From Euborellia annulipes (Eukaryota; Arthropoda; Insecta; Dermaptera; Anisolabididae), in assembly GCA_023213315.1 (NCBI GenBank), contig JAKCPI010004471.1, positions 62,001 through 126,000 of the forward strand: a stretch of DNA of 64,000 bases, read 5' to 3'. Numbering within the stretch: the first letter of the stretch is position 1; each line of letters begins with the position of its first letter. Position numbers and translations under genes: made by a program. The notes under the pieces are model-generated. The model worked only from the letters and a program-made list of their open reading frames with translations, was not told the DNA's origin and made no database searches. Positions 1-64,000 of the stretch are shown here, piece by piece.

Positions 1-390
1 CTCGTTTATTTTAACTGGATTTTGGTGGCGGTCTTTGTATATTGGAAACTGAGAGATAATATTGCTATTGTCATTGCTCTTTGAACGGCCTAAATGCTCT
101 AAACCTTTATATTTACATGTTAACCATTACTTGTTTAAATTAAAAAAAAAAAAGTCACTATGGTTAATTAGTAAACCGATGTAAGCTTTTCAACATATAA
201 AATAATTTTTCCATATAACCTAAATTTTTTATCTTTTTACATCTCAGCACTTTTATTATATACAGTATGTAAATAGCACTCTATATTATAAATTTGACTG
301 AAAAATATGAAAGACAATTCGATTTTTTTTAACAGCCAGCAAATTAAATCAGATAAAAATAGTCATTTTCTATCAGATTTTTTATTTGAT

Positions 391-424
391 TGTAGACCTT
401 TCGGACGCCAGTCCTTCCTCAGGA
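391..424 (-). ncRNA. Hammerhead ribozyme core, interrupted by MITE
   Basis: On the minus strand the order is CTGAGGA (417-423), stem II AGGAC/GTCC with a short loop, then GAAAG and GTC (394-396). The core fits CUGANGA...GAAA...UH. The 5' strand of stem I is displaced about 280 bases by the MITE at 425-704, so the copy is probably dead. Confidence 0.5.
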
Positions 425-704
425 CAAGGGCGGATTCAGGGGGGGGTTAAGGGAGGAAGTAAAGGGAATAATTACTCCTCCCCCCCCCCGAGATTTGAGA
501 AAAATATTTTTTTTGGGGAAAAAATTGTATTTTTAATATAAAATTTTAAAAATTAATACTTAAAAATTTGATTTGTATATAAATTCTGGTAAACAACTAC
601 AGAATGCACCTTTAAATTACCGATAATAAGAAAAAAATTGTGTGCTGTGCGACTAGTCACAGCAGATTACCCCCCCCCGAGAAACTCCTCTAGATCCGCC
701 ACTG
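425..704. mobile_element. hAT-type MITE inserted in a hammerhead element
   Basis: The ends are imperfect inverted repeats: CAAGGGCGGATTCAGGGGGG on the left, and on the right CTAGATCCGCCACTG, which reads CAGTGGCGGATCTAG in reverse. Flanks are near-identical 8-bp duplications, CCTCAGGA (417-424) and CTTCAGGA (705-712), the length expected of hAT transposition. It has no coding capacity. It interrupts the minus-strand hammerhead just outside its CTGAGGA box. Confidence 0.75.
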
Positions 705-840
705 CTTCAGGATCTATGATCAATAAATATTTTAATATTTGCAAACAATTGTTATATAACACAGATGAATGTATTTTTGAAAAAATTAATATGATTAAAA
801 TATCTTTTAGAATTGTAATAGATTGTTTTTATTGATGATA

Positions 841-882
841 GGCCCTGAGGAAGGACAAGTCTCGCGTCCGAAATGCCGAAAT
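841..882 (+). ncRNA. Hammerhead-like core, degenerate, partner of the 391 copy
   Basis: CTGAGGA at 845-851, stem II AGGAC/GTCC around a loop, then GAAA at 870-873 followed by TGCC instead of the usual CGTC. It forms an inverted pair with the minus-strand core at 391-424; flanking sequence is also inverted between the two. Loss of the cleavage-site triplet suggests it is inactive. Confidence 0.45.
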
Positions 883-1717
883 TAAATTGATTTAAATTCC
901 TGACTGACATCCTGTTTCCATATTATAATAAAACAGCCATATTCTTCATCATTATTGATTATATATTTTTTAAAACACACATAAAAACAAAAATTCCAAA
1001 TTAGATTACACTTTATTTATAGCATAATCTAGTAAAAACACACATAATCTAAAAATTAATTTTATTCCTACAAAAAGCATTTGTTAACGGGGTCATTAGA
1101 CTGTCCGCAATCCTTATTTGCGAGTTTGGTTGCATAACCCTATAATGCACGGCGTTTTTAGGAACTCACACTTTGTTAGCATCCTTCCTATTAGTTTAAA
1201 TACTTTATACGTATTTCGACACATCATCAGAATACTACAATACTATTCGAGAGTAATACTTTCTAGAAATACAAAAAATTTTACTTAAAAAATAGAAAAT
1301 ATATTTATTGTTGAACGAAACACAAGCCATTCAATTTCTTCTAATCGACCTAGTTCTTTGAAATTTAGCCTAATGATAAAATATTCTGATTTTTTTTTGT
1401 TAATGGAATGTTTCTTCCATAAACTACGTATATATAAAAAAACACGATCAAAAAAACAGCATATTAATGACCCAAATAAATTACCTAAATCACAGTTTCA
1501 TCAAGAAACTTTTAATATAAGCATTAAACCCATTTTTGGTTTAGGAATAAGAATTAATTTGCTTCTTATTATTCGAAAAATTCAAACCATTAGAGCAACA
1601 TAAATAATGTGTTACTTGAACATACTCATTATTGTATTTATTAATAAGGCAAGATGCGGCGGAAAGCAGCCTCTATTGTATGCAGGAGCAGAGACTGGCA
1701 GCCAAATTTTTTTTCCT

Positions 1718-1761
1718 TTAACCGACGTTTCGGTCTCGAAAGAGGCCATCTTCAGGGCTAA
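1718..1761 (-). ncRNA. Hammerhead ribozyme, type I with minimal stem III
   Basis: Minus strand: stem I TTAGCC, CTGAAGA (1749-1755), stem II TGGCCTC-TTTC-GAGACC, GAAAC then GTC, then GGTTAA, which pairs with TTAGCC (one G-U pair). All invariant core bases fit CUGANGA and GAAA, with C as the base at the cleavage site. Stem III is reduced to the AC/GU step, as in hammerheads reported to cleave as dimers. Confidence 0.75.
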
Positions 1762-2045
1762 TATATAATTTGTTCATACAGTCCAATAGGAAAAGTAACA
1801 CACTTTTAACAATAAGATACATTAATACATGCTATGTGCGGGCCAGAGCGTCCCTCATTGAAAGATCTCTCACCTGATGGGCATCAGTACTAGGGTCTGA
1901 CCGAAACAAGATTTTCAACCGAAACCAAATTTCGGCTTCAATTTTAGTTTCGCTCGAAACCGTAACCGAAACTTGTTTTATTACTTTTTCCATTGGTTTG
2001 TGTAAAACTGTAAATGAACAATTTTATATATATATATACATTTTT

Positions 2046-2086
2046 AATCCTGAAGATGGCCTCTATCGAGACGGAAACGTCGGTCC
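2046..2086 (+). ncRNA. Hammerhead-like core, partner of the 1718 copy
   Basis: CTGAAGA at 2050-2056, stem II TGGCCTC-TATC-GAGACG and GAAACGTC at 2074-2081. Stem II has one mismatch next to GAAA and stem I pairing is poor, so activity is doubtful. Confidence 0.5.
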
Positions 2087-2260
2087 AATAAAATATTTAA
2101 CTGCCAGCCTCTGCTCCTGCAATCAATCCTTCCTGATACAACTCAATAGCAGCCACAACTACAATACCAGCTTCTAATGAATAAATTAAACTCCTTCTAA
2201 CAAGATCTTTTGGCCAAATCTATTGAGCCATCTTAAATAAATTTTAAGATAACAAGTTTG

Positions 2261-2482
2261 CTTAAGATTGGGCAAAATTGCACCCCCTGAAGTCGAACCA
2301 GGACCTCCACGCTTTTTAAGATCTTTCTCTAGGCAATTAAATTTTAATTTCATTAGTATAATAGGCGGATGCGAGATGTTGTGCTTATTGGGCCGGCTCC
2401 CTAGGATAAGGGTAGCCCACCCGCCGCGAAAGCGTGGAGGTCCTGGTTCGACTCCAGGGGGTGCAATTTTGCCCAATCTTAA
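2261..2482. repeat. Foldback element with tRNA-like B box
   Basis: Two arms of about 55 bases are nearly perfect complements (2261-2316 and 2429-2482), beginning CTTAAGATTGGGCAAAATTG. The right arm includes GGTTCGACTCC, which matches the RNA polymerase III B box consensus GGTTCRANYCC. The spacer has a GC-rich stretch (GGGCCGGCTCCCTAGG). Possibly a tRNA-derived SINE pair rearranged head to head. Confidence 0.55.
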
Positions 2483-2955
2483 GCACAAACATATCTCGGA
2501 AACTTGCTATTTTAAACGATATATTGACTGGCTAATGAACAGTCTATTTGAGCATTGATTGAAAAAATTCCATTCTTTTCAAACAAGGCCCTAGTTAATT
2601 AAATAAATTTTGCCTAAACGTCTTGTGAATTTATTCAATAAAGGCTTTCATCTTGGCTGCTTTCCTCCGCATCAATTCTGCACAGCCTTCTTGAATTCTA
2701 GAATTAATAAAAAATTAAAAGTGGTGATAATTGAAAATACTGAATACCACTTTCCACTACTGAGTAGTGCACATCGATAAACAATTTCGTCCCTCTATCT
2801 TGTAATCTATACTTTCATATCAAAATTGCCTTATTGTTTACACTTGTAGTATTATTCTTCCTGTTTGCATGTGACCACTGCTCTTCAGATCTTATGAAAC
2901 AAAAAAAAAAAAAAAGTGAATGTTAACTAACAATAACAATGCTTGTTGGTTGTAG

Positions 2956-3244
2956 GTGGGAATCTCTTAACGTCGTCGACAACGAAAGTGGTGGCGTTGG
3001 TGTTGGCATCGGCGTAAGCGAAGAGCAGGTGCGTGCTTGGGTATCGGTACCGTGCCTTGCTGCGCGATCGCGCCGTCCCCTCTGCGTGGCCGATGGTGCC
3101 TTACATGGGTGGTTGGCGCCACCCTCACCCGCACCCGAACTCACTGTAAGTCTCAGTCACGCCACGGAGGTCGACGTGAACGACGTGAGCAACGTGAGCG
3201 ACCTAGTCGCCGCTGCCAAGTTTCAAGAGTCCCCCATGCCTAGG
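2956..3244 (+). CDS. Candidate N-terminal exon of the rootletin gene, GC-rich
   Basis: The exon is bounded by a branch-point-like CTAAC, an AG at 2954-2955 and a strong GTGAGT donor at 3245. It enters with one base of a split codon and leaves in phase 0, which fits the phase-0 exon at 11723. It encodes about 96 residues beginning WESLNVVDNESGG, rich in V, G, S, A and P, with no coiled coil. It is much richer in CG dinucleotides than the AT-rich surroundings. I cannot match these residues to a named rootletin domain; an N-terminal non-coil head would be expected here. The upstream exon supplying the first two bases was not found, so it may lie before this window. Alternatively an ATG at 2939, in the same frame, begins the protein here, or the exon belongs to another transcript. 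Confidence 0.5.
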
Positions 3245-6200
3245 GTGAGTCAGGGTTATTTCCCTTAAATTTACTTTCTCTAAAAAACTTTATTCATTTC
3301 ATTTAAATGACAAGCTGTGATATAAAAAAGTATTATTTTTACTATTAAGTGATATCAAACCGGCGGTCTTCTGCCCTCATGTGGTTATCGATAATGAACA
3401 AATTTGTAAACTTTAATTCTGGTCCCTTCATTGTTCATACTTTTGTATAGATTATTATGTGATAATAATGTGGTTGGTAGCCTCTTCTGTTTGTTTTTTT
3501 TCTTTAAAATAGTTATGATTTATTTTAATAAATCTTAGCACAAATATAAACTAAAAAATAGGTGTAAGCTAGTTTCTTGACTATGAGAAAATTAACTTTT
3601 TAGATTGTTTTCACCGAATATCTTGAAGGCATTTGATACCACTTCTTTATCAGCGGCTCACTCTAATGCCACATAAAAGTTATAATTTCGGAGCGAAACG
3701 TTAGATTGGCAAATAACCATATTTCACAAGCAACAAAACTTGTCTCATTTGATAGCAAATTTAATTAATTCTCTTGAAGTATTATTATAACCATTTTTTC
3801 ATTAAAACTTGTAGATTTATTTTATAGGCAACTTTTAGGAGGTTCGGCCAAAATACCGTAAATGAAAAAATTTTGTTTTTTGCGACCACCCTAATGCCAC
3901 ACTCTAAGTTGTAAGATGTCTCGTCACAAAAATCCGAAATGTTTTTTTTTTTTTTTTAATAAGAATATTTTAATGTCCCGAGATATTATTATAAAGGTCT
4001 ATAGATAGCGGACAAATTTTATTAAAATTTGGGATACAAGTTTCGTTCAAATTTTGAAAAAAGTTAATTTTTCCCAAATATCAAGATGCAATTCTATTAA
4101 TTTGAGATCAAATTCATTTGATATGAAAAGGCTACGCTATATATTGTTCAAAAGGGTTGGTTTATGGCCTATCATAAAAGAACCCTACCTCAGGTAAATT
4201 CACAAAGATACTGCTTATGTAGTGGTGAGTCAATTTGGCTGCCTAACCAGTAGGCGTCTTTCAAACTGGCTAGGGTGCAAAACATTATGTTCGCCATGGT
4301 GTACAGTGAGCGCCACAATTAAGAAGCCCCCACCTGATAGCTTTAACCTTAAGTATATGGTATAGTATATGATGTAATATTAACGAAAAGGTAAAACGTA
4401 AAATCTGGTACAGATGATTTTATTTTTATTTTTTTTTCAAATTTAAAATTATTTTACCATTTACCATATATTACCGATATATCATATACTTAGGGCTAAA
4501 GCTATCAGGTGGGGACTTAATTGTGGCGCCCAATATACCTAATTTCATAGATCTGGCTGATTGCGTTTTTAAGTAATCGTGACTCCACACACACACAGAC
4601 ATAATTCCAAAAATGTTCTCAGTGAAAAGTCATCAAAATCTCGAGGTTGAATTTTTTTAATGATTACAATATTTTTTTTTCTCTACAACATATATGAGAA
4701 AGTAAAAATTAGTATATTTTATTTTTTGTTAAAAAATATTCGTATCTTCCTTACCTGTAACCCCTCAACTCCATTTTTACTATCAGTTATTTAATCACTA
4801 TTTTTTTTTTTATATATAATGGAAAAATGACAATTTAAAAAAGCAATTTTGAATTTTTTTATTTATTAAAAATTTGGTAAAGTTGAAATTTTATTTTGTC
4901 TAAAATTCTCGCCTCCAAAAGTTTTTGCTTTTATTAACTGTTTTTAATAATCCTAAAAATTAACATATACAAATTTTATGGAAGTTTTTTTTCCCTTTAA
5001 AATTTACTGTACTTTCGAAATAAATAATCGGGATCTAAATGGCCTCAGATGCCGAAAAGACCTTATTTAAAAGAACAAAACTCCTACCACTTGGAAAAAA
5101 TAAAATAAAATAAAACTAAAACTAAGAATTTTTTATCACAAACTACATTCATAAATTTATCAATTAAATTTATGTAGATATCCATCCAAAAATGTACATA
5201 TTTATATATTTAGGTGAGAGATTATTATCACACAAAATAACACTATATAAAGAGATCCAGGGAGGAGCTGTAATCGGTCTAATTAAATAAAAAATATGAA
5301 TGATTTTATTTGATCAAACTGATAGTAGAAAAATAAATATTATTTTTTCGGGATTATTTGATGTTATTATAGGTACATTTTGAATGTTTATAAAACTTGA
5401 GTCATTATTGATATATTATTTATACATTAAACAAATCTCCTTTTAAATGAAACCGAGAATTTAAATATTAATTTATTCATTTATCTTTTCTAAATTTTCT
5501 TTTATCGTATTTCGCTTATTACATGTAAATCATAGCAAATCGCTTTCGCTAAAAGGTTTTTTTGCTACTTTTTGTCTATTAAATGTGTATCACATTATTT
5601 ACTTATAAGTAAATACTACAAAACCTTTTAAGTAAAATATGAATTATTGATTTTCAAACAGGAAAATTCTGATAGTATTTGAAGGATCTGGAAGGACTGT
5701 CTGTCACTACTTGGGATTATCGCCCCCTGTAAATAAATCGATTATAAATTTTTATTTACTTTCTTTTACCCTATATATTAAGTATATAAAGAGAAAGTAT
5801 TGCGATCATGTCAAAAATTCGATGTTGAGATTTTTGATGGATACACTTTTTGAGGTCCCCTAAGTCCAAATAAGTGGGTCCCCCAAATTTGTCTGTCTGT
5901 GTGTGTAAAACGATTTTAATCATGAAGGAATTCAGCTACCGGATGAAAATTTTATACTTTAGCTAGGTACCCCCCCCCCCCCCCCCAGGACACTTAAAAT
6001 AAGCTTTTGAACAAAATCGGCCAAAAAGTACTAGTATTTTACTGATGTACTTTTTCGGTTTTATTCGATTTTCTCAAAATTCGCACCAACGATTTTGTTT
6101 AAAATACATAAACAAATTATTTTTTAGAAGCTCTGTAAAATATATATTCTCATTTTGCCCTTGAAATCTTTTGAAGCACATTTTACTCTTTTTTTTACTT

Positions 6201-9200
6201 CATAGGAAAAAGTTAAGATTTTTTCGATTTTCTCAAATTTCGTTCCAACGATTTTGATTAAAATTCATAAATCAACTATTTTTTATATGCCCTTTAAAAA
6301 GTATATCAATAAATTTTTCGTGAAAATTGTTTGAAGTACACTTTACTGATGCATTTCAGATTTTTAATTTTTCTTACCCTATATATGAAATATATAAAGT
6401 ATTTTACTTATGAAATGCAAGTGGTCAAGTTTGGATTAGTTCCATACGACCAGCCACACTTTGCCCACCAACCATAGGTTGGTTTGGTAAAGTTTTTTAA
6501 AAAATCCCTTCAGAGGTATTAAAATTTCTTAAAACGAAATTTTAGCAATTACTAGCTAATATTATTGCTACTATATTATTTTTTCATTTAGTGGACGTAT
6601 TTATTTTTTAAAAGAACGTTCCTCTATTTATAAATACTAAATATACTTAAGAATGGGGTAAGTTAGGATCGAATTTTGCCAAGTTCGACTCTTATTATTA
6701 TTTATATAAATAGTCTCTAATACATGTATTAGAGTAAATTATTTTTACACTAAAAATGTAGAACTGTATAAACTTTTAAAGTAAATATTTCCACCGTATT
6801 TTTTTTTTTTTGTTGTGATAAATTTCACTTTAAAAAAAAAATTATTCTTTCACGTTGTTTAGATAAGCGAATATTTTTTGAAATAATCAACGAAAAATTA
6901 CCGGGATCTTTTTGAATATATGAACAGATTAATGCTGAGGAACTTTGACAGATTAACAAATTAATCTATCTCTCTTTAGAATCAGAATTCAAGGCGCATG
7001 TCTTTATTTATAAATAATGCCTTTATTAAGTTACTTCACAAAACTTTCATTATACCTCGGATAGCTAATTATATATATAAAAAAAACTCATTTTTTTAAA
7101 CTCGAACGTGTTTTTGTTTACAATATCGATGATTTGGTATCAGTCAAATAACAAGTTGACTAGAAGTGATCCAACCAGCCTTAAGAGTTTAAAAATTACA
7201 CAATTAAAAAAAAAAAAAAGTTTAATCAACTACCTATTAACTACTATTTGAATAAATTCACGCCATTTACGATTTTACCCCACTCTAACATACAAAGAAA
7301 ATCAATAATATAGATTTTTGTTTTGCAAATTGTTGAATTGTTTATCTAAACGGTAAATAGTAAGCGATAAAAACAAAGATATCTTTAATTTCGAATTAAA
7401 CCATCTGGGATTAGTAGCCTACAGTAATGGGGAAGAGCAATCAAAGAGATTTTTTTTTTCAACCCTAAAGATAGTTTGTGTTTTGATAAAATCACAAAGT
7501 CGATATTTGTGTTGAACAAGGTTTGTATTGATTGTGTCAGGTAGTACTGTACGCGTTGTTAGGTTCTTCGAGACACCCTGCCTATTATACCCCCTCCTTA
7601 CTCTCCGTTCTCGACATTTCCTTATTTATTACGCCAGATCTATCACTCCCCTAAAAAAAACGATTTTTTTTTTATCTACTAAGTTTAATTTATTATTTTT
7701 TAATCTTTTATGAAAATAAATAAAATGATTTTTTTTTTTCGTTCACATTTCAAAGGATTATGATAATAGTCACCTTTATTTGTTTATAAATCCTTTTTTT
7801 TCTAACTACTATATAAAAAAAAAAAAAAAAATAACATTCAGGGAGTTTAATACTGTACATTTACAAATTCAATGTTCGATTTCATGGGGCTCAAATATGT
7901 CCAATCAAACACAAACTCATCTCACTAATTATTTTTTTTATTTGTATTTATTATCGATTATATTTCATTAAGTGCCGGTTGCTTCACTTCTAGCCAACTA
8001 GCAAACATATGCAATCGATAGCAAATCATCGATATAGTAAACAAGAACATGCTTAACCATCGAGTTGAAAAAATCTGTTTTTTCACATAAAATTAGCTAC
8101 CTGAGATATAAGGAAAATTTTGTGAAATTATTAACTTAATAAAGGCATTATTTATAAAAAGTATTAAAAATTAAAATAATTAATTAAAGCTCTTTCTCTT
8201 ACCCTATAGACTATATGAAATATATAGAGAGAAAGTATTGCGATTCGATGTTGAGCTTTTGTTGGATATACATGTTTTGAGGTTCCCTGAGTCCAAAAAA
8301 GTGGGTCCCGCAAATTGGTCTGTCTGTCTGTGTGTAACGATTTTTAGCATGAAGGAATTGAGAACATTTTTAAGCATGAAGGAAATGAGCTACGAGGTTG
8401 AAACTTTATATTTAAGTTAGCCACCACCCTAAGTCGTGAAAATAAGCTTTTGAACAAAATCGGCTAAAAACTACTAGTACTTTACTGATGAACTTTTTCA
8501 GTTTTTTTTCGCTTTTCTCAAAATTCGCTCCAACGATTTTGATTAAAATTCATAACTCAATTATTTTTTAGATTCTCTTTAAAATGTATATTCTTATTTT
8601 GCGCTTGAAATCTTTTGAAGCATACTATACTCTTTTACTTCTTAGGAAAAAGATAGCAGAAATGGTTGCCATGGTAACAGAATATAAATCTTTAAAAAGT
8701 ATATCAGTAAGATTTTTCTTGGAAATTGTTTGAAGTACACTTTACTGATGTAGTATTTCAGATTTTTCATATTCACTTTCCGGCTCTTCCTTCCATAGAG
8801 CCAATGTTAAATCTCTATGGGGATTTGCATGTTAATTTCGATTCAAAAGGGGGGTCCCCTTTGGAACTTTTTACACATTAAAAACAATTTTTTCCAATTC
8901 TTATGATATTTTGTATTTATTTAGGATTCTCTATTGTGCATAACATATCCAAATATGAGATTAAAATTTTGAAATATAAACATAGTTTATTTTAAGCATT
9001 CAACGTTTAAAATACACAAAGCCTAGCTTATGAAATATAAGCGGTCAAGTTTGAAACTAAGGTGATATGAGAAACTAAATATATCTCGGCACAAAAAATC
9101 TAGTGCGACCAATCACACCATATTTTTTTTAATTTTGTTTTTTTTTGACAAAATCTACCTATTTTACGTCCCACTCAGAGGATGACTTTTTCTATTTAAC

Positions 9201-12151
9201 TACTCCTTTTTTTATGACCTAGGAATTTGGATTAAAATTCTTAATATTTTGTCTGACCCTCAAAACACTGACCTCTGGAGGAATTCTTGAATCCAAGTTC
9301 GGGGTCAAAGATGTTATTTTTTTAATTGACACCTCGTTTTAAAGACCTTCAAAGGGTATTATACAATATTCTAAGTTTGATTTTAAAACTTAGGTCATCA
9401 CAAGTCAATCATGAACTGTTATCGAGAAAAAATTAATTTGATTAGAAATTTGTTTAGAGGCGTATTGCCTACCTTTCAGGCTAAAACGTGCGAATTAACT
9501 TTTTTTTAATTTAAAATATATATATATATAATAAAAAGTTGACAGCATAATCCCTTATTTTTAATAAATATTATTAATCCTTTTTTTCATTTAAGTCCTT
9601 GAACTTAAAATTTATTTTCAATACTATTATTTGAGTAATTATATAAAAAAACTTTATAAATGAAATCACGGTTTGATTAAGTTTAAAAACTATTTAATTG
9701 AATGAAAACAAAACTTTTCAGCGCCAACTTAGTTTCTTTTTTATATTAAAATATATTTAATGTTGAAAGTTATTACTAAAAAAAAAAAAAAAACGACTTG
9801 CCTTTGATAGAACATTATTTTGAGACAAGGAAGGGAATACCTAATCCATTATAGTTTAATAGGTTTTTTTTTATTTTATTTTTTTTATACAAACTCAGAC
9901 GAATAAGATGGAGGGGAGAGAGGTCGACACCCACCCAGTGGCCTCGTGATTAATTTTATTTTAAGAATTCACAGATTGGAATGTCCTATATTTCTTTAAT
10001 CAAAAATAATTAATTCCAGAAAATAAATTTATTTAAATTCCCACTCTTTTAAAAGGTGTCTCTCCCTGCCTTCTATCTTTCTTATATATTGGTTATTAAC
10101 GTTATAAATAAAAGTTTTTCTTTCATCACACTAATCATACTTAAACTGACTTATACTCCAGGAACAGCCGCAAAAATATTTAGGCTGAACTTGACATCTG
10201 CCCTATGACTCCAAGGAAATTTATCGAGTTTACCACAACCTTGAAAATATTTTCTTTTATTTTTATTTTATTTATTTAAATTAATAGACAACCGAATCTT
10301 ATTTTTATGCGCATCTTTACTATTCTGATTGTATTTACATAGGCTCCCTCGGAGGGGGCTATTTGTATTGCCTACCTATCAGGCAAAAACGAGCGAATCT
10401 ATGATTGGAAAAACTATTTAAAAACTTTTCATTTAAAGTATATATATAATAAGAAAAAAAATTGGCAAATTTAAGTTCAAGGCCTTAAATGAAAAGAAGA
10501 ATTAATTTATTTATTGTTTGCGATCTTAAAAGTGAGGGATTATATTTTGTGCTGCGCTTGCCCCCCACTACTTCAATTTATTTGCAAATATTTCGGCTCC
10601 TATACACTGGCATAGAACGTCCAAGCTCATGGGCTCAATTGTTCTCAAATATATTTTTACAAAATTGACAATCTTTCTCATAAAATTCATATATGCCCCT
10701 GTATAGGAGCCGAAATATTTGCAAATAAATTGAAGTAGTGGTTTTTTTCTCCTTATCGTCCTAGTGAAAAAATATTGTTGTATAAATATTTAATAAAAAT
10801 GTTCTTTCTGGTTGGATTACATTTGACCATTAGGGTGGCCCTTAGCTTTAGGGTATTATGCGAAAGTCAAAATTTTGCTGCCTCCGTCCCGTAATCTTAT
10901 TCCAATAAACAAAAAAACAAACTGTACAAAATTTCACTTAAATCGGACAACTACTCAAACGCCTTGAAGTTGGAACAATCCTTGAAATAACATGAACAAT
11001 GTTCATTGAACATTTTGAAAATATTGATACAGGGCCGGATCTAGGGGGGGGGGCAGTGGGTGCGTGTGCCCCGGGCGGTAGATATCAGGGGGCTGCAGTT
11101 AAAGAAAGATTTACTAAAAAAAAAGGTAAAATGATATGAATTTGGTATAGAAAATTTTAAGGAGTGGGCGGCAAATTAAATTTTGCCCCCCCCTAAAAAA
11201 TCTCCTAGTTCCGGCCCTGTATTGATAAAGCTACAATTTTCTTTAAGGGAAAGACTTTTTTATTTAGAACAATACTTTGGATACAATCAAAACATACATA
11301 TGAGAACGAACGAAAATTGAATATTATTTTTTCCTATTTTAACTAAGAAGATTTATTTAGTAGCAGTTGGGTAATTTATTATAATATAGATAATGTACGG
11401 CCTTCGGCAACGATCTGCAAAACAATTTGTTTTTCATTTTCATCTGTTGTGGGAATGTTATTGTTATCTACCAGAAAATAAAATAACTTAAAAAATCATT
11501 ATCTATATTATAATAAAGCTGCAAAGACGCTTTTTGATTAAGGTACTTCTAGACCACTTAGAAATATGGGGTTTTTTTGCATTCGATTCAGAATTCTCTA
11601 AAACTAACTAGAAAAATCCAAAATCAGAAAAAAACCCTCCTAAGGCCACTTGTTATTAAATAATTAAATATAGAAATTAAAGAGTTAATATTGACTCAGT
11701 AAAAAAATGTATTTTTTTTTAGGTACCTGAAAAGCAAGAGATTTCCACCCCTAGAACAATGGAAAGACGGCGAACTGCTTTGTCAAGGGCCAAATCACGA
11801 GAAGATGTATGTAATTTTTTCTTATTATTTGATAAATATAGTAACTAGATAATTAAAACCCCGCTCTTAAATTTTTTCATTACATTATAAAAATAAAAAA
11901 TAAAAATGAATAATAATGAATAATAATAAAAATTATTAAAAATAGAAATGTATGTTGATTGTTAATGGGCATACATTTCTATTTTTTTTTCCTTTTGTTT
12001 TGTTTTGTTGTATTTGTTATTGTATTTAAATTTGTATTGTGTTAGTTGGACCTAGCCACCGAGGACTGGTGCCTCTAAGCGGGTCGTAATAAATTTATTT
12101 ATTTATTTATTATTTTTTAGCTATTTAAATATTCTTTAATAAATTCTTTTG

Positions 12152-12183
<32 letters not shown>

Positions 12184-15100
12184 CAGAAGGTCTTCGTACA
12201 GTGGCGTAGTGAGCTTAACCGCGCCCGGGGCACAGATCTTTTAGCGCCCCCCCCCCCATTCGAAAATCATATAATATTATATGTAAAATATACAAAATTA
12301 TTATGTTACACTGGCATTAAATTTAAAATATATTTCCCAGAAATCAATTATAATAAAAATAAAAATTATTCAGCAATTTTTTGTTTTGCGGACCATTTGG
12401 CGCCCCTTTGTGAGTAGCGCCCGGGGCATAATGACCCCCCTTGCTCCCCCCTCGCTACGCCACTGTCTTGGTATTGATATGCCATAATAAAGAAAAATTC
12501 TTTCTTTTTTCAGGCTAGGATAGATCCTCTTGGCAAAGGTTCATTACTTTACGGATCATCAACGACATCAGATGATCCCGATGTTCTTTTTAAGCAAAAT
12601 CAAGATCTACGACGACGTTTGGAAGATGAAACCCTTAATTATAAAAGACGATTAGAAACTTATAGACAAGCACAACAACATCAGGCCGCTCTTGTTAGCC
12701 GACTACAAGCAAAGGTGATTATTAAATTCAATTAAAAAACAAAATGTAGAGTTGGCAGATTATTGTGTATTTAATTTTAAAAAGTGCCAATAAATGCTAA
12801 TCTGCGTATACCAGGTCATTTGGAAAGTTCCTCGCCTGACACATAGATGGCAATACCTGGTCCTTGTTGGAAACATCCATCTTAGATAAATTGATCTGTC
12901 AAATAACAAATCAAAGATTTCTTACTATTTTTACCCTTTTTCTGGCCTCGAACATTCTGGATGAGCTGGTATACTGCGACTATTTTTTAAGTAACAAAAT
13001 TGTTCTAATTAATTGAGCTCCAAATCGTGATTTTATTAAAATAGAAAATTTCTCAGTTACATTTACCCAGAGACTTCTCTCCCTGTGCCTGTCCTTTTTT
13101 CATTGTTTTCTTAAATATTTTATTAATTATAATCAGGAGAGAAGTCGCTGTTGATGTTACAAAGTACAAGAGCAGCAAAGAAAAGAAAGCCTTTGTATGC
13201 CAAATGCCGAAGGAGAGGTTTCGGACAAAATTTATTCGTCCATTCTCAGTCCTTATAGGCTTATATTTATTTTAGGCCCAAAGTTGTAATTATTCTTGAT
13301 GCACACAAGTCCTTGTATATTTTATTAAGTGTTTAAACCGACATGAGAGTCTTTTAAAGACTAATAGACTTTTAAAGACTCTAAAAGATTCTCACGTCGG
13401 TTTAAACACTCGCAACAATTACAACTTTGTGCCTAAAATAAATATAAGACTAAGGACTGAGGATGGACAAATAAATTTTGTCCGAAACATCTCCTTAGTC
13501 ATTTGGCATACAAAGACTTTCTTTTCTTTGCTGCTCCTGTACTTGCTCTTTCCCAACTTATTTGATTAATTATTAAAGAGAACTACTTTAGAGAAAACCG
13601 CATGAAGAAAAACTTTGTATTGATTGCTGTACTCTTTACTTATATAAAACTTTTTCGATTCATTGTTCTGGAACAAAACGCACACACGTGGCCCCTTTTG
13701 GAGCATTGAATTGAAATGATCATTACTTAAAATTATATAATTTCTGTTGATATCTATGTAATATTAAGTGGTATTTATTATGCTGAACATTATTAATTGG
13801 GACAGCATGATCGTTTTGGATTAATATTACAAAATAAAATTGCAATTTATCAAATTTTTATAAGCATTACATTTATAAAAAATTATAATTATCTCGGTTT
13901 AATATTTATTGCTTCTATCACTTATTTTAAAAGAAAATGCACTACATTTATTGTTCAGCATAATATATTATTATTTATATTACCATAATGAAAGAAAAAA
14001 ATCAGACTGGCATATTATCAAAATACATAACATTTGAAAATATTTTTCTATTTATTGCCCCTCTTCCTATGAGCAGAGAATCATGCTTCCTGATCTAAGA
14101 GTAGAGCGGCAATAAACTTTATTTAAATTATACTAACTTCCAATTAAATGAATTATTAAAAATTATAAATATTATTCTATTGTCTGTAGGTGTTACAGTA
14201 TAAGCAGAGGTGCAGTGATCTTGAAAACCAAATGCTAGACACGCCCACTGACTCGGGACCTAGATCTTTGGGGACCTCATCAGCGCATCATCGGGATTTT
14301 AGGGATGACAAAATCAACGATCTCGAAACCGCATTGAGGAAACTCGCCGATGAAAAACGAAGGTGATCTAAGTAATATTTCATAAGACTAAACTTTTATC
14401 TTAATAATAAAATTAAATAATAAATATTAATAATAATATATTATCAACTACTACTTAGCAACAAAGGCCAAAGGTGAAATAAATTCTTGTTTAAATTTCA
14501 TAGAAAAATATCGTGGCTAATCGGTTAAGCTGCGGATTACGAATCTAGAGTTGCTACCCAACTCGGGTTCAAATCCCACTTGCCATGAAAATTTTCAAAC
14601 ATTGCCAATGTCTCCTCCTTCTCTCTGTAATTGGAGTTAATCTCTGTTGAATGAATGAATGAATTAATTATATATTGAATCTCTGTTGAGAGATAGTATT
14701 TAAAATATAAATATAAAATATAATACCTTTCTTAATAACTAAACCTTTTATTAACACATTTAGGCTTTAAGTGAAAAATAAAAAGAGCTTTTCACTTTGC
14801 GTATATCTGTCTGTTTGTCATAATGAAGAATTAGACTCCCACCTCATTTTTTGCCTCATTAGAAAATTTATTTCTATTTTTCGAGATATTTATTTTTGAA
14901 CAACCTTTCTCTTTATTTTGAAATATATATATATATATATATATATATTAAATTTAGTTTTAATTTATAAAACTTATTCAAAGTCACTGATTTATCTCGA
15001 TTCCGACACTTTGGTACAGCTTGAGTTACATGAAAAAAGATGGAAAAGGTTTCTAAGTATATAAATATAAATTTAAATAAATAATGAATTTTTTTCAGAT

Positions 15101-18100
15101 GCGAGCATCTTGTGAAAGTTAACAACTCTCTTCGTGAACAATTAGAAGAATCTCATCAGACTAATGAAGCAGTGACATCCGATTTACAAAAATTAACTAA
15201 CGATTGGGAACAATTGCGAGAGGAACTTATTTTGAAAGAGGATGAATGGCGAGAGGAAGAAAAAGTAAAAACAAAATTATAACTTACTTTTTTTTTCAAA
15301 ATGTCTGTAACTCACTCACTTGTCTGAATCTTTAGTCAATTTTTTTCATTATTCTGGCTGCTAATCCGCTTTACTTTCTTTATTTTAAAAAATAATTAAT
15401 TAGTTGAGTATTTTTCTAGATAAATTCATCAATAAGATACATGTAGTAAGTGTCATCCGCTTATTTAACCACCAAGACAGACAACTTGGTCTGATCTAAC
15501 ACCCTAAAAATTGAATAACAAAACAACAACAACAAAACCCTTATTACACACAAAATATTTTGTAAAAATAAGTTTTCTAGAAGGATTATTTTTATATTTG
15601 CCTGAAAAAATTTGAGAATTTTTTATCATTTTCATAATAAATAACAATTTTTTGTTTTTTCAGTTTTATAACGAATATTACACTACCGAACACAATCGAC
15701 TTCTTCATCTTTGGCGAGATGTTGTAGCTGTAAAAAGAATTTTTGGAGAAATGCAATCTGCGACTGAAAGAGATCTTTCAAAATTCCGAACTGAAATTTC
15801 TGCAACATCACACGAAATGCAAAGCTATTGCAATAGCATGAAGGGAATTTTTGATAAAACATCTAAACATCAGGTAACTATATGTATTATTTACAATTGA
15901 GGAAATATTCAATTTCAATAAATACAAAAAAAATTAATACCCTCTTAAAATGTCTTATTATTTTTACTATATATATATATATATATATATATTTATTTTT
16001 ATTTTAGGAAAAAAGTAATTTACAAAAACAACTAGAATCAAATGATTTGAAAATTCAAATTGAAAGTTTGAAATCATTAAATGAAAGTCTTTCGGTCCAA
16101 GCAGATGAAAAAGACATCCGGATTCAACAATTGATCAAAGAAGTTCAAAGCTTAGTAAGTTATATACATTTTATTATTTTCTTGGAGGTGGCAAAAAAAT
16201 ATTTTTATTTTCTGTGCTCTTTAATTTAGATATAAACATTATATAAACAAATATTTTTATCTATACCATCTGTCTTGAACTAAATAAACATTTGAGCTAG
16301 AATTTCGAAACTTAACCAAAATATTTGTAAAAATGCACAAAATTAATGTTAAAAAATTCTCGTTGATATTTCATCTCAATTAGAGAAATAGTTTGGCTTA
16401 GTTTCGACTATTTATAAATATTATTTTAATTAAAAAACATATAATAACTTAGTATATTATTTTACCATTTTCTTCCAAAATCTTGGGAGGGGGGGGGGAA
16501 TGTCCCCCTGCCTCTCCCCAAATGACGCCCCTGATTGTATGTCATGAAATTAGTTCATTTTAAAAAATTAAACAATTTTATTATTTTAGGAAGATCGATG
16601 CGCAGAGGCCGAGAGAGGAATGGGTCAAATCCTTCATCTTCAGGAAGAAGTAGAATTACTTCAGAACGCTCTTCGTGATATTGCCCATGCTGTTATCCAG
16701 GATGCCGAGAATAGGGAAGCCGATAGTGCAACTGCTCAGTCGTCTCAACATGTTCATCTTGGCCCTAGCGGACCTATCCCACCTAGGTGCAATATTATTA
16801 TCATTATTTTCCAAAAGTATTCACGTATATATATATATATTATTTATTATAAGATCTATACATTTCAATAAATACTTCAATTCAGACTAACTAGTCATAG
16901 ATATATTTAGCATGAGTTTATGTTTTATTAATTATTTATTAAAAGTATAAATACTGTATAACGTTTCGACTTCGTTTCCAAGTACTGTTCACTTGCTCCT
17001 ACTCAAGTGAACTAAACTCCAAGGAACCGTTGCGTGCATTTTGTATGCAACGATGGCGCTGACGCCGCTGTATATAAAGTGCACGTACCATCAAAGAAAA
17101 GATATTGGAAACTCACTTCTACCTGAATTTAGAGTTTTGAGGTATGTATACAGGGCCGTAACTAGGCAGATGAACAGGTGCACCGTGTATCTGTTGCATC
17201 TGCCTAGTTACGGCCTTATACATACCTAAAATCTAAATTAGGTAGAAGTGAGGGGGTTGTCAATATCTTTTCTTGATGGTATCTGTCCCTTAGAGGCTAG
17301 TTTACTTGAGTCGGAGCAAGTGCACAGTACTTGAAAACGACTGCAGAATAAGCATTCATAACGTTATACAGTATTTATACTTTTAATAAATAATTAATAC
17401 AAAATGTGGTCTATAATTAAAAACTCCCATAATAATAATAATGCAAACCACAAAAACTTTAATAAACACATTCGCATGTTTTTTTTTTTGTTGGTGGGCC
17501 AAGCGCCCCATGGCCTGGGAATCAACCCAGTGGATTTTTCACTTTGGTATTCTATTGTTAGAAAAATGCACGATTATCTTGCATGTAAGAAGAAATGAGT
17601 TTTTGTTGGTATGGGTCGAGGCTCCGATGGCATAGTGCAATGGATAGCATACCAATGCCCCGGAAATGCTGAAGATCTTGTGTTCGATCCCCGGGGGCCA
17701 TGGAGTGCTTAGCCCACCAACAAAAAACATACACTCATGTTAAATATATAATCAATATATTGCTCTAAAAAATTAACGTACTATTAGATAATAATTATAA
17801 CGTATATGATACCGCCGAGACACTATATGAGCCACGGAATCCCTGAATTTTTAGGATTTCTCTTTATTTAATTATTATTCCTAAAAACAAGAATTTTTCT
17901 TGAAAAATATTAATTTATTTAAATTACAGGTACACTAAAAGATTAAATAAAATAATATTTTATAATTGTATAGCTGTCTAATATATAATATTTATATAAT
18001 ATTTTTTTTTAATGGTACATTAATTTGGAGCAGTATATGATATATAATTGTCCATCATCTGTCCATACCAATATACTGGTATATCAGAAACTATTTATAA

Positions 18101-19675
18101 GATCTAGCTAGAGTCATGTGGATGTAAAGCAACATTCAAGAATGATTATAATGGATCCTAACTCGACTTACTCATTTTGAATTTGTCTTAATAGCTGATA
18201 AGAGTTGTATAAAATATTATTTGGTTATTATTGTCGTATATTATTTGGGGTTTACTTCTTTTAAATTCATTAGATTGAGTTCACTATAATTAAACAAAAT
18301 ATTGTACTTTATTAAACAGGAATTTTATTGCCAGACAACTATTGTGTGCACATTCTCACAGTTTTGGTTCTAAAAGGACCATCATCAGACCTGAAACAAA
18401 TATATCCATCTTACGTATTTAAAAGAAGTAAACCCCAAATATAAAAATTGATATTTTCTCTCCTTTTTAATTCAAAATATGATTTTTGATAGATCTCCAA
18501 AGCGTGGCTCAATGAGAACTCCAACTTCACCAGCATTTGCAGAAAGTACAATTTCTGCAGTACAAGCTTCATTGCACAAATATCAGCTTCAAATACACGA
18601 ACTTCAAGTAAATTTTATTTCTTTTTTCATATACAATTTAACCGAGAGTTCTTTTATTTAAGTATTTTTTTTTTAAAGGTAAAATTACAATCAAATAAAG
18701 AACAACTTCTATTAGTTCGCAAGCAATGTAATAATGCCGATGAAAATCAAATTACTCTAGAATCAAAAATATCCGAACTAACTTCTCAATTGGACACATA
18801 TCGTGCAGAATGTAATCAACTTACTCAGGAAAAAGATATGCTGCAAAAGTCATTAGATTTAGTAAGATCTGAAAAAACAGCTCTGAATAAAAGCCGCCAA
18901 GAGATGGCTGTTATGGTATAAATATTTGTTTACTTTTAGCAGTAGAAAGATGAATTTTTAAAATTCAAATGTAAAAAATTAGTTTTCATCATTTTGTTAA
19001 TTAGATGACCTAGAGATATTATATAATTTTTATATTGAGTTTTTTATTTCTATTTTAGATTGAATCTCTACAAACTGAACAAGAAAAACTTGCAAAAGCC
19101 AATTCAAAATTACTAAAGAATAAAGATTTATTAGAAGACGAAAAATCACTTTTACAAAATGAATTTTCTAGAATATCCAAAGATAATGAACTTAGGTAAT
19201 ATTTATCAATATATGTGCTATATATTCAGAAAATATTAAAAAGCACTTTTTTTTAGTGACTTGAATTTGAGAGCTGAAGAAGATAGATGCAGTCGACTTA
19301 GAGAAGAATTATTAATCCTTAGAGAAGATTTAAATAAAGCTTTCTTAGCTAAAGAAATGCTTGAACAACAAAAATTAGAATCTGATGGACTTTTGACACA
19401 ATTAGAAAAATCCCGCGGTAAATTGAAAAAAATTCCAACTTTTTTAAACAAAGCTCTACCTAGTTATAATTATTATTTCATGTAAATAAAATCAAATTAA
19501 TAAAATTATTATTTTTTTTTTTCAGGCGATTTAGAAATAGAATTGGAACGTTTACTTTTAGAAAAATCCGATATGCAAGAAACATTGGCAAAAATGGATT
19601 CCACCTGCAATACTCATCAATTAGATAAACACCGTTTTCAAGAAGCACTCGCTAAAGTAAGAAATAGCAAAACCA

Positions 19676-19713
<38 letters not shown>

Positions 19714-22700
19714 TTTAAATGGTAGTTAAATCAATTGAAATACATTTTTTCATTTGAAACGAGAAACGATCCCCTGACCTCGTAGCATATGGGACCAATA
19801 CTCTAACGGTGCTACGAACCAGGGGCTCTATTATATCCTAAATTAAAATAGAACTTATTATTTTAAAATTAATTTTAAACAGATCGAGGATGAAAAAGCT
19901 ACTCTTCAGAGCCAGTGTGCAGACCAGCAGAATGATTTGGGCTCTCTTAAGAAAGAATTGCTCCAAGCTGAACAAACACGTCTGGATTTAGAATCAGATA
20001 AAGTCTCCCTCCAGGAAAAAGTCAAGTTTCTGGAGATCGAGAAAGAGAAAGTAAAAAATTTTACTACACTATAAAATATATATTTTTATTGTTTAATATT
20101 ATTTATACAGTATATGCATTTAATTAATTTTCTATAGAGTATTCAATTTCACAATTTTATAATGTTTCATAAAAATATAGAAGGAATCGGAGAATAAAAT
20201 CACGCCTGGTCATGAAGGTCGAAATATCTACAAATTAAATTGATGTGAGAGGAGTCCATTATATGCTGGTTTTATTCTCCGTTTCTTTCTATATGTATAT
20301 GATCCAGCGAGAAATTCTAATCGTTACATAAAAATTTAAATTAGAAAAAATTTAGGAATTGAATCTATTCTTTTATGTTTTATTAGGCCTACTTATATTA
20401 TATTTAAATTAGAAAATTGAATTTTTTGTTTTACTTCGGCTTTAATAAATATTTCTAAAAACAAAACACGAAAACTGCACAATATTGCACAAGTTTCGCA
20501 CAATATTATGTAGCACGGAAACGAAAAGAGTTATCAAAATGAGACAAAAGCTACAATTTTTACAAAAATTTTTCAATATAGCGCATGTTTATATCAATTT
20601 ACTCTATGTCTCCCAACGTGTTAGAGATTTTTCCATTCAGTGTATCATTGGTGGTATACTGATTATTCTTGAGATCCCTTATGAGGAGCGGAAGGAGGGG
20701 AATTCGCAAGAAGAATATGAAGAGCCTGCGCCTCTACGATGTGTGATGTCTCACGTGAAATGTCATGTTATAGGCGTTGTGGTGTTCCCTCCTCGCCTCA
20801 ATAGAGATCCCAAGAGCAATTATTACACCGATGATGAGGTGAAGACAATTGTTGCCACTTGAATCCAAAGGCTACCAGGTTTTGTTTATTAAAGCTTTTG
20901 TGGTTTGTAGTATGGGATATATTGAAAAATAAATATTGCATTTTGTAGCTGACGAGTTGTAATTTAATGCATTATTTGCCTCATTCCGATATTTCTTTTT
21001 ATTCACATGCCATTTATTATGCAACACCTTTCAGCCAAACCTCTTATATACAAGTATATTTATTTATTATATAATAAATAAATTTAATTTTTTAGATGGA
21101 TATGGAACTAGCCCAAGTTGCTCGAGAACGCGGTGATTTGAGCAACCAGCTGTCGGTGCTGGCTCGCAAAAAAGAGGCGCTAAACGAAGAACTAATTAGA
21201 TACAAACAAAAATTAGAGCAGGCTAATGAAACCAATACTCGTATTAACAGAGATTTGGAAGATTTAATAAAAGAAAAGGAAGAAAAACAAGTAATATAAT
21301 TTATACAACAATTTTGATCACTTATATTTTAATATATATACATTTTTAGGTCCTTTTAGAATCTAACGAAAAAGATATACAAAGATTACAAGAACAATTA
21401 GCTTCGTTAAGATCTGAAAAGGAGGCTTTAGAAGGAGTTTTATTTGATACTCAAACAAACCTAGAAGCAACAGAGATAAAAAGAAATCATTTAGAAAAAG
21501 AAACACAAGAATTAGTTGTCAAACAAGAAAATCTCAAGGGAACAATCAATCGTTTAACAAGGGATCTTGAAGCTAGCGAGAAACGTTCACAAGAAATTAA
21601 ATCCCATCTTATGAATCAATCGAAAACACAAGAGGCTGAATTCAATCAACTAATATCTAATCTTAAAAAAGAAAATGAAGATACTTTTAAAAAATTATCT
21701 CAAGAGAAGGTATTTTTAAAAATATTTTTATATATAATAAACACAAAAATTCTTTCTTAATTGACTTAGACGTTTGTGTTTATTAAAGATTTTGTGGTTT
21801 ATATTATTATTATTATTACGGGAGATTTTAATTATAGACCACATTTTTTTATTAATTAAAAATACAAATACCGTAAAACGTTACGACTGCTTATTCTGCA
21901 GTCGTTTTCAAGTACTGTGCACTAGCTCCGACTCAAGTGAACCAACCTCTAAGGAACCATTATTGCATTTTATATACAACCACGTTTTCGCTATCTACAG
22001 TCATTCCTATGAAGTTAGACACAAACTTTCGCGCCATCTACAGTCATTCCCATAAGGTTAGACACAATCATCAAAGCAAGTGTTTATATAAAAAGCATGT
22101 TACAATAAGTTTTTTGAATTTGTTTTTTTAACATAGATAGTACAAATATTATTAAATTATTCAAATGATATTTATAATATTTATACAATAATCAAACCTT
22201 AATATCTAATTAACATGTTTCTCATTTAGTATGATGTTACAATAAGTTTTTGAATTTGATTTTCTTTTTTTTGATTATATAAAATTCACGTAACGGTTCT
22301 TTAGAGATTAGTATATTTGAGTTGGAGCAAGTGTATAGTACTTGAAAACGACTGCAGAATAAGTTGTCTAAATCGATGCACAGTATTTATATTTTTAATA
22401 AATAATTAATACAAAATGTGTTCTATAATTAAAAACTCCCATATTAATGACTTAGTCGTTCTATAAAAAAAAAATTGATTTATTTTTATTATAGGATCAA
22501 ATTAGGACTTCAATGGAAAAAAGACTGCAACTGAATATACAGCAGCTCACTAACGAAAAAGAAAACGAGATCGATCAATTGTTACAGCGAAATGAAGCTT
22601 TACAGCAACAATTAGAAAATGTTTATCAGCAACATGAGGAAGTTCTTTTAAGAGCGGAAAATGATAAACAACAAGCTTTACTTCTCGGTAATGTTAAATA

Positions 22701-25700
22701 AATTTAATTTAAAAAATTAGTCATTTTTGATACCTATTTCATCTAATTTAATTATTTTTTTTTTAATTTTCAAATTTTATTTCTTCTTTTTAATATTTTT
22801 TTCTAAAGATTCAATTATTTTAATCATTGATACATTTATAAAGCTCACCACGATCAACAAGCCATACAAGAGAAACTGGACTCAGTCACAAGAAAATTAG
22901 AAAACGAACGGAACGTTTTGGAACGAGTTCGACGTGAAGCCAATGTACGAAGTGAGCAAGATCGAGGAAATCTAAATCAATTACGTGATGAATTAAATAG
23001 AATTAAGACTAAACTTGAAGAAACGAGGTAGGTTTTAAAAATTGATTACTATTTAATGAGTATAGTTGTAAATTTCATAATTATTTTAGATTTAAAGCCG
23101 ATGAAGAACAAGCTAAATTAGGGAATAAAATTGAAGAAGTCCGAAAAGAACGCGATTTAGTTCAACAAGAGTATAGTGAACTCAAAGTTCAATTGCATTT
23201 AGCTGAAGATCGCAATGATAGTTTACAAAATCTACATCAAGAATCAACAAGAAAACTCAAAGAATGTAAGTTTCAAATATTAAAATAATAATTTTGTTAA
23301 AAAAAAAACTTTTCTCTTTTAACCGTAATTCAAGGAGTTTTTTTTTTTTGTTCTCAGGCAAACAGGTAATAAAGAAGACTTTATTACCTGTTTGCCTGAG
23401 AACCTGCAAAAGAAAAAACTTTCTGAATTACGGTTGATACTGTTTCTTTCATCTCCTGAATTCATCATATTCACTTTTAGTTGAAACTAATGGGGAAAAT
23501 TTAAGAAAAGAATTGACTGATGTCCGAAGACAACTTGCTGATAGTAATTTTGAAAAGGAAAAATATAACGGTACAAATAAAGAACTCCGAGAACATATTA
23601 AAAGAATTGAAAGTGAAAAACGTGAACATCTGCGATCCCTTGAAGAAGCCTTACAAAAAATTTCCAGTAAGTCTTATATTCAGATTTTGTATATAATGCA
23701 TATTTTTAGGTTTATATAGCTGACTATTTCTATTAAGTGTGTTTAAAGTTATTTAGCATTAGAAGTTATATGATTTTAAATGCATAAGTCTTGAAAACCG
23801 AAACATTAACTTAAAAAAAATCTTTCCTAATTAAAATTTTAGCTCTGGAAGATACGAGAGCAGCTCTTGAATCCGAACGAAATAAACTTCAATTAATATT
23901 GAGAGAAAGTGATAATAAACAAAATTCTTCTAACCAACAAATTCAGGAATTAAAAGAAGATCTTCAAAAATTTCAAATGTCCAATTTGCAATTGCAAAAT
24001 GAAGAAAAGGAACTTCAAGTTCGATTATCAACATGTAATGAAGAATGTGAAAGAAGCCAACAAGAACTACTTCAACTTAAAAAACAAGTATGTGCAACCT
24101 TAAAAGTTATATATAATACAATGATGGATTCTAAAACTTTCCAACTGATTTTCAAAGCGTTTTTTTTTTTAATTTGTTGAGAACAAGAAAATTTATTATG
24201 GGAGTTTTTAATTATAGAACACATTTTGTTATTAATTATTTATTAAAAATATAAATACTGTACAATGTTTCGACTTCTTATTTAAGTATTGTACGCTTGC
24301 TTTCTCAAGTGAACTAACCTCTAAGAGATATGTGCATTTTATATACAACGACGTCAGCGCCATCTTCAGTCATTTCTATGAAGCTAGACATAAAATTTCC
24401 AGCCATTCCCATGTAGTTACCCTAGACACAAAACAAGAAAATTAATAAAATTTTTTTATTTCAGATTATGGATCTTGATGGCAGCCTTGACCAAGCTCGT
24501 CAAGAGATTGCCAGATTACGAATGCGAAGTGAAGAAGATGAAGAACGATGTCGAACTAGAGAGCAAGAATTAATTATGCGTATTGAAGATAGCCGTCTTC
24601 GAGAACGAAAACTCGAAGATCAAAAGCATAATCTTGAAGTGTGCCTTGCGGATACCACTCAACAAATCCAAGATCTTAAAGTAATTAAATAAATTGTTAA
24701 TTAGTGAAAGAAGATATTTTAATAAAGTTTATATAATTTTTTTTAAAGGCTAAACTCGGTGGATCTGAAGGTCGAGTGAAAGCATTAGACCAACAATTAA
24801 TTCACTTAGAGAATGCGAAAAAAGAAGTTGAACAAAAGCTTTCTAGTGTTGGATCTACTTTAAGACGAATTGCAGGAATTCAAATGGATGGAACGGTGAA
24901 TTTCTCATTTAAACTTATGAGTCCTTCAAGAAGATGGAGTCCTGCTAGAGGTAATTTTAATATTATCGCAATTGGAACAATTTTCTCAAATCCTTTACCT
25001 GTAGTATATAAGCCGAGGTTTGATACAATATTGTTTAGTTTCAAATTTCACTTCTGAAGATGATACTAGAGGGTTGAAGTGTTAGAAATTTTAATTTTTT
25101 AAATAATTAAAACCTTGCTCTGTTTTTAATTTTACAAATTTTTTATTATTTTTCAAAATCTGTTTATTAAAGCTTTAGTGATTGAGCCGTTAAAGCACAA
25201 GTGGGTACCCTTTTTTATATTTTTGAGTTAGGCATGATACCGTGTAGAGAAAAATGTGTTCTGTTTAATTCCTAATTGTTGAGAAGGGTGAATAAATAAA
25301 TCCAGAGCTGATATTCAGGCAATTTATTCGGATTAAATAAAATAATAAATTGCCTGAAGCTCTGGATTTATTTATTCACCCTCCTCAATAATATCCACCA
25401 GGCTGCCCAATTGTGTATATCCTAGTCCTGTTACTGGAGTTTTAATAAATAGAGTAGTGAGGATATCCAGGCAGCCAAAAAACAATAAAGAAAATTATAT
25501 TTGTCTTTATTTCATGTCTTTGTCGACGTTTCGGCCATATTCCGGCCTTCATCAGGACAAATGCTGTTTGCCTCGAGCTCATAGAACCAGAAGTCATGAC
25601 ATCGACGAATGTTCGCTCAAACACATTGGTTGAAGGCCTCTATGAGCTCGAGGCAAACAGCATTGTCCTGATGAAGGTCGGAATATCGGCCGAAACGTCG

Positions 25701-28700
25701 ACAAAGCTTGAAATAAAGATAAATATAATTTTTTTATTGTTTTTGGTGCTGATATCCTCACTACAATATATATTCAGCCACTTCTCCTGAAATTAAATTT
25801 TAATAAATAAAATATTAAAAAGTACCCTTCTATGATCTCAAAACAAGGGAAACTGGACTTACACCACTTGTGCTTTAAGGGCTCAATTATTATTATGTGA
25901 GTTTTTAATTATATACCACATTTTGTTATTAATTATTTATTAAAAATATAAATACTGTACACCGTTTAGACTGCTTATTCAGCAGTCGTTTTCAAGTACT
26001 GTACACTTGCTCCTACTCAAATGAACTAATCTCTAAAGACCTTACGTGCATTTTTTGACTTTACTAAATTTTCACTGAAATATCAATAATATAAATCCAA
26101 ATGATTATTATTTTCTTTGTTTCAGTTCAAGATAGTCATGATCGAACAGACAATGTCATTGATGTAGATCCAGAAATTGTTAGAAAAGGAGTGCGTAATT
26201 TAATGATGCAAGTTGCACAAATTGAAAGAGAAAGGGTAGGAAAGAATTTTATAAATCCTATAAATATTAATATATATATATATATATATATTATAAACAT
26301 AATATTTTGCAGGATGATTTAAAAACACAAGTAACAAGCCTTAAGAAACAGTTAAATGAAGCACAAGATGTACAAAATAGAGTTGATGATAAACTTAGTA
26401 CCGCTTTAAATAATCTTAGAGCTATTCAAGAAGAAAAAGGTAGCATCGAAGCGAAACTTAGTCAAAAACAGGCCGCTCTTAATGCTCAGGTAAGTTATTT
26501 CGACATTTGGAAATAACTTTTAATTTTTTTCATAATATTTATCAAATATATTTAAAATATTTCTATTTTATTTTATTTTTTAGTCTGAAGCTTTGCAACA
26601 AAAGTCGAATGAAGCAAAACAACTTAGAGAAAAATTAACCGCTGTTGAACTCTCTTTCCAAAATAGTACTGAAGAAAAAATTCAATATGAGGTAAATATC
26701 ATTTCAAACAAATTGGAACTATTAGCTGTTTATTTTAATTATGAAATAGATGACTGTCCTTTCCTTATGGTAGAGGAGGTGAGGGAATTTAAAATATGTC
26801 TCAAGAGATTTTATATAATCAGAAGAGACCCTATAAACGACCAAGGTGCACTCAAAATATTCTACTCTATATTAATACATCTTAGCCGTGGAGGGTCATA
26901 GAGTTTGGTTCTCTTATTTGGATAATAGTCAGTTAAAGGAATTTAACGATTCAATTGAATTACCAGCTTGAGTCACTCGAGAAGAGAAGAAAGTGAACTT
27001 CCCTCCTCTATCATCCCTGGATGTAATATTAAATGGTCATATTGATGACACTAATATTTTGAGAGAGAATTGTCGCCTACGTATTCGTACTCGTTTTGCA
27101 AGAGCAAACTTGGGAGTTCGTTGGTCGATCTCAACAATAAATTGAGACTCAACAACTATGTTGTCAATGAAGCTAATGACTTTTTTTTTGGAAAAAAAAC
27201 AGAAATGTATTTGCCAGCGATTGTTCAAAATTGGGGTCTTCCATTTATTTCGTTCTCTTTTTATATAATTGGATAAATTTGTACTTACAGTCAGATTCAC
27301 AAGTGCCTGATGAGCTCGAGAGTGGAGTCTTGAGCTTAGTCAACCAAACCAATATTTTTAAAATAAATAAATTATCTTTTTTTTTTAATACAACTGAAGG
27401 GAAAAACTACTTTTAAGAAAGCATTTTGATTGCCTAAGCTCAAGGCTCTACTCTCGAGCACGTCAAACACTTGTGGCTCCGACTGTACATTCATAAATAA
27501 ATAAATAAATATTTTAAATTAAAATATTTAGTTAGATTAATATAAAGAATAGGCTATATAAAAAAATGTAAAATTCTATTTTCTTCATTTAGGATAAACT
27601 TGAAAAATCTCGCCAGATCAATATGAAACTAGAGAATGAAAAACGTTCGCTCCAAGAGGAATTAACTCGCACAGAGTCGAGAGCAACTAAACTAGAATTA
27701 CAGCGCTTGTCTTTAGAGGGTGATTTACAACGTCTTCAAATGGTTTTGACAGAAAGAGACATGCACTTCCAGGTAAGATAACGAAATCTAAGCTTTATTT
27801 CTCTTTAAATTTCTTAAATAATTATTTTAGAAACTTCAAGAAAAATATGATACCCAATCACGAAATATGACAAGTTTAGAAGAACGATGCTCATCCTTAA
27901 AATCGACTATCGATCAATTAAATATTGCTTTGGAAAGAGCTTCTTCCGGAGAAGCAGAAATGCGCAATGAAATTCAAAGTTTACAACGAACTTTGCTTGA
28001 CACAACTTCGGTATCTCAATCGAGTAACGAAAAGCTTAAACAGGTTTCTCTTTTCTTATTAATATATTCAAAAATATTTAAACTTCATAAATGATAAATA
28101 AAAAACTTTTCTTTTTTTTTAGGTGCAAAAATCATTAAGTAACAGCGAGAATGAACGTCGAATATTAAGTGAACGTCTTGAATCTACTCATCTAACAATT
28201 CAAGAGTTACGAAATGCCAACCATGAGCTAACCGAACAAGCAGCTCGTTTACAAAATGAGTTAGCAAATAATGATGTACAGAGATCAGGGTTAGAAGCTC
28301 AGCTTCGACTTAGCAATTGGACTGGAGATTCGCCCACTGGAGCTGGAACTAATGTGTTGGATGAGGAAATTCATAGACAATTGCAATCATCTCAAAGAGA
28401 ACGAATTGAACTTCGAACCAAAGTCGAGAATTTAACTGAAAAGGTATTAATATACCGGTATTAGAAATAGTTTGTTTATTATTAATAAATTAAAAATTAA
28501 TCCATTAATTGAATTCTCAGGAAATTATCAAAAAAGTGGAATCCGTAAATTGGTCTGTGTGTGTGTCTGTCTTATGGGTGTGTACCGATTTTAAGCTTGA
28601 AGGAAATGAGCTACGTGGTTGAAATTTTATATTTAAGTTAGGTACCCACCCGGACAGTTAAAATAAGGTTTTGAACAAAATCAGCCAGAAAGTACTAATA

Positions 28701-30518
28701 CTTTACTGAAGTACTTTTTTTGTTTGTTTTTTTTCGATTTTCCCAAAATTGCCTCTAACGATTTTGATTAAAATTCATAAATCAATTATTTTTTACATTC
28801 TCTTTAAAATGTATATTCTCATTTTGTCCTGAAAATTTTTTGAAGCACTACTAATGTAGCTTTACTACCCAGACAGCCTGGAATATTGCAGAAATATTGC
28901 CAATCTTGCTCAATATTGACAATATTGCAGCAACATTGATGCAATATTGCAGCTCAAACAGCAACATTGCAGCAATATTACTGCAATGTTGCAAAAATGC
29001 TGACATAGGAATATTGCAACAATATTGCTCCAATGTTGCTTCAATATTCCTATCTTGGAATATTGCCGCTGCAATATTGGCAATTTATGTAATCTTTTGA
29101 TAACGGTTCATGATGTAATGTTCTTTTAGAGATATTTACAATAAAGTTAATATTTATGTTCATTTGACCTAACTCATGTGGCCTGCGGATCTCGTTTTGA
29201 TCACCCATGAACTACACTATTATTGGTTTATTGATCAACAATTAATATTTAGCTCTTGTTTGTAGGTTCGTCAGTTAGAACACGAAAAGCGTTCACTTGA
29301 AAGAAATCAAATATCTAATAAATATTCTGAACAACCAGAAAGACATTATAAAGATGATCATCATTCTGAAGAAGAAACTATACGAGAATTGAAAAATCGA
29401 ATTAGATTTTTGGAGAATTTATTACATGAAAAAGAATCAGAATTGATACGATATAAAAATCAGAGTTGCCATGATTCGTTACCTGATCGTCTAGAAATGG
29501 AACGACTCAAGACTGCTCTCCAACAATCAGAGAGATTACTTGAAGCTCGCGAACAATCACATCGACAACAAATTTTGAGATTAGAAAATCAGGTAAACTA
29601 ATCAACAGTCAAAAAAAATTTTTAGAAAGATTAACCCTTTAGGCTTCAGGAGAGCACATTGAATATTTAGTCCGAAACAACTGAAACATTTCAAAGTTTT
29701 ATGCCGTTGTTTTTAAAATGATTTAAATTCGTGAATATTTTACATAATAGAATGCTTTTTTTTTAAATACGATTAATTAAAAAATATTTTTTTATATTTA
29801 TAGAAAATGCAAAAAAAAAAACTATTATGAAAATAGTAATTTTTTTTTAAATCAAAAAATGTAAAAATCATTAATATCCAACCTATAATAATTAAATAAA
29901 GTGGTAAATTTTAAAAATTAACAACCAAATAGTTCACGACTCTTCCAAAAGATGGCAGGCTAGTCTAACAGCCGGCATTATAAGATCACTTATAAGCCTA
30001 TATTTATATATTTTTATGCTGTTATAAATGATACATAATATATAATAATATTTATAAACTATTCATTATTAAAAGATCAACGAAAATCAAACAAATACAT
30101 TAGATTAAATATAGGCCTGCCATCTGTTGGCAAATTTTCATAATAGTTGTGCTTTTTGGCTAAATTTTTAAGACCTCTAACGCCATCTTATCAGCAAAAA
30201 CATGCGAACAGCTTTGCCCACCGAAGTGCCTTAAAATTATATTTGGTATTTTTTTAGATACAAATGCTAAGAGAGCAATTAAACCAAGAAGTGAAACGGC
30301 GACAAATGTATCTTTTACGAAGTGCTCGTGCCGGTCGAGAAATGCAACAAATTCGTCAAGCTCTAGGCGATTCCCTTCGTACTGTAGCTCAGGATCCGTC
30401 TCTAGATGCCGATCTACTGGAGCATGAAACGCGTCGACTGGATTCTACTTTATCTACGGCAAGCCTACCTTCTTCATCACTCGCTTTGCCGTTGCCACCT
30501 CCTAAAACCACCAAATGA
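2956..30518 (+). CDS. CROCC: Rootletin (ciliary rootlet coiled-coil protein), multi-exon gene, 5' end uncertain
   Basis: Rootletin polymerises into the striated rootlet that anchors cilia to the cell and links paired centrioles. I assembled the exons by hand from AG/GT boundaries with matching phase: 2956-3244 (less certain), 11723-11806, 12514-12714, 14190-14362, 15099-15264, 15664-15873, 16008-16154, 16590-16786, 18493-18607, 18679-18915, 19059-19195, 19257-19417, 19526-19656, 19883-20050, 21096-21290, 21350-21709, 22495-22687, 22844-23027, 23090-23265, 23481-23666, 23843-24087, 24465-24680, 24749-24950, 26126-26235, 26313-26489, 26584-26691, 27593-27772, 27831-28043, 28123-28443, 29266-29592, 30258-30518 (TGA). 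From 11723 they sum to 5,781 bases (1,926 aa), close to the roughly 2,000 aa usual for the family. Nearly the whole product is heptad-rich coiled coil (E, K, Q, L, R), with no membrane segment. Family hallmarks are given in the block entries below. Annotation by homology and splice phase only; no transcript evidence. Confidence 0.9.
4311..4530. repeat. Inverted-repeat MITE
   Basis: GCGCCACAATTAAGAAGCCC at 4311 and its complement ending GGACTTAATTGTGGCGCC near 4530 are terminal inverted repeats of about 50 bases, continuing with CACCTGATAGCTTTA. The internal region is AT-rich and non-coding. No clear target duplication. Confidence 0.65.
5760..6480 (+). repeat. Dispersed repeat family F1, copy A
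   Basis: It begins with a self-complementary TTCTTTTACCCTATATAT...AGAGAAAGT head, then GCGATCATGTCAAAAATTCG, a TCTGTCTGTGTGTG tract, then CGATTTTCTCAAAATTCG.ACCAACGATTTTG. This order recurs in about ten copies across the window. The tail repeats the head (6372) and then gives GACCAGCCACACT. No coding capacity. Contains a long poly-C run not shared by other copies. Confidence 0.75.
8196..9130 (+). repeat. Dispersed repeat family F1, copy B, the longest intact copy
   Basis: It starts TCTTTCTCTTACCCTATAGA and ends near GCGACCAATCACACCATATT. Between these are all family segments in order, including a GTTGCCATGGTAACA palindrome near 8664 and a segment with CCATAGAGCCAATG that recurs in copy H. 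About 930 bases. The two ends are not inverted repeats of each other, so it is not a simple TIR transposon. Confidence 0.75.
10564..10742. repeat. Inverted repeat with hammerhead-like 3' segment
   Basis: CACTACTTCAATTTATTTGC (10566) and its complement ending at 10738 form arms of about 43 bases around a 90-base spacer. The arms contain GGAGCCGAAATATTTGCAAAT; the CCGAAATATTTGCAAAT part recurs downstream of the CTGATGA core at 45332. This suggests a truncated relative of the hammerhead elements. Confidence 0.6.
11030..11219. mobile_element. hAT-type MITE with exact 8-bp target duplication
   Basis: Inverted ends CAGGGCCGGATCTAGGGGGG and CTCCTAGTTCCGGCCCTG, flanked by TATTGATA at 11022-11029 and again at 11220-11227. 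190 bases, non-coding. The CAGGGCCG terminus and 8-bp duplication are as expected for hAT non-autonomous elements. Confidence 0.85.
11372..11515. repeat. Short inverted repeat
   Basis: TTTATTATAATATAGATAAT near 11376 is complementary to ATTATCTATATTATAATAAA near 11496, about 24-base arms around a 100-base spacer. No further identity. Confidence 0.55.
11723..14362 (+). CDS. CROCC: Rootletin exons 2-4: basic head and first coil
   Basis: Exons 11723-11806, 12514-12714 and 14190-14362. The first encodes a basic, Ser/Thr-rich stretch (STPRTMERRRTALSRAKSR) with an internal methionine that could serve as an alternative start. The second contains DETLNYKRRLETYRQAQQHQ and the third begins VLQYKQRCSDLE; the run across this junction (LVSRLQAK then VLQYKQRCSDLE) is the signature of the conserved rootletin N-terminal coiled-coil domain in animals. 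A Ser/Gly/Pro-rich loop follows (TPTDSGPRSLGTSSAHH), then a new coil. The exon 4 donor splits an Arg codon that is completed at 15099. Large introns on either side carry hAT MITEs and a hammerhead inverted-repeat element. Confidence 0.9.
12199..12475. mobile_element. hAT-type MITE, CAGTGGCGTAG termini
   Basis: Ends are CAGTGGCGTAGTGAGC and GCTCCCCCCTCGCTACGCCACTG, with GCGCCCGGGGC blocks inside each end. Flanks TCTTCGTA (12191-12198) and TCTTGGTA (12476-12483) are an 8-bp duplication with one change. It lies 38 bases upstream of a rootletin exon, ending close to its polypyrimidine tract. Confidence 0.82.
13206..13258 (-). ncRNA. Hammerhead-like core with altered CUGANGA box
   Basis: Minus strand: AAGGA, CTGAGAA, stem II GGAC/GTCC with an A/T-rich loop, GAAAC, CTC, TCCTT. 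Stem I pairs, but the essential CUGANGA is CTGAGAA, a change at an invariant base. Probably inactive. Confidence 0.5.
13448..13500 (+). ncRNA. Hammerhead ribozyme with perfect 9-bp stem I
   Basis: GACTAAGGA, CTGAGGA (13457-13463), stem II TGGAC/GTCC with an 11-base loop, GAAAC, ATC (cleavage after C13491), then TCCTTAGTC. The outer strands are exact complements over nine bases. All catalytic bases are present. Stem III is vestigial. Confidence 0.85.
14508..14586 (+). repeat. tRNA-like sequence, probable SINE head or tRNA pseudogene
   Basis: TGGCTAATCGG at 14514-14524 fits the A box (TRGYNNARYNGG) and GGTTCAAATCC at 14566-14576 fits the B box exactly. A hairpin GTTG...CAAC between the anticodon arm and T arm resembles the long variable arm of Ser/Leu tRNAs. 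The acceptor ends do not pair well, so a functional tRNA is unlikely. Confidence 0.55.
15099..16786 (+). CDS. CROCC: Rootletin exons 5-8: conserved rootletin domain
   Basis: Exons 15099-15264, 15664-15873, 16008-16154 and 16590-16786. Exon 15664-15873 encodes FYNEYYTTEHNRLLHLWRDV followed by VAVKRIFGEMQSATERDL. The YY..EH.RLL.LWR.VV pattern followed by TERDL is, to my knowledge, diagnostic of rootletin and its close relatives, and it is the strongest single piece of evidence for the identity. The last exon ends in a flexible Pro/Gly-rich segment (HVHLGPSGPIPPR), whose final Arg codon is split with the RSPKR motif starting at 18493. An (AT)n tract lies just before the 16008 acceptor. Confidence 0.93.
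16475..16535. mobile_element. Solo end of a CAGGGGCGTCATTT MITE
   Basis: In reverse it reads CAGGGGCGTCATTTGGGGAG, then C/G runs. This terminus resembles hAT-type MITE ends. No matching second end was found within the intron at 16155-16589. Confidence 0.4.
16905..17440. mobile_element. Large palindromic element (family P), with nested palindrome at its centre
   Basis: Arms of about 230 bases; the left contains TTAATTATTTATTAAAAGTA, AGTACTGTTCACTTGCTCC and CTCAAGTGAACTA, and the right their complements. The centre holds CAGGGCCGTAACTAGGCAG facing its complement (17150-17217), which looks like a hAT-type MITE nested at the apex. Family P also appears, partial, at 21780-22130, 22290-22445, 24190-24430 and 25890-26060, all in rootletin introns. 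Confidence 0.7.
17485..17728. repeat. tRNA-like/SINE pair in inverted orientation
   Basis: TTGTTGGTGGGCCAAGCGCC (17489) and the complement ending GCCCACCAACAAAAAA (17711-17726) bracket a segment with TGGCATAGTGCAATGG and GTTCGATCCCC, which are A- and B-box-like. A related single copy lies at 52955-53045. Suggests a tRNA-derived SINE family with GGTGGGC ends. Confidence 0.5.
18247..18440. repeat. Inverted repeat with degenerate hammerhead
   Basis: GGGGTTTACTTCTTTTAAAT at 18247 is complementary to the sequence ending AAGAAGTAAACCCC near 18437. Between them the minus strand reads CTGATGATGGTCC, TTTTAGAACC, AAAAC (18361-18388), which is hammerhead-like with a mutated GAAA box. It ends 50 bases before a rootletin exon. 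Confidence 0.5.
18493..20050 (+). CDS. CROCC: Rootletin exons 9-14: RSP linker and central rod
   Basis: Exons 18493-18607, 18679-18915, 19059-19195, 19257-19417, 19526-19656 and 19883-20050. The block opens with a basic proline linker (RSPKRGSMRTPTSPAF), then HKYQLQIHELQ, matching the place in rootletin where a Ser/Pro linker separates the first conserved domain from the long rod. Further on, EKSRGDLEIELERLLLEKSD resembles the recurrent SRGDLE..L..L..EK rootletin pattern across the exon junction at 19417/19526. Introns here are short (55-230 bases), so phase assignment is secure. Confidence 0.9.
20051..21095. other. Rootletin intron 14
   Basis: A foldback lies at 20185-20290 (GGAATCGGAGAATAAAA facing TTTTATTCTCCGTTTC) and contains GGTCATGAAGGTCGAAATATC, a decayed hammerhead-like string. 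A 125-codon open frame at 20485-20862 has unbiased composition and no splice support, so I did not call it a gene. Confidence 0.5.
21096..24087 (+). CDS. CROCC: Rootletin exons 15-21: central rod
   Basis: Exons 21096-21290, 21350-21709, 22495-22687, 22844-23027, 23090-23265, 23481-23666 and 23843-24087 encode continuous heptad repeat. Recognisable rootletin-like strings are LASLRSEKEALEGVLFDTQ (exon 21350) and ENDKQQALLL (exon 22495). Codon splits agree at each junction: g/ct for Ala at 22687/22844, ag/a for Arg at 23027/23090, t/tt for Phe at 23265/23481, a/ct for Thr at 23666/23843. The introns at 21710-22494 and 24088-24464 hold copies of the local palindrome family, and the intron at 23266-23480 holds a near-perfect hairpin. 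Confidence 0.88.
21780..22445. mobile_element. Palindromic element family P, copy 2
   Basis: Left part (21820-21960) carries AGTCGTTTTCAAGTACTGTG and CTCAAGTGAACCAACCTCTA; right part (22296-22445) carries the complements, through ACTTGAAAACGACTGCAGAA. A short tandem duplication in the middle repeats CTACAGTCATTCC.ATGA/AGGTTAGACACAA at about 21997 and 22038. Confidence 0.65.
23318..23440. repeat. Near-perfect hairpin in intron
   Basis: CAGGCAAACAGGTAATAAAG at 23358 is followed directly by CTTTATTACCTGTTTGCCTG, with outer arms AACCGTAATTCA and TGAATTACGGTT. Arms of about 55 bases with almost no loop. It ends 40 bases before a rootletin exon. Confidence 0.75.
24190..24430. repeat. Family P half-element, copy 3
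   Basis: Contains TATGGGAGTTTTTAATTATA, TTAATTATTTATTAAAAATA and CTCAAGTGAACTAACCTCTA; only one arm is present. It ends about 35 bases before a rootletin exon. Confidence 0.6.
24465..26235 (+). CDS. CROCC: Rootletin exons 22-24: SPxRR linker region
   Basis: Exons 24465-24680, 24749-24950 and 26126-26235. The block contains IMDLDGSLDQARQEIARLR, then the sequence around GGSEGRVKALDQQLIHLE, then VGSTLRRIAGIQMDG, a short non-coil stretch with FSFKLMSPSRRWSPARG, and finally DVDPEIVRKGVRNLMMQVAQ. The order G.EGR / LRR..G / SP.RRWSP / DVDPE.VR corresponds to the linker between the last two rods in vertebrate rootletin, as I recall it. The intron between 24950 and 26126 hosts two separate inverted-repeat insertions, including the best hammerhead pair in the window. 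Confidence 0.9.
25277..25395. repeat. Inverted repeat in intron
   Basis: GGGTGAATAAATAAATCCAG (25289) with its complement CTGGATTTATTTATTCACCC (25363), outer GTTGAGAA facing CTCAA. Arms of about 49 bases. It abuts the hammerhead element that begins at about 25440. Confidence 0.7.
25519..25561 (-). ncRNA. Hammerhead ribozyme, intact core
   Basis: Minus strand: TTTGTC, CTGATGA (25549-25555), stem II AGGCCGGAATATGGCC, GAAAC, GTC, GACAAA. Outer strands are perfect 6-bp complements; every conserved core base is present. Stem III is only AC/GU. Confidence 0.87.
25663..25704 (+). ncRNA. Hammerhead ribozyme, intact core
   Basis: TTGTC, CTGATGA (25668-25674), stem II AGGTCGGAATATCGGCC, GAAAC (25692-25696), GTC, GACAA. 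Mirrors the minus-strand copy at 25519 but with a different stem II, in which changes keep the pairing. Predicted cleavage after C25699. Confidence 0.87.
25890..26060. repeat. Family P half-element, copy 4
   Basis: TGAGTTTTTAATTATATACC, TTAATTATTTATTAAAAATA, CAGTCGTTTTCAAGTACTGT and ACTCAAATGAACTAATCTCT match other P arms. It lies 65 bases before the exon at 26126. Confidence 0.6.
26313..30518 (+). CDS. CROCC: Rootletin exons 25-31: C-terminal rod and stop
   Basis: Exons 26313-26489, 26584-26691, 27593-27772, 27831-28043, 28123-28443, 29266-29592 and 30258-30518. Conserved strings include LQEELTRTESRATKLELQRL followed by SLEGDLQRLQ (exon 27593), typical of rootletin C-termini. Exon 28123 includes a short polar break (NWTGDSPTGAGTN). 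The last exon runs LREQLNQEVKRRQMYL then IRQALGDSLRTVAQ and ends with a Ser/Leu/Pro-rich tail and KTTK before TGA at 30516-30518. All seven exons but the first join in phase 0, so exon skipping would keep the frame. Confidence 0.9.
27298..27485. mobile_element. Tc1/mariner-type MITE
   Basis: Ends CAGTCAGATTCACAAGTG and CACTTGTGGCTCCGACTG form about 60-base inverted repeats that continue through CTCGAGAGT and AGCTTAG. TA dinucleotides flank both sides (27296-27297 and 27486-27487), as expected for Tc1/mariner. 188 bases, non-coding. Confidence 0.75.
28530..28862 (+). repeat. Dispersed repeat family F1, copy C (5' and 3' truncated)
   Basis: Begins in the GTGGAATCCGTAAATTGGTC segment and the TCTGTGTGTGTGTC tract, and ends at GAAGCACTACTAATG. 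Head and tail are absent. Confidence 0.65.
28861..29095. repeat. Imperfect GCAATATT satellite-like block
   Basis: About 230 bases made of irregularly spaced GCAATATT, AATATTGC, GCAACATT and CAATGTTGC words on both strands, so it can fold on itself throughout. It lies in the intron before exon 29266 and directly follows F1 copy C. Both strands stay open for 60-67 codons simply because the repeat avoids stops. Confidence 0.7.
29593..30257. other. Rootletin last intron
   Basis: AT-rich, with no repeat recognised except GATGGCAGGC near 29952 facing GCCTGCCATCT near 30115. No exon is visible. Confidence 0.5.
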
Positions 30519-33200
30519 AATTGTCTCTTTGGTGAGAATTGAATAAATTTTGTTGTTAGCTTGTTTTATCAAGCTATTTAAAAATTGTTGTCATACTTGC
30601 CCTTTGAATTTAAAGGGAAGTGGGATTCCTAACTTTTTCAAATTATTCTTGCAAACCTAAATATTTATAGGCAAAACAATTTTGCAATTTCTATAAAATT
30701 TGAATATCTGGACCAAAAAAAGAATAAGAAAATGGAACTTTAAGATCATTTCTCTCCATAATTTTTTACTATTTTGTATCATCAAATTTTGTTTAAATTT
30801 TTGGCACAATGTCTTTTTATATATTTTTATATGAAATGAAAAAGATAAAAAAATCTTTCATGAGATTTAGAAGATACTGTTACTATTCCATTTGAAAAAA
30901 AAAAAAAAAACAATCTTCTTTAAAATATATAGATATAATCATAGTAATTATATCTCTAAATTATTATATGGATAGATATTAATATAATTAGTAATTATTA
31001 GCAAAACAAAATCAAAAGGGAATTATAATTATTCAGGACCAAATAACGAATTCCATTATAATAATTATATTATTAATTCAATTTAATTTTAATTGTTTTG
31101 CATATTTATTTAAAATTCAAATTGGATTAATATTAATTTTTTTTTTAATTTCTAAAATATGATAAAATAGAAATATTTTTAATAACTGTAATTTATTTGC
31201 ATAAAATACAACGTTTTGGTTACACTATAACTTTCAAGTAAAATTTTAATAATAAAATGTACCCCAGAATAAATAACTAAGCGTTGAATTTTATATAAAT
31301 AAACCACAGTTTAATAGAAAAAATCTGACAAATTTTATTTCTAAAATTACAAGATTTTTTTTTAAATGGAAAATATAATTTATTTTATTCAAAAATATAT
31401 TAAACTAGTTCCTTTACAAAACCGTCCGAAACAAATTTTTTAATGATAATTAAACTATTTAATAAATAGAATAAGATATTTATGAAAGATTTATATATAT
31501 ATTTATTGTGATTATTTATTATTTTTTATTTATGAAGTTGATTTTATAAAATTTTTGATTGCTAACCAAAACTGCCACAACTATAAAATTATTACAATTA
31601 AATTTCAAATAAAATAACGAAAATATTGAATAAACATATCCAAATATATATAAAATTTCAAACTGATGCTTTTAATAAATTATTTTTTATATTATTGAAA
31701 TATTTTCCAATATTACATTTCTAAGCTGTAAATTAGGATAAAAAATACATTTAGAAGTTCAATATCACGAATAAGATTAAAAATTTAGATTTTTAAGATG
31801 TTATAGGAAAATTCATTTAAACAAAGAATTTAAAAAAAAGTAATAATTTTAAAAATCAAATAACATTATTTGAATCATCTAATGAAAACACTTAGCAAGC
31901 AAAAAATTTGCAATTATTTACATAATATATTCCAAAATTTAAATTTAAAAGGATTGGCTGAAGTATTTATGGATTAATATTATTTTCTTTTATTGAAAAA
32001 TTTATTTTTTAATTAATAATATATATTTTAAATCAAAATTTAGATGCTTCAGATTAAAATTCATTTAAAAAATTAATTTAAAATTTATAAACAATGCTTA
32101 CTCTTGTCTTAGAAAATAAAAAATAGAATATATAGCTAAAATAATTTCACCATAGCAATAGAATTTGTAGATTACTTTATATAGCATCAATATATGATAT
32201 ATGAAACATTAAAAATGTTATATGTATTATTTATTTATTTTTTACTGAATAATAGGGATTTGTTTATATTGGCAATCACGAGATGATGTTTTATGCTACC
32301 GTTACTTAAACCTCGAAAGTGGACTGACATGCCCAGTCAAAACGATCATCTCTCATTCAATTATCTATTTTATAAACTAGTATTTATTTTATTATACACC
32401 CTTAATAAATATATTTTAATTCTAAGTCATTCCATTTTAATTGTGATAATTGATATTTTGTTGTTATTTTTTTTAAATTCAAGATATTTATTTTTTTTGT
32501 AATAAATTGGAATGAAATGAAAGTAGGTCAAAATATTAAAGAAAAATAGATTTGAAAACAAAGTAATTTATTTAAGAGAAGAAGACAATATGCATTGTCC
32601 TCTCGTACCTTTTCTTTTAGAAATTTCTATATAATAATTATAGAATTCAAGAATAATTGCAAAATTTAATGACATATCATGTAAAAGATTTTATCCAACA
32701 GCTAAAATGAAAAATATTATAATGAAACAAAAAAAAAAAAATTAATTTGTTTGGTCTCTCTTTCAAACAGTGTTTCTCAATCCAAATAGTTCCGAGGGCC
32801 ACACTGACCACGAATTTTGAAAAAATTTATTCTTTAAATAAACTTTAATTCGGTAACTGGCCAAAACAACTTCTCTGTCGGAACTTAATAAACGAAATTA
32901 ATTACTTTATGTTTTTAAGCAAATTAATAATACGACGATTTTACAAATTGTAAAAACATTTTCGCGAACGATTAAATATTTATCACAAATTGAGGATTGA
33001 GAAGCTCTGGACTAACAAATGGATTTTGTTAATAGACATAGAGTTAAACCATGATTTATGAAATGTATGCTATATTGGAAAACAAACATTTTTTCTAAAG
33101 TAGTAAAAATAAATATGATTCGTGATTATAAATAAAAATTTTGTTTTTATAATCAGGGGTGTCCCCGTCAATATTTTTGAAGGTATACTCCAATTTTTGG
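30519..33200 (+). other. Rootletin 3' untranslated region and AT-rich gene-free stretch
   Basis: No coding sequence is recognised. An AATAAA at 30542-30547 lies only 24 bases after the stop, so the true polyadenylation site may be further on; later AATAAA-like sites are too frequent in this AT-rich DNA to choose between. From about 30.6 to 32.6 kb the base composition is strikingly AT-rich with many poly-A and poly-T runs and no repeat I could match elsewhere in the window. Short open frames here look like chance. Confidence 0.5.
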
Positions 33201-33309
33201 TTTCGTAAAAGTCAAAAAATAATTTAACTAGTTCTTATATATTTCTATCTAAGTATATATGAATTTTAGTAAAAGAATTTGATTATTGGTTTAACTATGG
33301 TTTATTTGT

Positions 33310-33360
33310 AAAAATTACAAAGTTTCGGCCACTCATTCTGTGGCCTTCTTCAGGTACAAT
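33310..33360 (-). ncRNA. Hammerhead ribozyme, long stem II
   Basis: Minus strand: CTGAAGA (33347-33353), stem II GGCCAC-AGAATGA-GTGGCC fully paired, GAAAC at 33322-33326, then TTT. The GUC triplet is replaced by TTT, losing the C-G step next to the cleavage site. Stem I has only three base pairs before a mismatch. Confidence 0.6.
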
Positions 33361-33474
33361 TCAGATTAAGATTATAAAGATTGTTACATCTCTGATAATC
33401 CCAATTGAATTAGTTGAGAAACAACATTCAATTGAGATTGTCACTGATTTAACAATCTTTATAATCTTAGCTGA

Positions 33475-33522
33475 ATTTTATCTGAAGACGGCCGAATCTG
33501 AGTGGCCGAAACGTTGTAATTT
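33475..33522 (+). ncRNA. Hammerhead ribozyme, partner copy
   Basis: CTGAAGA at 33482-33488, stem II GGCC...GGCC with a longer loop, GAAAC at 33508-33512, then GTT and GTAATT, which pairs in part with TTTTAT upstream. GUU is a permitted cleavage triplet. Confidence 0.65.
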
Positions 33523-33761
33523 TTACAAATAAACCAAAAATCAAATTCTTTTACTAATGATAACAACTATAAAAGCCTAAACTCCAAAATATATGGGAGT
33601 TTTTCTTGTTTGAATTTACAGAGAGTATCAAAAATTTTGTCCTCTCCTAATAATTCCACTGTGCCTCTCCGTAAACATAAGTTACCCTGCCAGGCCTCGA
33701 ATGAGGGGTTGTTGTGTTTCAGGGGTTTTTGTTGGGGTTTTAAAAAAGTGTATTTTATTTG

Positions 33762-33783
33762 GGGGGGGGGGGGGGGGGGGGGG
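33762..33783 (+). repeat. Poly-G run of about 22 bases
   Basis: An unbroken G tract in AT-rich DNA. Similar but shorter G or C runs occur at 479-490, 5971-5987, 16490-16498, 36347-36358 and 56022-56034. Length is likely to vary between individuals and may be a sequencing artefact in part. Confidence 0.8.
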
Positions 33784-34089
33784 CTGCATGAAATTTTCCC
33801 ATCGATTTTCCCTATAATTATTCCTTATTCAAGTATTATTTTGAAAAAAATTATCTGAGAGTATACAGCAGCGTTTATGGAGTATACCTGGTATGGGAAC
33901 ACCCCTTCTAGCATTGGCTCTCCTGAACTCCTTTCGATATTTTTTCATCCCCATGCACTCTGTTGAAATCCTCTTCAATCACACCGGATTAATAAGCGGT
34001 ATCTCAATGGAAGTTTAATCCAGCAAAATAAAACAATTTTATCTTTTATTTCGCTACCCTTTTATGCAAAATAGAGCAATTTTTATTTC

Positions 34090-34135
34090 ACTTTTTCAAG
34101 GGGTTGTGCCCTTCATCTGCATGGATTATATCAAA
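34090..34135 (-). ncRNA. Degenerate hammerhead-like motif
   Basis: Minus strand: CAGATGA (34113-34119), AGGG-CACAAC-CCCT, then GAAAAAGTG. One base differs from CTGATGA and the cleavage triplet is lost. Possibly a decayed copy. Confidence 0.3.
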
Positions 34136-34540
34136 ATTGATTCAATCAGCTTAAGATTATCTCTATCATCAAACAGCCCCTTTTGATCACACCCTATCAG
34201 GGCATAGGATAGGACAGGGTAGGATTGTATCTTATATTTAATACATAAAAAAGATATAACATACCCGGATAATTCGAATAACATGGCAAAAAAAATATTT
34301 TTTTTTTTTTAGATAAAAAAATAAATTTGAATTAATCTGGGAAAATTAGGTTTATGAAGAGGTTAGTGTAAAAAAAAAACAACTAAAATTTTAAAAAGAA
34401 AATTTCAACTTAATATTTAAATAAAGGGGATAATTATTAAATTTACTTATTAAGAACCAAAAAGAATTTTCTAAAAATTTTTGTCGTTAATTTGATTAAA
34501 GGTGGCGTCAATGATTTTCAATCCCGCTTTACTTTCATCA

Positions 34541-34729
34541 CGCATGCGCACAACTCGTATAGTTTCGTTCAGTTTTCGTTTGACCGCGTTTGACTCTCAT
34601 TGTTAACAAGCCTCTCGTGATCTATTATCAAAGTTTTAAAGTGTTTTAATATTTTAATAGTGCTGTTGTCTATTTGATTTATAATTTTATTAGTGTTTAG
34701 TGCTTCATTTGGCGATATTTATAATTAAG
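34541..34729 (+). promoter_or_regulatory. Candidate promoter and 5' untranslated exon
   Basis: CGCATGCGCA at 34541-34550 is a palindromic NRF1-type (arthropod Ewg-like) site. It is followed by an initiator-like TTCAGTTT around 34569-34576, then T-rich sequence with GTGCTGTTGTC and GTGTTTAGTGC, and a splice donor AAG|GTAAAT at 34729/34730. This composition, free of long open frames and repeats, is typical of an arthropod untranslated first exon. It could be exon 1 of the signal-peptide gene at 39932, whose exon has its own acceptor. That link is an inference; a separate transcript is also possible. Confidence 0.4.
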
Positions 34730-35362
34730 GTAAATATAAATTTTTATTTATTGCCTATTCGTGTAATAGAGTAATCAATTATCAATCAATGAATTATTGG
34801 TTAATAATTCATATTTATTTCTTGATTTTAATTTAAATCAATATTATTATTTATCATGGATAATTTTTCAAATGATTATCACTATTAATTATTCTTTATT
34901 AACCTAAATCATTTATTGTATTCTCGAAGCCAGAGTAAGAAAATTTTCATTAAATTTGAAAATTAATGGCTGACACTTCTAGGCTTTAAGTTTCAGAAGA
35001 TCATTCCAGAAGGTTTATTTTATTAAGACTTGACAAACCAATCAAAACAACATTTATTTCTCTCTCCTTCCACTTTTTTTTTATGGGGATCATAAATAAA
35101 ATAAACAAAAGCATTTTTTCTGCAACTTGGCATCAAATATACTAGCCGTTCTACCCTCCTTAGTTTCTTGAACATTTTTGTTGTTAGGATAATCGCCATT
35201 ATGCAGTGAACTCTAATGTTCAAGTCAAGGTTTGACGTATTTTATAAAACAACTGTGAATATATTTATTTTGAATAAGGGTATTAGATTCAGCCAAATAA
35301 AAAGCCTTTATATGTGTATCGATTCCCGAGACGTTCCTAGATAAACATGTATTTTTATCTCG

Positions 35363-35430
35363 GGGCTCGCTGGTATAGCGGGCTAGGGTGTCGGCTCAGA
35401 AGATCAGTGTTCAAATCCTGGGCGTGCGGG
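35363..35430 (+). repeat. tRNA-like sequence (SINE head or pseudogene)
   Basis: TGGTATAGCGG at 35371-35381 fits the A box and GTTCAAATCCT at 35409-35419 fits the B box, at a normal spacing of about 37 bases. GCTCGC...GCGTGCGG do not make a clean acceptor stem, so it is probably derived rather than functional. Confidence 0.5.
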
Positions 35431-35582
35431 ATTTTTTCATTAAATAAAAGTATTTATTTAATGTAAACAAATCCTCAAACAGGCATTGGATTGGAATATT
35501 GGATCTCATCACAATAGCCATCAGGTAACTCTACGAGGAGAGGGAGTTGCTGTGGCATCTCGTCCTGTGGAAGTGACGTAAA

Positions 35583-35732
35583 GTTAAGTCCCACCCATGC
35601 ATTTTCTACTTTTGATTATTTCATTGTTTTTATAAAAGAAAATAAAAATCTTTAATGAAAATTTTCTAGGTTTGATTTTTTTAAAAACAATGAAATAATC
35701 ACAAGTAGAAAACGCATGGGTGGGACTTGATA
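35583..35732. repeat. Inverted repeat
   Basis: AAGTCCCACCCATGCATTTT (35586) is complementary to AAAACGCATGGGTGGGACTT (35709), with TGATTATTTCATTGTTTTT facing AAAACAATGAAATAATCA. Arms of about 45 bases. The preceding AATGTAAACAAATCCTCAAA (35461) matches the Helitron-like family. Confidence 0.7.
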
Positions 35733-36159
35733 TTGTCTCTCACTGTACATATACTGACCACCTTTATGCAATATTTCGATTTGAACTGGAGACATTTAAT
35801 TATTATTTGAAATTCCTATCGAGATCCCCGTTTATTTACCCGATGTGCTTTCGTGAACGAAGACACTCACCTCAAACCCAACCGGCCTCTGGCCGTAGCC
35901 ATTTACCGGCACCCCTTGAAGTTACATTATTTCCTATCTCTATCGTAATGTCTCGGGATCGATAAGCATATAAAGGCTTTTTATTATCTACCCTTATTCA
36001 AATCAAATTTAAATTAAATAATCAGATCAAATATTCATTAAACTGTGTGCCTCTAATAATTGTCGAATTATAGGCATCATCACGTAGTGCCGGCTTAAGT
36101 ACAAAGCCACAATTCTGTTTATGATTCTCTTTGCCTCTTTGGATTTCTCTGGGTCAGTG

Positions 36160-36382
36160 ATGCCATTTAGGAGGAGATTCAGAGGGGTCTTTTGCCCCCC
36201 CTCTGATTCTTTTTAAATTTTATATTGTCCTAAATAAAATATTTCAAAATATATCTACGGATATATAAATTGTAATTTAATTAAATATCTTTTGGCCAAA
36301 TTTGAGATACCTATTTGTAAGTAAATTTGAAGAAGAAAAAGTTTGCCCCCCCCCCCCAAGAAAAAGTTGAAATGACGCATAT
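36160..36382. mobile_element. MITE-like element with CAGTGATGCCATTT end
   Basis: CAGTGATGCCATTTAGGAGG on the left and GAAATGACGCAT on the right are imperfect inverted ends, each beside C-runs. It resembles the CAGGGGCGTCATTT end at 16475-16535. No clear target duplication. Confidence 0.4.
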
Positions 36383-36477
36383 TCATTTATTTTTGTATGG
36401 GTAATTTATAAGTTTATTTTTAAATATTTATTTGTTTAGTTTTTTTTAATCTCTTAATATTTTTAAAATTATTCAAT

Positions 36478-37510
36478 CTATTCTAACGGTGAAATATTTT
36501 CTTCCTTTTCCGTTTCTTTTTCATTATCATTATTTCCTTCATTATCGTCGTTTATTTCGTTTATAGTGTTTTCTTCTGTTTCGTTAGTGTTGTTTATAGG
36601 TACCTCCTTTACCTTCTCATTATCGATTTTAGGTTCTTTTTTCTCTTCACTTCTGGTCTCAGTGAAATAATATTAAGGGAAGGAGGAGAAAATAAGTCGT
36701 ATATTATTTTCGATAAGAGAACTCGGGATCGCTTGACAAAGAGAACTGAAGAAGTGAACTGAAGATGGAAACTGCTTCAAATAACAACCTTCTGTTTCGT
36801 TAGTGTTGTTTATTGGGCCCTCCTTTTCCTTCTCATTAACTACGTTTTTAGGTTCTTTTTTCTTTTCTTTTCTGCTCTTTTCTCTTTCTTTTTGTTTGGA
36901 TCTTGACGAAACATATGACCGAAAATTTTTTCAAGATCTTGTACAGTTTCGAAGCTGAAAAAAAATGAATATCGTTTGGCTTGGCTACGACCCCTAAATC
37001 TTTTCCTTGTTCGACTTCTTCTCTTCTTTGCATCGTTTTTCATTTCTTTTACCATCTTTTCCTCTTCGATCATTTCTAATTCTTTGTTTTTGGCAGTTTA
37101 ATCATTTTTCTTGATATTGTCGTTGTTTTTATCATCCTTCTTCGAATAAGTAGAATTATTTCCGTGAAATAAAATTAAGGGGAAGGAGGAGAAAATAAGT
37201 CGTATTCTATTTTCGATAAGAGAACTCGGGTTCACTTGACAACGAGAACTGAAGAAGTGAAATTCGAGATCAAAATGGAAACTGCTTCAAATAACAACCC
37301 GAAGTTAATGAGAAGGAAAAGGAGGGCCCAATAAACAACACTAACGAAACAGAAGGTTGTTATTTGAAGCAGTTTCCATTTTAACCTAGACGTTCACTTC
37401 TTCAGTTCTCGTTGTCAAGTGTTCCCGAGTTCTCTTATCGAAAACAGAAAACGACTTATTTTCTCCATCTTCGCCTTAATTTTATTTCACGGAAATAATT
37501 CTACTTAATC
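36478..37510 (-). pseudogene. Duplicated, inverted cluster with acidic and basic low-complexity coding remnants
   Basis: A unit of about 150 bases, marked by GAGGAGAAAATAAGTCGTAT and GAGAACTCGGG, occurs at 36660-36800, at 37170-37300 and inverted at 37345-37507. A linked word, AACAACACTAACGAAACAGA in minus orientation, occurs at 36573-36592, at 36792-36811, and inverted at about 37337. On the minus strand it is coding-like: KKEPKIDNEKVKEVPINNTN and EENISPLE-stop ending near 36478, with a second version KKEPKNVVNEKEKEGPINNT near 36840. Upstream on the minus strand, after a TTTTTTTTCAG, comes FETVQDLEKIFGHMF then a K/R-rich run to a stop. I do not recognise the family; frames disagree between copies, so I call it a decayed repeat-borne gene. 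Confidence 0.35.
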
Positions 37511-37996
37511 TATTTTCAATTTAAAAAAAAAAAAAAATATAATTTAGCTATTTTTCTCTGAATTTTTTAAAATAAAATTTATTTATGTTCTCGTCCTTAT
37601 CAATGTCAAATTTTTTTATATTTATTAACTGTCCATTTAGAAATTTTTAATTTTTTCTAGCGTCCGTCTGTCACGCTGTTAGAACTAGGGGTGTTCGATT
37701 ATGGAGAAAATAATCGATTATCGATTATGAAAAATAATTGAAAATTCCTATTAATCGATTATTGGGTCCAGACAGACGAAAAAATAATCGATTATACCTT
37801 TTTTTTCTGCCAGTCTCATCCCATCTTTTCAAACGCATTTTTCTCGAAAATAATAACTAAAGTTTATTGACTAACTTATTTACATTCTATTTGAGCGTTG
37901 ATCGAAAAAATTCCATCTTTTTTCAAACAAAGCTCTACGTAGATAAAATAATTAAATATCCCAAATGAAAAATCATAAAAAATTATTTAGATTTTT

Positions 37997-38931
37997 ACTT
38001 TCTCTTACCTATATATGTAATATGTAGTGAGAAAGTATTGATATCATGTCAAAAATTCCTTGTCCAGATTTTGATGGATATTACACGTTTTAAGGCCCAA
38101 AAAAGTGGGTCCCGCAAATTTGTCTGTCTTTTTTTTTTTTGGAATGGGTGCATAAGGTCCGAAGACCTATAATGACCAGTGGTCACATGCAGCCATGAAG
38201 AAATTAAAAACAAAAGGAGAAGCTTAAAAGGGAAACTCAACTGCGGGAACTGAGAAGATGCCTGTTGAGGTTAGACTTGAAAGTCTGTAGATTGTAGGTT
38301 TTGGAGAAGATAGATGCAGGGAGCTTGTTCCAATCACGGGAGGTCATGGGTGCTGTGTAAACAATTTTAAGCATGAAGTCAATGAGCTACGACGTTGAAA
38401 TTTTTGTGGTGACCCCACATTTAGACTATTAATACCATTAAATTAAAATATTCGATCAAATATTCCTGCCTTCTGATTTCTTTTCCCTTGGGGTGTATTT
38501 GGCTCATCCATACCCCCTAATTTATACTTAAGTTAAGCACCTGCCCTAATACGTGAAAATAAGATTTTGAACAAAATCTGTCAAAAAAGTACTAGTAATT
38601 TACTGAAGTACTTTTTCAGTTTTTTTCTTTTTTCTCAAAATTGACTATAACGATTTTGATTAAAATTCAAAAATCAATTATTTTTTAGATGCTCTTTAAA
38701 ATATATATATTCTCATTTTGCCCTCGAAATCTTTTGAAGCACATTTTACTCTTGTACTTCATAGGGAAGATATGAGAAATGGTTGCCATGGTAACAAAAT
38801 ATAAATACTTTCTCATGTTTATAAATTTTATATTTTGAATTTTAATATATCGGCGGAAACTAGATATATATCAAAACAAAAAATCCGGGGTGACAAACCA
38901 GTCACACTAGATTTGTATAAAATCTATAAAT
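37997..38931 (+). repeat. Dispersed repeat family F1, copy D, with two internal insertions
   Basis: Head CTTTCTCTTACCTATATATG with its inverted partner GTAGTGAGAAAGT, body segments in family order, GGTTGCCATGGTAACA at 38783 and a tail CCAGTCACACTAGATT. It is interrupted at 38132-38353 (retroposon) and 38404-38517 (sequence starting GTGGTGACCCCAC and ending ATACCCCC). A Helitron-like element starts immediately after it. Confidence 0.75.
38132..38353 (-). mobile_element. Retroposon fragment inserted in F1 copy D
   Basis: It begins with a poly-T tract (a poly-A tail on the minus strand) and then GGAATGGGTGCATAAGGTCC, and interrupts the F1 TCTGTC|TGTGTG tract. The internal sequence does not match a coding domain I can name. 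A 3' truncated LINE or a SINE is likely. Confidence 0.5.
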
Positions 38932-38947
38932 ATTTATATATATAATA

Positions 38948-39320
38948 TCCGTCTGTCTGTCTGTCATGCTCTATTTAGGCAACTTCCTGTTGGAATTTTG
39001 AAATGAAATTTTATATGCATAAAGAGGATCTTCTAGAGATTACAGGAAAATTATTTTCATCCCGAAATTCCTATAACTTTTTGAGTTATTAATTCTTATA
39101 GTTAAGATTTCTCCTATAAGAAATGTATGGAGAAATATTTATGTATTCTTTTCATTTGTGTATTCCATGAATGTAAACAAATCCTCAAGCAGGCACTGAA
39201 TTGGAATGGAATAATAATAATTTTCTTTTCATAATTAAGAAGCCCGAGCCAGCTGGAGGGGGGCGGGGGTGAAATCCCCGGTTAGGCGCGAAGCCCGCTG
39301 AAGCCGGGCGACGCGACTAG
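38948..39320 (+). mobile_element. Helitron-like non-autonomous element
   Basis: It starts TCCGTCTGTCTGTCTGTC after an A and ends CTAG before a T, as in Helitron A^TC...CTRR^T insertions. A GC-rich hairpin, GCCCG (39293-39297) and CGGGC (39305-39309), precedes the terminal CTAG (39317-39320) by seven bases. No terminal inverted repeats or target duplication. About 373 bases with no Rep/helicase. Related copies: 57070-57430 and 48525-48955 (minus). Confidence 0.65.
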
Positions 39321-39689
39321 TAGTAATAGATTAAGCTAAGTTGCAAAATTCTCTAATCACTTTCCCATACCACACAGAAAACGCATATAACTTCAATACT
39401 TTCGAAGACGATTAAAAAAAAGTAAATCCGCCGTCAAGATATGCAACCATTTGTACTCATAATCTTTTACAGTTACCTATCTTCTAGGCGTTTATATTTT
39501 CATCTTTTTACAAGGATTTCGCACTGATCCAAAAAATCCTTCATTTGGGTTACCAATCAGCATTCAAAAACGAATTAAGTTTTCATTCTAGGAGTGGTAC
39601 TTTACTGATTCCTTTCTGACTCGCTCTTTTGAACTATTTCAGTACTGAATTTGTCTGCATTTTTTCAAATATGATTTTGGTATTTTGTT

Positions 39690-39931
39690 TGAATGTGAAT
39701 GCGATTGGAATGAATGGAGGCGGGGGCGGCTTCGAAGGAATAACAAGGAGAAAGAGGATGAAGAGGAGTAATGGTAGGGGGTCGCTAAGCCAGCCGCCTG
39801 TCGCTTTGTCGTGGTCGTGCTCTAGTCACTCGTTCGGCAGTTGCTGGCTGTCAGCCCGAGTGGCAGCATATAACGTGCGCATGCGTGCGTGTGCGGTTTT
39901 TACCCGCCTGCCGCTGCCTGTCATTTCTTAG
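39690..39931 (+). promoter_or_regulatory. GC-rich island upstream of the secreted-protein exon
   Basis: About 240 bases are markedly GC-rich against an AT-rich background, with a GGCGGGGGCGG box at about 39719, a second NRF1-like palindrome TGCGCATGCGT at 39876-39886 and a GCATATAA element just before it. It ends in a pyrimidine-rich stretch and TTTCTTAG, which is a plausible 3' splice site. It may be the core promoter of the following gene, or the end of a 5' intron if transcription starts at 34.57 kb. Confidence 0.45.
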
Positions 39932-40025
39932 GCCATGCGCCATGCTATGGCACGTGTGCTACTCCGCCTTTGCTTCCTCACGCTCCTCATCACCGTCGCC
40001 ACTACCTCCGCATCTCTCTCTCAGG
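39932..40025 (+). CDS. Signal-peptide exon of a secreted or membrane-anchored protein (RECK-like)
   Basis: ATG at 39935 (a second in-frame ATG at 39947) opens a textbook signal peptide: basic start MRHAMARVLLRLC, then a hydrophobic core LCFLTLLITVATTSA and a small-residue cleavage zone before SLSQ. The exon closes at G40025 before GTAATT, leaving one base that joins AA at 41588 to make Glu. Codons are GC-rich, unlike surrounding DNA, and the reading frame continues cleanly into the cysteine-rich exon. An ER-targeted secreted or GPI-anchored product is inferred. The RECK identity rests on the next exon. Confidence 0.6.
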
Positions 40026-40361
40026 GTAATTCATCTCCTTGCTAATTAAAATTTTCATTTAACCTCTGTATATTTCTAAAAAAAAAAACTAAAATATCTT
40101 CTAAATTTTTTTAAATTTAACTAATTTAGTTTTTTCAACCAGTGGCGAATCTTATATTTATTTTTGCCCTCTTTATTACAGGGTAATTCACAAATATATT
40201 TCACCTTAGGGAATAGGCTGAGTAAATGGTCAATATTAACAGAACTTTTTTTAAATAAACTTAATTTTACCATTAAAATAAACTTTATTTTGACAGACAG
40301 CATTTTACATTCATCCCTAAAATATTCAACAATTATAAAACAACATATTTACATTAAAATA

Positions 40362-40866
40362 TCTGGTGTGATATAAAATTTATAAACATGGGAAAAATAT
40401 TTATATTTTGTTACAATGGCAACCAATTCTCCTATCTTCCCTATGAAGTACAAGAGTTAAGTGTACTTCAAAAGATTTCAATAGCAAAATGAGAATATAC
40501 ATTTTAAAGAGCATCTAAAAAATAATTTATTTATGAATTTTAATCAAATATAGTTAGAGCGATTTATGAGAAAATCGAAAAAAACTAAAAAAGTACTAGA
40601 ACTTTTTTGACCGATTTTGTTCAAAAGCTTATTTTCACGTATTAGGGCAGGTGCTTAACTGAAGTATAAAATTTCAACCTCGTAGCTCATTGCTTTCATG
40701 CTTAAAATTGTTTACACAGCAAGACAGACAGACCAATTTGGGGGACCCACTTTTTGTAACAGGGGACTTTAAAACGTGATTATCCAGCAAAATCTCGACT
40801 TCGAATTTTTGACAAGAATCCAATACTTTCCCTCTATATTCAGTATATAGGTAATAGAAAGTAAAA
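40362..40866 (-). repeat. Dispersed repeat family F1, copy E
   Basis: Minus orientation, from CTGGTGTGATATAAAATTTA to TATATAGGTAATAGAAAGTA. It lacks the CAGCACAC tail segment. It sits in the intron between the two exons of the secreted-protein gene. Confidence 0.7.
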
Positions 40867-41197
40867 TTATTCATTCTGTGAATTTTAGTGAATGTTTTGT
40901 CCTATTTTCAGTCTCTAATTTGACATTAAAATTCGAATAAAAATATGTAAACAAAACAGTAATTTTGTCTCTTGATTACTCGTGTCTTCAAATAATCAAA
41001 AAATCATTGATTTATTATTTTTATTATAACTTTTTAGAGGGTTAAAAACTACTAACCTTATTTTTAAATTAAAAAAAAAATTATCAAAATATCATATTGA
41101 AAAGAAGAAAAATGTGAGTGATAATTAACAGGAAAGGTAATGTAGGAGAGAAAAATAATTTTGTATGACCTACATGTATCTAAATCTAAACAACATT

Positions 41198-41305
41198 AAC
41201 AATCTTGAAGATGGGAGCGATGCGTTCCCGAAACCTCGACGATATTTAAATAAAGTTTTTATTCTTTGCTGTGGCTGCATCTACCTGTTCCTGTTAAAAT
41301 ATTAT
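41198..41305 (+). ncRNA. Hammerhead-like motif with C-to-T change
   Basis: TTGAAGA (41205-41211) in place of CTGAAGA, stem II TGGGAGCGATGCGTTCCC well paired, GAAAC (41230-41234), CTC, GACGAT. The downstream AATAAAGTTTTTATTC and GCTGTGGCTGCATCTACC resemble the right ends of other hammerhead elements. Loss of the invariant first C predicts inactivity. Confidence 0.5.
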
Positions 41306-41587
41306 ATTTTCTAAATCTCCTTACCCACCTCCATCAAAACCAATTGAAATATTCGTCCCAAAAATAAACATTACCAAAAAATTTACAAGAAAGCTGTGAG
41401 TTGGCTGAATCCCAAATTGAATGACCTTTGAATAAATTCGAAATAAAGGGTGAAAAAATTCTAGTAGTCTGATCTTATCAAGGACAGAATAATTATTATG
41501 TGCCTGTCCTTTATTAATTAGAGAAGTTAACATAATTTTTGAATAAACAATCTCAGCTAATAATTTTTCAACATTTTTTTTTTTCAG

Positions 41588-41640
41588 AATGGATCTGCTG
41601 CACAAAAACAACAGGGTCATGCCGTTCCACTTGCCAAAAG
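41588..41640 (+). CDS. Cysteine-knot exon, candidate first knot of RECK
   Basis: A TTTTTTTTTTTTCAG acceptor and a GTAAAC donor delimit 53 bases encoding EWICCTKTTGSCRSTCQK, with the Glu split with 40025; the exon exits in phase 0. The CC-x6-C-x3-C arrangement directly after a signal peptide matches the first of five N-terminal cysteine knots of RECK, the GPI-anchored metalloprotease inhibitor and Wnt7 co-receptor. This is pattern recognition from memory on 18 residues, so another cysteine-rich extracellular protein is possible. I could not find the following exon anywhere up to 64 kb, so the gene is partial. Confidence 0.5.
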
Positions 41641-41959
41641 GTAAACAACAACAACAAAAACAACGTCTCCCATATCTTTTAAAATTTTATTTTAAATAAT
41701 ATTAAATAAAATTTTACACTGTTCTATTGATCTCAGAGATGTATATATGAATTTTTTTGAGGAACTCATTTAAAGATCCCGCCATACACATACAAAAATA
41801 TTTTTAAAATGCCGTATATATATTGTATTTTGTACAAAGACCCTATCAAAGGGGAAAATTTTTTTTTAATCTAAATTTTTATATGGATTCGAATGATTCA
41901 AATACCCAAAGACAAGAAATTTTTTTATAAACCATTTCCTCAAACGAATATGTATAACT

Positions 41960-42050
41960 ATCTTCTTCTTGCTTTGCCTTTATTATTCCCGCGGTGCGGG
42001 GTCGACGGTAAAAGGGATGGGGGAATGGGTTTTTTGCGACCGGAAGAAAC
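41960..42050 (-). mobile_element. Fragment of the (GAA)n-tailed LINE-like repeat
   Basis: TCTTCTTCTTGCTTTGCC then CCCGCGGTGCGGGGTCGACG and TGCGACCGGAAGAAAC are complements of the 59385-59500 segment. Non-coding. Confidence 0.5.
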
Positions 42051-42739
42051 ATATTAAGAAATATGAAAAAATAGAAACTTTTAAGTTTCTTCCCAATCGT
42101 TTTAATAAAAAAATAATTCAAATTTCATTTCCATGATGACAGCAAACATTATTACATCAACAAGGGAATAGAGTTTTTCAGATATTATTCACTGAATGTT
42201 AAAAATGATAAATCTATTGAACATCCATAAATTTAGAAAATAAAACTCAATTCATCAGAAAACGTTTCGGGTCATGAGTTATTTAAACTTGTCTTATCTA
42301 TTTTTTTTGACATAAAATATTTTAAAAAAAATTATCAATTTACTCCCACTTGACATTTATCATTCTCTGCTTAAAATAACAATAAATAATAATAATTTAT
42401 AACCAATATATGAATAAGAATACAGAATTAGAGGATATTTCAAAAAATGTCACTTTTAGATATGAAACTTTCTAATACTTTAAAAAAGGACATTTCACAA
42501 CTTTCATAAAATTCTTTCACTATTTCAAAAACTATTCTAATTAAAACTAAAAGGGACTGGTTGTAGCCTGACAGATGCTTTTTCCTGGAAGGTAGATAAC
42601 CCATTTGACATTCTGTAAACAACTCATGCGTTGTATGTTTTTTTTTTTTAATGAAAATAGGCAACTTAACGTTTCAATTTATTACTCCACACTTTTGTAG
42701 ACCGAACCACTTGTTAATTTCTAGATAGATATTATCCTG

Positions 42740-42895
42740 AAAGGCAGGTTCAGCCAAAAATTAAAAGCCTCTGGTTGCTCACAGAATACCGAGACGTTTC
42801 GGGTCAATTTTATTGACAGCTGTTGATTCTGAGAGGCTTTTAATTTTTGGCTGCACCTGTCTTCCAGTATATATATCCATATCTACAGCCACTTC
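42740..42895. repeat. Inverted repeat with decayed hammerhead
   Basis: CAGCCAAAAATTAAAAGCCT (42750) faces AGGCTTTTAATTTTTGGCTG (42833). Within, the minus strand reads GTCAATAAAATTGAC CCGAAACGTC, a stem II and GAAACGTC without a CTGANGA box. The right end has CTACAGCCACTTCTTCAAA, as in other elements. Confidence 0.55.
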
Positions 42896-43044
42896 TTCAA
42901 ATTCTAGATAGATAGGCATAAATTAAATTTATCTTGAGACGTTCTTGGACAATTAATCGAATTGAAAAATCTGTTACCAGATTGAAGAGCGTGTAAATGA
43001 TAAATATTATTAAAGTAAATTGTAATTGAAATGTTGTAGTTGCA

Positions 43045-43320
43045 GGCAGTCAAACTATTTTTTATTTCTTTATTTCGACAACATTTGGGCCCTCATTCTT
43101 CATTGAGTCAAAGGTGTTGTGGCAGTCAATAAATACATACTGTATAAACAGAAACATATAACTGTTATATCATTATGACACTGACATACGTCCTAATAAA
43201 AGAGAACGTCCGAAACGTTGACGAAATAAAAATAAATATGTCAAATTTAAATATATAATAATTTGTCTGACTGCAAATCTAACATTTCAATTTCCATACC
43301 AACAGCCACAAAAATAATTA
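43045..43320. repeat. Inverted repeat with decayed hammerhead pair
   Basis: TTGCAGGCAGTCAAACTATT (43041) faces ATTTGTCTGACTGCAA (43261-43276). The plus strand has CGTCCTAATAAAAGAGAACG then TCCGAAACGTTGACG (43189-43222), with CTAATAA replacing CTGATGA. Right flank ACCAACAGCCACAAAAA. Confidence 0.5.
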
Positions 43321-45331
43321 ATTCAATCGTATTGGATACAAATCAATTGAAATAAATAGAGACGAGGTCTAAATGGCCTCAGATGTCCAAAAGACCATAA
43401 ACAAATTTAAAAAAAATAAATTTTTTTCATAGCATATTTTTATAAATTTTTTAATGAAATGACTTACTACTACCCGCCCTCTGCTTTCAAAAATTTTCAA
43501 AAAACCTCTAGGTTATATAAATTTCATGGTTTGCAAAACTAAGTTCGTTCTGTTTTCTGTTAGATTTTTTAATCACTTGAGAAAAAGTTGAAGGAAGGAA
43601 AATAAGGGTGGAAGTTATTTGTTTGCATTCTTTTTAGAGCAATTGACTAAGGTGTAAAATAAAACAAATTTTGTTTTGGTGGAATTTATTTTATTTGCAA
43701 TAAATTACACCAAAACAAAATTTGTTTTAATTTATACAACGAAAGGTACTTCTAGTAAACTTCCTATTTAAATTATAATTAATCAAACTTGAACAATCCA
43801 GTTTGAAAAATGTATTTTATAAAGTATAAAATAAGGTTTTTTATTCATTCAATCCGGAACAAAATACCGAATGAGGGAAGTGAAGAAGGGAGGTGGGAGA
43901 GGGGAAATTTAATTTTCTTTTTTAAATTTGAAATAGATTTTGCAATAAAAAACAATTTTTATTAATTTAAACTAATAATATTTTATTAAAATTATCAAAA
44001 AAAAAAAAAAAAAAATTTAATACAAATATTACTAATTTTTAAATTTCTAAAAAGTTTACTAGATATAATTTTGATTCATAAATACAAATTTTCCGTCATC
44101 AGATATTTTTATCCATTTACTTATCACAGCTCTTTAATTCTTTTTATTTTTTTTACTGTATCCAATTTTGCTTTTAATATTTTATTCGTCATAATTACTG
44201 ATATTTACTATTTTTTATGCTTTATTTTTCTTTAAATTGCATATCAACTAAAAAAAAAGCATTACTGAAAGATTAAATTCATTATCACACTCATAAAATA
44301 GAGATTTATTATAAATCAACATATGCAAGACATCTTGAAGATATATTAATAACTTCTTTGAGGGCGTCTTCAATAAATTTGAGGTCATTCTCGGTAGTTA
44401 AGCGATTATTTCCTACTCTTATCTATCCTATCCCTTCTACACTTGTTTTAAATTTTTGTATTTAAAAAATTTGTATGAATTACTTTGGTGAACTCATATA
44501 GAAAATTTTGAAAAAAACTTTTTTACACATATGTTGATAAATTTTATAATTCGACTTTGCATAGGAATATTTCCAAGTCAAATACAACAATTTTGAATAA
44601 CATTCTCTTTTTTGAATAATTTGGCCCCCACTAATTCATATATGATAAAATTTAAGTGGTATAGAAAAGACTGTGTTGGATTAAAAATGATCCCGCCCCC
44701 CCCCCCATTTGGGGATTTTTAATAACTTAGTCTATTGTAGTCAAATACAACAATTTTGAATAAAATTCTCTTTTTTGAATAAAAATTGATCTCCACTAGT
44801 CCAATTGGAATTTGAGTTATTATTCCGGATCCGCTCATTTTTAGGATTTTATTAACTTAGCCCTCCACTAGTATTAATACAATTATGATGAAATTTAAAA
44901 TTAAAGTTTTTAACATCTCATACTACATTATTTCTTGTTTCACAATTTAATAATAATTTAATCAAATTATATTACATTTATTTTTATTATATAAAATTAT
45001 GATTCTTTTTCTAAGACCTTAAAATTCTAATTCCTTCATAATTGGACTAGTGAAAGACAAATTATTAAAATTTCCAAAATGGGTGGGCCCGATCCCGGGG
45101 CTTAAATTTCAAATTTTATCATAATTGAATTACTAGGAGTCACATTATTAATTCTAAGTCAACTAATTACTAATTAATTTAAGGAAATTCCAAATTTTAT
45201 CATATTTATACTAATGTGGACCAAATTATTCAAAAGAAGTAGTTTTATTTCAAAATGGTTGTATTTGACTTGGAAAATGTTTAATTTGCTTAGGAAAAGT
45301 TTCTATTTGACTTTATAATGCTATATATATC

Positions 45332-45372
45332 TTAGGACTGATGAAGGATCAGGCCAACCGAAATATTTGCAA
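45332..45372 (+). ncRNA. Hammerhead-like motif
   Basis: CTGATGA (45338-45344), weak stem II, GAAAT ATT, then TGCAAATTAATT. Same downstream string as the 10564-10742 arms. GAAA is present but pairing is poor; downgraded accordingly. Confidence 0.35.
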
Positions 45373-45497
45373 ATTAATTAGGCCTATATAAAGTAGTTTT
45401 GGTTTATATTTCTCTCATCATTTTAACACGTAAATAATAAAATTTTAATATTACAAGATGTCTACTATTTTGAGAAATTGTCTCATAGAAAAAAAAT

Positions 45498-46075
45498 CTG
45501 ATGTTACTGATCGCACGGCACACAACTTCCTTGTGTACAGTGTTTGTCACACCAGATTTTTTTTGTGTCGAAATATATTTAGTTGCCCTTAGCATCTAAG
45601 TTCCAAACTTGACCACGCGATTCATAGATGGCGCTGTGCTACGAATACTTCCATATCAGTAAAATGTACTTACACGAAAAATTTCACTGATATACTTTTT
45701 AAAGAGCATCAAAAAAATAGTTGATTTATGAATTTTAATCAAAATCGTTGGAGCGAATTTTGAGTAAATCGAAAAAAAAAAAAATGAAAAAGTACATCAG
45801 TAAAGTATTAATACTTTTTGGCCGATTTTGTTCAAAAGTTTATTTTCACACCTTGGGGTAATGTCTAACTGTAATATAAAATTTCAACCTCCTAGCACTT
45901 TTCGTTCCTGAGATATTTTGTTTAAAGACAAACAGACCAATTTGCGGGATCCACTATTTTGGACTCAGGGGACCTCCCAACGTGTATATCCATCAAAATC
46001 TCGACATCGAATTTTTGACATGATTGCAATACATATTTAATATTTCATATAGAGTAAGAGAAAGTAAAAATAATT
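45498..46075 (-). repeat. Dispersed repeat family F1, copy F
   Basis: Minus orientation with CGCACGGCACACAACTTCCT, TGTCACACCAGATTTTTTTT and a body ending TTCATATAGAGTAAGAGAAA. Tail and head both present. Confidence 0.72.
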
Positions 46076-47539
46076 TTTCTGATGCGTATACTTATTCAAA
46101 ATTTAAACTTTTTTTGGAATGACTGTGAGAGGGGGGTTAATGTATCCCGGTAGGACTCTCGGCGGCCCTGAACGAAGGTCCATTACCTTAAAAAAAAAAA
46201 AAAAAAAACATTCATATATGCAATTTATTTCAAGATTTTAAAAGGATATATATGACCCATGGAGTGCCTTTTTTTTGACTCCTCCCAAAAGGAAATGTTT
46301 GCGAATTGATTTCAAAATTGCTTTTGACTCTGAAGAGCCTGGACCACTTGAGTCTTGTTGGAACCGGGCCTGGCATCTGGCCTCAAGATGCTCAAGTGAT
46401 CCCTGGCCACTCTGATACCCTTAAATCTTTTTTTTTTTCTAACTCATCTATCTTCAGGTTATTCTTTTTCCATGATGTTTGACTGTATTAGTCGTTTCAC
46501 TTATGGATTTCCTGTATTGAGTGATAACTTATGCTTTAACTGTCAGTTTAAAAGACTTATATTTATAATTTTCCCTTACTGATTTATTATTTTTTTCCAT
46601 TTAATTTTTCTTAAATAATATCTATGTTTCGTTGATTATTAGTATTCTATAAAACCACTCCAAAACTTTGGCAAAAAAACTATAAGCATAATTTAAAACT
46701 TGATTAAATATATAAAAAAAATAAAAATAAATTCATTCTGAACCTTTAATTTAAGTTTTAAAACTCACCAAACTGCCAAAAACTTAGTATTTTATTTACT
46801 TTTTCCAATAAATAAATTCTTGCTGGAGTCCAACTCAGGATTTGAGCATGAATGGGTTCTAGAGGGCCTCTCGAATTGGTCATTTGGGTGGCTTACCTTC
46901 CAACAAGCAAAAGATAAATTTATGCGTCCCGTAAAAAAAAAATCCAAAACCTTGAATCTATAAATAAATAAATTATTAATAAACAATCAGAGAGTCAATG
47001 CTCCATATCGAAACTTTGAATAATCGATTAAAATTATTACAAGCGATGATCGCCAAATTTTATTTATAAAATTAATTTTATTTATAACAAAACGAAAAAA
47101 AAAATCTATATTTATTTAATATTTATTATTTTGCTTTCTTCACTTTATTTTCTCTCTATTTTTAAATATATTCTTGACTATATGTCAAGGGATTAAAAGT
47201 AAGCTTAAAATAATTCATTTGAAAATGAGTGTTGACGTAGGATAAAAGTATTATTCTCAGTAAAAATTTTTTTAAATTTATCATACAAATTTAACTTTGA
47301 AACCAGTATTCACTTGAAAGTGATTCGAACATTTTTGTATAACCCTTTTGGCGATATTTGATCACGTATTTTTTAGTTGGAATTGGGGTGTCTTTAGTAA
47401 AGGGGCACACTACACAGATGAGACCCTGCTTTTGTTAACAAATTTAGTTTTTGGACCCTCTAGCTTTATATTTTCCGTTTGATTTTAATAATTAACAATC
47501 CTGATTTTCATATTCATTGCTCGCTTCCCGTCTTGTCCT

Positions 47540-47975
47540 ATTGAATATTTGGAACCATTTATGAGGTTGAAATTTTATATTTAAGTTTGGAGTCCACTTG
47601 GCAAGTAAGCATTTTAACAAAATCGGCTAAAAAATAATAGTATAATACTGATGTACTTTTTCAGTTTTTTGCGATTTTCTCTAAATTAGCTCTAACGATT
47701 TCGATTAAAATTCATAAATCAATTATTTTGTTTAAAATGTATATTCTCATTTTACCCTCAAAATTGTATATGAAGCACACTTTACTTTAATACTTCATAG
47801 AAAAAATAAAAGAAATAGTTGTCATGGTAACAAAATATAAATAAATTTTATATATTTAATTCTAATGCACTGATCGAAACAATAAAATCTTGCGTGATAA
47901 GCACAGAACACAACTTTCAATTACCGAACTAAAGTTGGGTGCTGTGCGACCAGTCACACCAGTTTTTTTAATTAA
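47540..47975 (+). repeat. Dispersed repeat family F1, copy G, 5' truncated
   Basis: Begins at TTATGAGGTTGAAATTTTAT and runs to the complete tail GCTGTGCGACCAGTCACACC. The tail contains CAGAACACAACTTTC facing AAAGTTGGGTGCTGTGC, a hairpin shared with copies F and I. Confidence 0.7.
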
Positions 47976-48524
47976 AAATATCAGTAGCTCCATGTCAAAT
48001 CTCATTTTTAGAATATTTTATATATTGGTCTTTCCATTAAATTCAAAAATTATAAATTATAAAGTAGTTTTTGAATATATCCAATGAATCACTGCTTCCG
48101 CTTTTTAAATAAATAATATATTAATAGAATAGTGCAACCCTCCTCTGATTCAGTAATTAGTGCCCGGGATTTTGTCTTGAATCCCTGCTGGCCCTGAAAT
48201 ATTAAACAGGGCTTGGGAGGTGGCACCTGCTCCCCGAAAAACGCCTTCTTGCAACTCTCGTTAAAAATTAACATCTGCAATTAGCGTACAACTCAAACCT
48301 TTCCCAAATAAAAATACTTTCGAAATAAAATATATTTTTTCCCATCCAAGGAAATGAAGTTACAGTACTAGCTTTAGTCACAATCCCTGCCTAACGCTTA
48401 GTTATTATTAATAAAAATTTTGATAAATTAAAAAATTAAAATTTATATAAGACAATCATTATTTTAACTTCTTTAGTAAAAAGTAGGAAATAATTTACAG
48501 TAGTAAATTCAAAGGGGCGCTCTC

Positions 48525-48955
48525 ACTGTGGATTTTCTTGACATTAAACATTTTAATAATGGTTATTTCTCCATATTTAAGAAAAAAATGGCCACGTTTG
48601 TTTACATTCAAACAAATTGAGAGGTTAAAGAGGTTAAGTTATTTCTCCATACTTAAGAAAAACAAGTGCCTGCTTGAGGATTTGTTTGCATTCATAGAAT
48701 ATACAAATGCAAAGAATACATAAATATTTCTCTATACATTTCCTATGGGAGAAATCGTAACTTTAAGAATTAATAACTCAAAAATTGGTGCTAGGGACCA
48801 AAACATATTTTACCCTGAACCAGTTTTTTATGCTGAATACGAATATGTAATTATTATTTTCCTACGAACTTTAGTTCAGGCCGTACTTTTTATGCGTACA
48901 GACGGACAGACAGACAGACACCGGAGTCTCTGCATCCCTCTTAGTACTACGTACA
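48525..48955 (-). mobile_element. Helitron-like family, minus copy
   Basis: CCTATGGGAGAAATCGTAAC, GCTTGAGGATTTGTTTGCAT and a terminal GACGGACAGACAGACAGACA are complements of the 38948 element. An internal duplication repeats TTATTTCTCCATA.TTAAGAAAAA at 48559 and 48639. The GC-rich CTAG end is missing. Confidence 0.6.
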
Positions 48956-48959
48956 GTGA

Positions 48960-50730
48960 GAGCTAAAATTATTAATAATATTTCTTATTAAATTTTTTAA
49001 TTTCCATTACTTGGTTACATGTAGACGTGGACCTTCTTCCCCTCTCAAGTCAATCATTTTGTGAAAAATTTCTTTAAGAACTTTCATATTTTTTATTTTC
49101 CAAAAAATAACCAGAATTAGTTTGAATTTTTATGAATTCAAATCAGACAGATGGTATATAAATAATTAAAAGAATCGAAATGATTTAAACTTACCTAAGC
49201 CAAATGATGAATAAAGAAGATGGCACAAATTCAATTTATAGACGAAACATTACAATTGATTTCCTATACTCTGTGATTAATATTCCAAAGGCTGATGTCG
49301 ATGTCGTCATGTCACGTAGACAGGATTTCCCCCACTTTTAGTCAGGCCACCCTTAGGTAGATAGCCATTGGTGCTGTGGTGATGCGGACGCGGGTGCTGG
49401 GCGACTCACAAATTTTCTTTTTATAATACCTTCTACCGGACAATTTTTTTTTTTATAACTACTCTTCAAATGATGATAATATATTATAATTAAATTGTTT
49501 ATTTCCTTTCACCTTTCGGTTTACAACTGGTGTATTGTTACTAACACAAAATTTGAGAAATTTTTTTAATTTTTATTCAATATTGTGTTGTTGTAAATAT
49601 AATTTTTCATTTCTTATTTTTAATTAAATTTGTGAAGGGACTTCAATTGAGGGGGGAGGGGAGAGCGGAGTAATGAGCAATCATTTGCCCACCCAACCCA
49701 AATTTTGAAATAAATATTTATATACAATATATTTTAAAAAATTTAAATTTAATTATTATTCTAAAATATAATTTTATTCTATTCGACATAATGTTTGTTT
49801 GATTCAATGAATATTTACCACATACTGTATTTGTAAAATTTATTCAAATTTGTTATTATTATTATTATTTTTTAAAATAATTTTCATTAAAAGCAACTTT
49901 GTTAGAAATATTTTGATTAAAATTTGCTATAATAAATATATACAGTAATTTCTTAATCAACAATTTAACTTATTCAAAAATTAAAATGACGTTCGTGGAT
50001 ATTTTTCTTAAAGGAAAGAGGAATAGAAATTTTTTTTTTTCATATCGGTGTCAGCAGATCTAGAACAGATCCTTTGTTACAATTATTACATAAAATGATT
50101 AGTTAAAACCAAGGTTACCGCTATCTGCTTTTAAAAAATTAAAAAAAAAAAATTACTAGAAATACAAAGAGTTAATGTATTGGTGAAAAATACTTTTGTT
50201 TAAATTAAAACTAATATAGTATCTCTTCAAAAAGGATTCGGAGGTGCAGCCTTAGAATTCTATTTATGGACTTAGAATATTAGAAAAATGGCTCGGGTAT
50301 TGATGACTCGGAGAAATTTCAAATTAAGTGCAAATAATTTTCACTGCACATTCATATATCAGATTTTCCTGCATATTTAGGCTATACTATATTTTATATA
50401 CTAATAATTTCATCGTTTAGTGAGTAAATACCTCGATATCTTTCGTCCGCCTTCATTAAATTGATTTTATGAACTGCTATGAATTATTTATTGAATTAGA
50501 TAGTTATCGGTTTTGGAGATAATATCATTTATTCACGATCTTTATTAGTGATTACTTACAAGCTATGAATCATAATTTTGACAAATATTAATATACGATC
50601 AGCGCCACCCGTCTTCGGGGGACATCAAGTTTATCCAGGGGAAGAGGAATATATACTAAATATATATTTTTTATATTATATTTTATTTTCATCACCTGAA
50701 GCCCATTCCTTTTCAAATAATTTTGTACAT
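48960..50730. other. Gene-free AT-rich stretch
   Basis: No coding signal. A slightly GC-richer part at 49285-49410 (GATGTCGATGTCGTCATGTC, GATGCGGACGCGGGTGCTGG) is not repetitive in this window and has no clear splice sites. The remainder is AT-rich with homopolymers. Confidence 0.4.
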
Positions 50731-50734
50731 AGAG

Positions 50735-52035
50735 ATGGATAATTGTGGGATGGAGAAGCCAATAAATAGACTCTGTATGCAGATTCTAATCACCGGGGAC
50801 GTTTCAGTTTTAATTTAAAAGTCATCTTCAGTTCTTATTAAAAACATACATATAATATTTATATTGTAATTGTATATATAACAAAAAATTAAAGCAAAAG
50901 ATTTCTGGTCTTACGATTAGATAAATATTAATAAAGTGTGAATATCTGGCATATACATTGTTCCTTCATAATAAAATATACCGGTATATGTATATTGTTA
51001 GGTCTTAAAATTCAATGATGGTTACAAGAGTGAGTTTGATATATCAATAAAGACTCACATTTTTTTTTAGACATATGAAATGAGAACCAATCGAAATATT
51101 TATGCAGTATATTGATGAATTCCGAAATGTTATTCCATATATCTTATTTAAAATTTGTTTTAATATTTTAATATAAATAAGACGAATGTTCTTTTGTTTA
51201 ATTTTATTAAGAGAATTAATATTTTATTTATATGCTTATTAATAAATACAATTCCGCATTACTCACGGTTAGTAACAGGGCCGAATTTAAGAGTGTGCTC
51301 CCCTAAAGTCCATTCCCCCTCTATAGTTCATATTTGTTTAATACATTTGTTTTATACTACAAAAGGATAATAGAGTTAATTGGTGAAAAATATTAATAAC
51401 GTCTCAAATACTTCATTTAACAAACTGCCGCCCCAGAAAATTTGTTGCCTTTCTAAGCTACAACCGTACTTAGCCAATTAGTGCTGGTCAGAAAAGAAAT
51501 CTATTTAAATAAGCTGTATGAATTAAATAAATAAAGAAAAAAATCTTAGCTGCATTTCTCATTTCTACTCTCTTATTAATATTTAAATAAAATTAACCTG
51601 AGAACATTTATTGATATATCATACTAGTGTAACCATCATTGTGTTTTAAGAATTAACAATCATCATACTTATAATATAAAGCGCTAGCGGTTGACTTCCT
51701 GTCCCTGTGTGTATGTGGCTATCAGGGCTCTGATTGGCTAGAATTACAGGAAGTGGAGCGGGAGAGGGAAATTTAAAATTTAAGCCGAAGGCGAGTCAAA
51801 GGTAGTCCAGGGCGGGCTTTACCACTTGTTTATTAATATTTACCTAATCATAAGACCAAAAATTTTTTTGCTTTATTTTTATAATTTTTTTTATTATATA
51901 CAATGTAATTATATGTATGTTTTTAGTAACGACTGAAGATGGCTAAAAGAAAGGTCTCCGGTGTTTAGATCATGCACACAGAGTCTATTTATTGGCTGCT
52001 ACTGCCCACAATTATCCATCTGTATATATACATCA
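50735..52035. mobile_element. 1.3-kb element with inverted arms and hammerhead-like cores
   Basis: Left arm GATGGATAATTGTGGGATGG and right arm CCCACAATTATCCATCTGTA are complements; arms continue inward for about 200 bases (for example ATATTTATCTAATC/GATTAGATAAATAT-like and GGTCTTACGATTAG facing CTAATCATAAGACC). It is the largest hammerhead-associated element here. The interior has no open frame; a GC-richer piece at 51680-51830 is unique. Right flank is ACGGCCACTACTTTAG. Confidence 0.65.
50795..50836 (-). ncRNA. Hammerhead-like core in the left arm of the 1.3-kb element
   Basis: Minus strand: CTGAAGA (50825-50831), stem II TGACTTTTAAATTAAAACT (weak), GAAAC, GTC. The catalytic boxes are intact but stem I strands AAGAA and CCCGG do not pair. 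The opposite arm keeps CTGAAGATGG (51935) but has lost GAAAC. Confidence 0.45.
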
Positions 52036-52194
52036 CGGCCACTACTTTAGATAAGATATATAAAAAATTATATTTACGATAGAATCCATACATAGAAAGG
52101 AAATCTAGTCTGATTAGATTTTATTTATAAACAGCTCATAAATAGATTAAAATTAAAGACAATAGATGATCTGAATAATAAGCTTATTAATACT

Positions 52195-52435
52195 AATCCG
52201 GCTGGAGAGATTAGCCGTGCCCGATGCTTGTGCATCGATGAATAGCTGCCAGGTGTGGGCGGGGCTGGGCGTCGCGCCGGAAGTCACGACGTCATTGATA
52301 TGCAGTGGCAGAGCACCTCGACTTAACACGAGCCCCCACCTCCTCTTCCCTCCCCCGATCCGGACAAATGTGTCCAGGCATTGAGTGATGGGTGGGTGGC
52401 CACACCAGCATCCTCTAAGGGAATTCAAACAAATA
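52195..52435. other. Isolated GC-rich island, possibly regulatory
   Basis: About 230 bases of GC-rich, non-repetitive sequence, with GTGGGCGGGGCTGGGCG and GAAGTCACGACGTCATTG (CRE-like). An open frame on the minus strand shows no splice sites or domain. Its composition resembles the island at 39690-39931, so it may be a promoter or enhancer. Confidence 0.35.
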
Positions 52436-52954
52436 TCCTTCTCTAGAATCAGACATCAACATCTATAATGAAGCATATTTGGGCCCAAACTGTTGTTATC
52501 CAATTAACAATAACTAGTAGGCCTGTGTTATTTAATCAGTAATAATATTCACATTTTTTCTTCAGCCGGAATGAGGAGCGACTCCCAAAATAACTGTTTT
52601 AATTAACTACTCTTTTATAATAAATAAAATATTGATTGTATTTTAATTAAAAAAAAATTAATTGGGTTAATTTGCTAGAATTAAATTGGAGATATCTAAT
52701 AATCTAGAAAAGACAAGCTGCGAGCATATCTCAAATTATGTGTAAATAATATAGACGACAACTCATGATATAATCAAGTTTTTTAGTCAAATATTTTTAA
52801 TTTGTCCATCAATCGAAAATTAATAAAATTTATATACATGATGTAGCCCCTAGGCCAAGAACTTAAGATTTTGGTAAACATCGGACCATTTGAAGACTAT
52901 AGATGGGGGGGTGCAATATTTGAACTTGGCTTGAATTTTTGTGAATATGTTTAT

Positions 52955-53045
52955 TTGTTGGTGGGCTAAACGTCCCATGGCCTTCCGGTATAAACCCGGG
53001 ATCTCTAGCCTATCTGGGCATTGGTGTGCTTCTCTTTTGACCTGG
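52955..53045 (-). repeat. SINE-like fragment related to 17485-17728
   Basis: TTTGTTGGTGGGCTAAACGT then CCCATGGCC and AACCCGGGATC match the left arm at 17489-17540. Minus-strand GATCCCGGGTTT replaces the B box. Confidence 0.45.
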
Positions 53046-53125
53046 ATCTTACAACCAAATAAACTAATAAATAATAATCACAAAAATTATTAAATAAAAT
53101 TGTGTATTAATCTTGTATAATGATA

Positions 53126-53625
53126 CAAGGGCAGGTCAATAAGTCCGTAACTTTTTAAATGAAACACAGCTTTTTGAGATAAAAATTATTTTATTTTTCA
53201 ATGTAGTCTCCTTTGAGCTCTATACACTTTGTTCAACGTTTCTCCAATTTTTTTATCCCTTCCAAAAAATAAGATTTGTCGAGAGCATCAAAACAGGTAT
53301 TTGTTTGTGTGAACCATTTTTTCAAGTTTGGAATCAAGAAATAGTCACTCGGGGCTAAATCCGGAGAATAGGGCGGATGAAGGAGCAATTAGTATCCGAA
53401 TCCACGAATTCACGTATCTCTACACGAAATTCACTTTTTTCCATTTTTTTCCTCAAATCTCGAAGTAGTCTGCTATTAATGGATGTCAAACAAAAACTAA
53501 AAGACCCAGCTGGTTCAAATTTCGACAGGAGTCAGCTGATAGTTGCCTGCTGACAGGAGCAGTGTTGCCATTTCAGTTAAGAGGCGGGAAATTCAAAAAT
53601 TCACGGATTTATTGACCTGCCCTCG
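53126..53625 (-). mobile_element. Deleted mariner transposon
   Basis: Inverted ends CAAGGGCAGGTCAATAAGTC and ATTGACCTGCCCTCG, with TA at 53124-53125 and 53626-53627. The minus strand decodes the C-terminal end of a mariner transposase: HPPYSPDLAPSDYF followed by FLEGIKKLEKR and KCIELKGDYIEK. A premature stop replaces the Trp after KLEKR, and the N-terminal two thirds are gone, so it encodes no active enzyme. The S-P-D-x-A-P-S-D-Y-F box carries the third catalytic Asp of the DDD triad in mariner. Confidence 0.88.
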
Positions 53626-54719
53626 TATTAATATATTCTTCCTAAACCCACATGTTTTCTATTACGAAATTTCTATTTATAAACCATGTATAAAATATTA
53701 TAATATTAAAATGTACCATTTTTTTAATGAATGGGTGAGAGGGACTGTAGGGAGAGTGGGAGAACAAAGGGGATGATTTTGATTGAATCTTGCATAACCT
53801 CTTATCAATATTCATAGTTTAATATTAATTAACGTCACTGGCCGCTTATGTTTATATATACCAGGTATTACCAAATTTTAATATAAATACAAAATAATAG
53901 AGCTTTACTAATAAAAGACATTTTTGGCATTTTTAAATAATAATGCAAATTAACTACAAGACCACTATTTCTGCAGAGTTTGTTTTCACAGTGTTAACAC
54001 CTGTTAATAGTAGCCGAAATGTTGTAAATTTTTGTAATTAACTTGTATTATAATTACTAATTAAAATAAACCACGATTAATTCCAAAAATGCATTTTATT
54101 ACTAATAATACAATCTGGAAAGCTTAATAGGGATGTATTTTGAATAAAGTGTTTCAAAATCCCATATTAATTAATATAAATATCTTCATAGCTGCAAATA
54201 ATAAAATACTACATACCAAAATATGCTTTTTGATTCCTTAAAATGAGAATTTAAATGATCAACGATAATAAAATTATAGGTAGGCCTATAAGAAACAACT
54301 CCCTCAACCATTCGTACCAAAGTATTTTATTCTCTCCGTCTAGGGAGTTTATTTTTTCCTCAGGAAATGTTTAATTTTATTCCGAAATACCATAAGCCAA
54401 ATCCGACGATAAATATAGCCGTCAAGTGATCCGCTAAAAATAAAAAGCGGAATTCGGTCCTCGACTGGTTTGGTTCTCTGATTCATCATTAAAGTGCAAA
54501 ATCCTCAGGTTGAGAGTAAAAACTCGAGTCAAATTAAGAGAGAACTTGAGATGACAAGTCAGGATGTCACAATCTTCCATTCGTAAACAAATATATTAAT
54601 CTTAATTAAGTAAATATTGAGCAGGCCGACATATTGAGCCATCTTTAATGAATGATATTGCAGATAAGTCATTTGAACATTCACTGTGTCATTTTTAAAA
54701 TAAACCTGTTACGGGCCAA

Positions 54720-54793
54720 GAGAGAGAGAGAGAGATGCCTCAAAATATATTCACCTACAATTTCTATTTAATAAAAACATATCGATCATATCT

Positions 54794-54825
<32 letters not shown>
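54720..54825. repeat. GA-microsatellite and long poly-T
   Basis: (GA)n at 54721-54734 and an uninterrupted T run of about 27 bases at 54797-54823. Confidence 0.85.
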
Positions 54826-54828
<3 letters not shown>

Positions 54829-54979
54829 AATTATCATTCAAGATAAAAAAAAAAACTAGAACAACTATAAATATAAATGAATGTTTTCTTAATTGGACGA
54901 CAACCTATTTCATGTTAATTATTTATTATTTGGTTAAATAACTAATATAAGCAATCTTTTTTAAAGATCACAATAAAAA

Positions 54980-56060
54980 ATCTGGTGTGAACTAACACAC
55001 AGCAGATCTTTTGTGTCGAGATATATTTATTTTCCCAGAGCACTTTAGTTCCAAACTTGACCACTTGCTTTTCATAAGTAAAAAAGTCAATTGATTCAAA
55101 ATTTCCATAGGCTCTGTGTATTTTAAATGTTGACTGCTTGAAATAAACCATAGTTATTTTTGAAAATTTTAATCTCATTTGGATATTTTATACAAAATAG
55201 AGAATCCTAAATAAATACAAAATTTCAGAAGAATTGGATAAAATTTTTTTAAATGTGTTGAAAGTTCCAAAGGGGACCCTCATTTTGAATCGAAATTAAC
55301 ATGCATATTCCCGTAGGAATTCCCATTGGCTCTTTGGAAGGAAGATCCGAAAAATAAATTTCAAAAATCTGAAATACTACATCAGTAAAGTGTACTTCAA
55401 ACAATTTTCACGAAAAATTTTACTGATATACTTTTTAAAGAACATCTAAAAAAATAGTAGATTTTATGAATTTTAATCAAAATCGTTAGAGCCAATTTTT
55501 TAGAAAATTGAAAAAAAGTGAAAAAATACTTTAGTAAAGTGCTAGTACTTTTTAGCCGATTTTGTTAAAATGCTTATTTTAACTGTCCGGGAGGGTATCT
55601 AACTAAAATATAAAATTTCAATCTCTTAGCTCTTTTCGTTCTTGAGATATTTTTTCCACACATACAGATAGACCAATTTGCGGGTTCCACTTTTTTTGGA
55701 CTCAGGGCACCTCAAATTATGTATTTCCCTCAAAATCTCGACATCGAATTTTTGACATGATCGCAATACTTTCTCACTACATACATATATTACATATATA
55801 GTTTTTTTTTAAACCCTTTTCGGCTACAGAGGCCATTAGGGGTTATTAATTTATTTAAATAATATAAATACATTAGTACCGATAGCTACCGGCGGAGGGG
55901 GGGGGGCGTTTCACTCGCTGATTGCTCGGGATCACCAATCCCAAGCTTTCGCCGCTCTTGGCATTGCTTAACTGTATCGATTGCGGTGACTGTTGCTCTT
56001 CTCCGTTGCCAGGCCAGGGGGCCGGGGGGGGGGGCACATATATAGTTAAGAGAAAGTAAA
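54980..56060 (-). repeat. Dispersed repeat family F1, copy H, with retroposon insertion
   Basis: Minus orientation, from TCTGGTGTGAACTAACACAC to GAGAAAGTAAAA. It keeps the CCATTGGCTCTTTGGAAGG segment also seen in copy B. Interrupted by the retroposon at 55802-56035. Confidence 0.75.
55802..56035 (-). mobile_element. Retroposon with exact 10-bp target duplication
   Basis: ACATATATAG at 55792-55801 is repeated at 56036-56045. The insert opens with poly-T (a minus-strand poly-A tail), then AAACCCTTTTCGGCTACAGA, GGCCATTAGGGGTTATT and a GC-rich 5' part ending in a G run. 234 bases, non-coding. Target-primed reverse transcription is the likely mechanism (SINE or truncated LINE). Confidence 0.82.
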
Positions 56061-56504
56061 ATTACACCTCCATTTCTAAATTACCTGCATAAAAAAAAGG
56101 CAAAATTAAATAATATTTCAATACATCGTAATCAGAAAAAGAAATTACATCTACTGGTATTATTATTATAATGAATTTGAGCTTATTTTTAAGGAGGTTT
56201 AATTGGCCGGCCGGAAGTTGCTGATTAGTCGTCAATCAGACGCCTGCTCCAGAGCTTGATGAATAGAATTACTTCGCTTAAATGGACTCAGACTTTTTTC
56301 TTCTCAACACATTTTTCTCAGCTTATTGCATTATTTATTTATAATATTATTCTTGGAAATTAGGCAAGGCAAATTTTTCAAATCAAGTGTACCATTCTGG
56401 TTATTTAAGTATCCTAACATTTGTTCTCTGGAATATAAATTCTTGATTTAGCCATCTTTTGACTACAAGAACGATTTTATCATATTATTTAAAAAATATA
56501 GTGT

Positions 56505-57520
56505 GATGTTCTCACAGCACACAAATTTCCTCTTAACTCTGGTAATAGAAAGTTGTGTTCTGCTCTTGTCACACCAGATTTTTTGTGTCGATTTATAAAT
56601 TTAATTTCTGCCGATATATTAGAATTCAAGGTATAAAATTTATAAACATGGAAATATGTTTATTTTGTTACGATGGCAACCATTTTTCCTTTTTCCTACG
56701 AATTATAAGAGTAAAGTGGCCTTCATAAGATTTCAAGGACAAAATGAGAATATACATTTTAAAGAGAATTCAAAAAAATAATTGATTTATGAATTTTAAT
56801 CAAAATCGTTGGAGCAAATTTTGAGAAAATCGAAAAAACTGAAAAAGTACATCAGTACTAGTACTTTTTGGCCGATTTTGTTTAAAAGCTTATTTTCAAG
56901 CTCCAGGGAGGTGTCTTTTTAAATTAAATACAAAATTTCAACCTCGTAGCTCTTTTACTACATGTTTAAAATCGTTACACACACACAAACACACGACAGA
57001 CAGACAGACCATGTTACAAAAACAATTTTTCTAGACTCAGGGGACCTCAAAACGTGTACCTATTTATATAATTGGCTAATGTCCGCCTGTCTGTCTGTCG
57101 GTCTGTCACACTCTATTTGGGCAACTTCCGTTGGAATTTTGAATCCAAATTTTTTATGCTTAAAGAGGACCTTCTAGGGATTACAGGAAAATTATTTTCA
57201 TCTCGAAATTCTTATAACTTTTTGAGTTATTAATTCCTAAAGTTACGATTTATCCCATAGGAATGTATAGAGAAATATTTATGTATTCTTTCCATATGTG
57301 TTCCCTATGAATGTAAATAAATCCTCAAGCAGCACAGGAATAGTAATGATAATTTATTTTCCATAAGAAAAAGCGAGGGTCCGCCTCAGGCGGGCCTGAG
57401 CCAGCTGGTGGGGGGTCCAGTGGGGCGAAACATCAAAATCTCAACATCGAATTTTTGACATGAATCCAATACTTTCTCTCTCTCTATATATATATATTGG
57501 TAAGAGAAAGTAAAAATAAA
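56505..57520 (-). repeat. Dispersed repeat family F1, copy I, split by a Helitron-like element
   Basis: Minus orientation. Body 56505-57059 and remainder 57431-57520 (CATCAAAATCTCAACATCGA to GGTAAGAGAAAGTAAAA) flank the insertion at 57062-57430. The tail hairpin CAGCACACAA...TTGTGTTCTGC is present. Confidence 0.75.
57062..57430 (+). mobile_element. Helitron-like element nested in F1 copy I
   Basis: GTCCGCCTGTCTGTCTGTCG start and the same body as 38948-39320 (GGCAACTTCCGTTGGAATTT, AAATAAATCCTCAAGCAG). The 3' part, GGTCCGCCTCAGGCGGGCCTG, is a different GC hairpin. Confidence 0.6.
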
Positions 57521-58626
57521 ATACTGTTATATATATTTTAAATAAATTTTCTTCTTCTAAAAATAAATTCCTCTACTATTTATCTTATTTTATAAATATT
57601 TGAATATTTTATTCTATATTATTCCCATAGGGAATCACAATATGACAGAGAGAAATGACTGGAGAGAAAAATATTTTATTTACTTTTTTTTTTTACATAA
57701 AAACTTTTTGAAATGAAAACTTCTCAAGGCGCTCCATGTAGTGAATTTTTGTAAGAGTGTGATTGAGTCTACCAAACGAGCGAGAAATTCTATTTATTAA
57801 TTAATTCTTTAATTTATTTATTTATTTGAAAAACAAGCAATCAGCAATTAGAATAACACAGTGAACAAGATTACGAAAATATTATTGGGTAAATTTAGAC
57901 ATTTAATTCGGAATTTTCGCGATCAATTTACTATTAAATGTTTCCAATTTTGAAATAAAAAAGAAAAATTCGACTAACAACGGATGCATTCGTTTCTAAC
58001 TAAAAATAAAAAGAGTCTGGAGAAATCTAAAATACCAAACGACCACCCTCCTTTTCCCATCTATATATCTATCAATCTACACATACCAATATATTATTGT
58101 CTCTCATTTTATTTATTCCTATTCTTTCTAAATGAATGATTAATGGAAAGACATTAAACAAACATTAAATCTAAGCTCAGAATACCACTCAAGTTAAACA
58201 ACTTTATAGATTTTCATCTTGAATTACAACTTATTGTTTAGTCTTGAAATTCAAGACATAGATATTATATTTCATTTTATTTTCCCAGAATATTTATTAA
58301 CAAAACTAAATTTAATTTGATTAATGAGCAATTAAGGGGTTTTCATCTGTATATTTAATTTATTCTATGACTCAGGCTCCTATTTAATTCTATTTTTTGT
58401 ATTTAATAATTAAAGAAATAAAATCATTATTATCAATTCAAATTTTGTTTGCTTTAGATACATTTGGGATTATCGATTTTTAAATCCTTATCTATAAATA
58501 GCTTATTTATCAAATTTAAATTTTAATAATATATTAGGGATGACTAACTGTCATATCACCTTTAATTTTCTTTAACAAAACTCCTCTTACTAAATATACA
58601 ATAAATGGGACATGTAACTGACAACT

Positions 58627-58676
58627 CCTCTTCCTGATGAAGAGCACTAAAAGCACTTAAAACGTTGACAGGAAAT
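58627..58676 (+). ncRNA. Hammerhead-like motif, degenerate
   Basis: CTGATGA (58634-58640), AGAGCACTAAAAGCACTT, then AAAACGTTGACAGG. The GAAA box reads TAAAA, so probably inactive. Confidence 0.35.
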
Positions 58677-58904
58677 TATAATTGCATTTTTATTTTGTTG
58701 ATTGCTTTCACCACTTCTAACATAATAATAATTATAAAATTTAAGTTTATCAAAAAATCTCTTAATATAAAATTAAATTAGTAGATTTGACTTGAAAAAT
58801 TTATTTCATTTAAATTGGCTACCTATAAATTCTAAATGGCCTCATATGTCAAAATAATAATTATTCCTCGTCGACATCGGGATATCAGGACTTGAGTATT
58901 TTTT

Positions 58905-58990
58905 CCAGACTACCCAAAACGTCTTCTAAGAGGGTACAAAATTCCTAGAGGAAGTTGGTCAAACAGAGCGTGACAGACAGACGGACACAT
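58905..58990 (-). repeat. Helitron-like family fragment
   Basis: CAGAGCGTGACAGACAGACG and the preceding GTCTTCTAAGAGGG echo the 5' end of the 38948 element in reverse. Confidence 0.4.
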
Positions 58991-59194
58991 TTTGATTAAA
59001 AAATTATATCATATATATACTAGTAAAATTTTTTGAATTTATAAATAGTAAAAACAAATTTGTTTTATATTTTTTTGTAGATTGATACTAAATTTATCAA
59101 TTGATTTCCTGCTGAGAAAGTTTGTCATGCGAACTCTGGACCAGAATATAAGAAATTTCTATTGCATTATACTACAGAAAACGGAGCAGGAGAA

Positions 59195-59740
59195 AATATC
59201 AAGCCTCCAATTTTCACAAATTAATGAGACATTTCGGGAAAATTTTATTATATATTCATCAGTAGGCTACTTCATTGCTCAGGGGCCCACATCTTGTGGG
59301 TACGTGGATGGCGACCACGAGCTGCCCGAGCTGGGACAGGCAGTCCTTCAGTTTTTTAAATGTCTGTTCCTCTTTTCAACGGCCTGTCCTATTTCTTCCG
59401 GTCGTAAAAACGTATGATAGGGTTAGAGGGAAACAGTGAAGTCCGCCGACCCCGCATCGCGGGCCAAGGCGAGGAGAGAAGAAGAAGAAGAAGAAGATTA
59501 GGTTACTTCAAAATTGTTTATGTCCCAAAGTTGGTCATATGGATACACAATATAAAATTATGTATCCTATGTACGGGCGAGTTGTTTTATCTTACTTATT
59601 CAGTAAGAGTATATAATTATGAATATATTGTGCCCAATTGACCAACTCCGGGACTTAAACAATTTTGTTGGGATAATAAAATTTTTCCGAAACGTCTCGT
59701 TAAGTTGTGAAAATCGGAGACTTTATATTTTTTGACTATT
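59195..59740. mobile_element. Inverted-repeat element with hammerhead-like cores and internal LINE-like fragment
   Basis: AATTTTCACAAATTAATGAG (59211) faces CTCGTTAAGTTGTGAAAAT (59697). The minus strand has CTGATGA (59256-59262), then CCCGAAATGTC; the plus side keeps CCGAAACGTCTC (59687-59698) without CTGATGA. Between them, 59280-59500 is GC-rich and ends in (GAA)n after CCCCGCATCGCGGGCCAAGG, with a related minus fragment at 41960-42050. This looks like the 3' tail of a non-LTR retrotransposon. Confidence 0.5.
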
Positions 59741-60952
59741 GCTCATTCTTCTTTTCCTTTTGTAATGATTTATTAATATTAAATCCAAAGAGATTTTAAT
59801 TTTTCTTTTTATTGTATTTTGTATTTTTATTAATTTTCCTATCAAATCTTATCCAAAACTTCAAATTTTAAATGTATTTTATTATTATTAGAATCTTTTT
59901 AATAATTTCGCCTGCAAAGTCCTTTCATATGCAACCAAAAGCGCATTAGTGAGTTGGTTGCGAGTCTTTAGGGGATGCTAGGCATTGTGCACTTGTTGGA
60001 TACTTATATTATTATTTTTTTATTTAAAGAATTTGTAGATATATCGAATATAGAGTATTTTTTTTAACTTTGAATCATCCCTAATGGCAAACAAACACAT
60101 AAAAAAAAATGAATTTCTATTCGAGGGACACGATGCATTTTTTCTGATGTCTTTGAAGATCAAAAGAGTGAGCTTGAAATGCTGGTCATCTAAGAGGATT
60201 GATCTGTCACTGTCATCGTCAACACTCCTGCTTCCATTAAATCAGCCTAAAAATAATCCCCTCCAACACAAATTGGCTCTCTTGGATACTTTTGAAAATT
60301 TACTAATCCACTAAAATCTTTATTTGACATGTATTTTTTTTTATAATTGACATATAAAAAAGTTAAAAATAGTTTGAAAAAATTTTAGTCAGGTATATGT
60401 TTATTTTTAAATTAAAAAATTTCGTCCTATTAGAAAAATTTTAACTGATTATTTTATATTTTTAAAGTTTTTATAATATGATCAAATAATATTATACATA
60501 TCGTCTCATAAATCCATTTTATAAATAATTTTCGAGGAAACAATCAAAATATGCGGTTACATGAATTTGTGATGAATTTCAATCTCCGAAACTAAATCTA
60601 ATTTATAATAGGGTAGCAATGCGTAACCACAAATATGAATTTCTATCAACAATATATTACCAACATACTGGTTGTATACGCAATAAGAATTGTCAGTTCT
60701 CTATATGTATAGAGTGATTCATTACTCTCCAAATTCTCTGATTATAAGAGATGGATTATCGATTCCAATTTGGCAATATTATTAAAATAAAAAAATATGT
60801 AGAAATATTTTAAAAAAAAGGAATTTTATTTTAACTCGTTTAATAATCATGTGCATACAGGGTTGTCGGGCTGTATTCAATACGCCCCCCTGCCCTCAAA
60901 AAAATTTTCAATTTTAAATCTGAATCTTTGCGCTTCAAAGAGAAAGAAGTAT

Positions 60953-61665
60953 TACTTTCTCTTTTCCCTATATATGAAATATATAGAGAAAGTATTGCGA
61001 TCATGTCGAGATTTTGATGGATATTTATGTTTTGAAGTCCCCTGCATCAAAAAAGTGGTTTTCGCAACTTAGTCTGTCTGTGTGTCTGTGTTCAATTTAA
61101 ATCATGAAGAAATTGAGCTACGAGGCTGCAATTTTATATTTATGTTAGGCACCCTCCTCAGCCATGAAAATAAGCTTTTAACCAAAATTGGCCAAAAAGT
61201 ACTAGTACTTTACTGATGTACTTTTTCAGTTTTTTTTTTCGATTTTGTCAAAATTCGTTCTAACGATTTTGATTTAAATTCAAAAATCAATTATTGTTTA
61301 GATTTAATAGGAGAATTAAATTCAAATATGAGACACAAGGTTTTTTTGTTTCAATGATTTGAAATCATCCAAAAAACCTTGTGTATCATATTTGAATTTA
61401 ATTATCCTATTAAAGCATAATGTTTCGACTAGAGCCAACGGTTACAGGTTTAAAATTAAATATTGTTTAGATTCTCATTTTGTCCTCAAAATTGTTTGAA
61501 GCGCACTTTACTCTTGTACTTCATAGGAAAGATAGGATAAATGGTTGCCATGGTAGCAAAATATAAATATTTTCCCACGTTTATAAATTTTACATCTTGA
61601 ATTCTAATATATCGGCGGATACTAAATATATGTCAGGTGCGGCCAGTTACACCAGATTTTTTTTT
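60953..61665 (+). repeat. Dispersed repeat family F1, copy J, with nested inverted repeat
   Basis: Head TACTTTCTCTTTTCCCTATA, full body, GGTTGCCATGGTAGCAAAAT and a tail GGCCAGTTACACCAGATTTT. An inverted repeat (61306-61416, arms around AATTAAATTCAAATATGA) with GTTTCGACTAGAGCCAACGG after it interrupts the body. Confidence 0.75.
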
Positions 61666-61669
61666 TAAT

Positions 61670-62960
61670 GATGAAGTTTAAAGGGTCAGGACTCCCTTAG
61701 AGAATTTATCCCCAGTCTACGTTCCTGCGTGTATAGACGATTATTACAGTAAAACATTTTGATTGTAAAAATATAAATAATTAAGTAGAAAACCCATAAC
61801 TTTTTAATTTCTAGATTTATCCACTTAAGCAATTAATCGAAAATTCAATTTTGTTTTAGATTGTACAATTCATCTAATAAAAATAAAAAATTTGTAATCT
61901 CAGTTACCTTCTACTGCCGATTTTTTTTTTAATCAATCAAAAGCTGTTCTTACATTGATTTTTTTGATACCATTGCAATAAATTTATAAAAAAAAAAATT
62001 TAACATATTTAAAATGAATTTAAAAAAGATTGATAAGCGTGGTTCACACCTTCGTTATACTTTGTTTCCATAATTGAAACACTTGTTGGTTTATGTTTTC
62101 GAGTTTGTTTCATGTTAGTGCCCAGAAAACCCTCTTTTGAACGCCTGTCCATATTTATTCATTAAAAATATTTCCATAATAAAATTACCATTTGGATATC
62201 TCTACATCAATCGGCTGTATAATGAATAAACAAAATCCTTTTGAATGGGAGAGAGAGAGCAGGTCTAACCATTATAAAAATACATTTTATTATTCATCAT
62301 TTTTGTTATTTGCAATGCTGTCTCTTTTGTCCCATATAATGGAGAATTCATTTACTTTTGTTGCTTTGATTATTATATTAATAAATACCTTGATTTTTTT
62401 TTATTTGTCTGCCATCTTTGATTAAGGAAACAAGATTCGTGTATTTGCTTAAGCTCGGGCTTAAATTTAATTCATCTAACATAATAGCAGTTGTCTCCAC
62501 AACCCATGAATCCTCGACAAATTTGAATACCTCCATGCTTCTAAAGGGTGTGTCGGCTGCCTTGTCTCCTGATTGATTGATCTTTTGGAACGACTTTCTG
62601 TTCTAAATACATTGACTTATTGACTTGTGACAATAGTTGACAGGCCATTAGATATCTGTCACTCCGAAGTCATCCGGATGGAAACAACCCATTTCGATAA
62701 GGTACACAACTTATCGCCCTGGGTATTTATTTATCATTTAAGGAAGCCACTTATTATATATATAGTCTAGAATCAAGAATCAAACATTTAAACTACATCA
62801 CGTCTTGATTGTCGGCCATTAAAGCTTATTCCGTATTTATTTAAATTAATTGTTAGTCATTATAAATTTACTTCTAAGGCAGGAACGCGATCATGAAGAA
62901 ACAATATTGCTCTAAGAAAAACTTCATATATTTGCTTACCTAATATAATATTTGATTAAT
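61670..62960. other. Gene-free stretch before the tandem repeat
   Basis: No exon recognised. The part at 62440-62720 has more balanced composition (for example CATCCGGATGGAAACAACCC) and no match to window repeats, so it may be unique intronic or regulatory DNA. Confidence 0.35.
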
Positions 62961-62965
62961 ATTTT

Positions 62966-63730
62966 TCAATTATTTACACCCTAAGGAAGCGTAATTTAAA
63001 TTTTATTAAAAACGAAGAAAAATAAATTTGGGGGGGGGAGGGGGGTGATTGAACTTCTGAGGTCTAAAATACCATTTTCAATTATTTACACCCTAAGAAA
63101 GCGTCATTTTAAATTTTATTAAAATCGAATGAAAAATAAATTTCAGGGGGGCAGGGGGGTGATTGAACTTTCTGATGTCTAAAATACCATTTTTCAATTA
63201 TTTACACCCTAAGAAAGCAACATTTTAAATTTTATTAAAATTGAATGAAAAATAAATTTCAGGGGGGTCAGGGGGGTGATTGAACTTTCTGATGTCTAAA
63301 ATACCATTTTTCAATTATTTACACCCTAAGAAAGCAACATTTTAAATTTTATTAAAATCGAATGAAAAATAAATTTCAGGGGGGTCAGGGGGGTGATTGA
63401 ACTTTCTGATGTCTAAAATACCATTTTCAATTATTTACACCCTAAGAAAGCGTCATTTTAAATTTTATTAAAATCGAATGAAAAATAAATTTCAGGGGGG
63501 GGGGGGGGGTGATTGAACTTTCTGGGGTCTAAAATACCATTTTTCAATTATTTACACCCTAAGAAAGCAACATTTTAAATTTTATTAAAATCGAATGAAA
63601 AATAAATTTCAGGGGGGTCAGGGGGGTGATTGAACTTCTGGGGTCTAAAATACCATTTTTCAATTATTTACACCCTAAGAAAGCAACATTTTAAATTTTA
63701 TTAAAATTGAATGAAAAATAAAAAAAATAA
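62966..63730 (+). repeat. Tandem repeat, about seven copies of a 112-117 bp unit
   Basis: The anchor word TTACACCCTAAG starts at 62974, 63086, 63202, 63319, 63435, 63552 and 63668, spacings of 112, 116, 117, 116, 117 and 116. Each unit has TTCAATTATTTACACCCTAA, TTTTATTAAAATCGAATGAA, a G-run block and GTGATTGAACTT. Variation is concentrated in the G-runs. Two sub-types alternate (AAGCGTC versus AAGCAAC). Confidence 0.92.
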
Positions 63731-64000
63731 AATTTTAGGGGGGGGTGGGGGCGCAGAGCGGAAAAATCTTTTCAAATGTCGAATTGTTAGGGGGAGGAAG
63801 AGTTTTTATTTTTCATTTTAAAAAGATTTGATAAATATATTTTTCATAAAGCGAGTTAGATCCTGTTTTCCAATGCTTTGCTATGGGGTAATTGATAACC
63901 CCCAAAAGGGGGGTTCCCTACCCCTAATTCGATATAATGATAGCCTAAAACCACCCCCGGAAAATTCCCTACCCATTAAAAAAACTCCATGAAAATCGGT

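Follow-up and report, generated by a model that had tools for sequence, protein, structure and literature searches.

The window, by which we mean the whole 64-kb stretch of DNA analysed, contains 15 minimal type I hammerhead-like motifs, and a recognisable core was present at 15 of the 15 sites listed in the preliminary description. One core change each was found at sites 13206 and 41198, and site 58627 has AAAA in place of GAAA. As aligned, CUGANGA is separated from stem II by 1 nucleotide at all 15 sites, and stem III is missing, the gap between GAAA and UH being at most 2 nucleotides without a loop. A strict descriptor (CTGANGA, stem II of at least 4 bp, GAAA, NNUH and stem I of at least 3 bp) matched five sites in the window (13457+, 25555-, 25668+, 33353- and 33482+) versus none in 100 first-order Markov simulations, by which a chance origin of the motif was rejected. 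In the 15-site alignment, 76.0% of the stem cells were paired versus 56.4% in shuffles, and 25 cells showed double changes versus 9.8, values reached by 0 of 500 shuffles in both cases; sliding the partner by 1-3 columns gave at most 45.0% pairing and at most 11 double-change cells.

A covariance model (R1) trained on the 15 window sites found all of them again at E ≤ 3.1e-4, which is circular since they are the training set, with 59222 (E 3.1e-4), 50795 (4.2e-5) and 45332 (1.4e-5) as the weakest. Outside the training data, R1 gave 33 matches (E ≤ 0.01) in 197,923 bases of the same 903 Mb genome, with 64 double-change cells versus 20.8 when shuffled, in an alignment that was fitted to the model structure and leans towards it. 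Stems I and II covary both in the window and in these matches, so the dispersed hammerhead family described earlier is borne out by the core at every listed site, by covariation and by the further matches in 198 kb. No Rfam model matched the window at its gathering threshold, and a lax Rfam search of the 25-34 kb interval yielded 35 weak matches, none to a hammerhead and most to microRNA models lying on palindromes; a genome search with RF00163 gave 0 matches, likewise 0 in 14 control genomes, and is hence uninformative. With its conserved core and covarying stems I and II, the motif has the features expected of a hammerhead at the sequence level and is regarded as a candidate ribozyme.

Hammerhead pairs and solo sites

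Seven divergent pairs were found in the window (422-/845+, 1755-/2050+, 13242-/13457+, 25555-/25668+, 33353-/33482+, 50831-/51933+ and 59262-/59690+). The pairing reported at five inverted-pair loci holds, and the count rises to seven, two of which have degenerate right members. In unit A, the left minimal hammerhead (387..433, minus strand, R1 E 6.1e-7) lies in an arm that groups with 834+ and the L012 unit, and the right one (834..885, plus strand, E 1.2e-5) is followed by a CAGCCA tail strand; a BLAST search for inverted partners gave none for the left arm, and the two were nevertheless scored as a pair because both arms belong to one family. Unit B (1675..2127) has 83% inverted arms at 1675-1756 and 2049-2127, with R1 hammerheads at 1716-1766 (-) and 2039-2089 (+). 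Unit C, with ends set by eye at 13131..13564, contains hammerheads at 13207-13258 (-) and 13446-13499 (+), a 3' stem-loop motif TTGCTG...CAGCGA and a possible 9-bp target-site duplication (TSD), ATTAATTAT, at about 13122-13130 and 13565-13573 (coordinates by eye). Unit D (25452..25797) has an untailed left end and a tailed right end, minimal hammerheads at 25517..25566 (-, R1 E 2.9e-10) and 25657..25706 (+, R1 E 5.5e-9) and a 12-bp TSD, TTTTAATAAATA, at about 25440-25451 and 25798-25809 (coordinates by eye). The arms of unit E (33266..33557, tail on the right) contain hammerheads at 33311-33364 (-) and 33471-33523 (+), group with arms of L003 and L011 and have a 3' stem-loop motif that reads, by eye, ATAGTT...AACTAT. 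Unit H (50726..52028) is a long-armed pair, 78% inverted over 213 nt, with a hammerhead at 50790-50842 (-, R1 E 4.2e-5) and a degenerate partner at 51917-51964 (+, E 3.3), and unit J (59193..59731) has 88% inverted arms, a hammerhead at 59220-59275 (-, R1 E 3.1e-4) and a weak partner at 59660-59704 (+, E 0.21). A clear TSD was found in neither unit B nor unit E (7 nt in the latter), and none beyond 7 bp in units B, E and J.

For three sites, 41198, 45332 and 58627, a search out to 1.7 kb gave no partner. The solo minimal hammerhead at 41194..41245 (+, R1 E 8.2e-8) is followed by a TTTTTATT..GGCTGC..CCTG module, and that at 58623..58674 (+, R1 E 5.9e-6) is the one with AAAA for GAAA. The 3' half (GAAATATTTGCAAAT) of the hammerhead at 45327..45375 (+, R1 E 1.4e-5) is 95% identical over 21 nt to the pLTR hammerhead of a full-length Penelope-like element (PLE) of this genome, L051. 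Palindrome K (10565..10741) has the 3' half of an L051-type hammerhead at both ends, with 21 nt identical to the L051 pLTR at each and a decayed core.

In the window and L001-L020, 262 kb in total, there are 48 hammerheads, of which 36 are divergent, with the inverted partner on their 5' side, two are convergent, with the partner on their 3' side, three are only self-palindromic and seven are without partner. Inverted pairs are thus far more frequent than chance, and they are divergent. In the 198 kb sample, counting neighbours up to 1.5 kb apart gave nine divergent, two convergent and six tandem cases, the last not a rare class. Close neighbours in the genome were 30 divergent, one convergent and one tandem among 70 matches tallied to the D arm (1490 first-look candidates), 13 divergent, one convergent and no tandem among 51 matches to the C arm (2296 first-look candidates, 40 scored), 17 divergent and no others among 51 matches to the L051 pLTR, and 10 divergent and no others among 100 listed of the 575 matches to an exact hammerhead pattern. 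The four query sets together gave 70 divergent versus one tandem, with the D and exact-pattern sets overlapping and some loci counted twice. Hammerhead-to-hammerhead spacing in the 10 exact-pattern pairs varies from about 106 to 390.

The 3' stem-loop motif and the structure of family D insertions

Single-linkage clustering placed 51 arms into 21 groups, 12 of which are singletons. The element bodies had been described as otherwise unrelated, a claim that needs amending in view of this grouping and of a 3' stem-loop motif common to many arms and families, in which the end can take either of two forms, with or without a tail. A GCTG...CAGC motif was found downstream of the hammerhead in 13 of 51 arms versus 64 of 3487 random genomic sequences, and the stems vary between families by compensating changes, as judged by eye (TGGCTG/CAGCCA, TAGCTG/CAGCTA, TTGCTG/CAGCAA, ACAGTT/AACTGT and ATAGTT/AACTAT). 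The stem-loop claim rests on this motif and these stems because a generic hairpin score of at least 14 downstream of the hammerhead gave no excess (33 of 51 versus 66% in random genomic DNA). The ribozyme is therefore probably not the sole conserved module; to judge from the arms compared, hammerhead and 3' stem-loop seem to form it together.

Family D was the best-studied. Among its 20 non-redundant units, 18 have one tailed and one untailed end, the optional tail extending about 30 nt past the stem-loop, and in 14 an arm comes to within 6 nt of a shared 5' end, which lies about 100 nt upstream of the hammerhead. The outer ends are unequal in 18 of the 20, eight have a central overlap of 3 to 27 nt between the arms, and the inner junction is different in every one. 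In 16 of 18 units, the two ends have an identical word of at least 7 lying no more than 7 nt from each, versus 13.1% of 306 mismatched pairings; TSDs of 10-16 bp were present in 11 of the 18 (1.6% of mismatched pairings at ≥10), and two of the 18 lack a repeat over 5 bp. Across several families, a shared flank word of at least 10 was found in eight of 22 units, two of them the same locus, versus 1.9% of 462. The same check on three solo D copies gave nothing over 4 nt, so solo copies are not established as insertions.

The two arms of one D unit differ by 3.2% versus 4.3% for random arm pairing (p 0.0002), and at common variants (three columns) they are discordant in 4 of 50 cases versus 26%. 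Since they are more alike than random arms and agree at common variants, the two arms of a D unit share a source. This similarity excludes two RNAs picked independently from the entire pool and is compatible with a one-template route for the pair. In family D, the pair arises anew at each insertion and is not copied as a unit. The earlier proposal of the ribozyme pair as the mobile module thus fails here, and because each of the 20 units has its own junction, the replicating entity looks like a monomer of about 205 nt with a single hammerhead.

Relationship to Penelope-like elements

L051 is a canonical PLE, with an 852-aa ORF containing RVT_1 and GIY-YIG domains and pLTR hammerheads at 1212-1265 and 4144-4197. 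The single ORF with reverse transcriptase (RT) and GIY-YIG that characterises an autonomous PLE was found in L051 and not in the window units. In the genome, 16 of the 17 divergent pairs of its pLTR have exactly one tail. GIY-YIG frames are numerous, with at least 118 matches among the 150 that were scored out of 710 candidates, and frames up to 852 aa. The absence of RT from the units was confirmed, since the window contains no stop-to-stop frame over 142 aa, and the L051 protein had no match at E ≤ 1e-4 in the window and L001-L050, as a single query that very distant PLEs could escape. In the 262 kb mentioned above, there are 48 hammerheads versus 0 L051-protein matches. A PDB search with the PLE ORF gave no match at E ≤ 1. 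L051 is the one RT plus GIY-YIG element read, and none of families C, D and E yielded an autonomous PLE; kinship between units and an autonomous PLE was seen for the L051 type only, in its own pLTR pairs and in the 21 nt at 45327 and 10565-10741.

The units carry a minimal hammerhead in the arm, head-to-head arms, a tail on one arm and variable AT-rich TSDs. From the pair layout shared with L051, the tails and the TSDs, they are therefore assigned to ORF-less PLE-type insertions, in agreement with the earlier view of them as non-autonomous relatives of PLEs. The inverted layout itself is not new, because head-to-head inverted pLTRs, an optional 31-bp tail on one of them and TSDs of 8-10 bp at AT-rich targets have been described for autonomous Penelope (PMC3846280). 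The suggestion of an undescribed derivative accordingly does not extend to the layout. ORF-less divergent hammerhead pairs were absent from those parts of the literature that the search covered, to which Cervera 2014, Lunse 2017 and Craig 2021 did not belong.

Proposed insertion mechanism and alternatives

To our knowledge, PLE insertion is little understood, both as to why inverted one-tailed pairs form and as to what the hammerheads do. We consider it probable that the units are ORF-less insertions made by PLE machinery, with two-ended target-primed reverse transcription as the best mechanism. For family D, the template would be an RNA of about 205 nt that starts at the common 5' end and contains a single minimal type I hammerhead, a 3' stem-loop and an optional tail of about 30 nt; its ends, hammerhead, tail and TSDs can be read from genomic DNA, and its putative stem-loop as a motif. 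A staggered cut would produce two target ends, both of which could serve as primers on the 3' stem-loop of the template; reverse transcription would begin at the tail site from one end and at the loop site from the other. The resulting cDNAs, one or both of which may end prematurely, would then be joined head to head. The expected outcome is a divergent pair with 3' ends outward, one tail per insertion, a copy-specific junction and a target duplication, which would correspond to the 7-16 bp seen in 16 of 18 D units. The copies display this geometry directly, and from it we infer priming at both ends. The enzyme would come from autonomous PLEs in this genome, as suggested by the many GIY-YIG frames and by L051 with the same layout. 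The hammerhead cannot set the insertion ends because both arms keep it whole. In vitro, a PLE protein cuts both strands of the target and elongates them, with RT starting in the stem-loop, and the tail corresponds to the stretch between two RT start sites (PMC11167929). Less easily reconciled with the model, no dependence of the start site on the strand was seen in that work, whereas genomic copies nearly always have a single tail.

Alternatively, a cDNA or antisense RNA could fold back at its 3' end and copy itself into a head-to-head pair, a snap-back hypothesis put forward for rotifer Penelope elements (PMC3846280). The layout, the common source of the two arms and the centre overlaps, which palindromic junctions would give, all agree with it. 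However, self-priming predicts that the copied arm reaches no further 5' than its template and that the outer end is shared. With the tailed arm made first, the former is broken by five of 18 one-tail D units (L030, L034, L044, L045 and L049), with the untailed arm first by 11 of 18, two being equal; these end points come from BLAST and are accurate to within a few nt. As noted, the outer ends are mostly unequal. Simple self-priming fails in at least five of 18 D units, so it does not fit all copies, and we regard it as a rather doubtful explanation of the whole.

Animal retrozymes, which are circular RNAs derived from hammerheads repeated in tandem, have the same ribozyme class, small size, lack of ORF and high copy number, PLEs have been proposed as their helper (PMC7761336), and the six tandem neighbours in the 198 kb sample would suit them. 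However, they are direct repeats cut at the hammerhead, against 70 divergent versus one tandem close neighbour here, the D ends do not coincide with the cleavage site, and stem III is lacking, which makes this origin very unlikely. Even less probable is a master palindrome, a ready-made inverted pair transcribed and inserted whole: the copies do resemble discrete palindromic elements of like size, but the pair of inner end points is unlike in all 20 non-redundant D units, and hammerhead spacing varies. For family D, the 20 distinct junctions refute it. A MITE or foldback DNA transposon with a chance hammerhead would have inverted arms, TSDs and no ORF, but is the least credible origin, given termini that are not fixed, a tail of about 30 nt at one end alone, variable TSD length and inner ends, and an RT plus GIY-YIG element with the same layout.

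Comparison with known systems and significance

L1 twin priming offers a parallel to two-ended priming, in which two target ends prime two cDNAs that are joined in inverted orientation; in that case the second primer falls within the RNA, unlike the units here, in which both arms start at the 3' stem-loop. EN-containing Penelope/Poseidon PLEs have inverted pLTRs, tail, TSD and hammerhead like the units, the hammerhead having been reported in PLE (PMC11167929). The units differ from autonomous PLEs in lacking an ORF and, for family D, in having a shared 5' end some 100 nt upstream of the hammerhead. Heliconiine butterfly Penelope elements are likewise short, non-autonomous and of high copy number, a likeness by description, as the available part of that account contains no hammerhead, pair geometry or junction data (PMC6685494). 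Minimal type I hammerheads also occur by the thousand, scattered through the non-coding DNA of animals (PMC7761336). Animal (non-LTR) retrozymes are short and without ORF, with a type I hammerhead and a suggested PLE helper, but form direct tandem repeats and circular RNA, in contrast to divergent pairs with ends off the cleavage site (PMC7229834, PMC7761336).

This genome is a rich store of small natural insertion products, with 575 exact matches to one hammerhead pattern, the first-look candidates of two families and an own junction in each copy where examined. Plain counting separates the mechanisms, pointing to pairs that form at insertion with one end per start site. If the two-ended reading is right, a ribozyme and a 3' stem-loop without ORF suffice for very high copy number, and the units would be the PLE counterpart of SINEs.

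Minimal PLE hammerheads, in the 2014 work of Cervera and de la Pena and the 2017 work of Lunse, are said to cleave as dimers and reportedly have GAAAC-GUH, a self-complementary ACGU and no stem III, the last as in the units here. It is conceivable, though unlikely, that the stem III-less hammerhead is an RNA dimerisation device, in which self-complementary ACGU (or AUAU) pairs two templates and a PLE dimer loads one per target end. On this view, ribozyme dimer and divergent pair would both reflect a single two-template insertion machinery, with hammerhead cleavage following later or never.

Hammerheads in the window and their abundance

All 15 hammerhead sites listed for the window contained a recognisable CUGANGA, stem, GAAA and UH, with one core change in three of them, and covariation of stems I and II was seen across the 15. 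A strict descriptor matched five places in the window and none in 100 simulated sequences; at its gathering threshold, Rfam reported none of the 15 sites. A covariance model built from these sites, the kind of search proposed in the preliminary description, yielded 33 matches (E ≤ 0.01) in 197,923 bases unused for training. In the alignment of these 33, which was fitted to the model, 82.4% of the cells were paired versus 58.3% when shuffled, with 64 double changes versus 20.8. The sampled density is about one hammerhead per 6 kb, and the 903 Mb genome would roughly hold on the order of 10^5 if this is typical; the estimate is rough because half of the sample came from the window's own 484 kb contig and one locus was counted twice (L018 and L020, mirror copies). 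Mirror copies on different contigs were also noticed by eye for several loci among L021-L050, which suggests that the assembly includes both haplotypes.

Orientation of the pairs

The occurrence of these dispersed hammerheads in inverted units, as described earlier from the window, is confirmed, and the pairing exceeds chance. When an inverted partner was searched within 1.7 kb of 48 hammerheads (33 sampled and 15 in the window; our own count), the best partner was divergent, lying 5′ of the hammerhead, in 36 cases, two of these partners spanning just 32-34 nt, and convergent, on the 3′ side, in two, one being a stretch that adjoins the hammerhead rather than the hammerhead itself; in three the partner was the hammerhead region itself, and seven had none. 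Neighbours within 1.5 kb in the 198 kb sample were divergent in nine cases, convergent in two and tandem in six (p = 0.0035, strand permutation), and those within 300 bp in nine, one and one. Across the genome, four queries gave 70 divergent, two convergent and one tandem close neighbours among the matches listed (limit 600 bp, or 2 kb for the pLTR of the Penelope-like element, PLE), with some loci counted twice and with overlap between the family D and hammerhead-pattern sets; 40 of 1490 candidates were scored for family D, 40 of 2296 for family C and 40 of 631 for the PLE pLTR, and 100 of 575 exact hammerhead-pattern matches were listed.

Ends and target sites of family D

Copies of the window unit at 25.45-25.80 kb (family D) have sharp ends. 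From 30 loci including the window, six mirror or allelic repeats were dropped by eye and L023, L024, L033 and L036 were left out for having no clean pair, leaving 20 units whose arms were measured against a 242-nt sense monomer. One arm starts within 6 nt of a single common 5′ end in 14 of the 20, the monomer query beginning at that end and the absence of homology further 5′ being judged by eye; the other arm is usually shorter. The outer ends form two classes, untailed (205-216 on the monomer) and tailed (222-242), the closest call being L022 (214 and 222). One end of each class occurs in 18/20 units, the exceptions being a compound locus with two tails (L031) and a cut arm (L032). An identical word of at least 7 lies within 7 nt of both ends in 16/18 units versus 13.1% of 306 mismatched pairings, and one of at least 10 in 11/18 versus 1.6%; within the same distance, L026 and L045 have no identical word over 5. 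The word shared by the ends of the window unit is TTTTAATAAATA.

Origin of the pairing

In the units examined closely, the pairing arises at insertion. Within-unit arm divergence is 3.2%, versus 4.3% for randomly paired arms (p = 0.0002, 18 D units), and at common variant sites (three columns) the arms of one unit are discordant in 4/50 cases versus 26%. Judged from their sequences, both arms of a D unit come from a shared source, which leaves two possibilities: a pair of transcripts from a single locus, or a single RNA serving as template for both arms. Under two-ended priming, the likelier mechanism, both target ends would prime reverse transcription at the 3′ stem-loop of the RNA, both 3′ ends would face outward with the TSD surrounding the pair, and no fixed arm order would be required. 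Self-priming, which predicts arms nested in one order, is an unlikely alternative given that the 5′ side is longer in the tailed arm in 11 units, but in the untailed arm in five and equal in two (18 D units). Copying of a ready-made palindrome, the moving module envisaged in the preliminary description, is excluded for family D because every unit has its own centre (inner end-point pair unique in 20/20).

A probable second conserved part

The ribozyme pair, which the preliminary description suggested might be the only conserved module, is probably not the only one. In many families the hammerhead is followed on its 3′ side by a run like TTTTTATT, then GGCTGC and a loop containing CCTG or ATCC, close to where the untailed arms end, with CAGCCA in the tail (by eye). 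The specific GCTG...CAGC motif, which can show in full in tailed arms only, occurred in 13 of 51 downstream stretches versus 64 of 3487 random stretches. Scored for hairpins in general, the downstream stretches showed no excess over random. The stem sequences vary among families by compensating changes (by eye), and GCTGG...CCAGC is found at the corresponding place at the ORF start of L051, a full-length PLE. We infer that this stem-loop is the RT start signal.

Autonomous PLEs in the same genome

A GIY-YIG search gave at least 118 matches from 150 of 710 candidates scored, with open frames of up to 852 aa. Among the matches listed, neighbours within 6 kb were divergent in nine cases, tandem in two and convergent in none (our count), and one convergent pair lay 9 kb apart. 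The 852-aa ORF of L051 contains RVT_1 and GIY-YIG domains and has 10 relatives in the protein database, including a protein from Euphydryas editha (860 aa, 28%) that has a reverse-transcriptase domain. The pLTRs of the element are direct repeats, both carrying a hammerhead just ahead of where the ORF begins, and a repeated stretch takes in the first 28 codons. Part of the element is inverted head-to-head: positions 1-1133 hold the 5′ part with arms of 451-681 nt at 100% identity, which points either to insertion in the very recent past or to a fold in the assembly. A second, separate hammerhead pair without an ORF adjoins it (L051:4294-4553).

The pLTR of this full-length PLE forms inverted pairs of its own: 34 of at least 51 genome matches to the L051 pLTR make up 17 divergent pairs, of which C14496 and C2454 look like a single locus counted twice. 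In 16/17 the 3′ end falls at 287-301 on one side (tailed) and at 260-267 on the other (untailed), the remaining pair being tail-less; the gap is under 400 bp, too short for an ORF, in 14. This architecture is that described for rotifer Penelope elements in PMC3846280, and PMC11167929 accounts for the PLE tail as the sequence separating two RT start sites. The element class is not categorically new, being non-autonomous, hammerhead-bearing and PLE-type; such units are numerous enough for mechanism tests.

Form and role of the ribozyme

The canonical hammerhead core is not known to have a nucleotide between CUGANGA and stem II; a single nucleotide separates them in all 15 aligned window sites. 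These hammerheads are minimal ones: GAAA and UH are joined by a two-nucleotide step only (C-G commonest, U-A at few sites), and therefore stem III cannot close within one molecule. The ACGU at the open stem III is self-complementary, as dimeric cleavage would need. A 2017 study by Lunse reportedly found that PLE hammerheads cleave as dimers, as PMC7761336 also states. Both arms of the units hold an uncut hammerhead, hence the template RNA was not cleaved there, in agreement with PMC11167929, in which hammerhead mutants left PLE insertion in vitro unaffected. Covariation across families (21 groups) suggests that the hammerhead is under selection. Our boldest reading, that the open stem III might couple two template RNAs, seems distinctly improbable.

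Other features of the window

The window spans 64 kb and has a GC content of about 30%. Between 12,000 and 31,000 (+) lies a row of many short coiled-coil open frames which, in our reading of the translations, read like exons of the protein rootletin; several hammerhead units would then fall within introns. A tRNA-Ser (CGA) gene occupies 2395-2466, within 2259-2485, and its 3′ part and flank recur as an inverted 57-nt copy (98%) at 2259-2315. At 36,573-37,510, inverted repeats 50-156 nt long and 89-98% complementary lie nested in one another and carry a CTGAAGAAGTGAA...GGAAACTGCTTC motif that resembles a hammerhead but does not fit one, and CTGATGATGTGTCGAAATACG at 1200-1240 (-) is a hammerhead-like string without stem II. 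Unit J (59193..59731) has a 77% identical 64-nt counterpart of its right arm at 42752-42814, perhaps a decayed copy.
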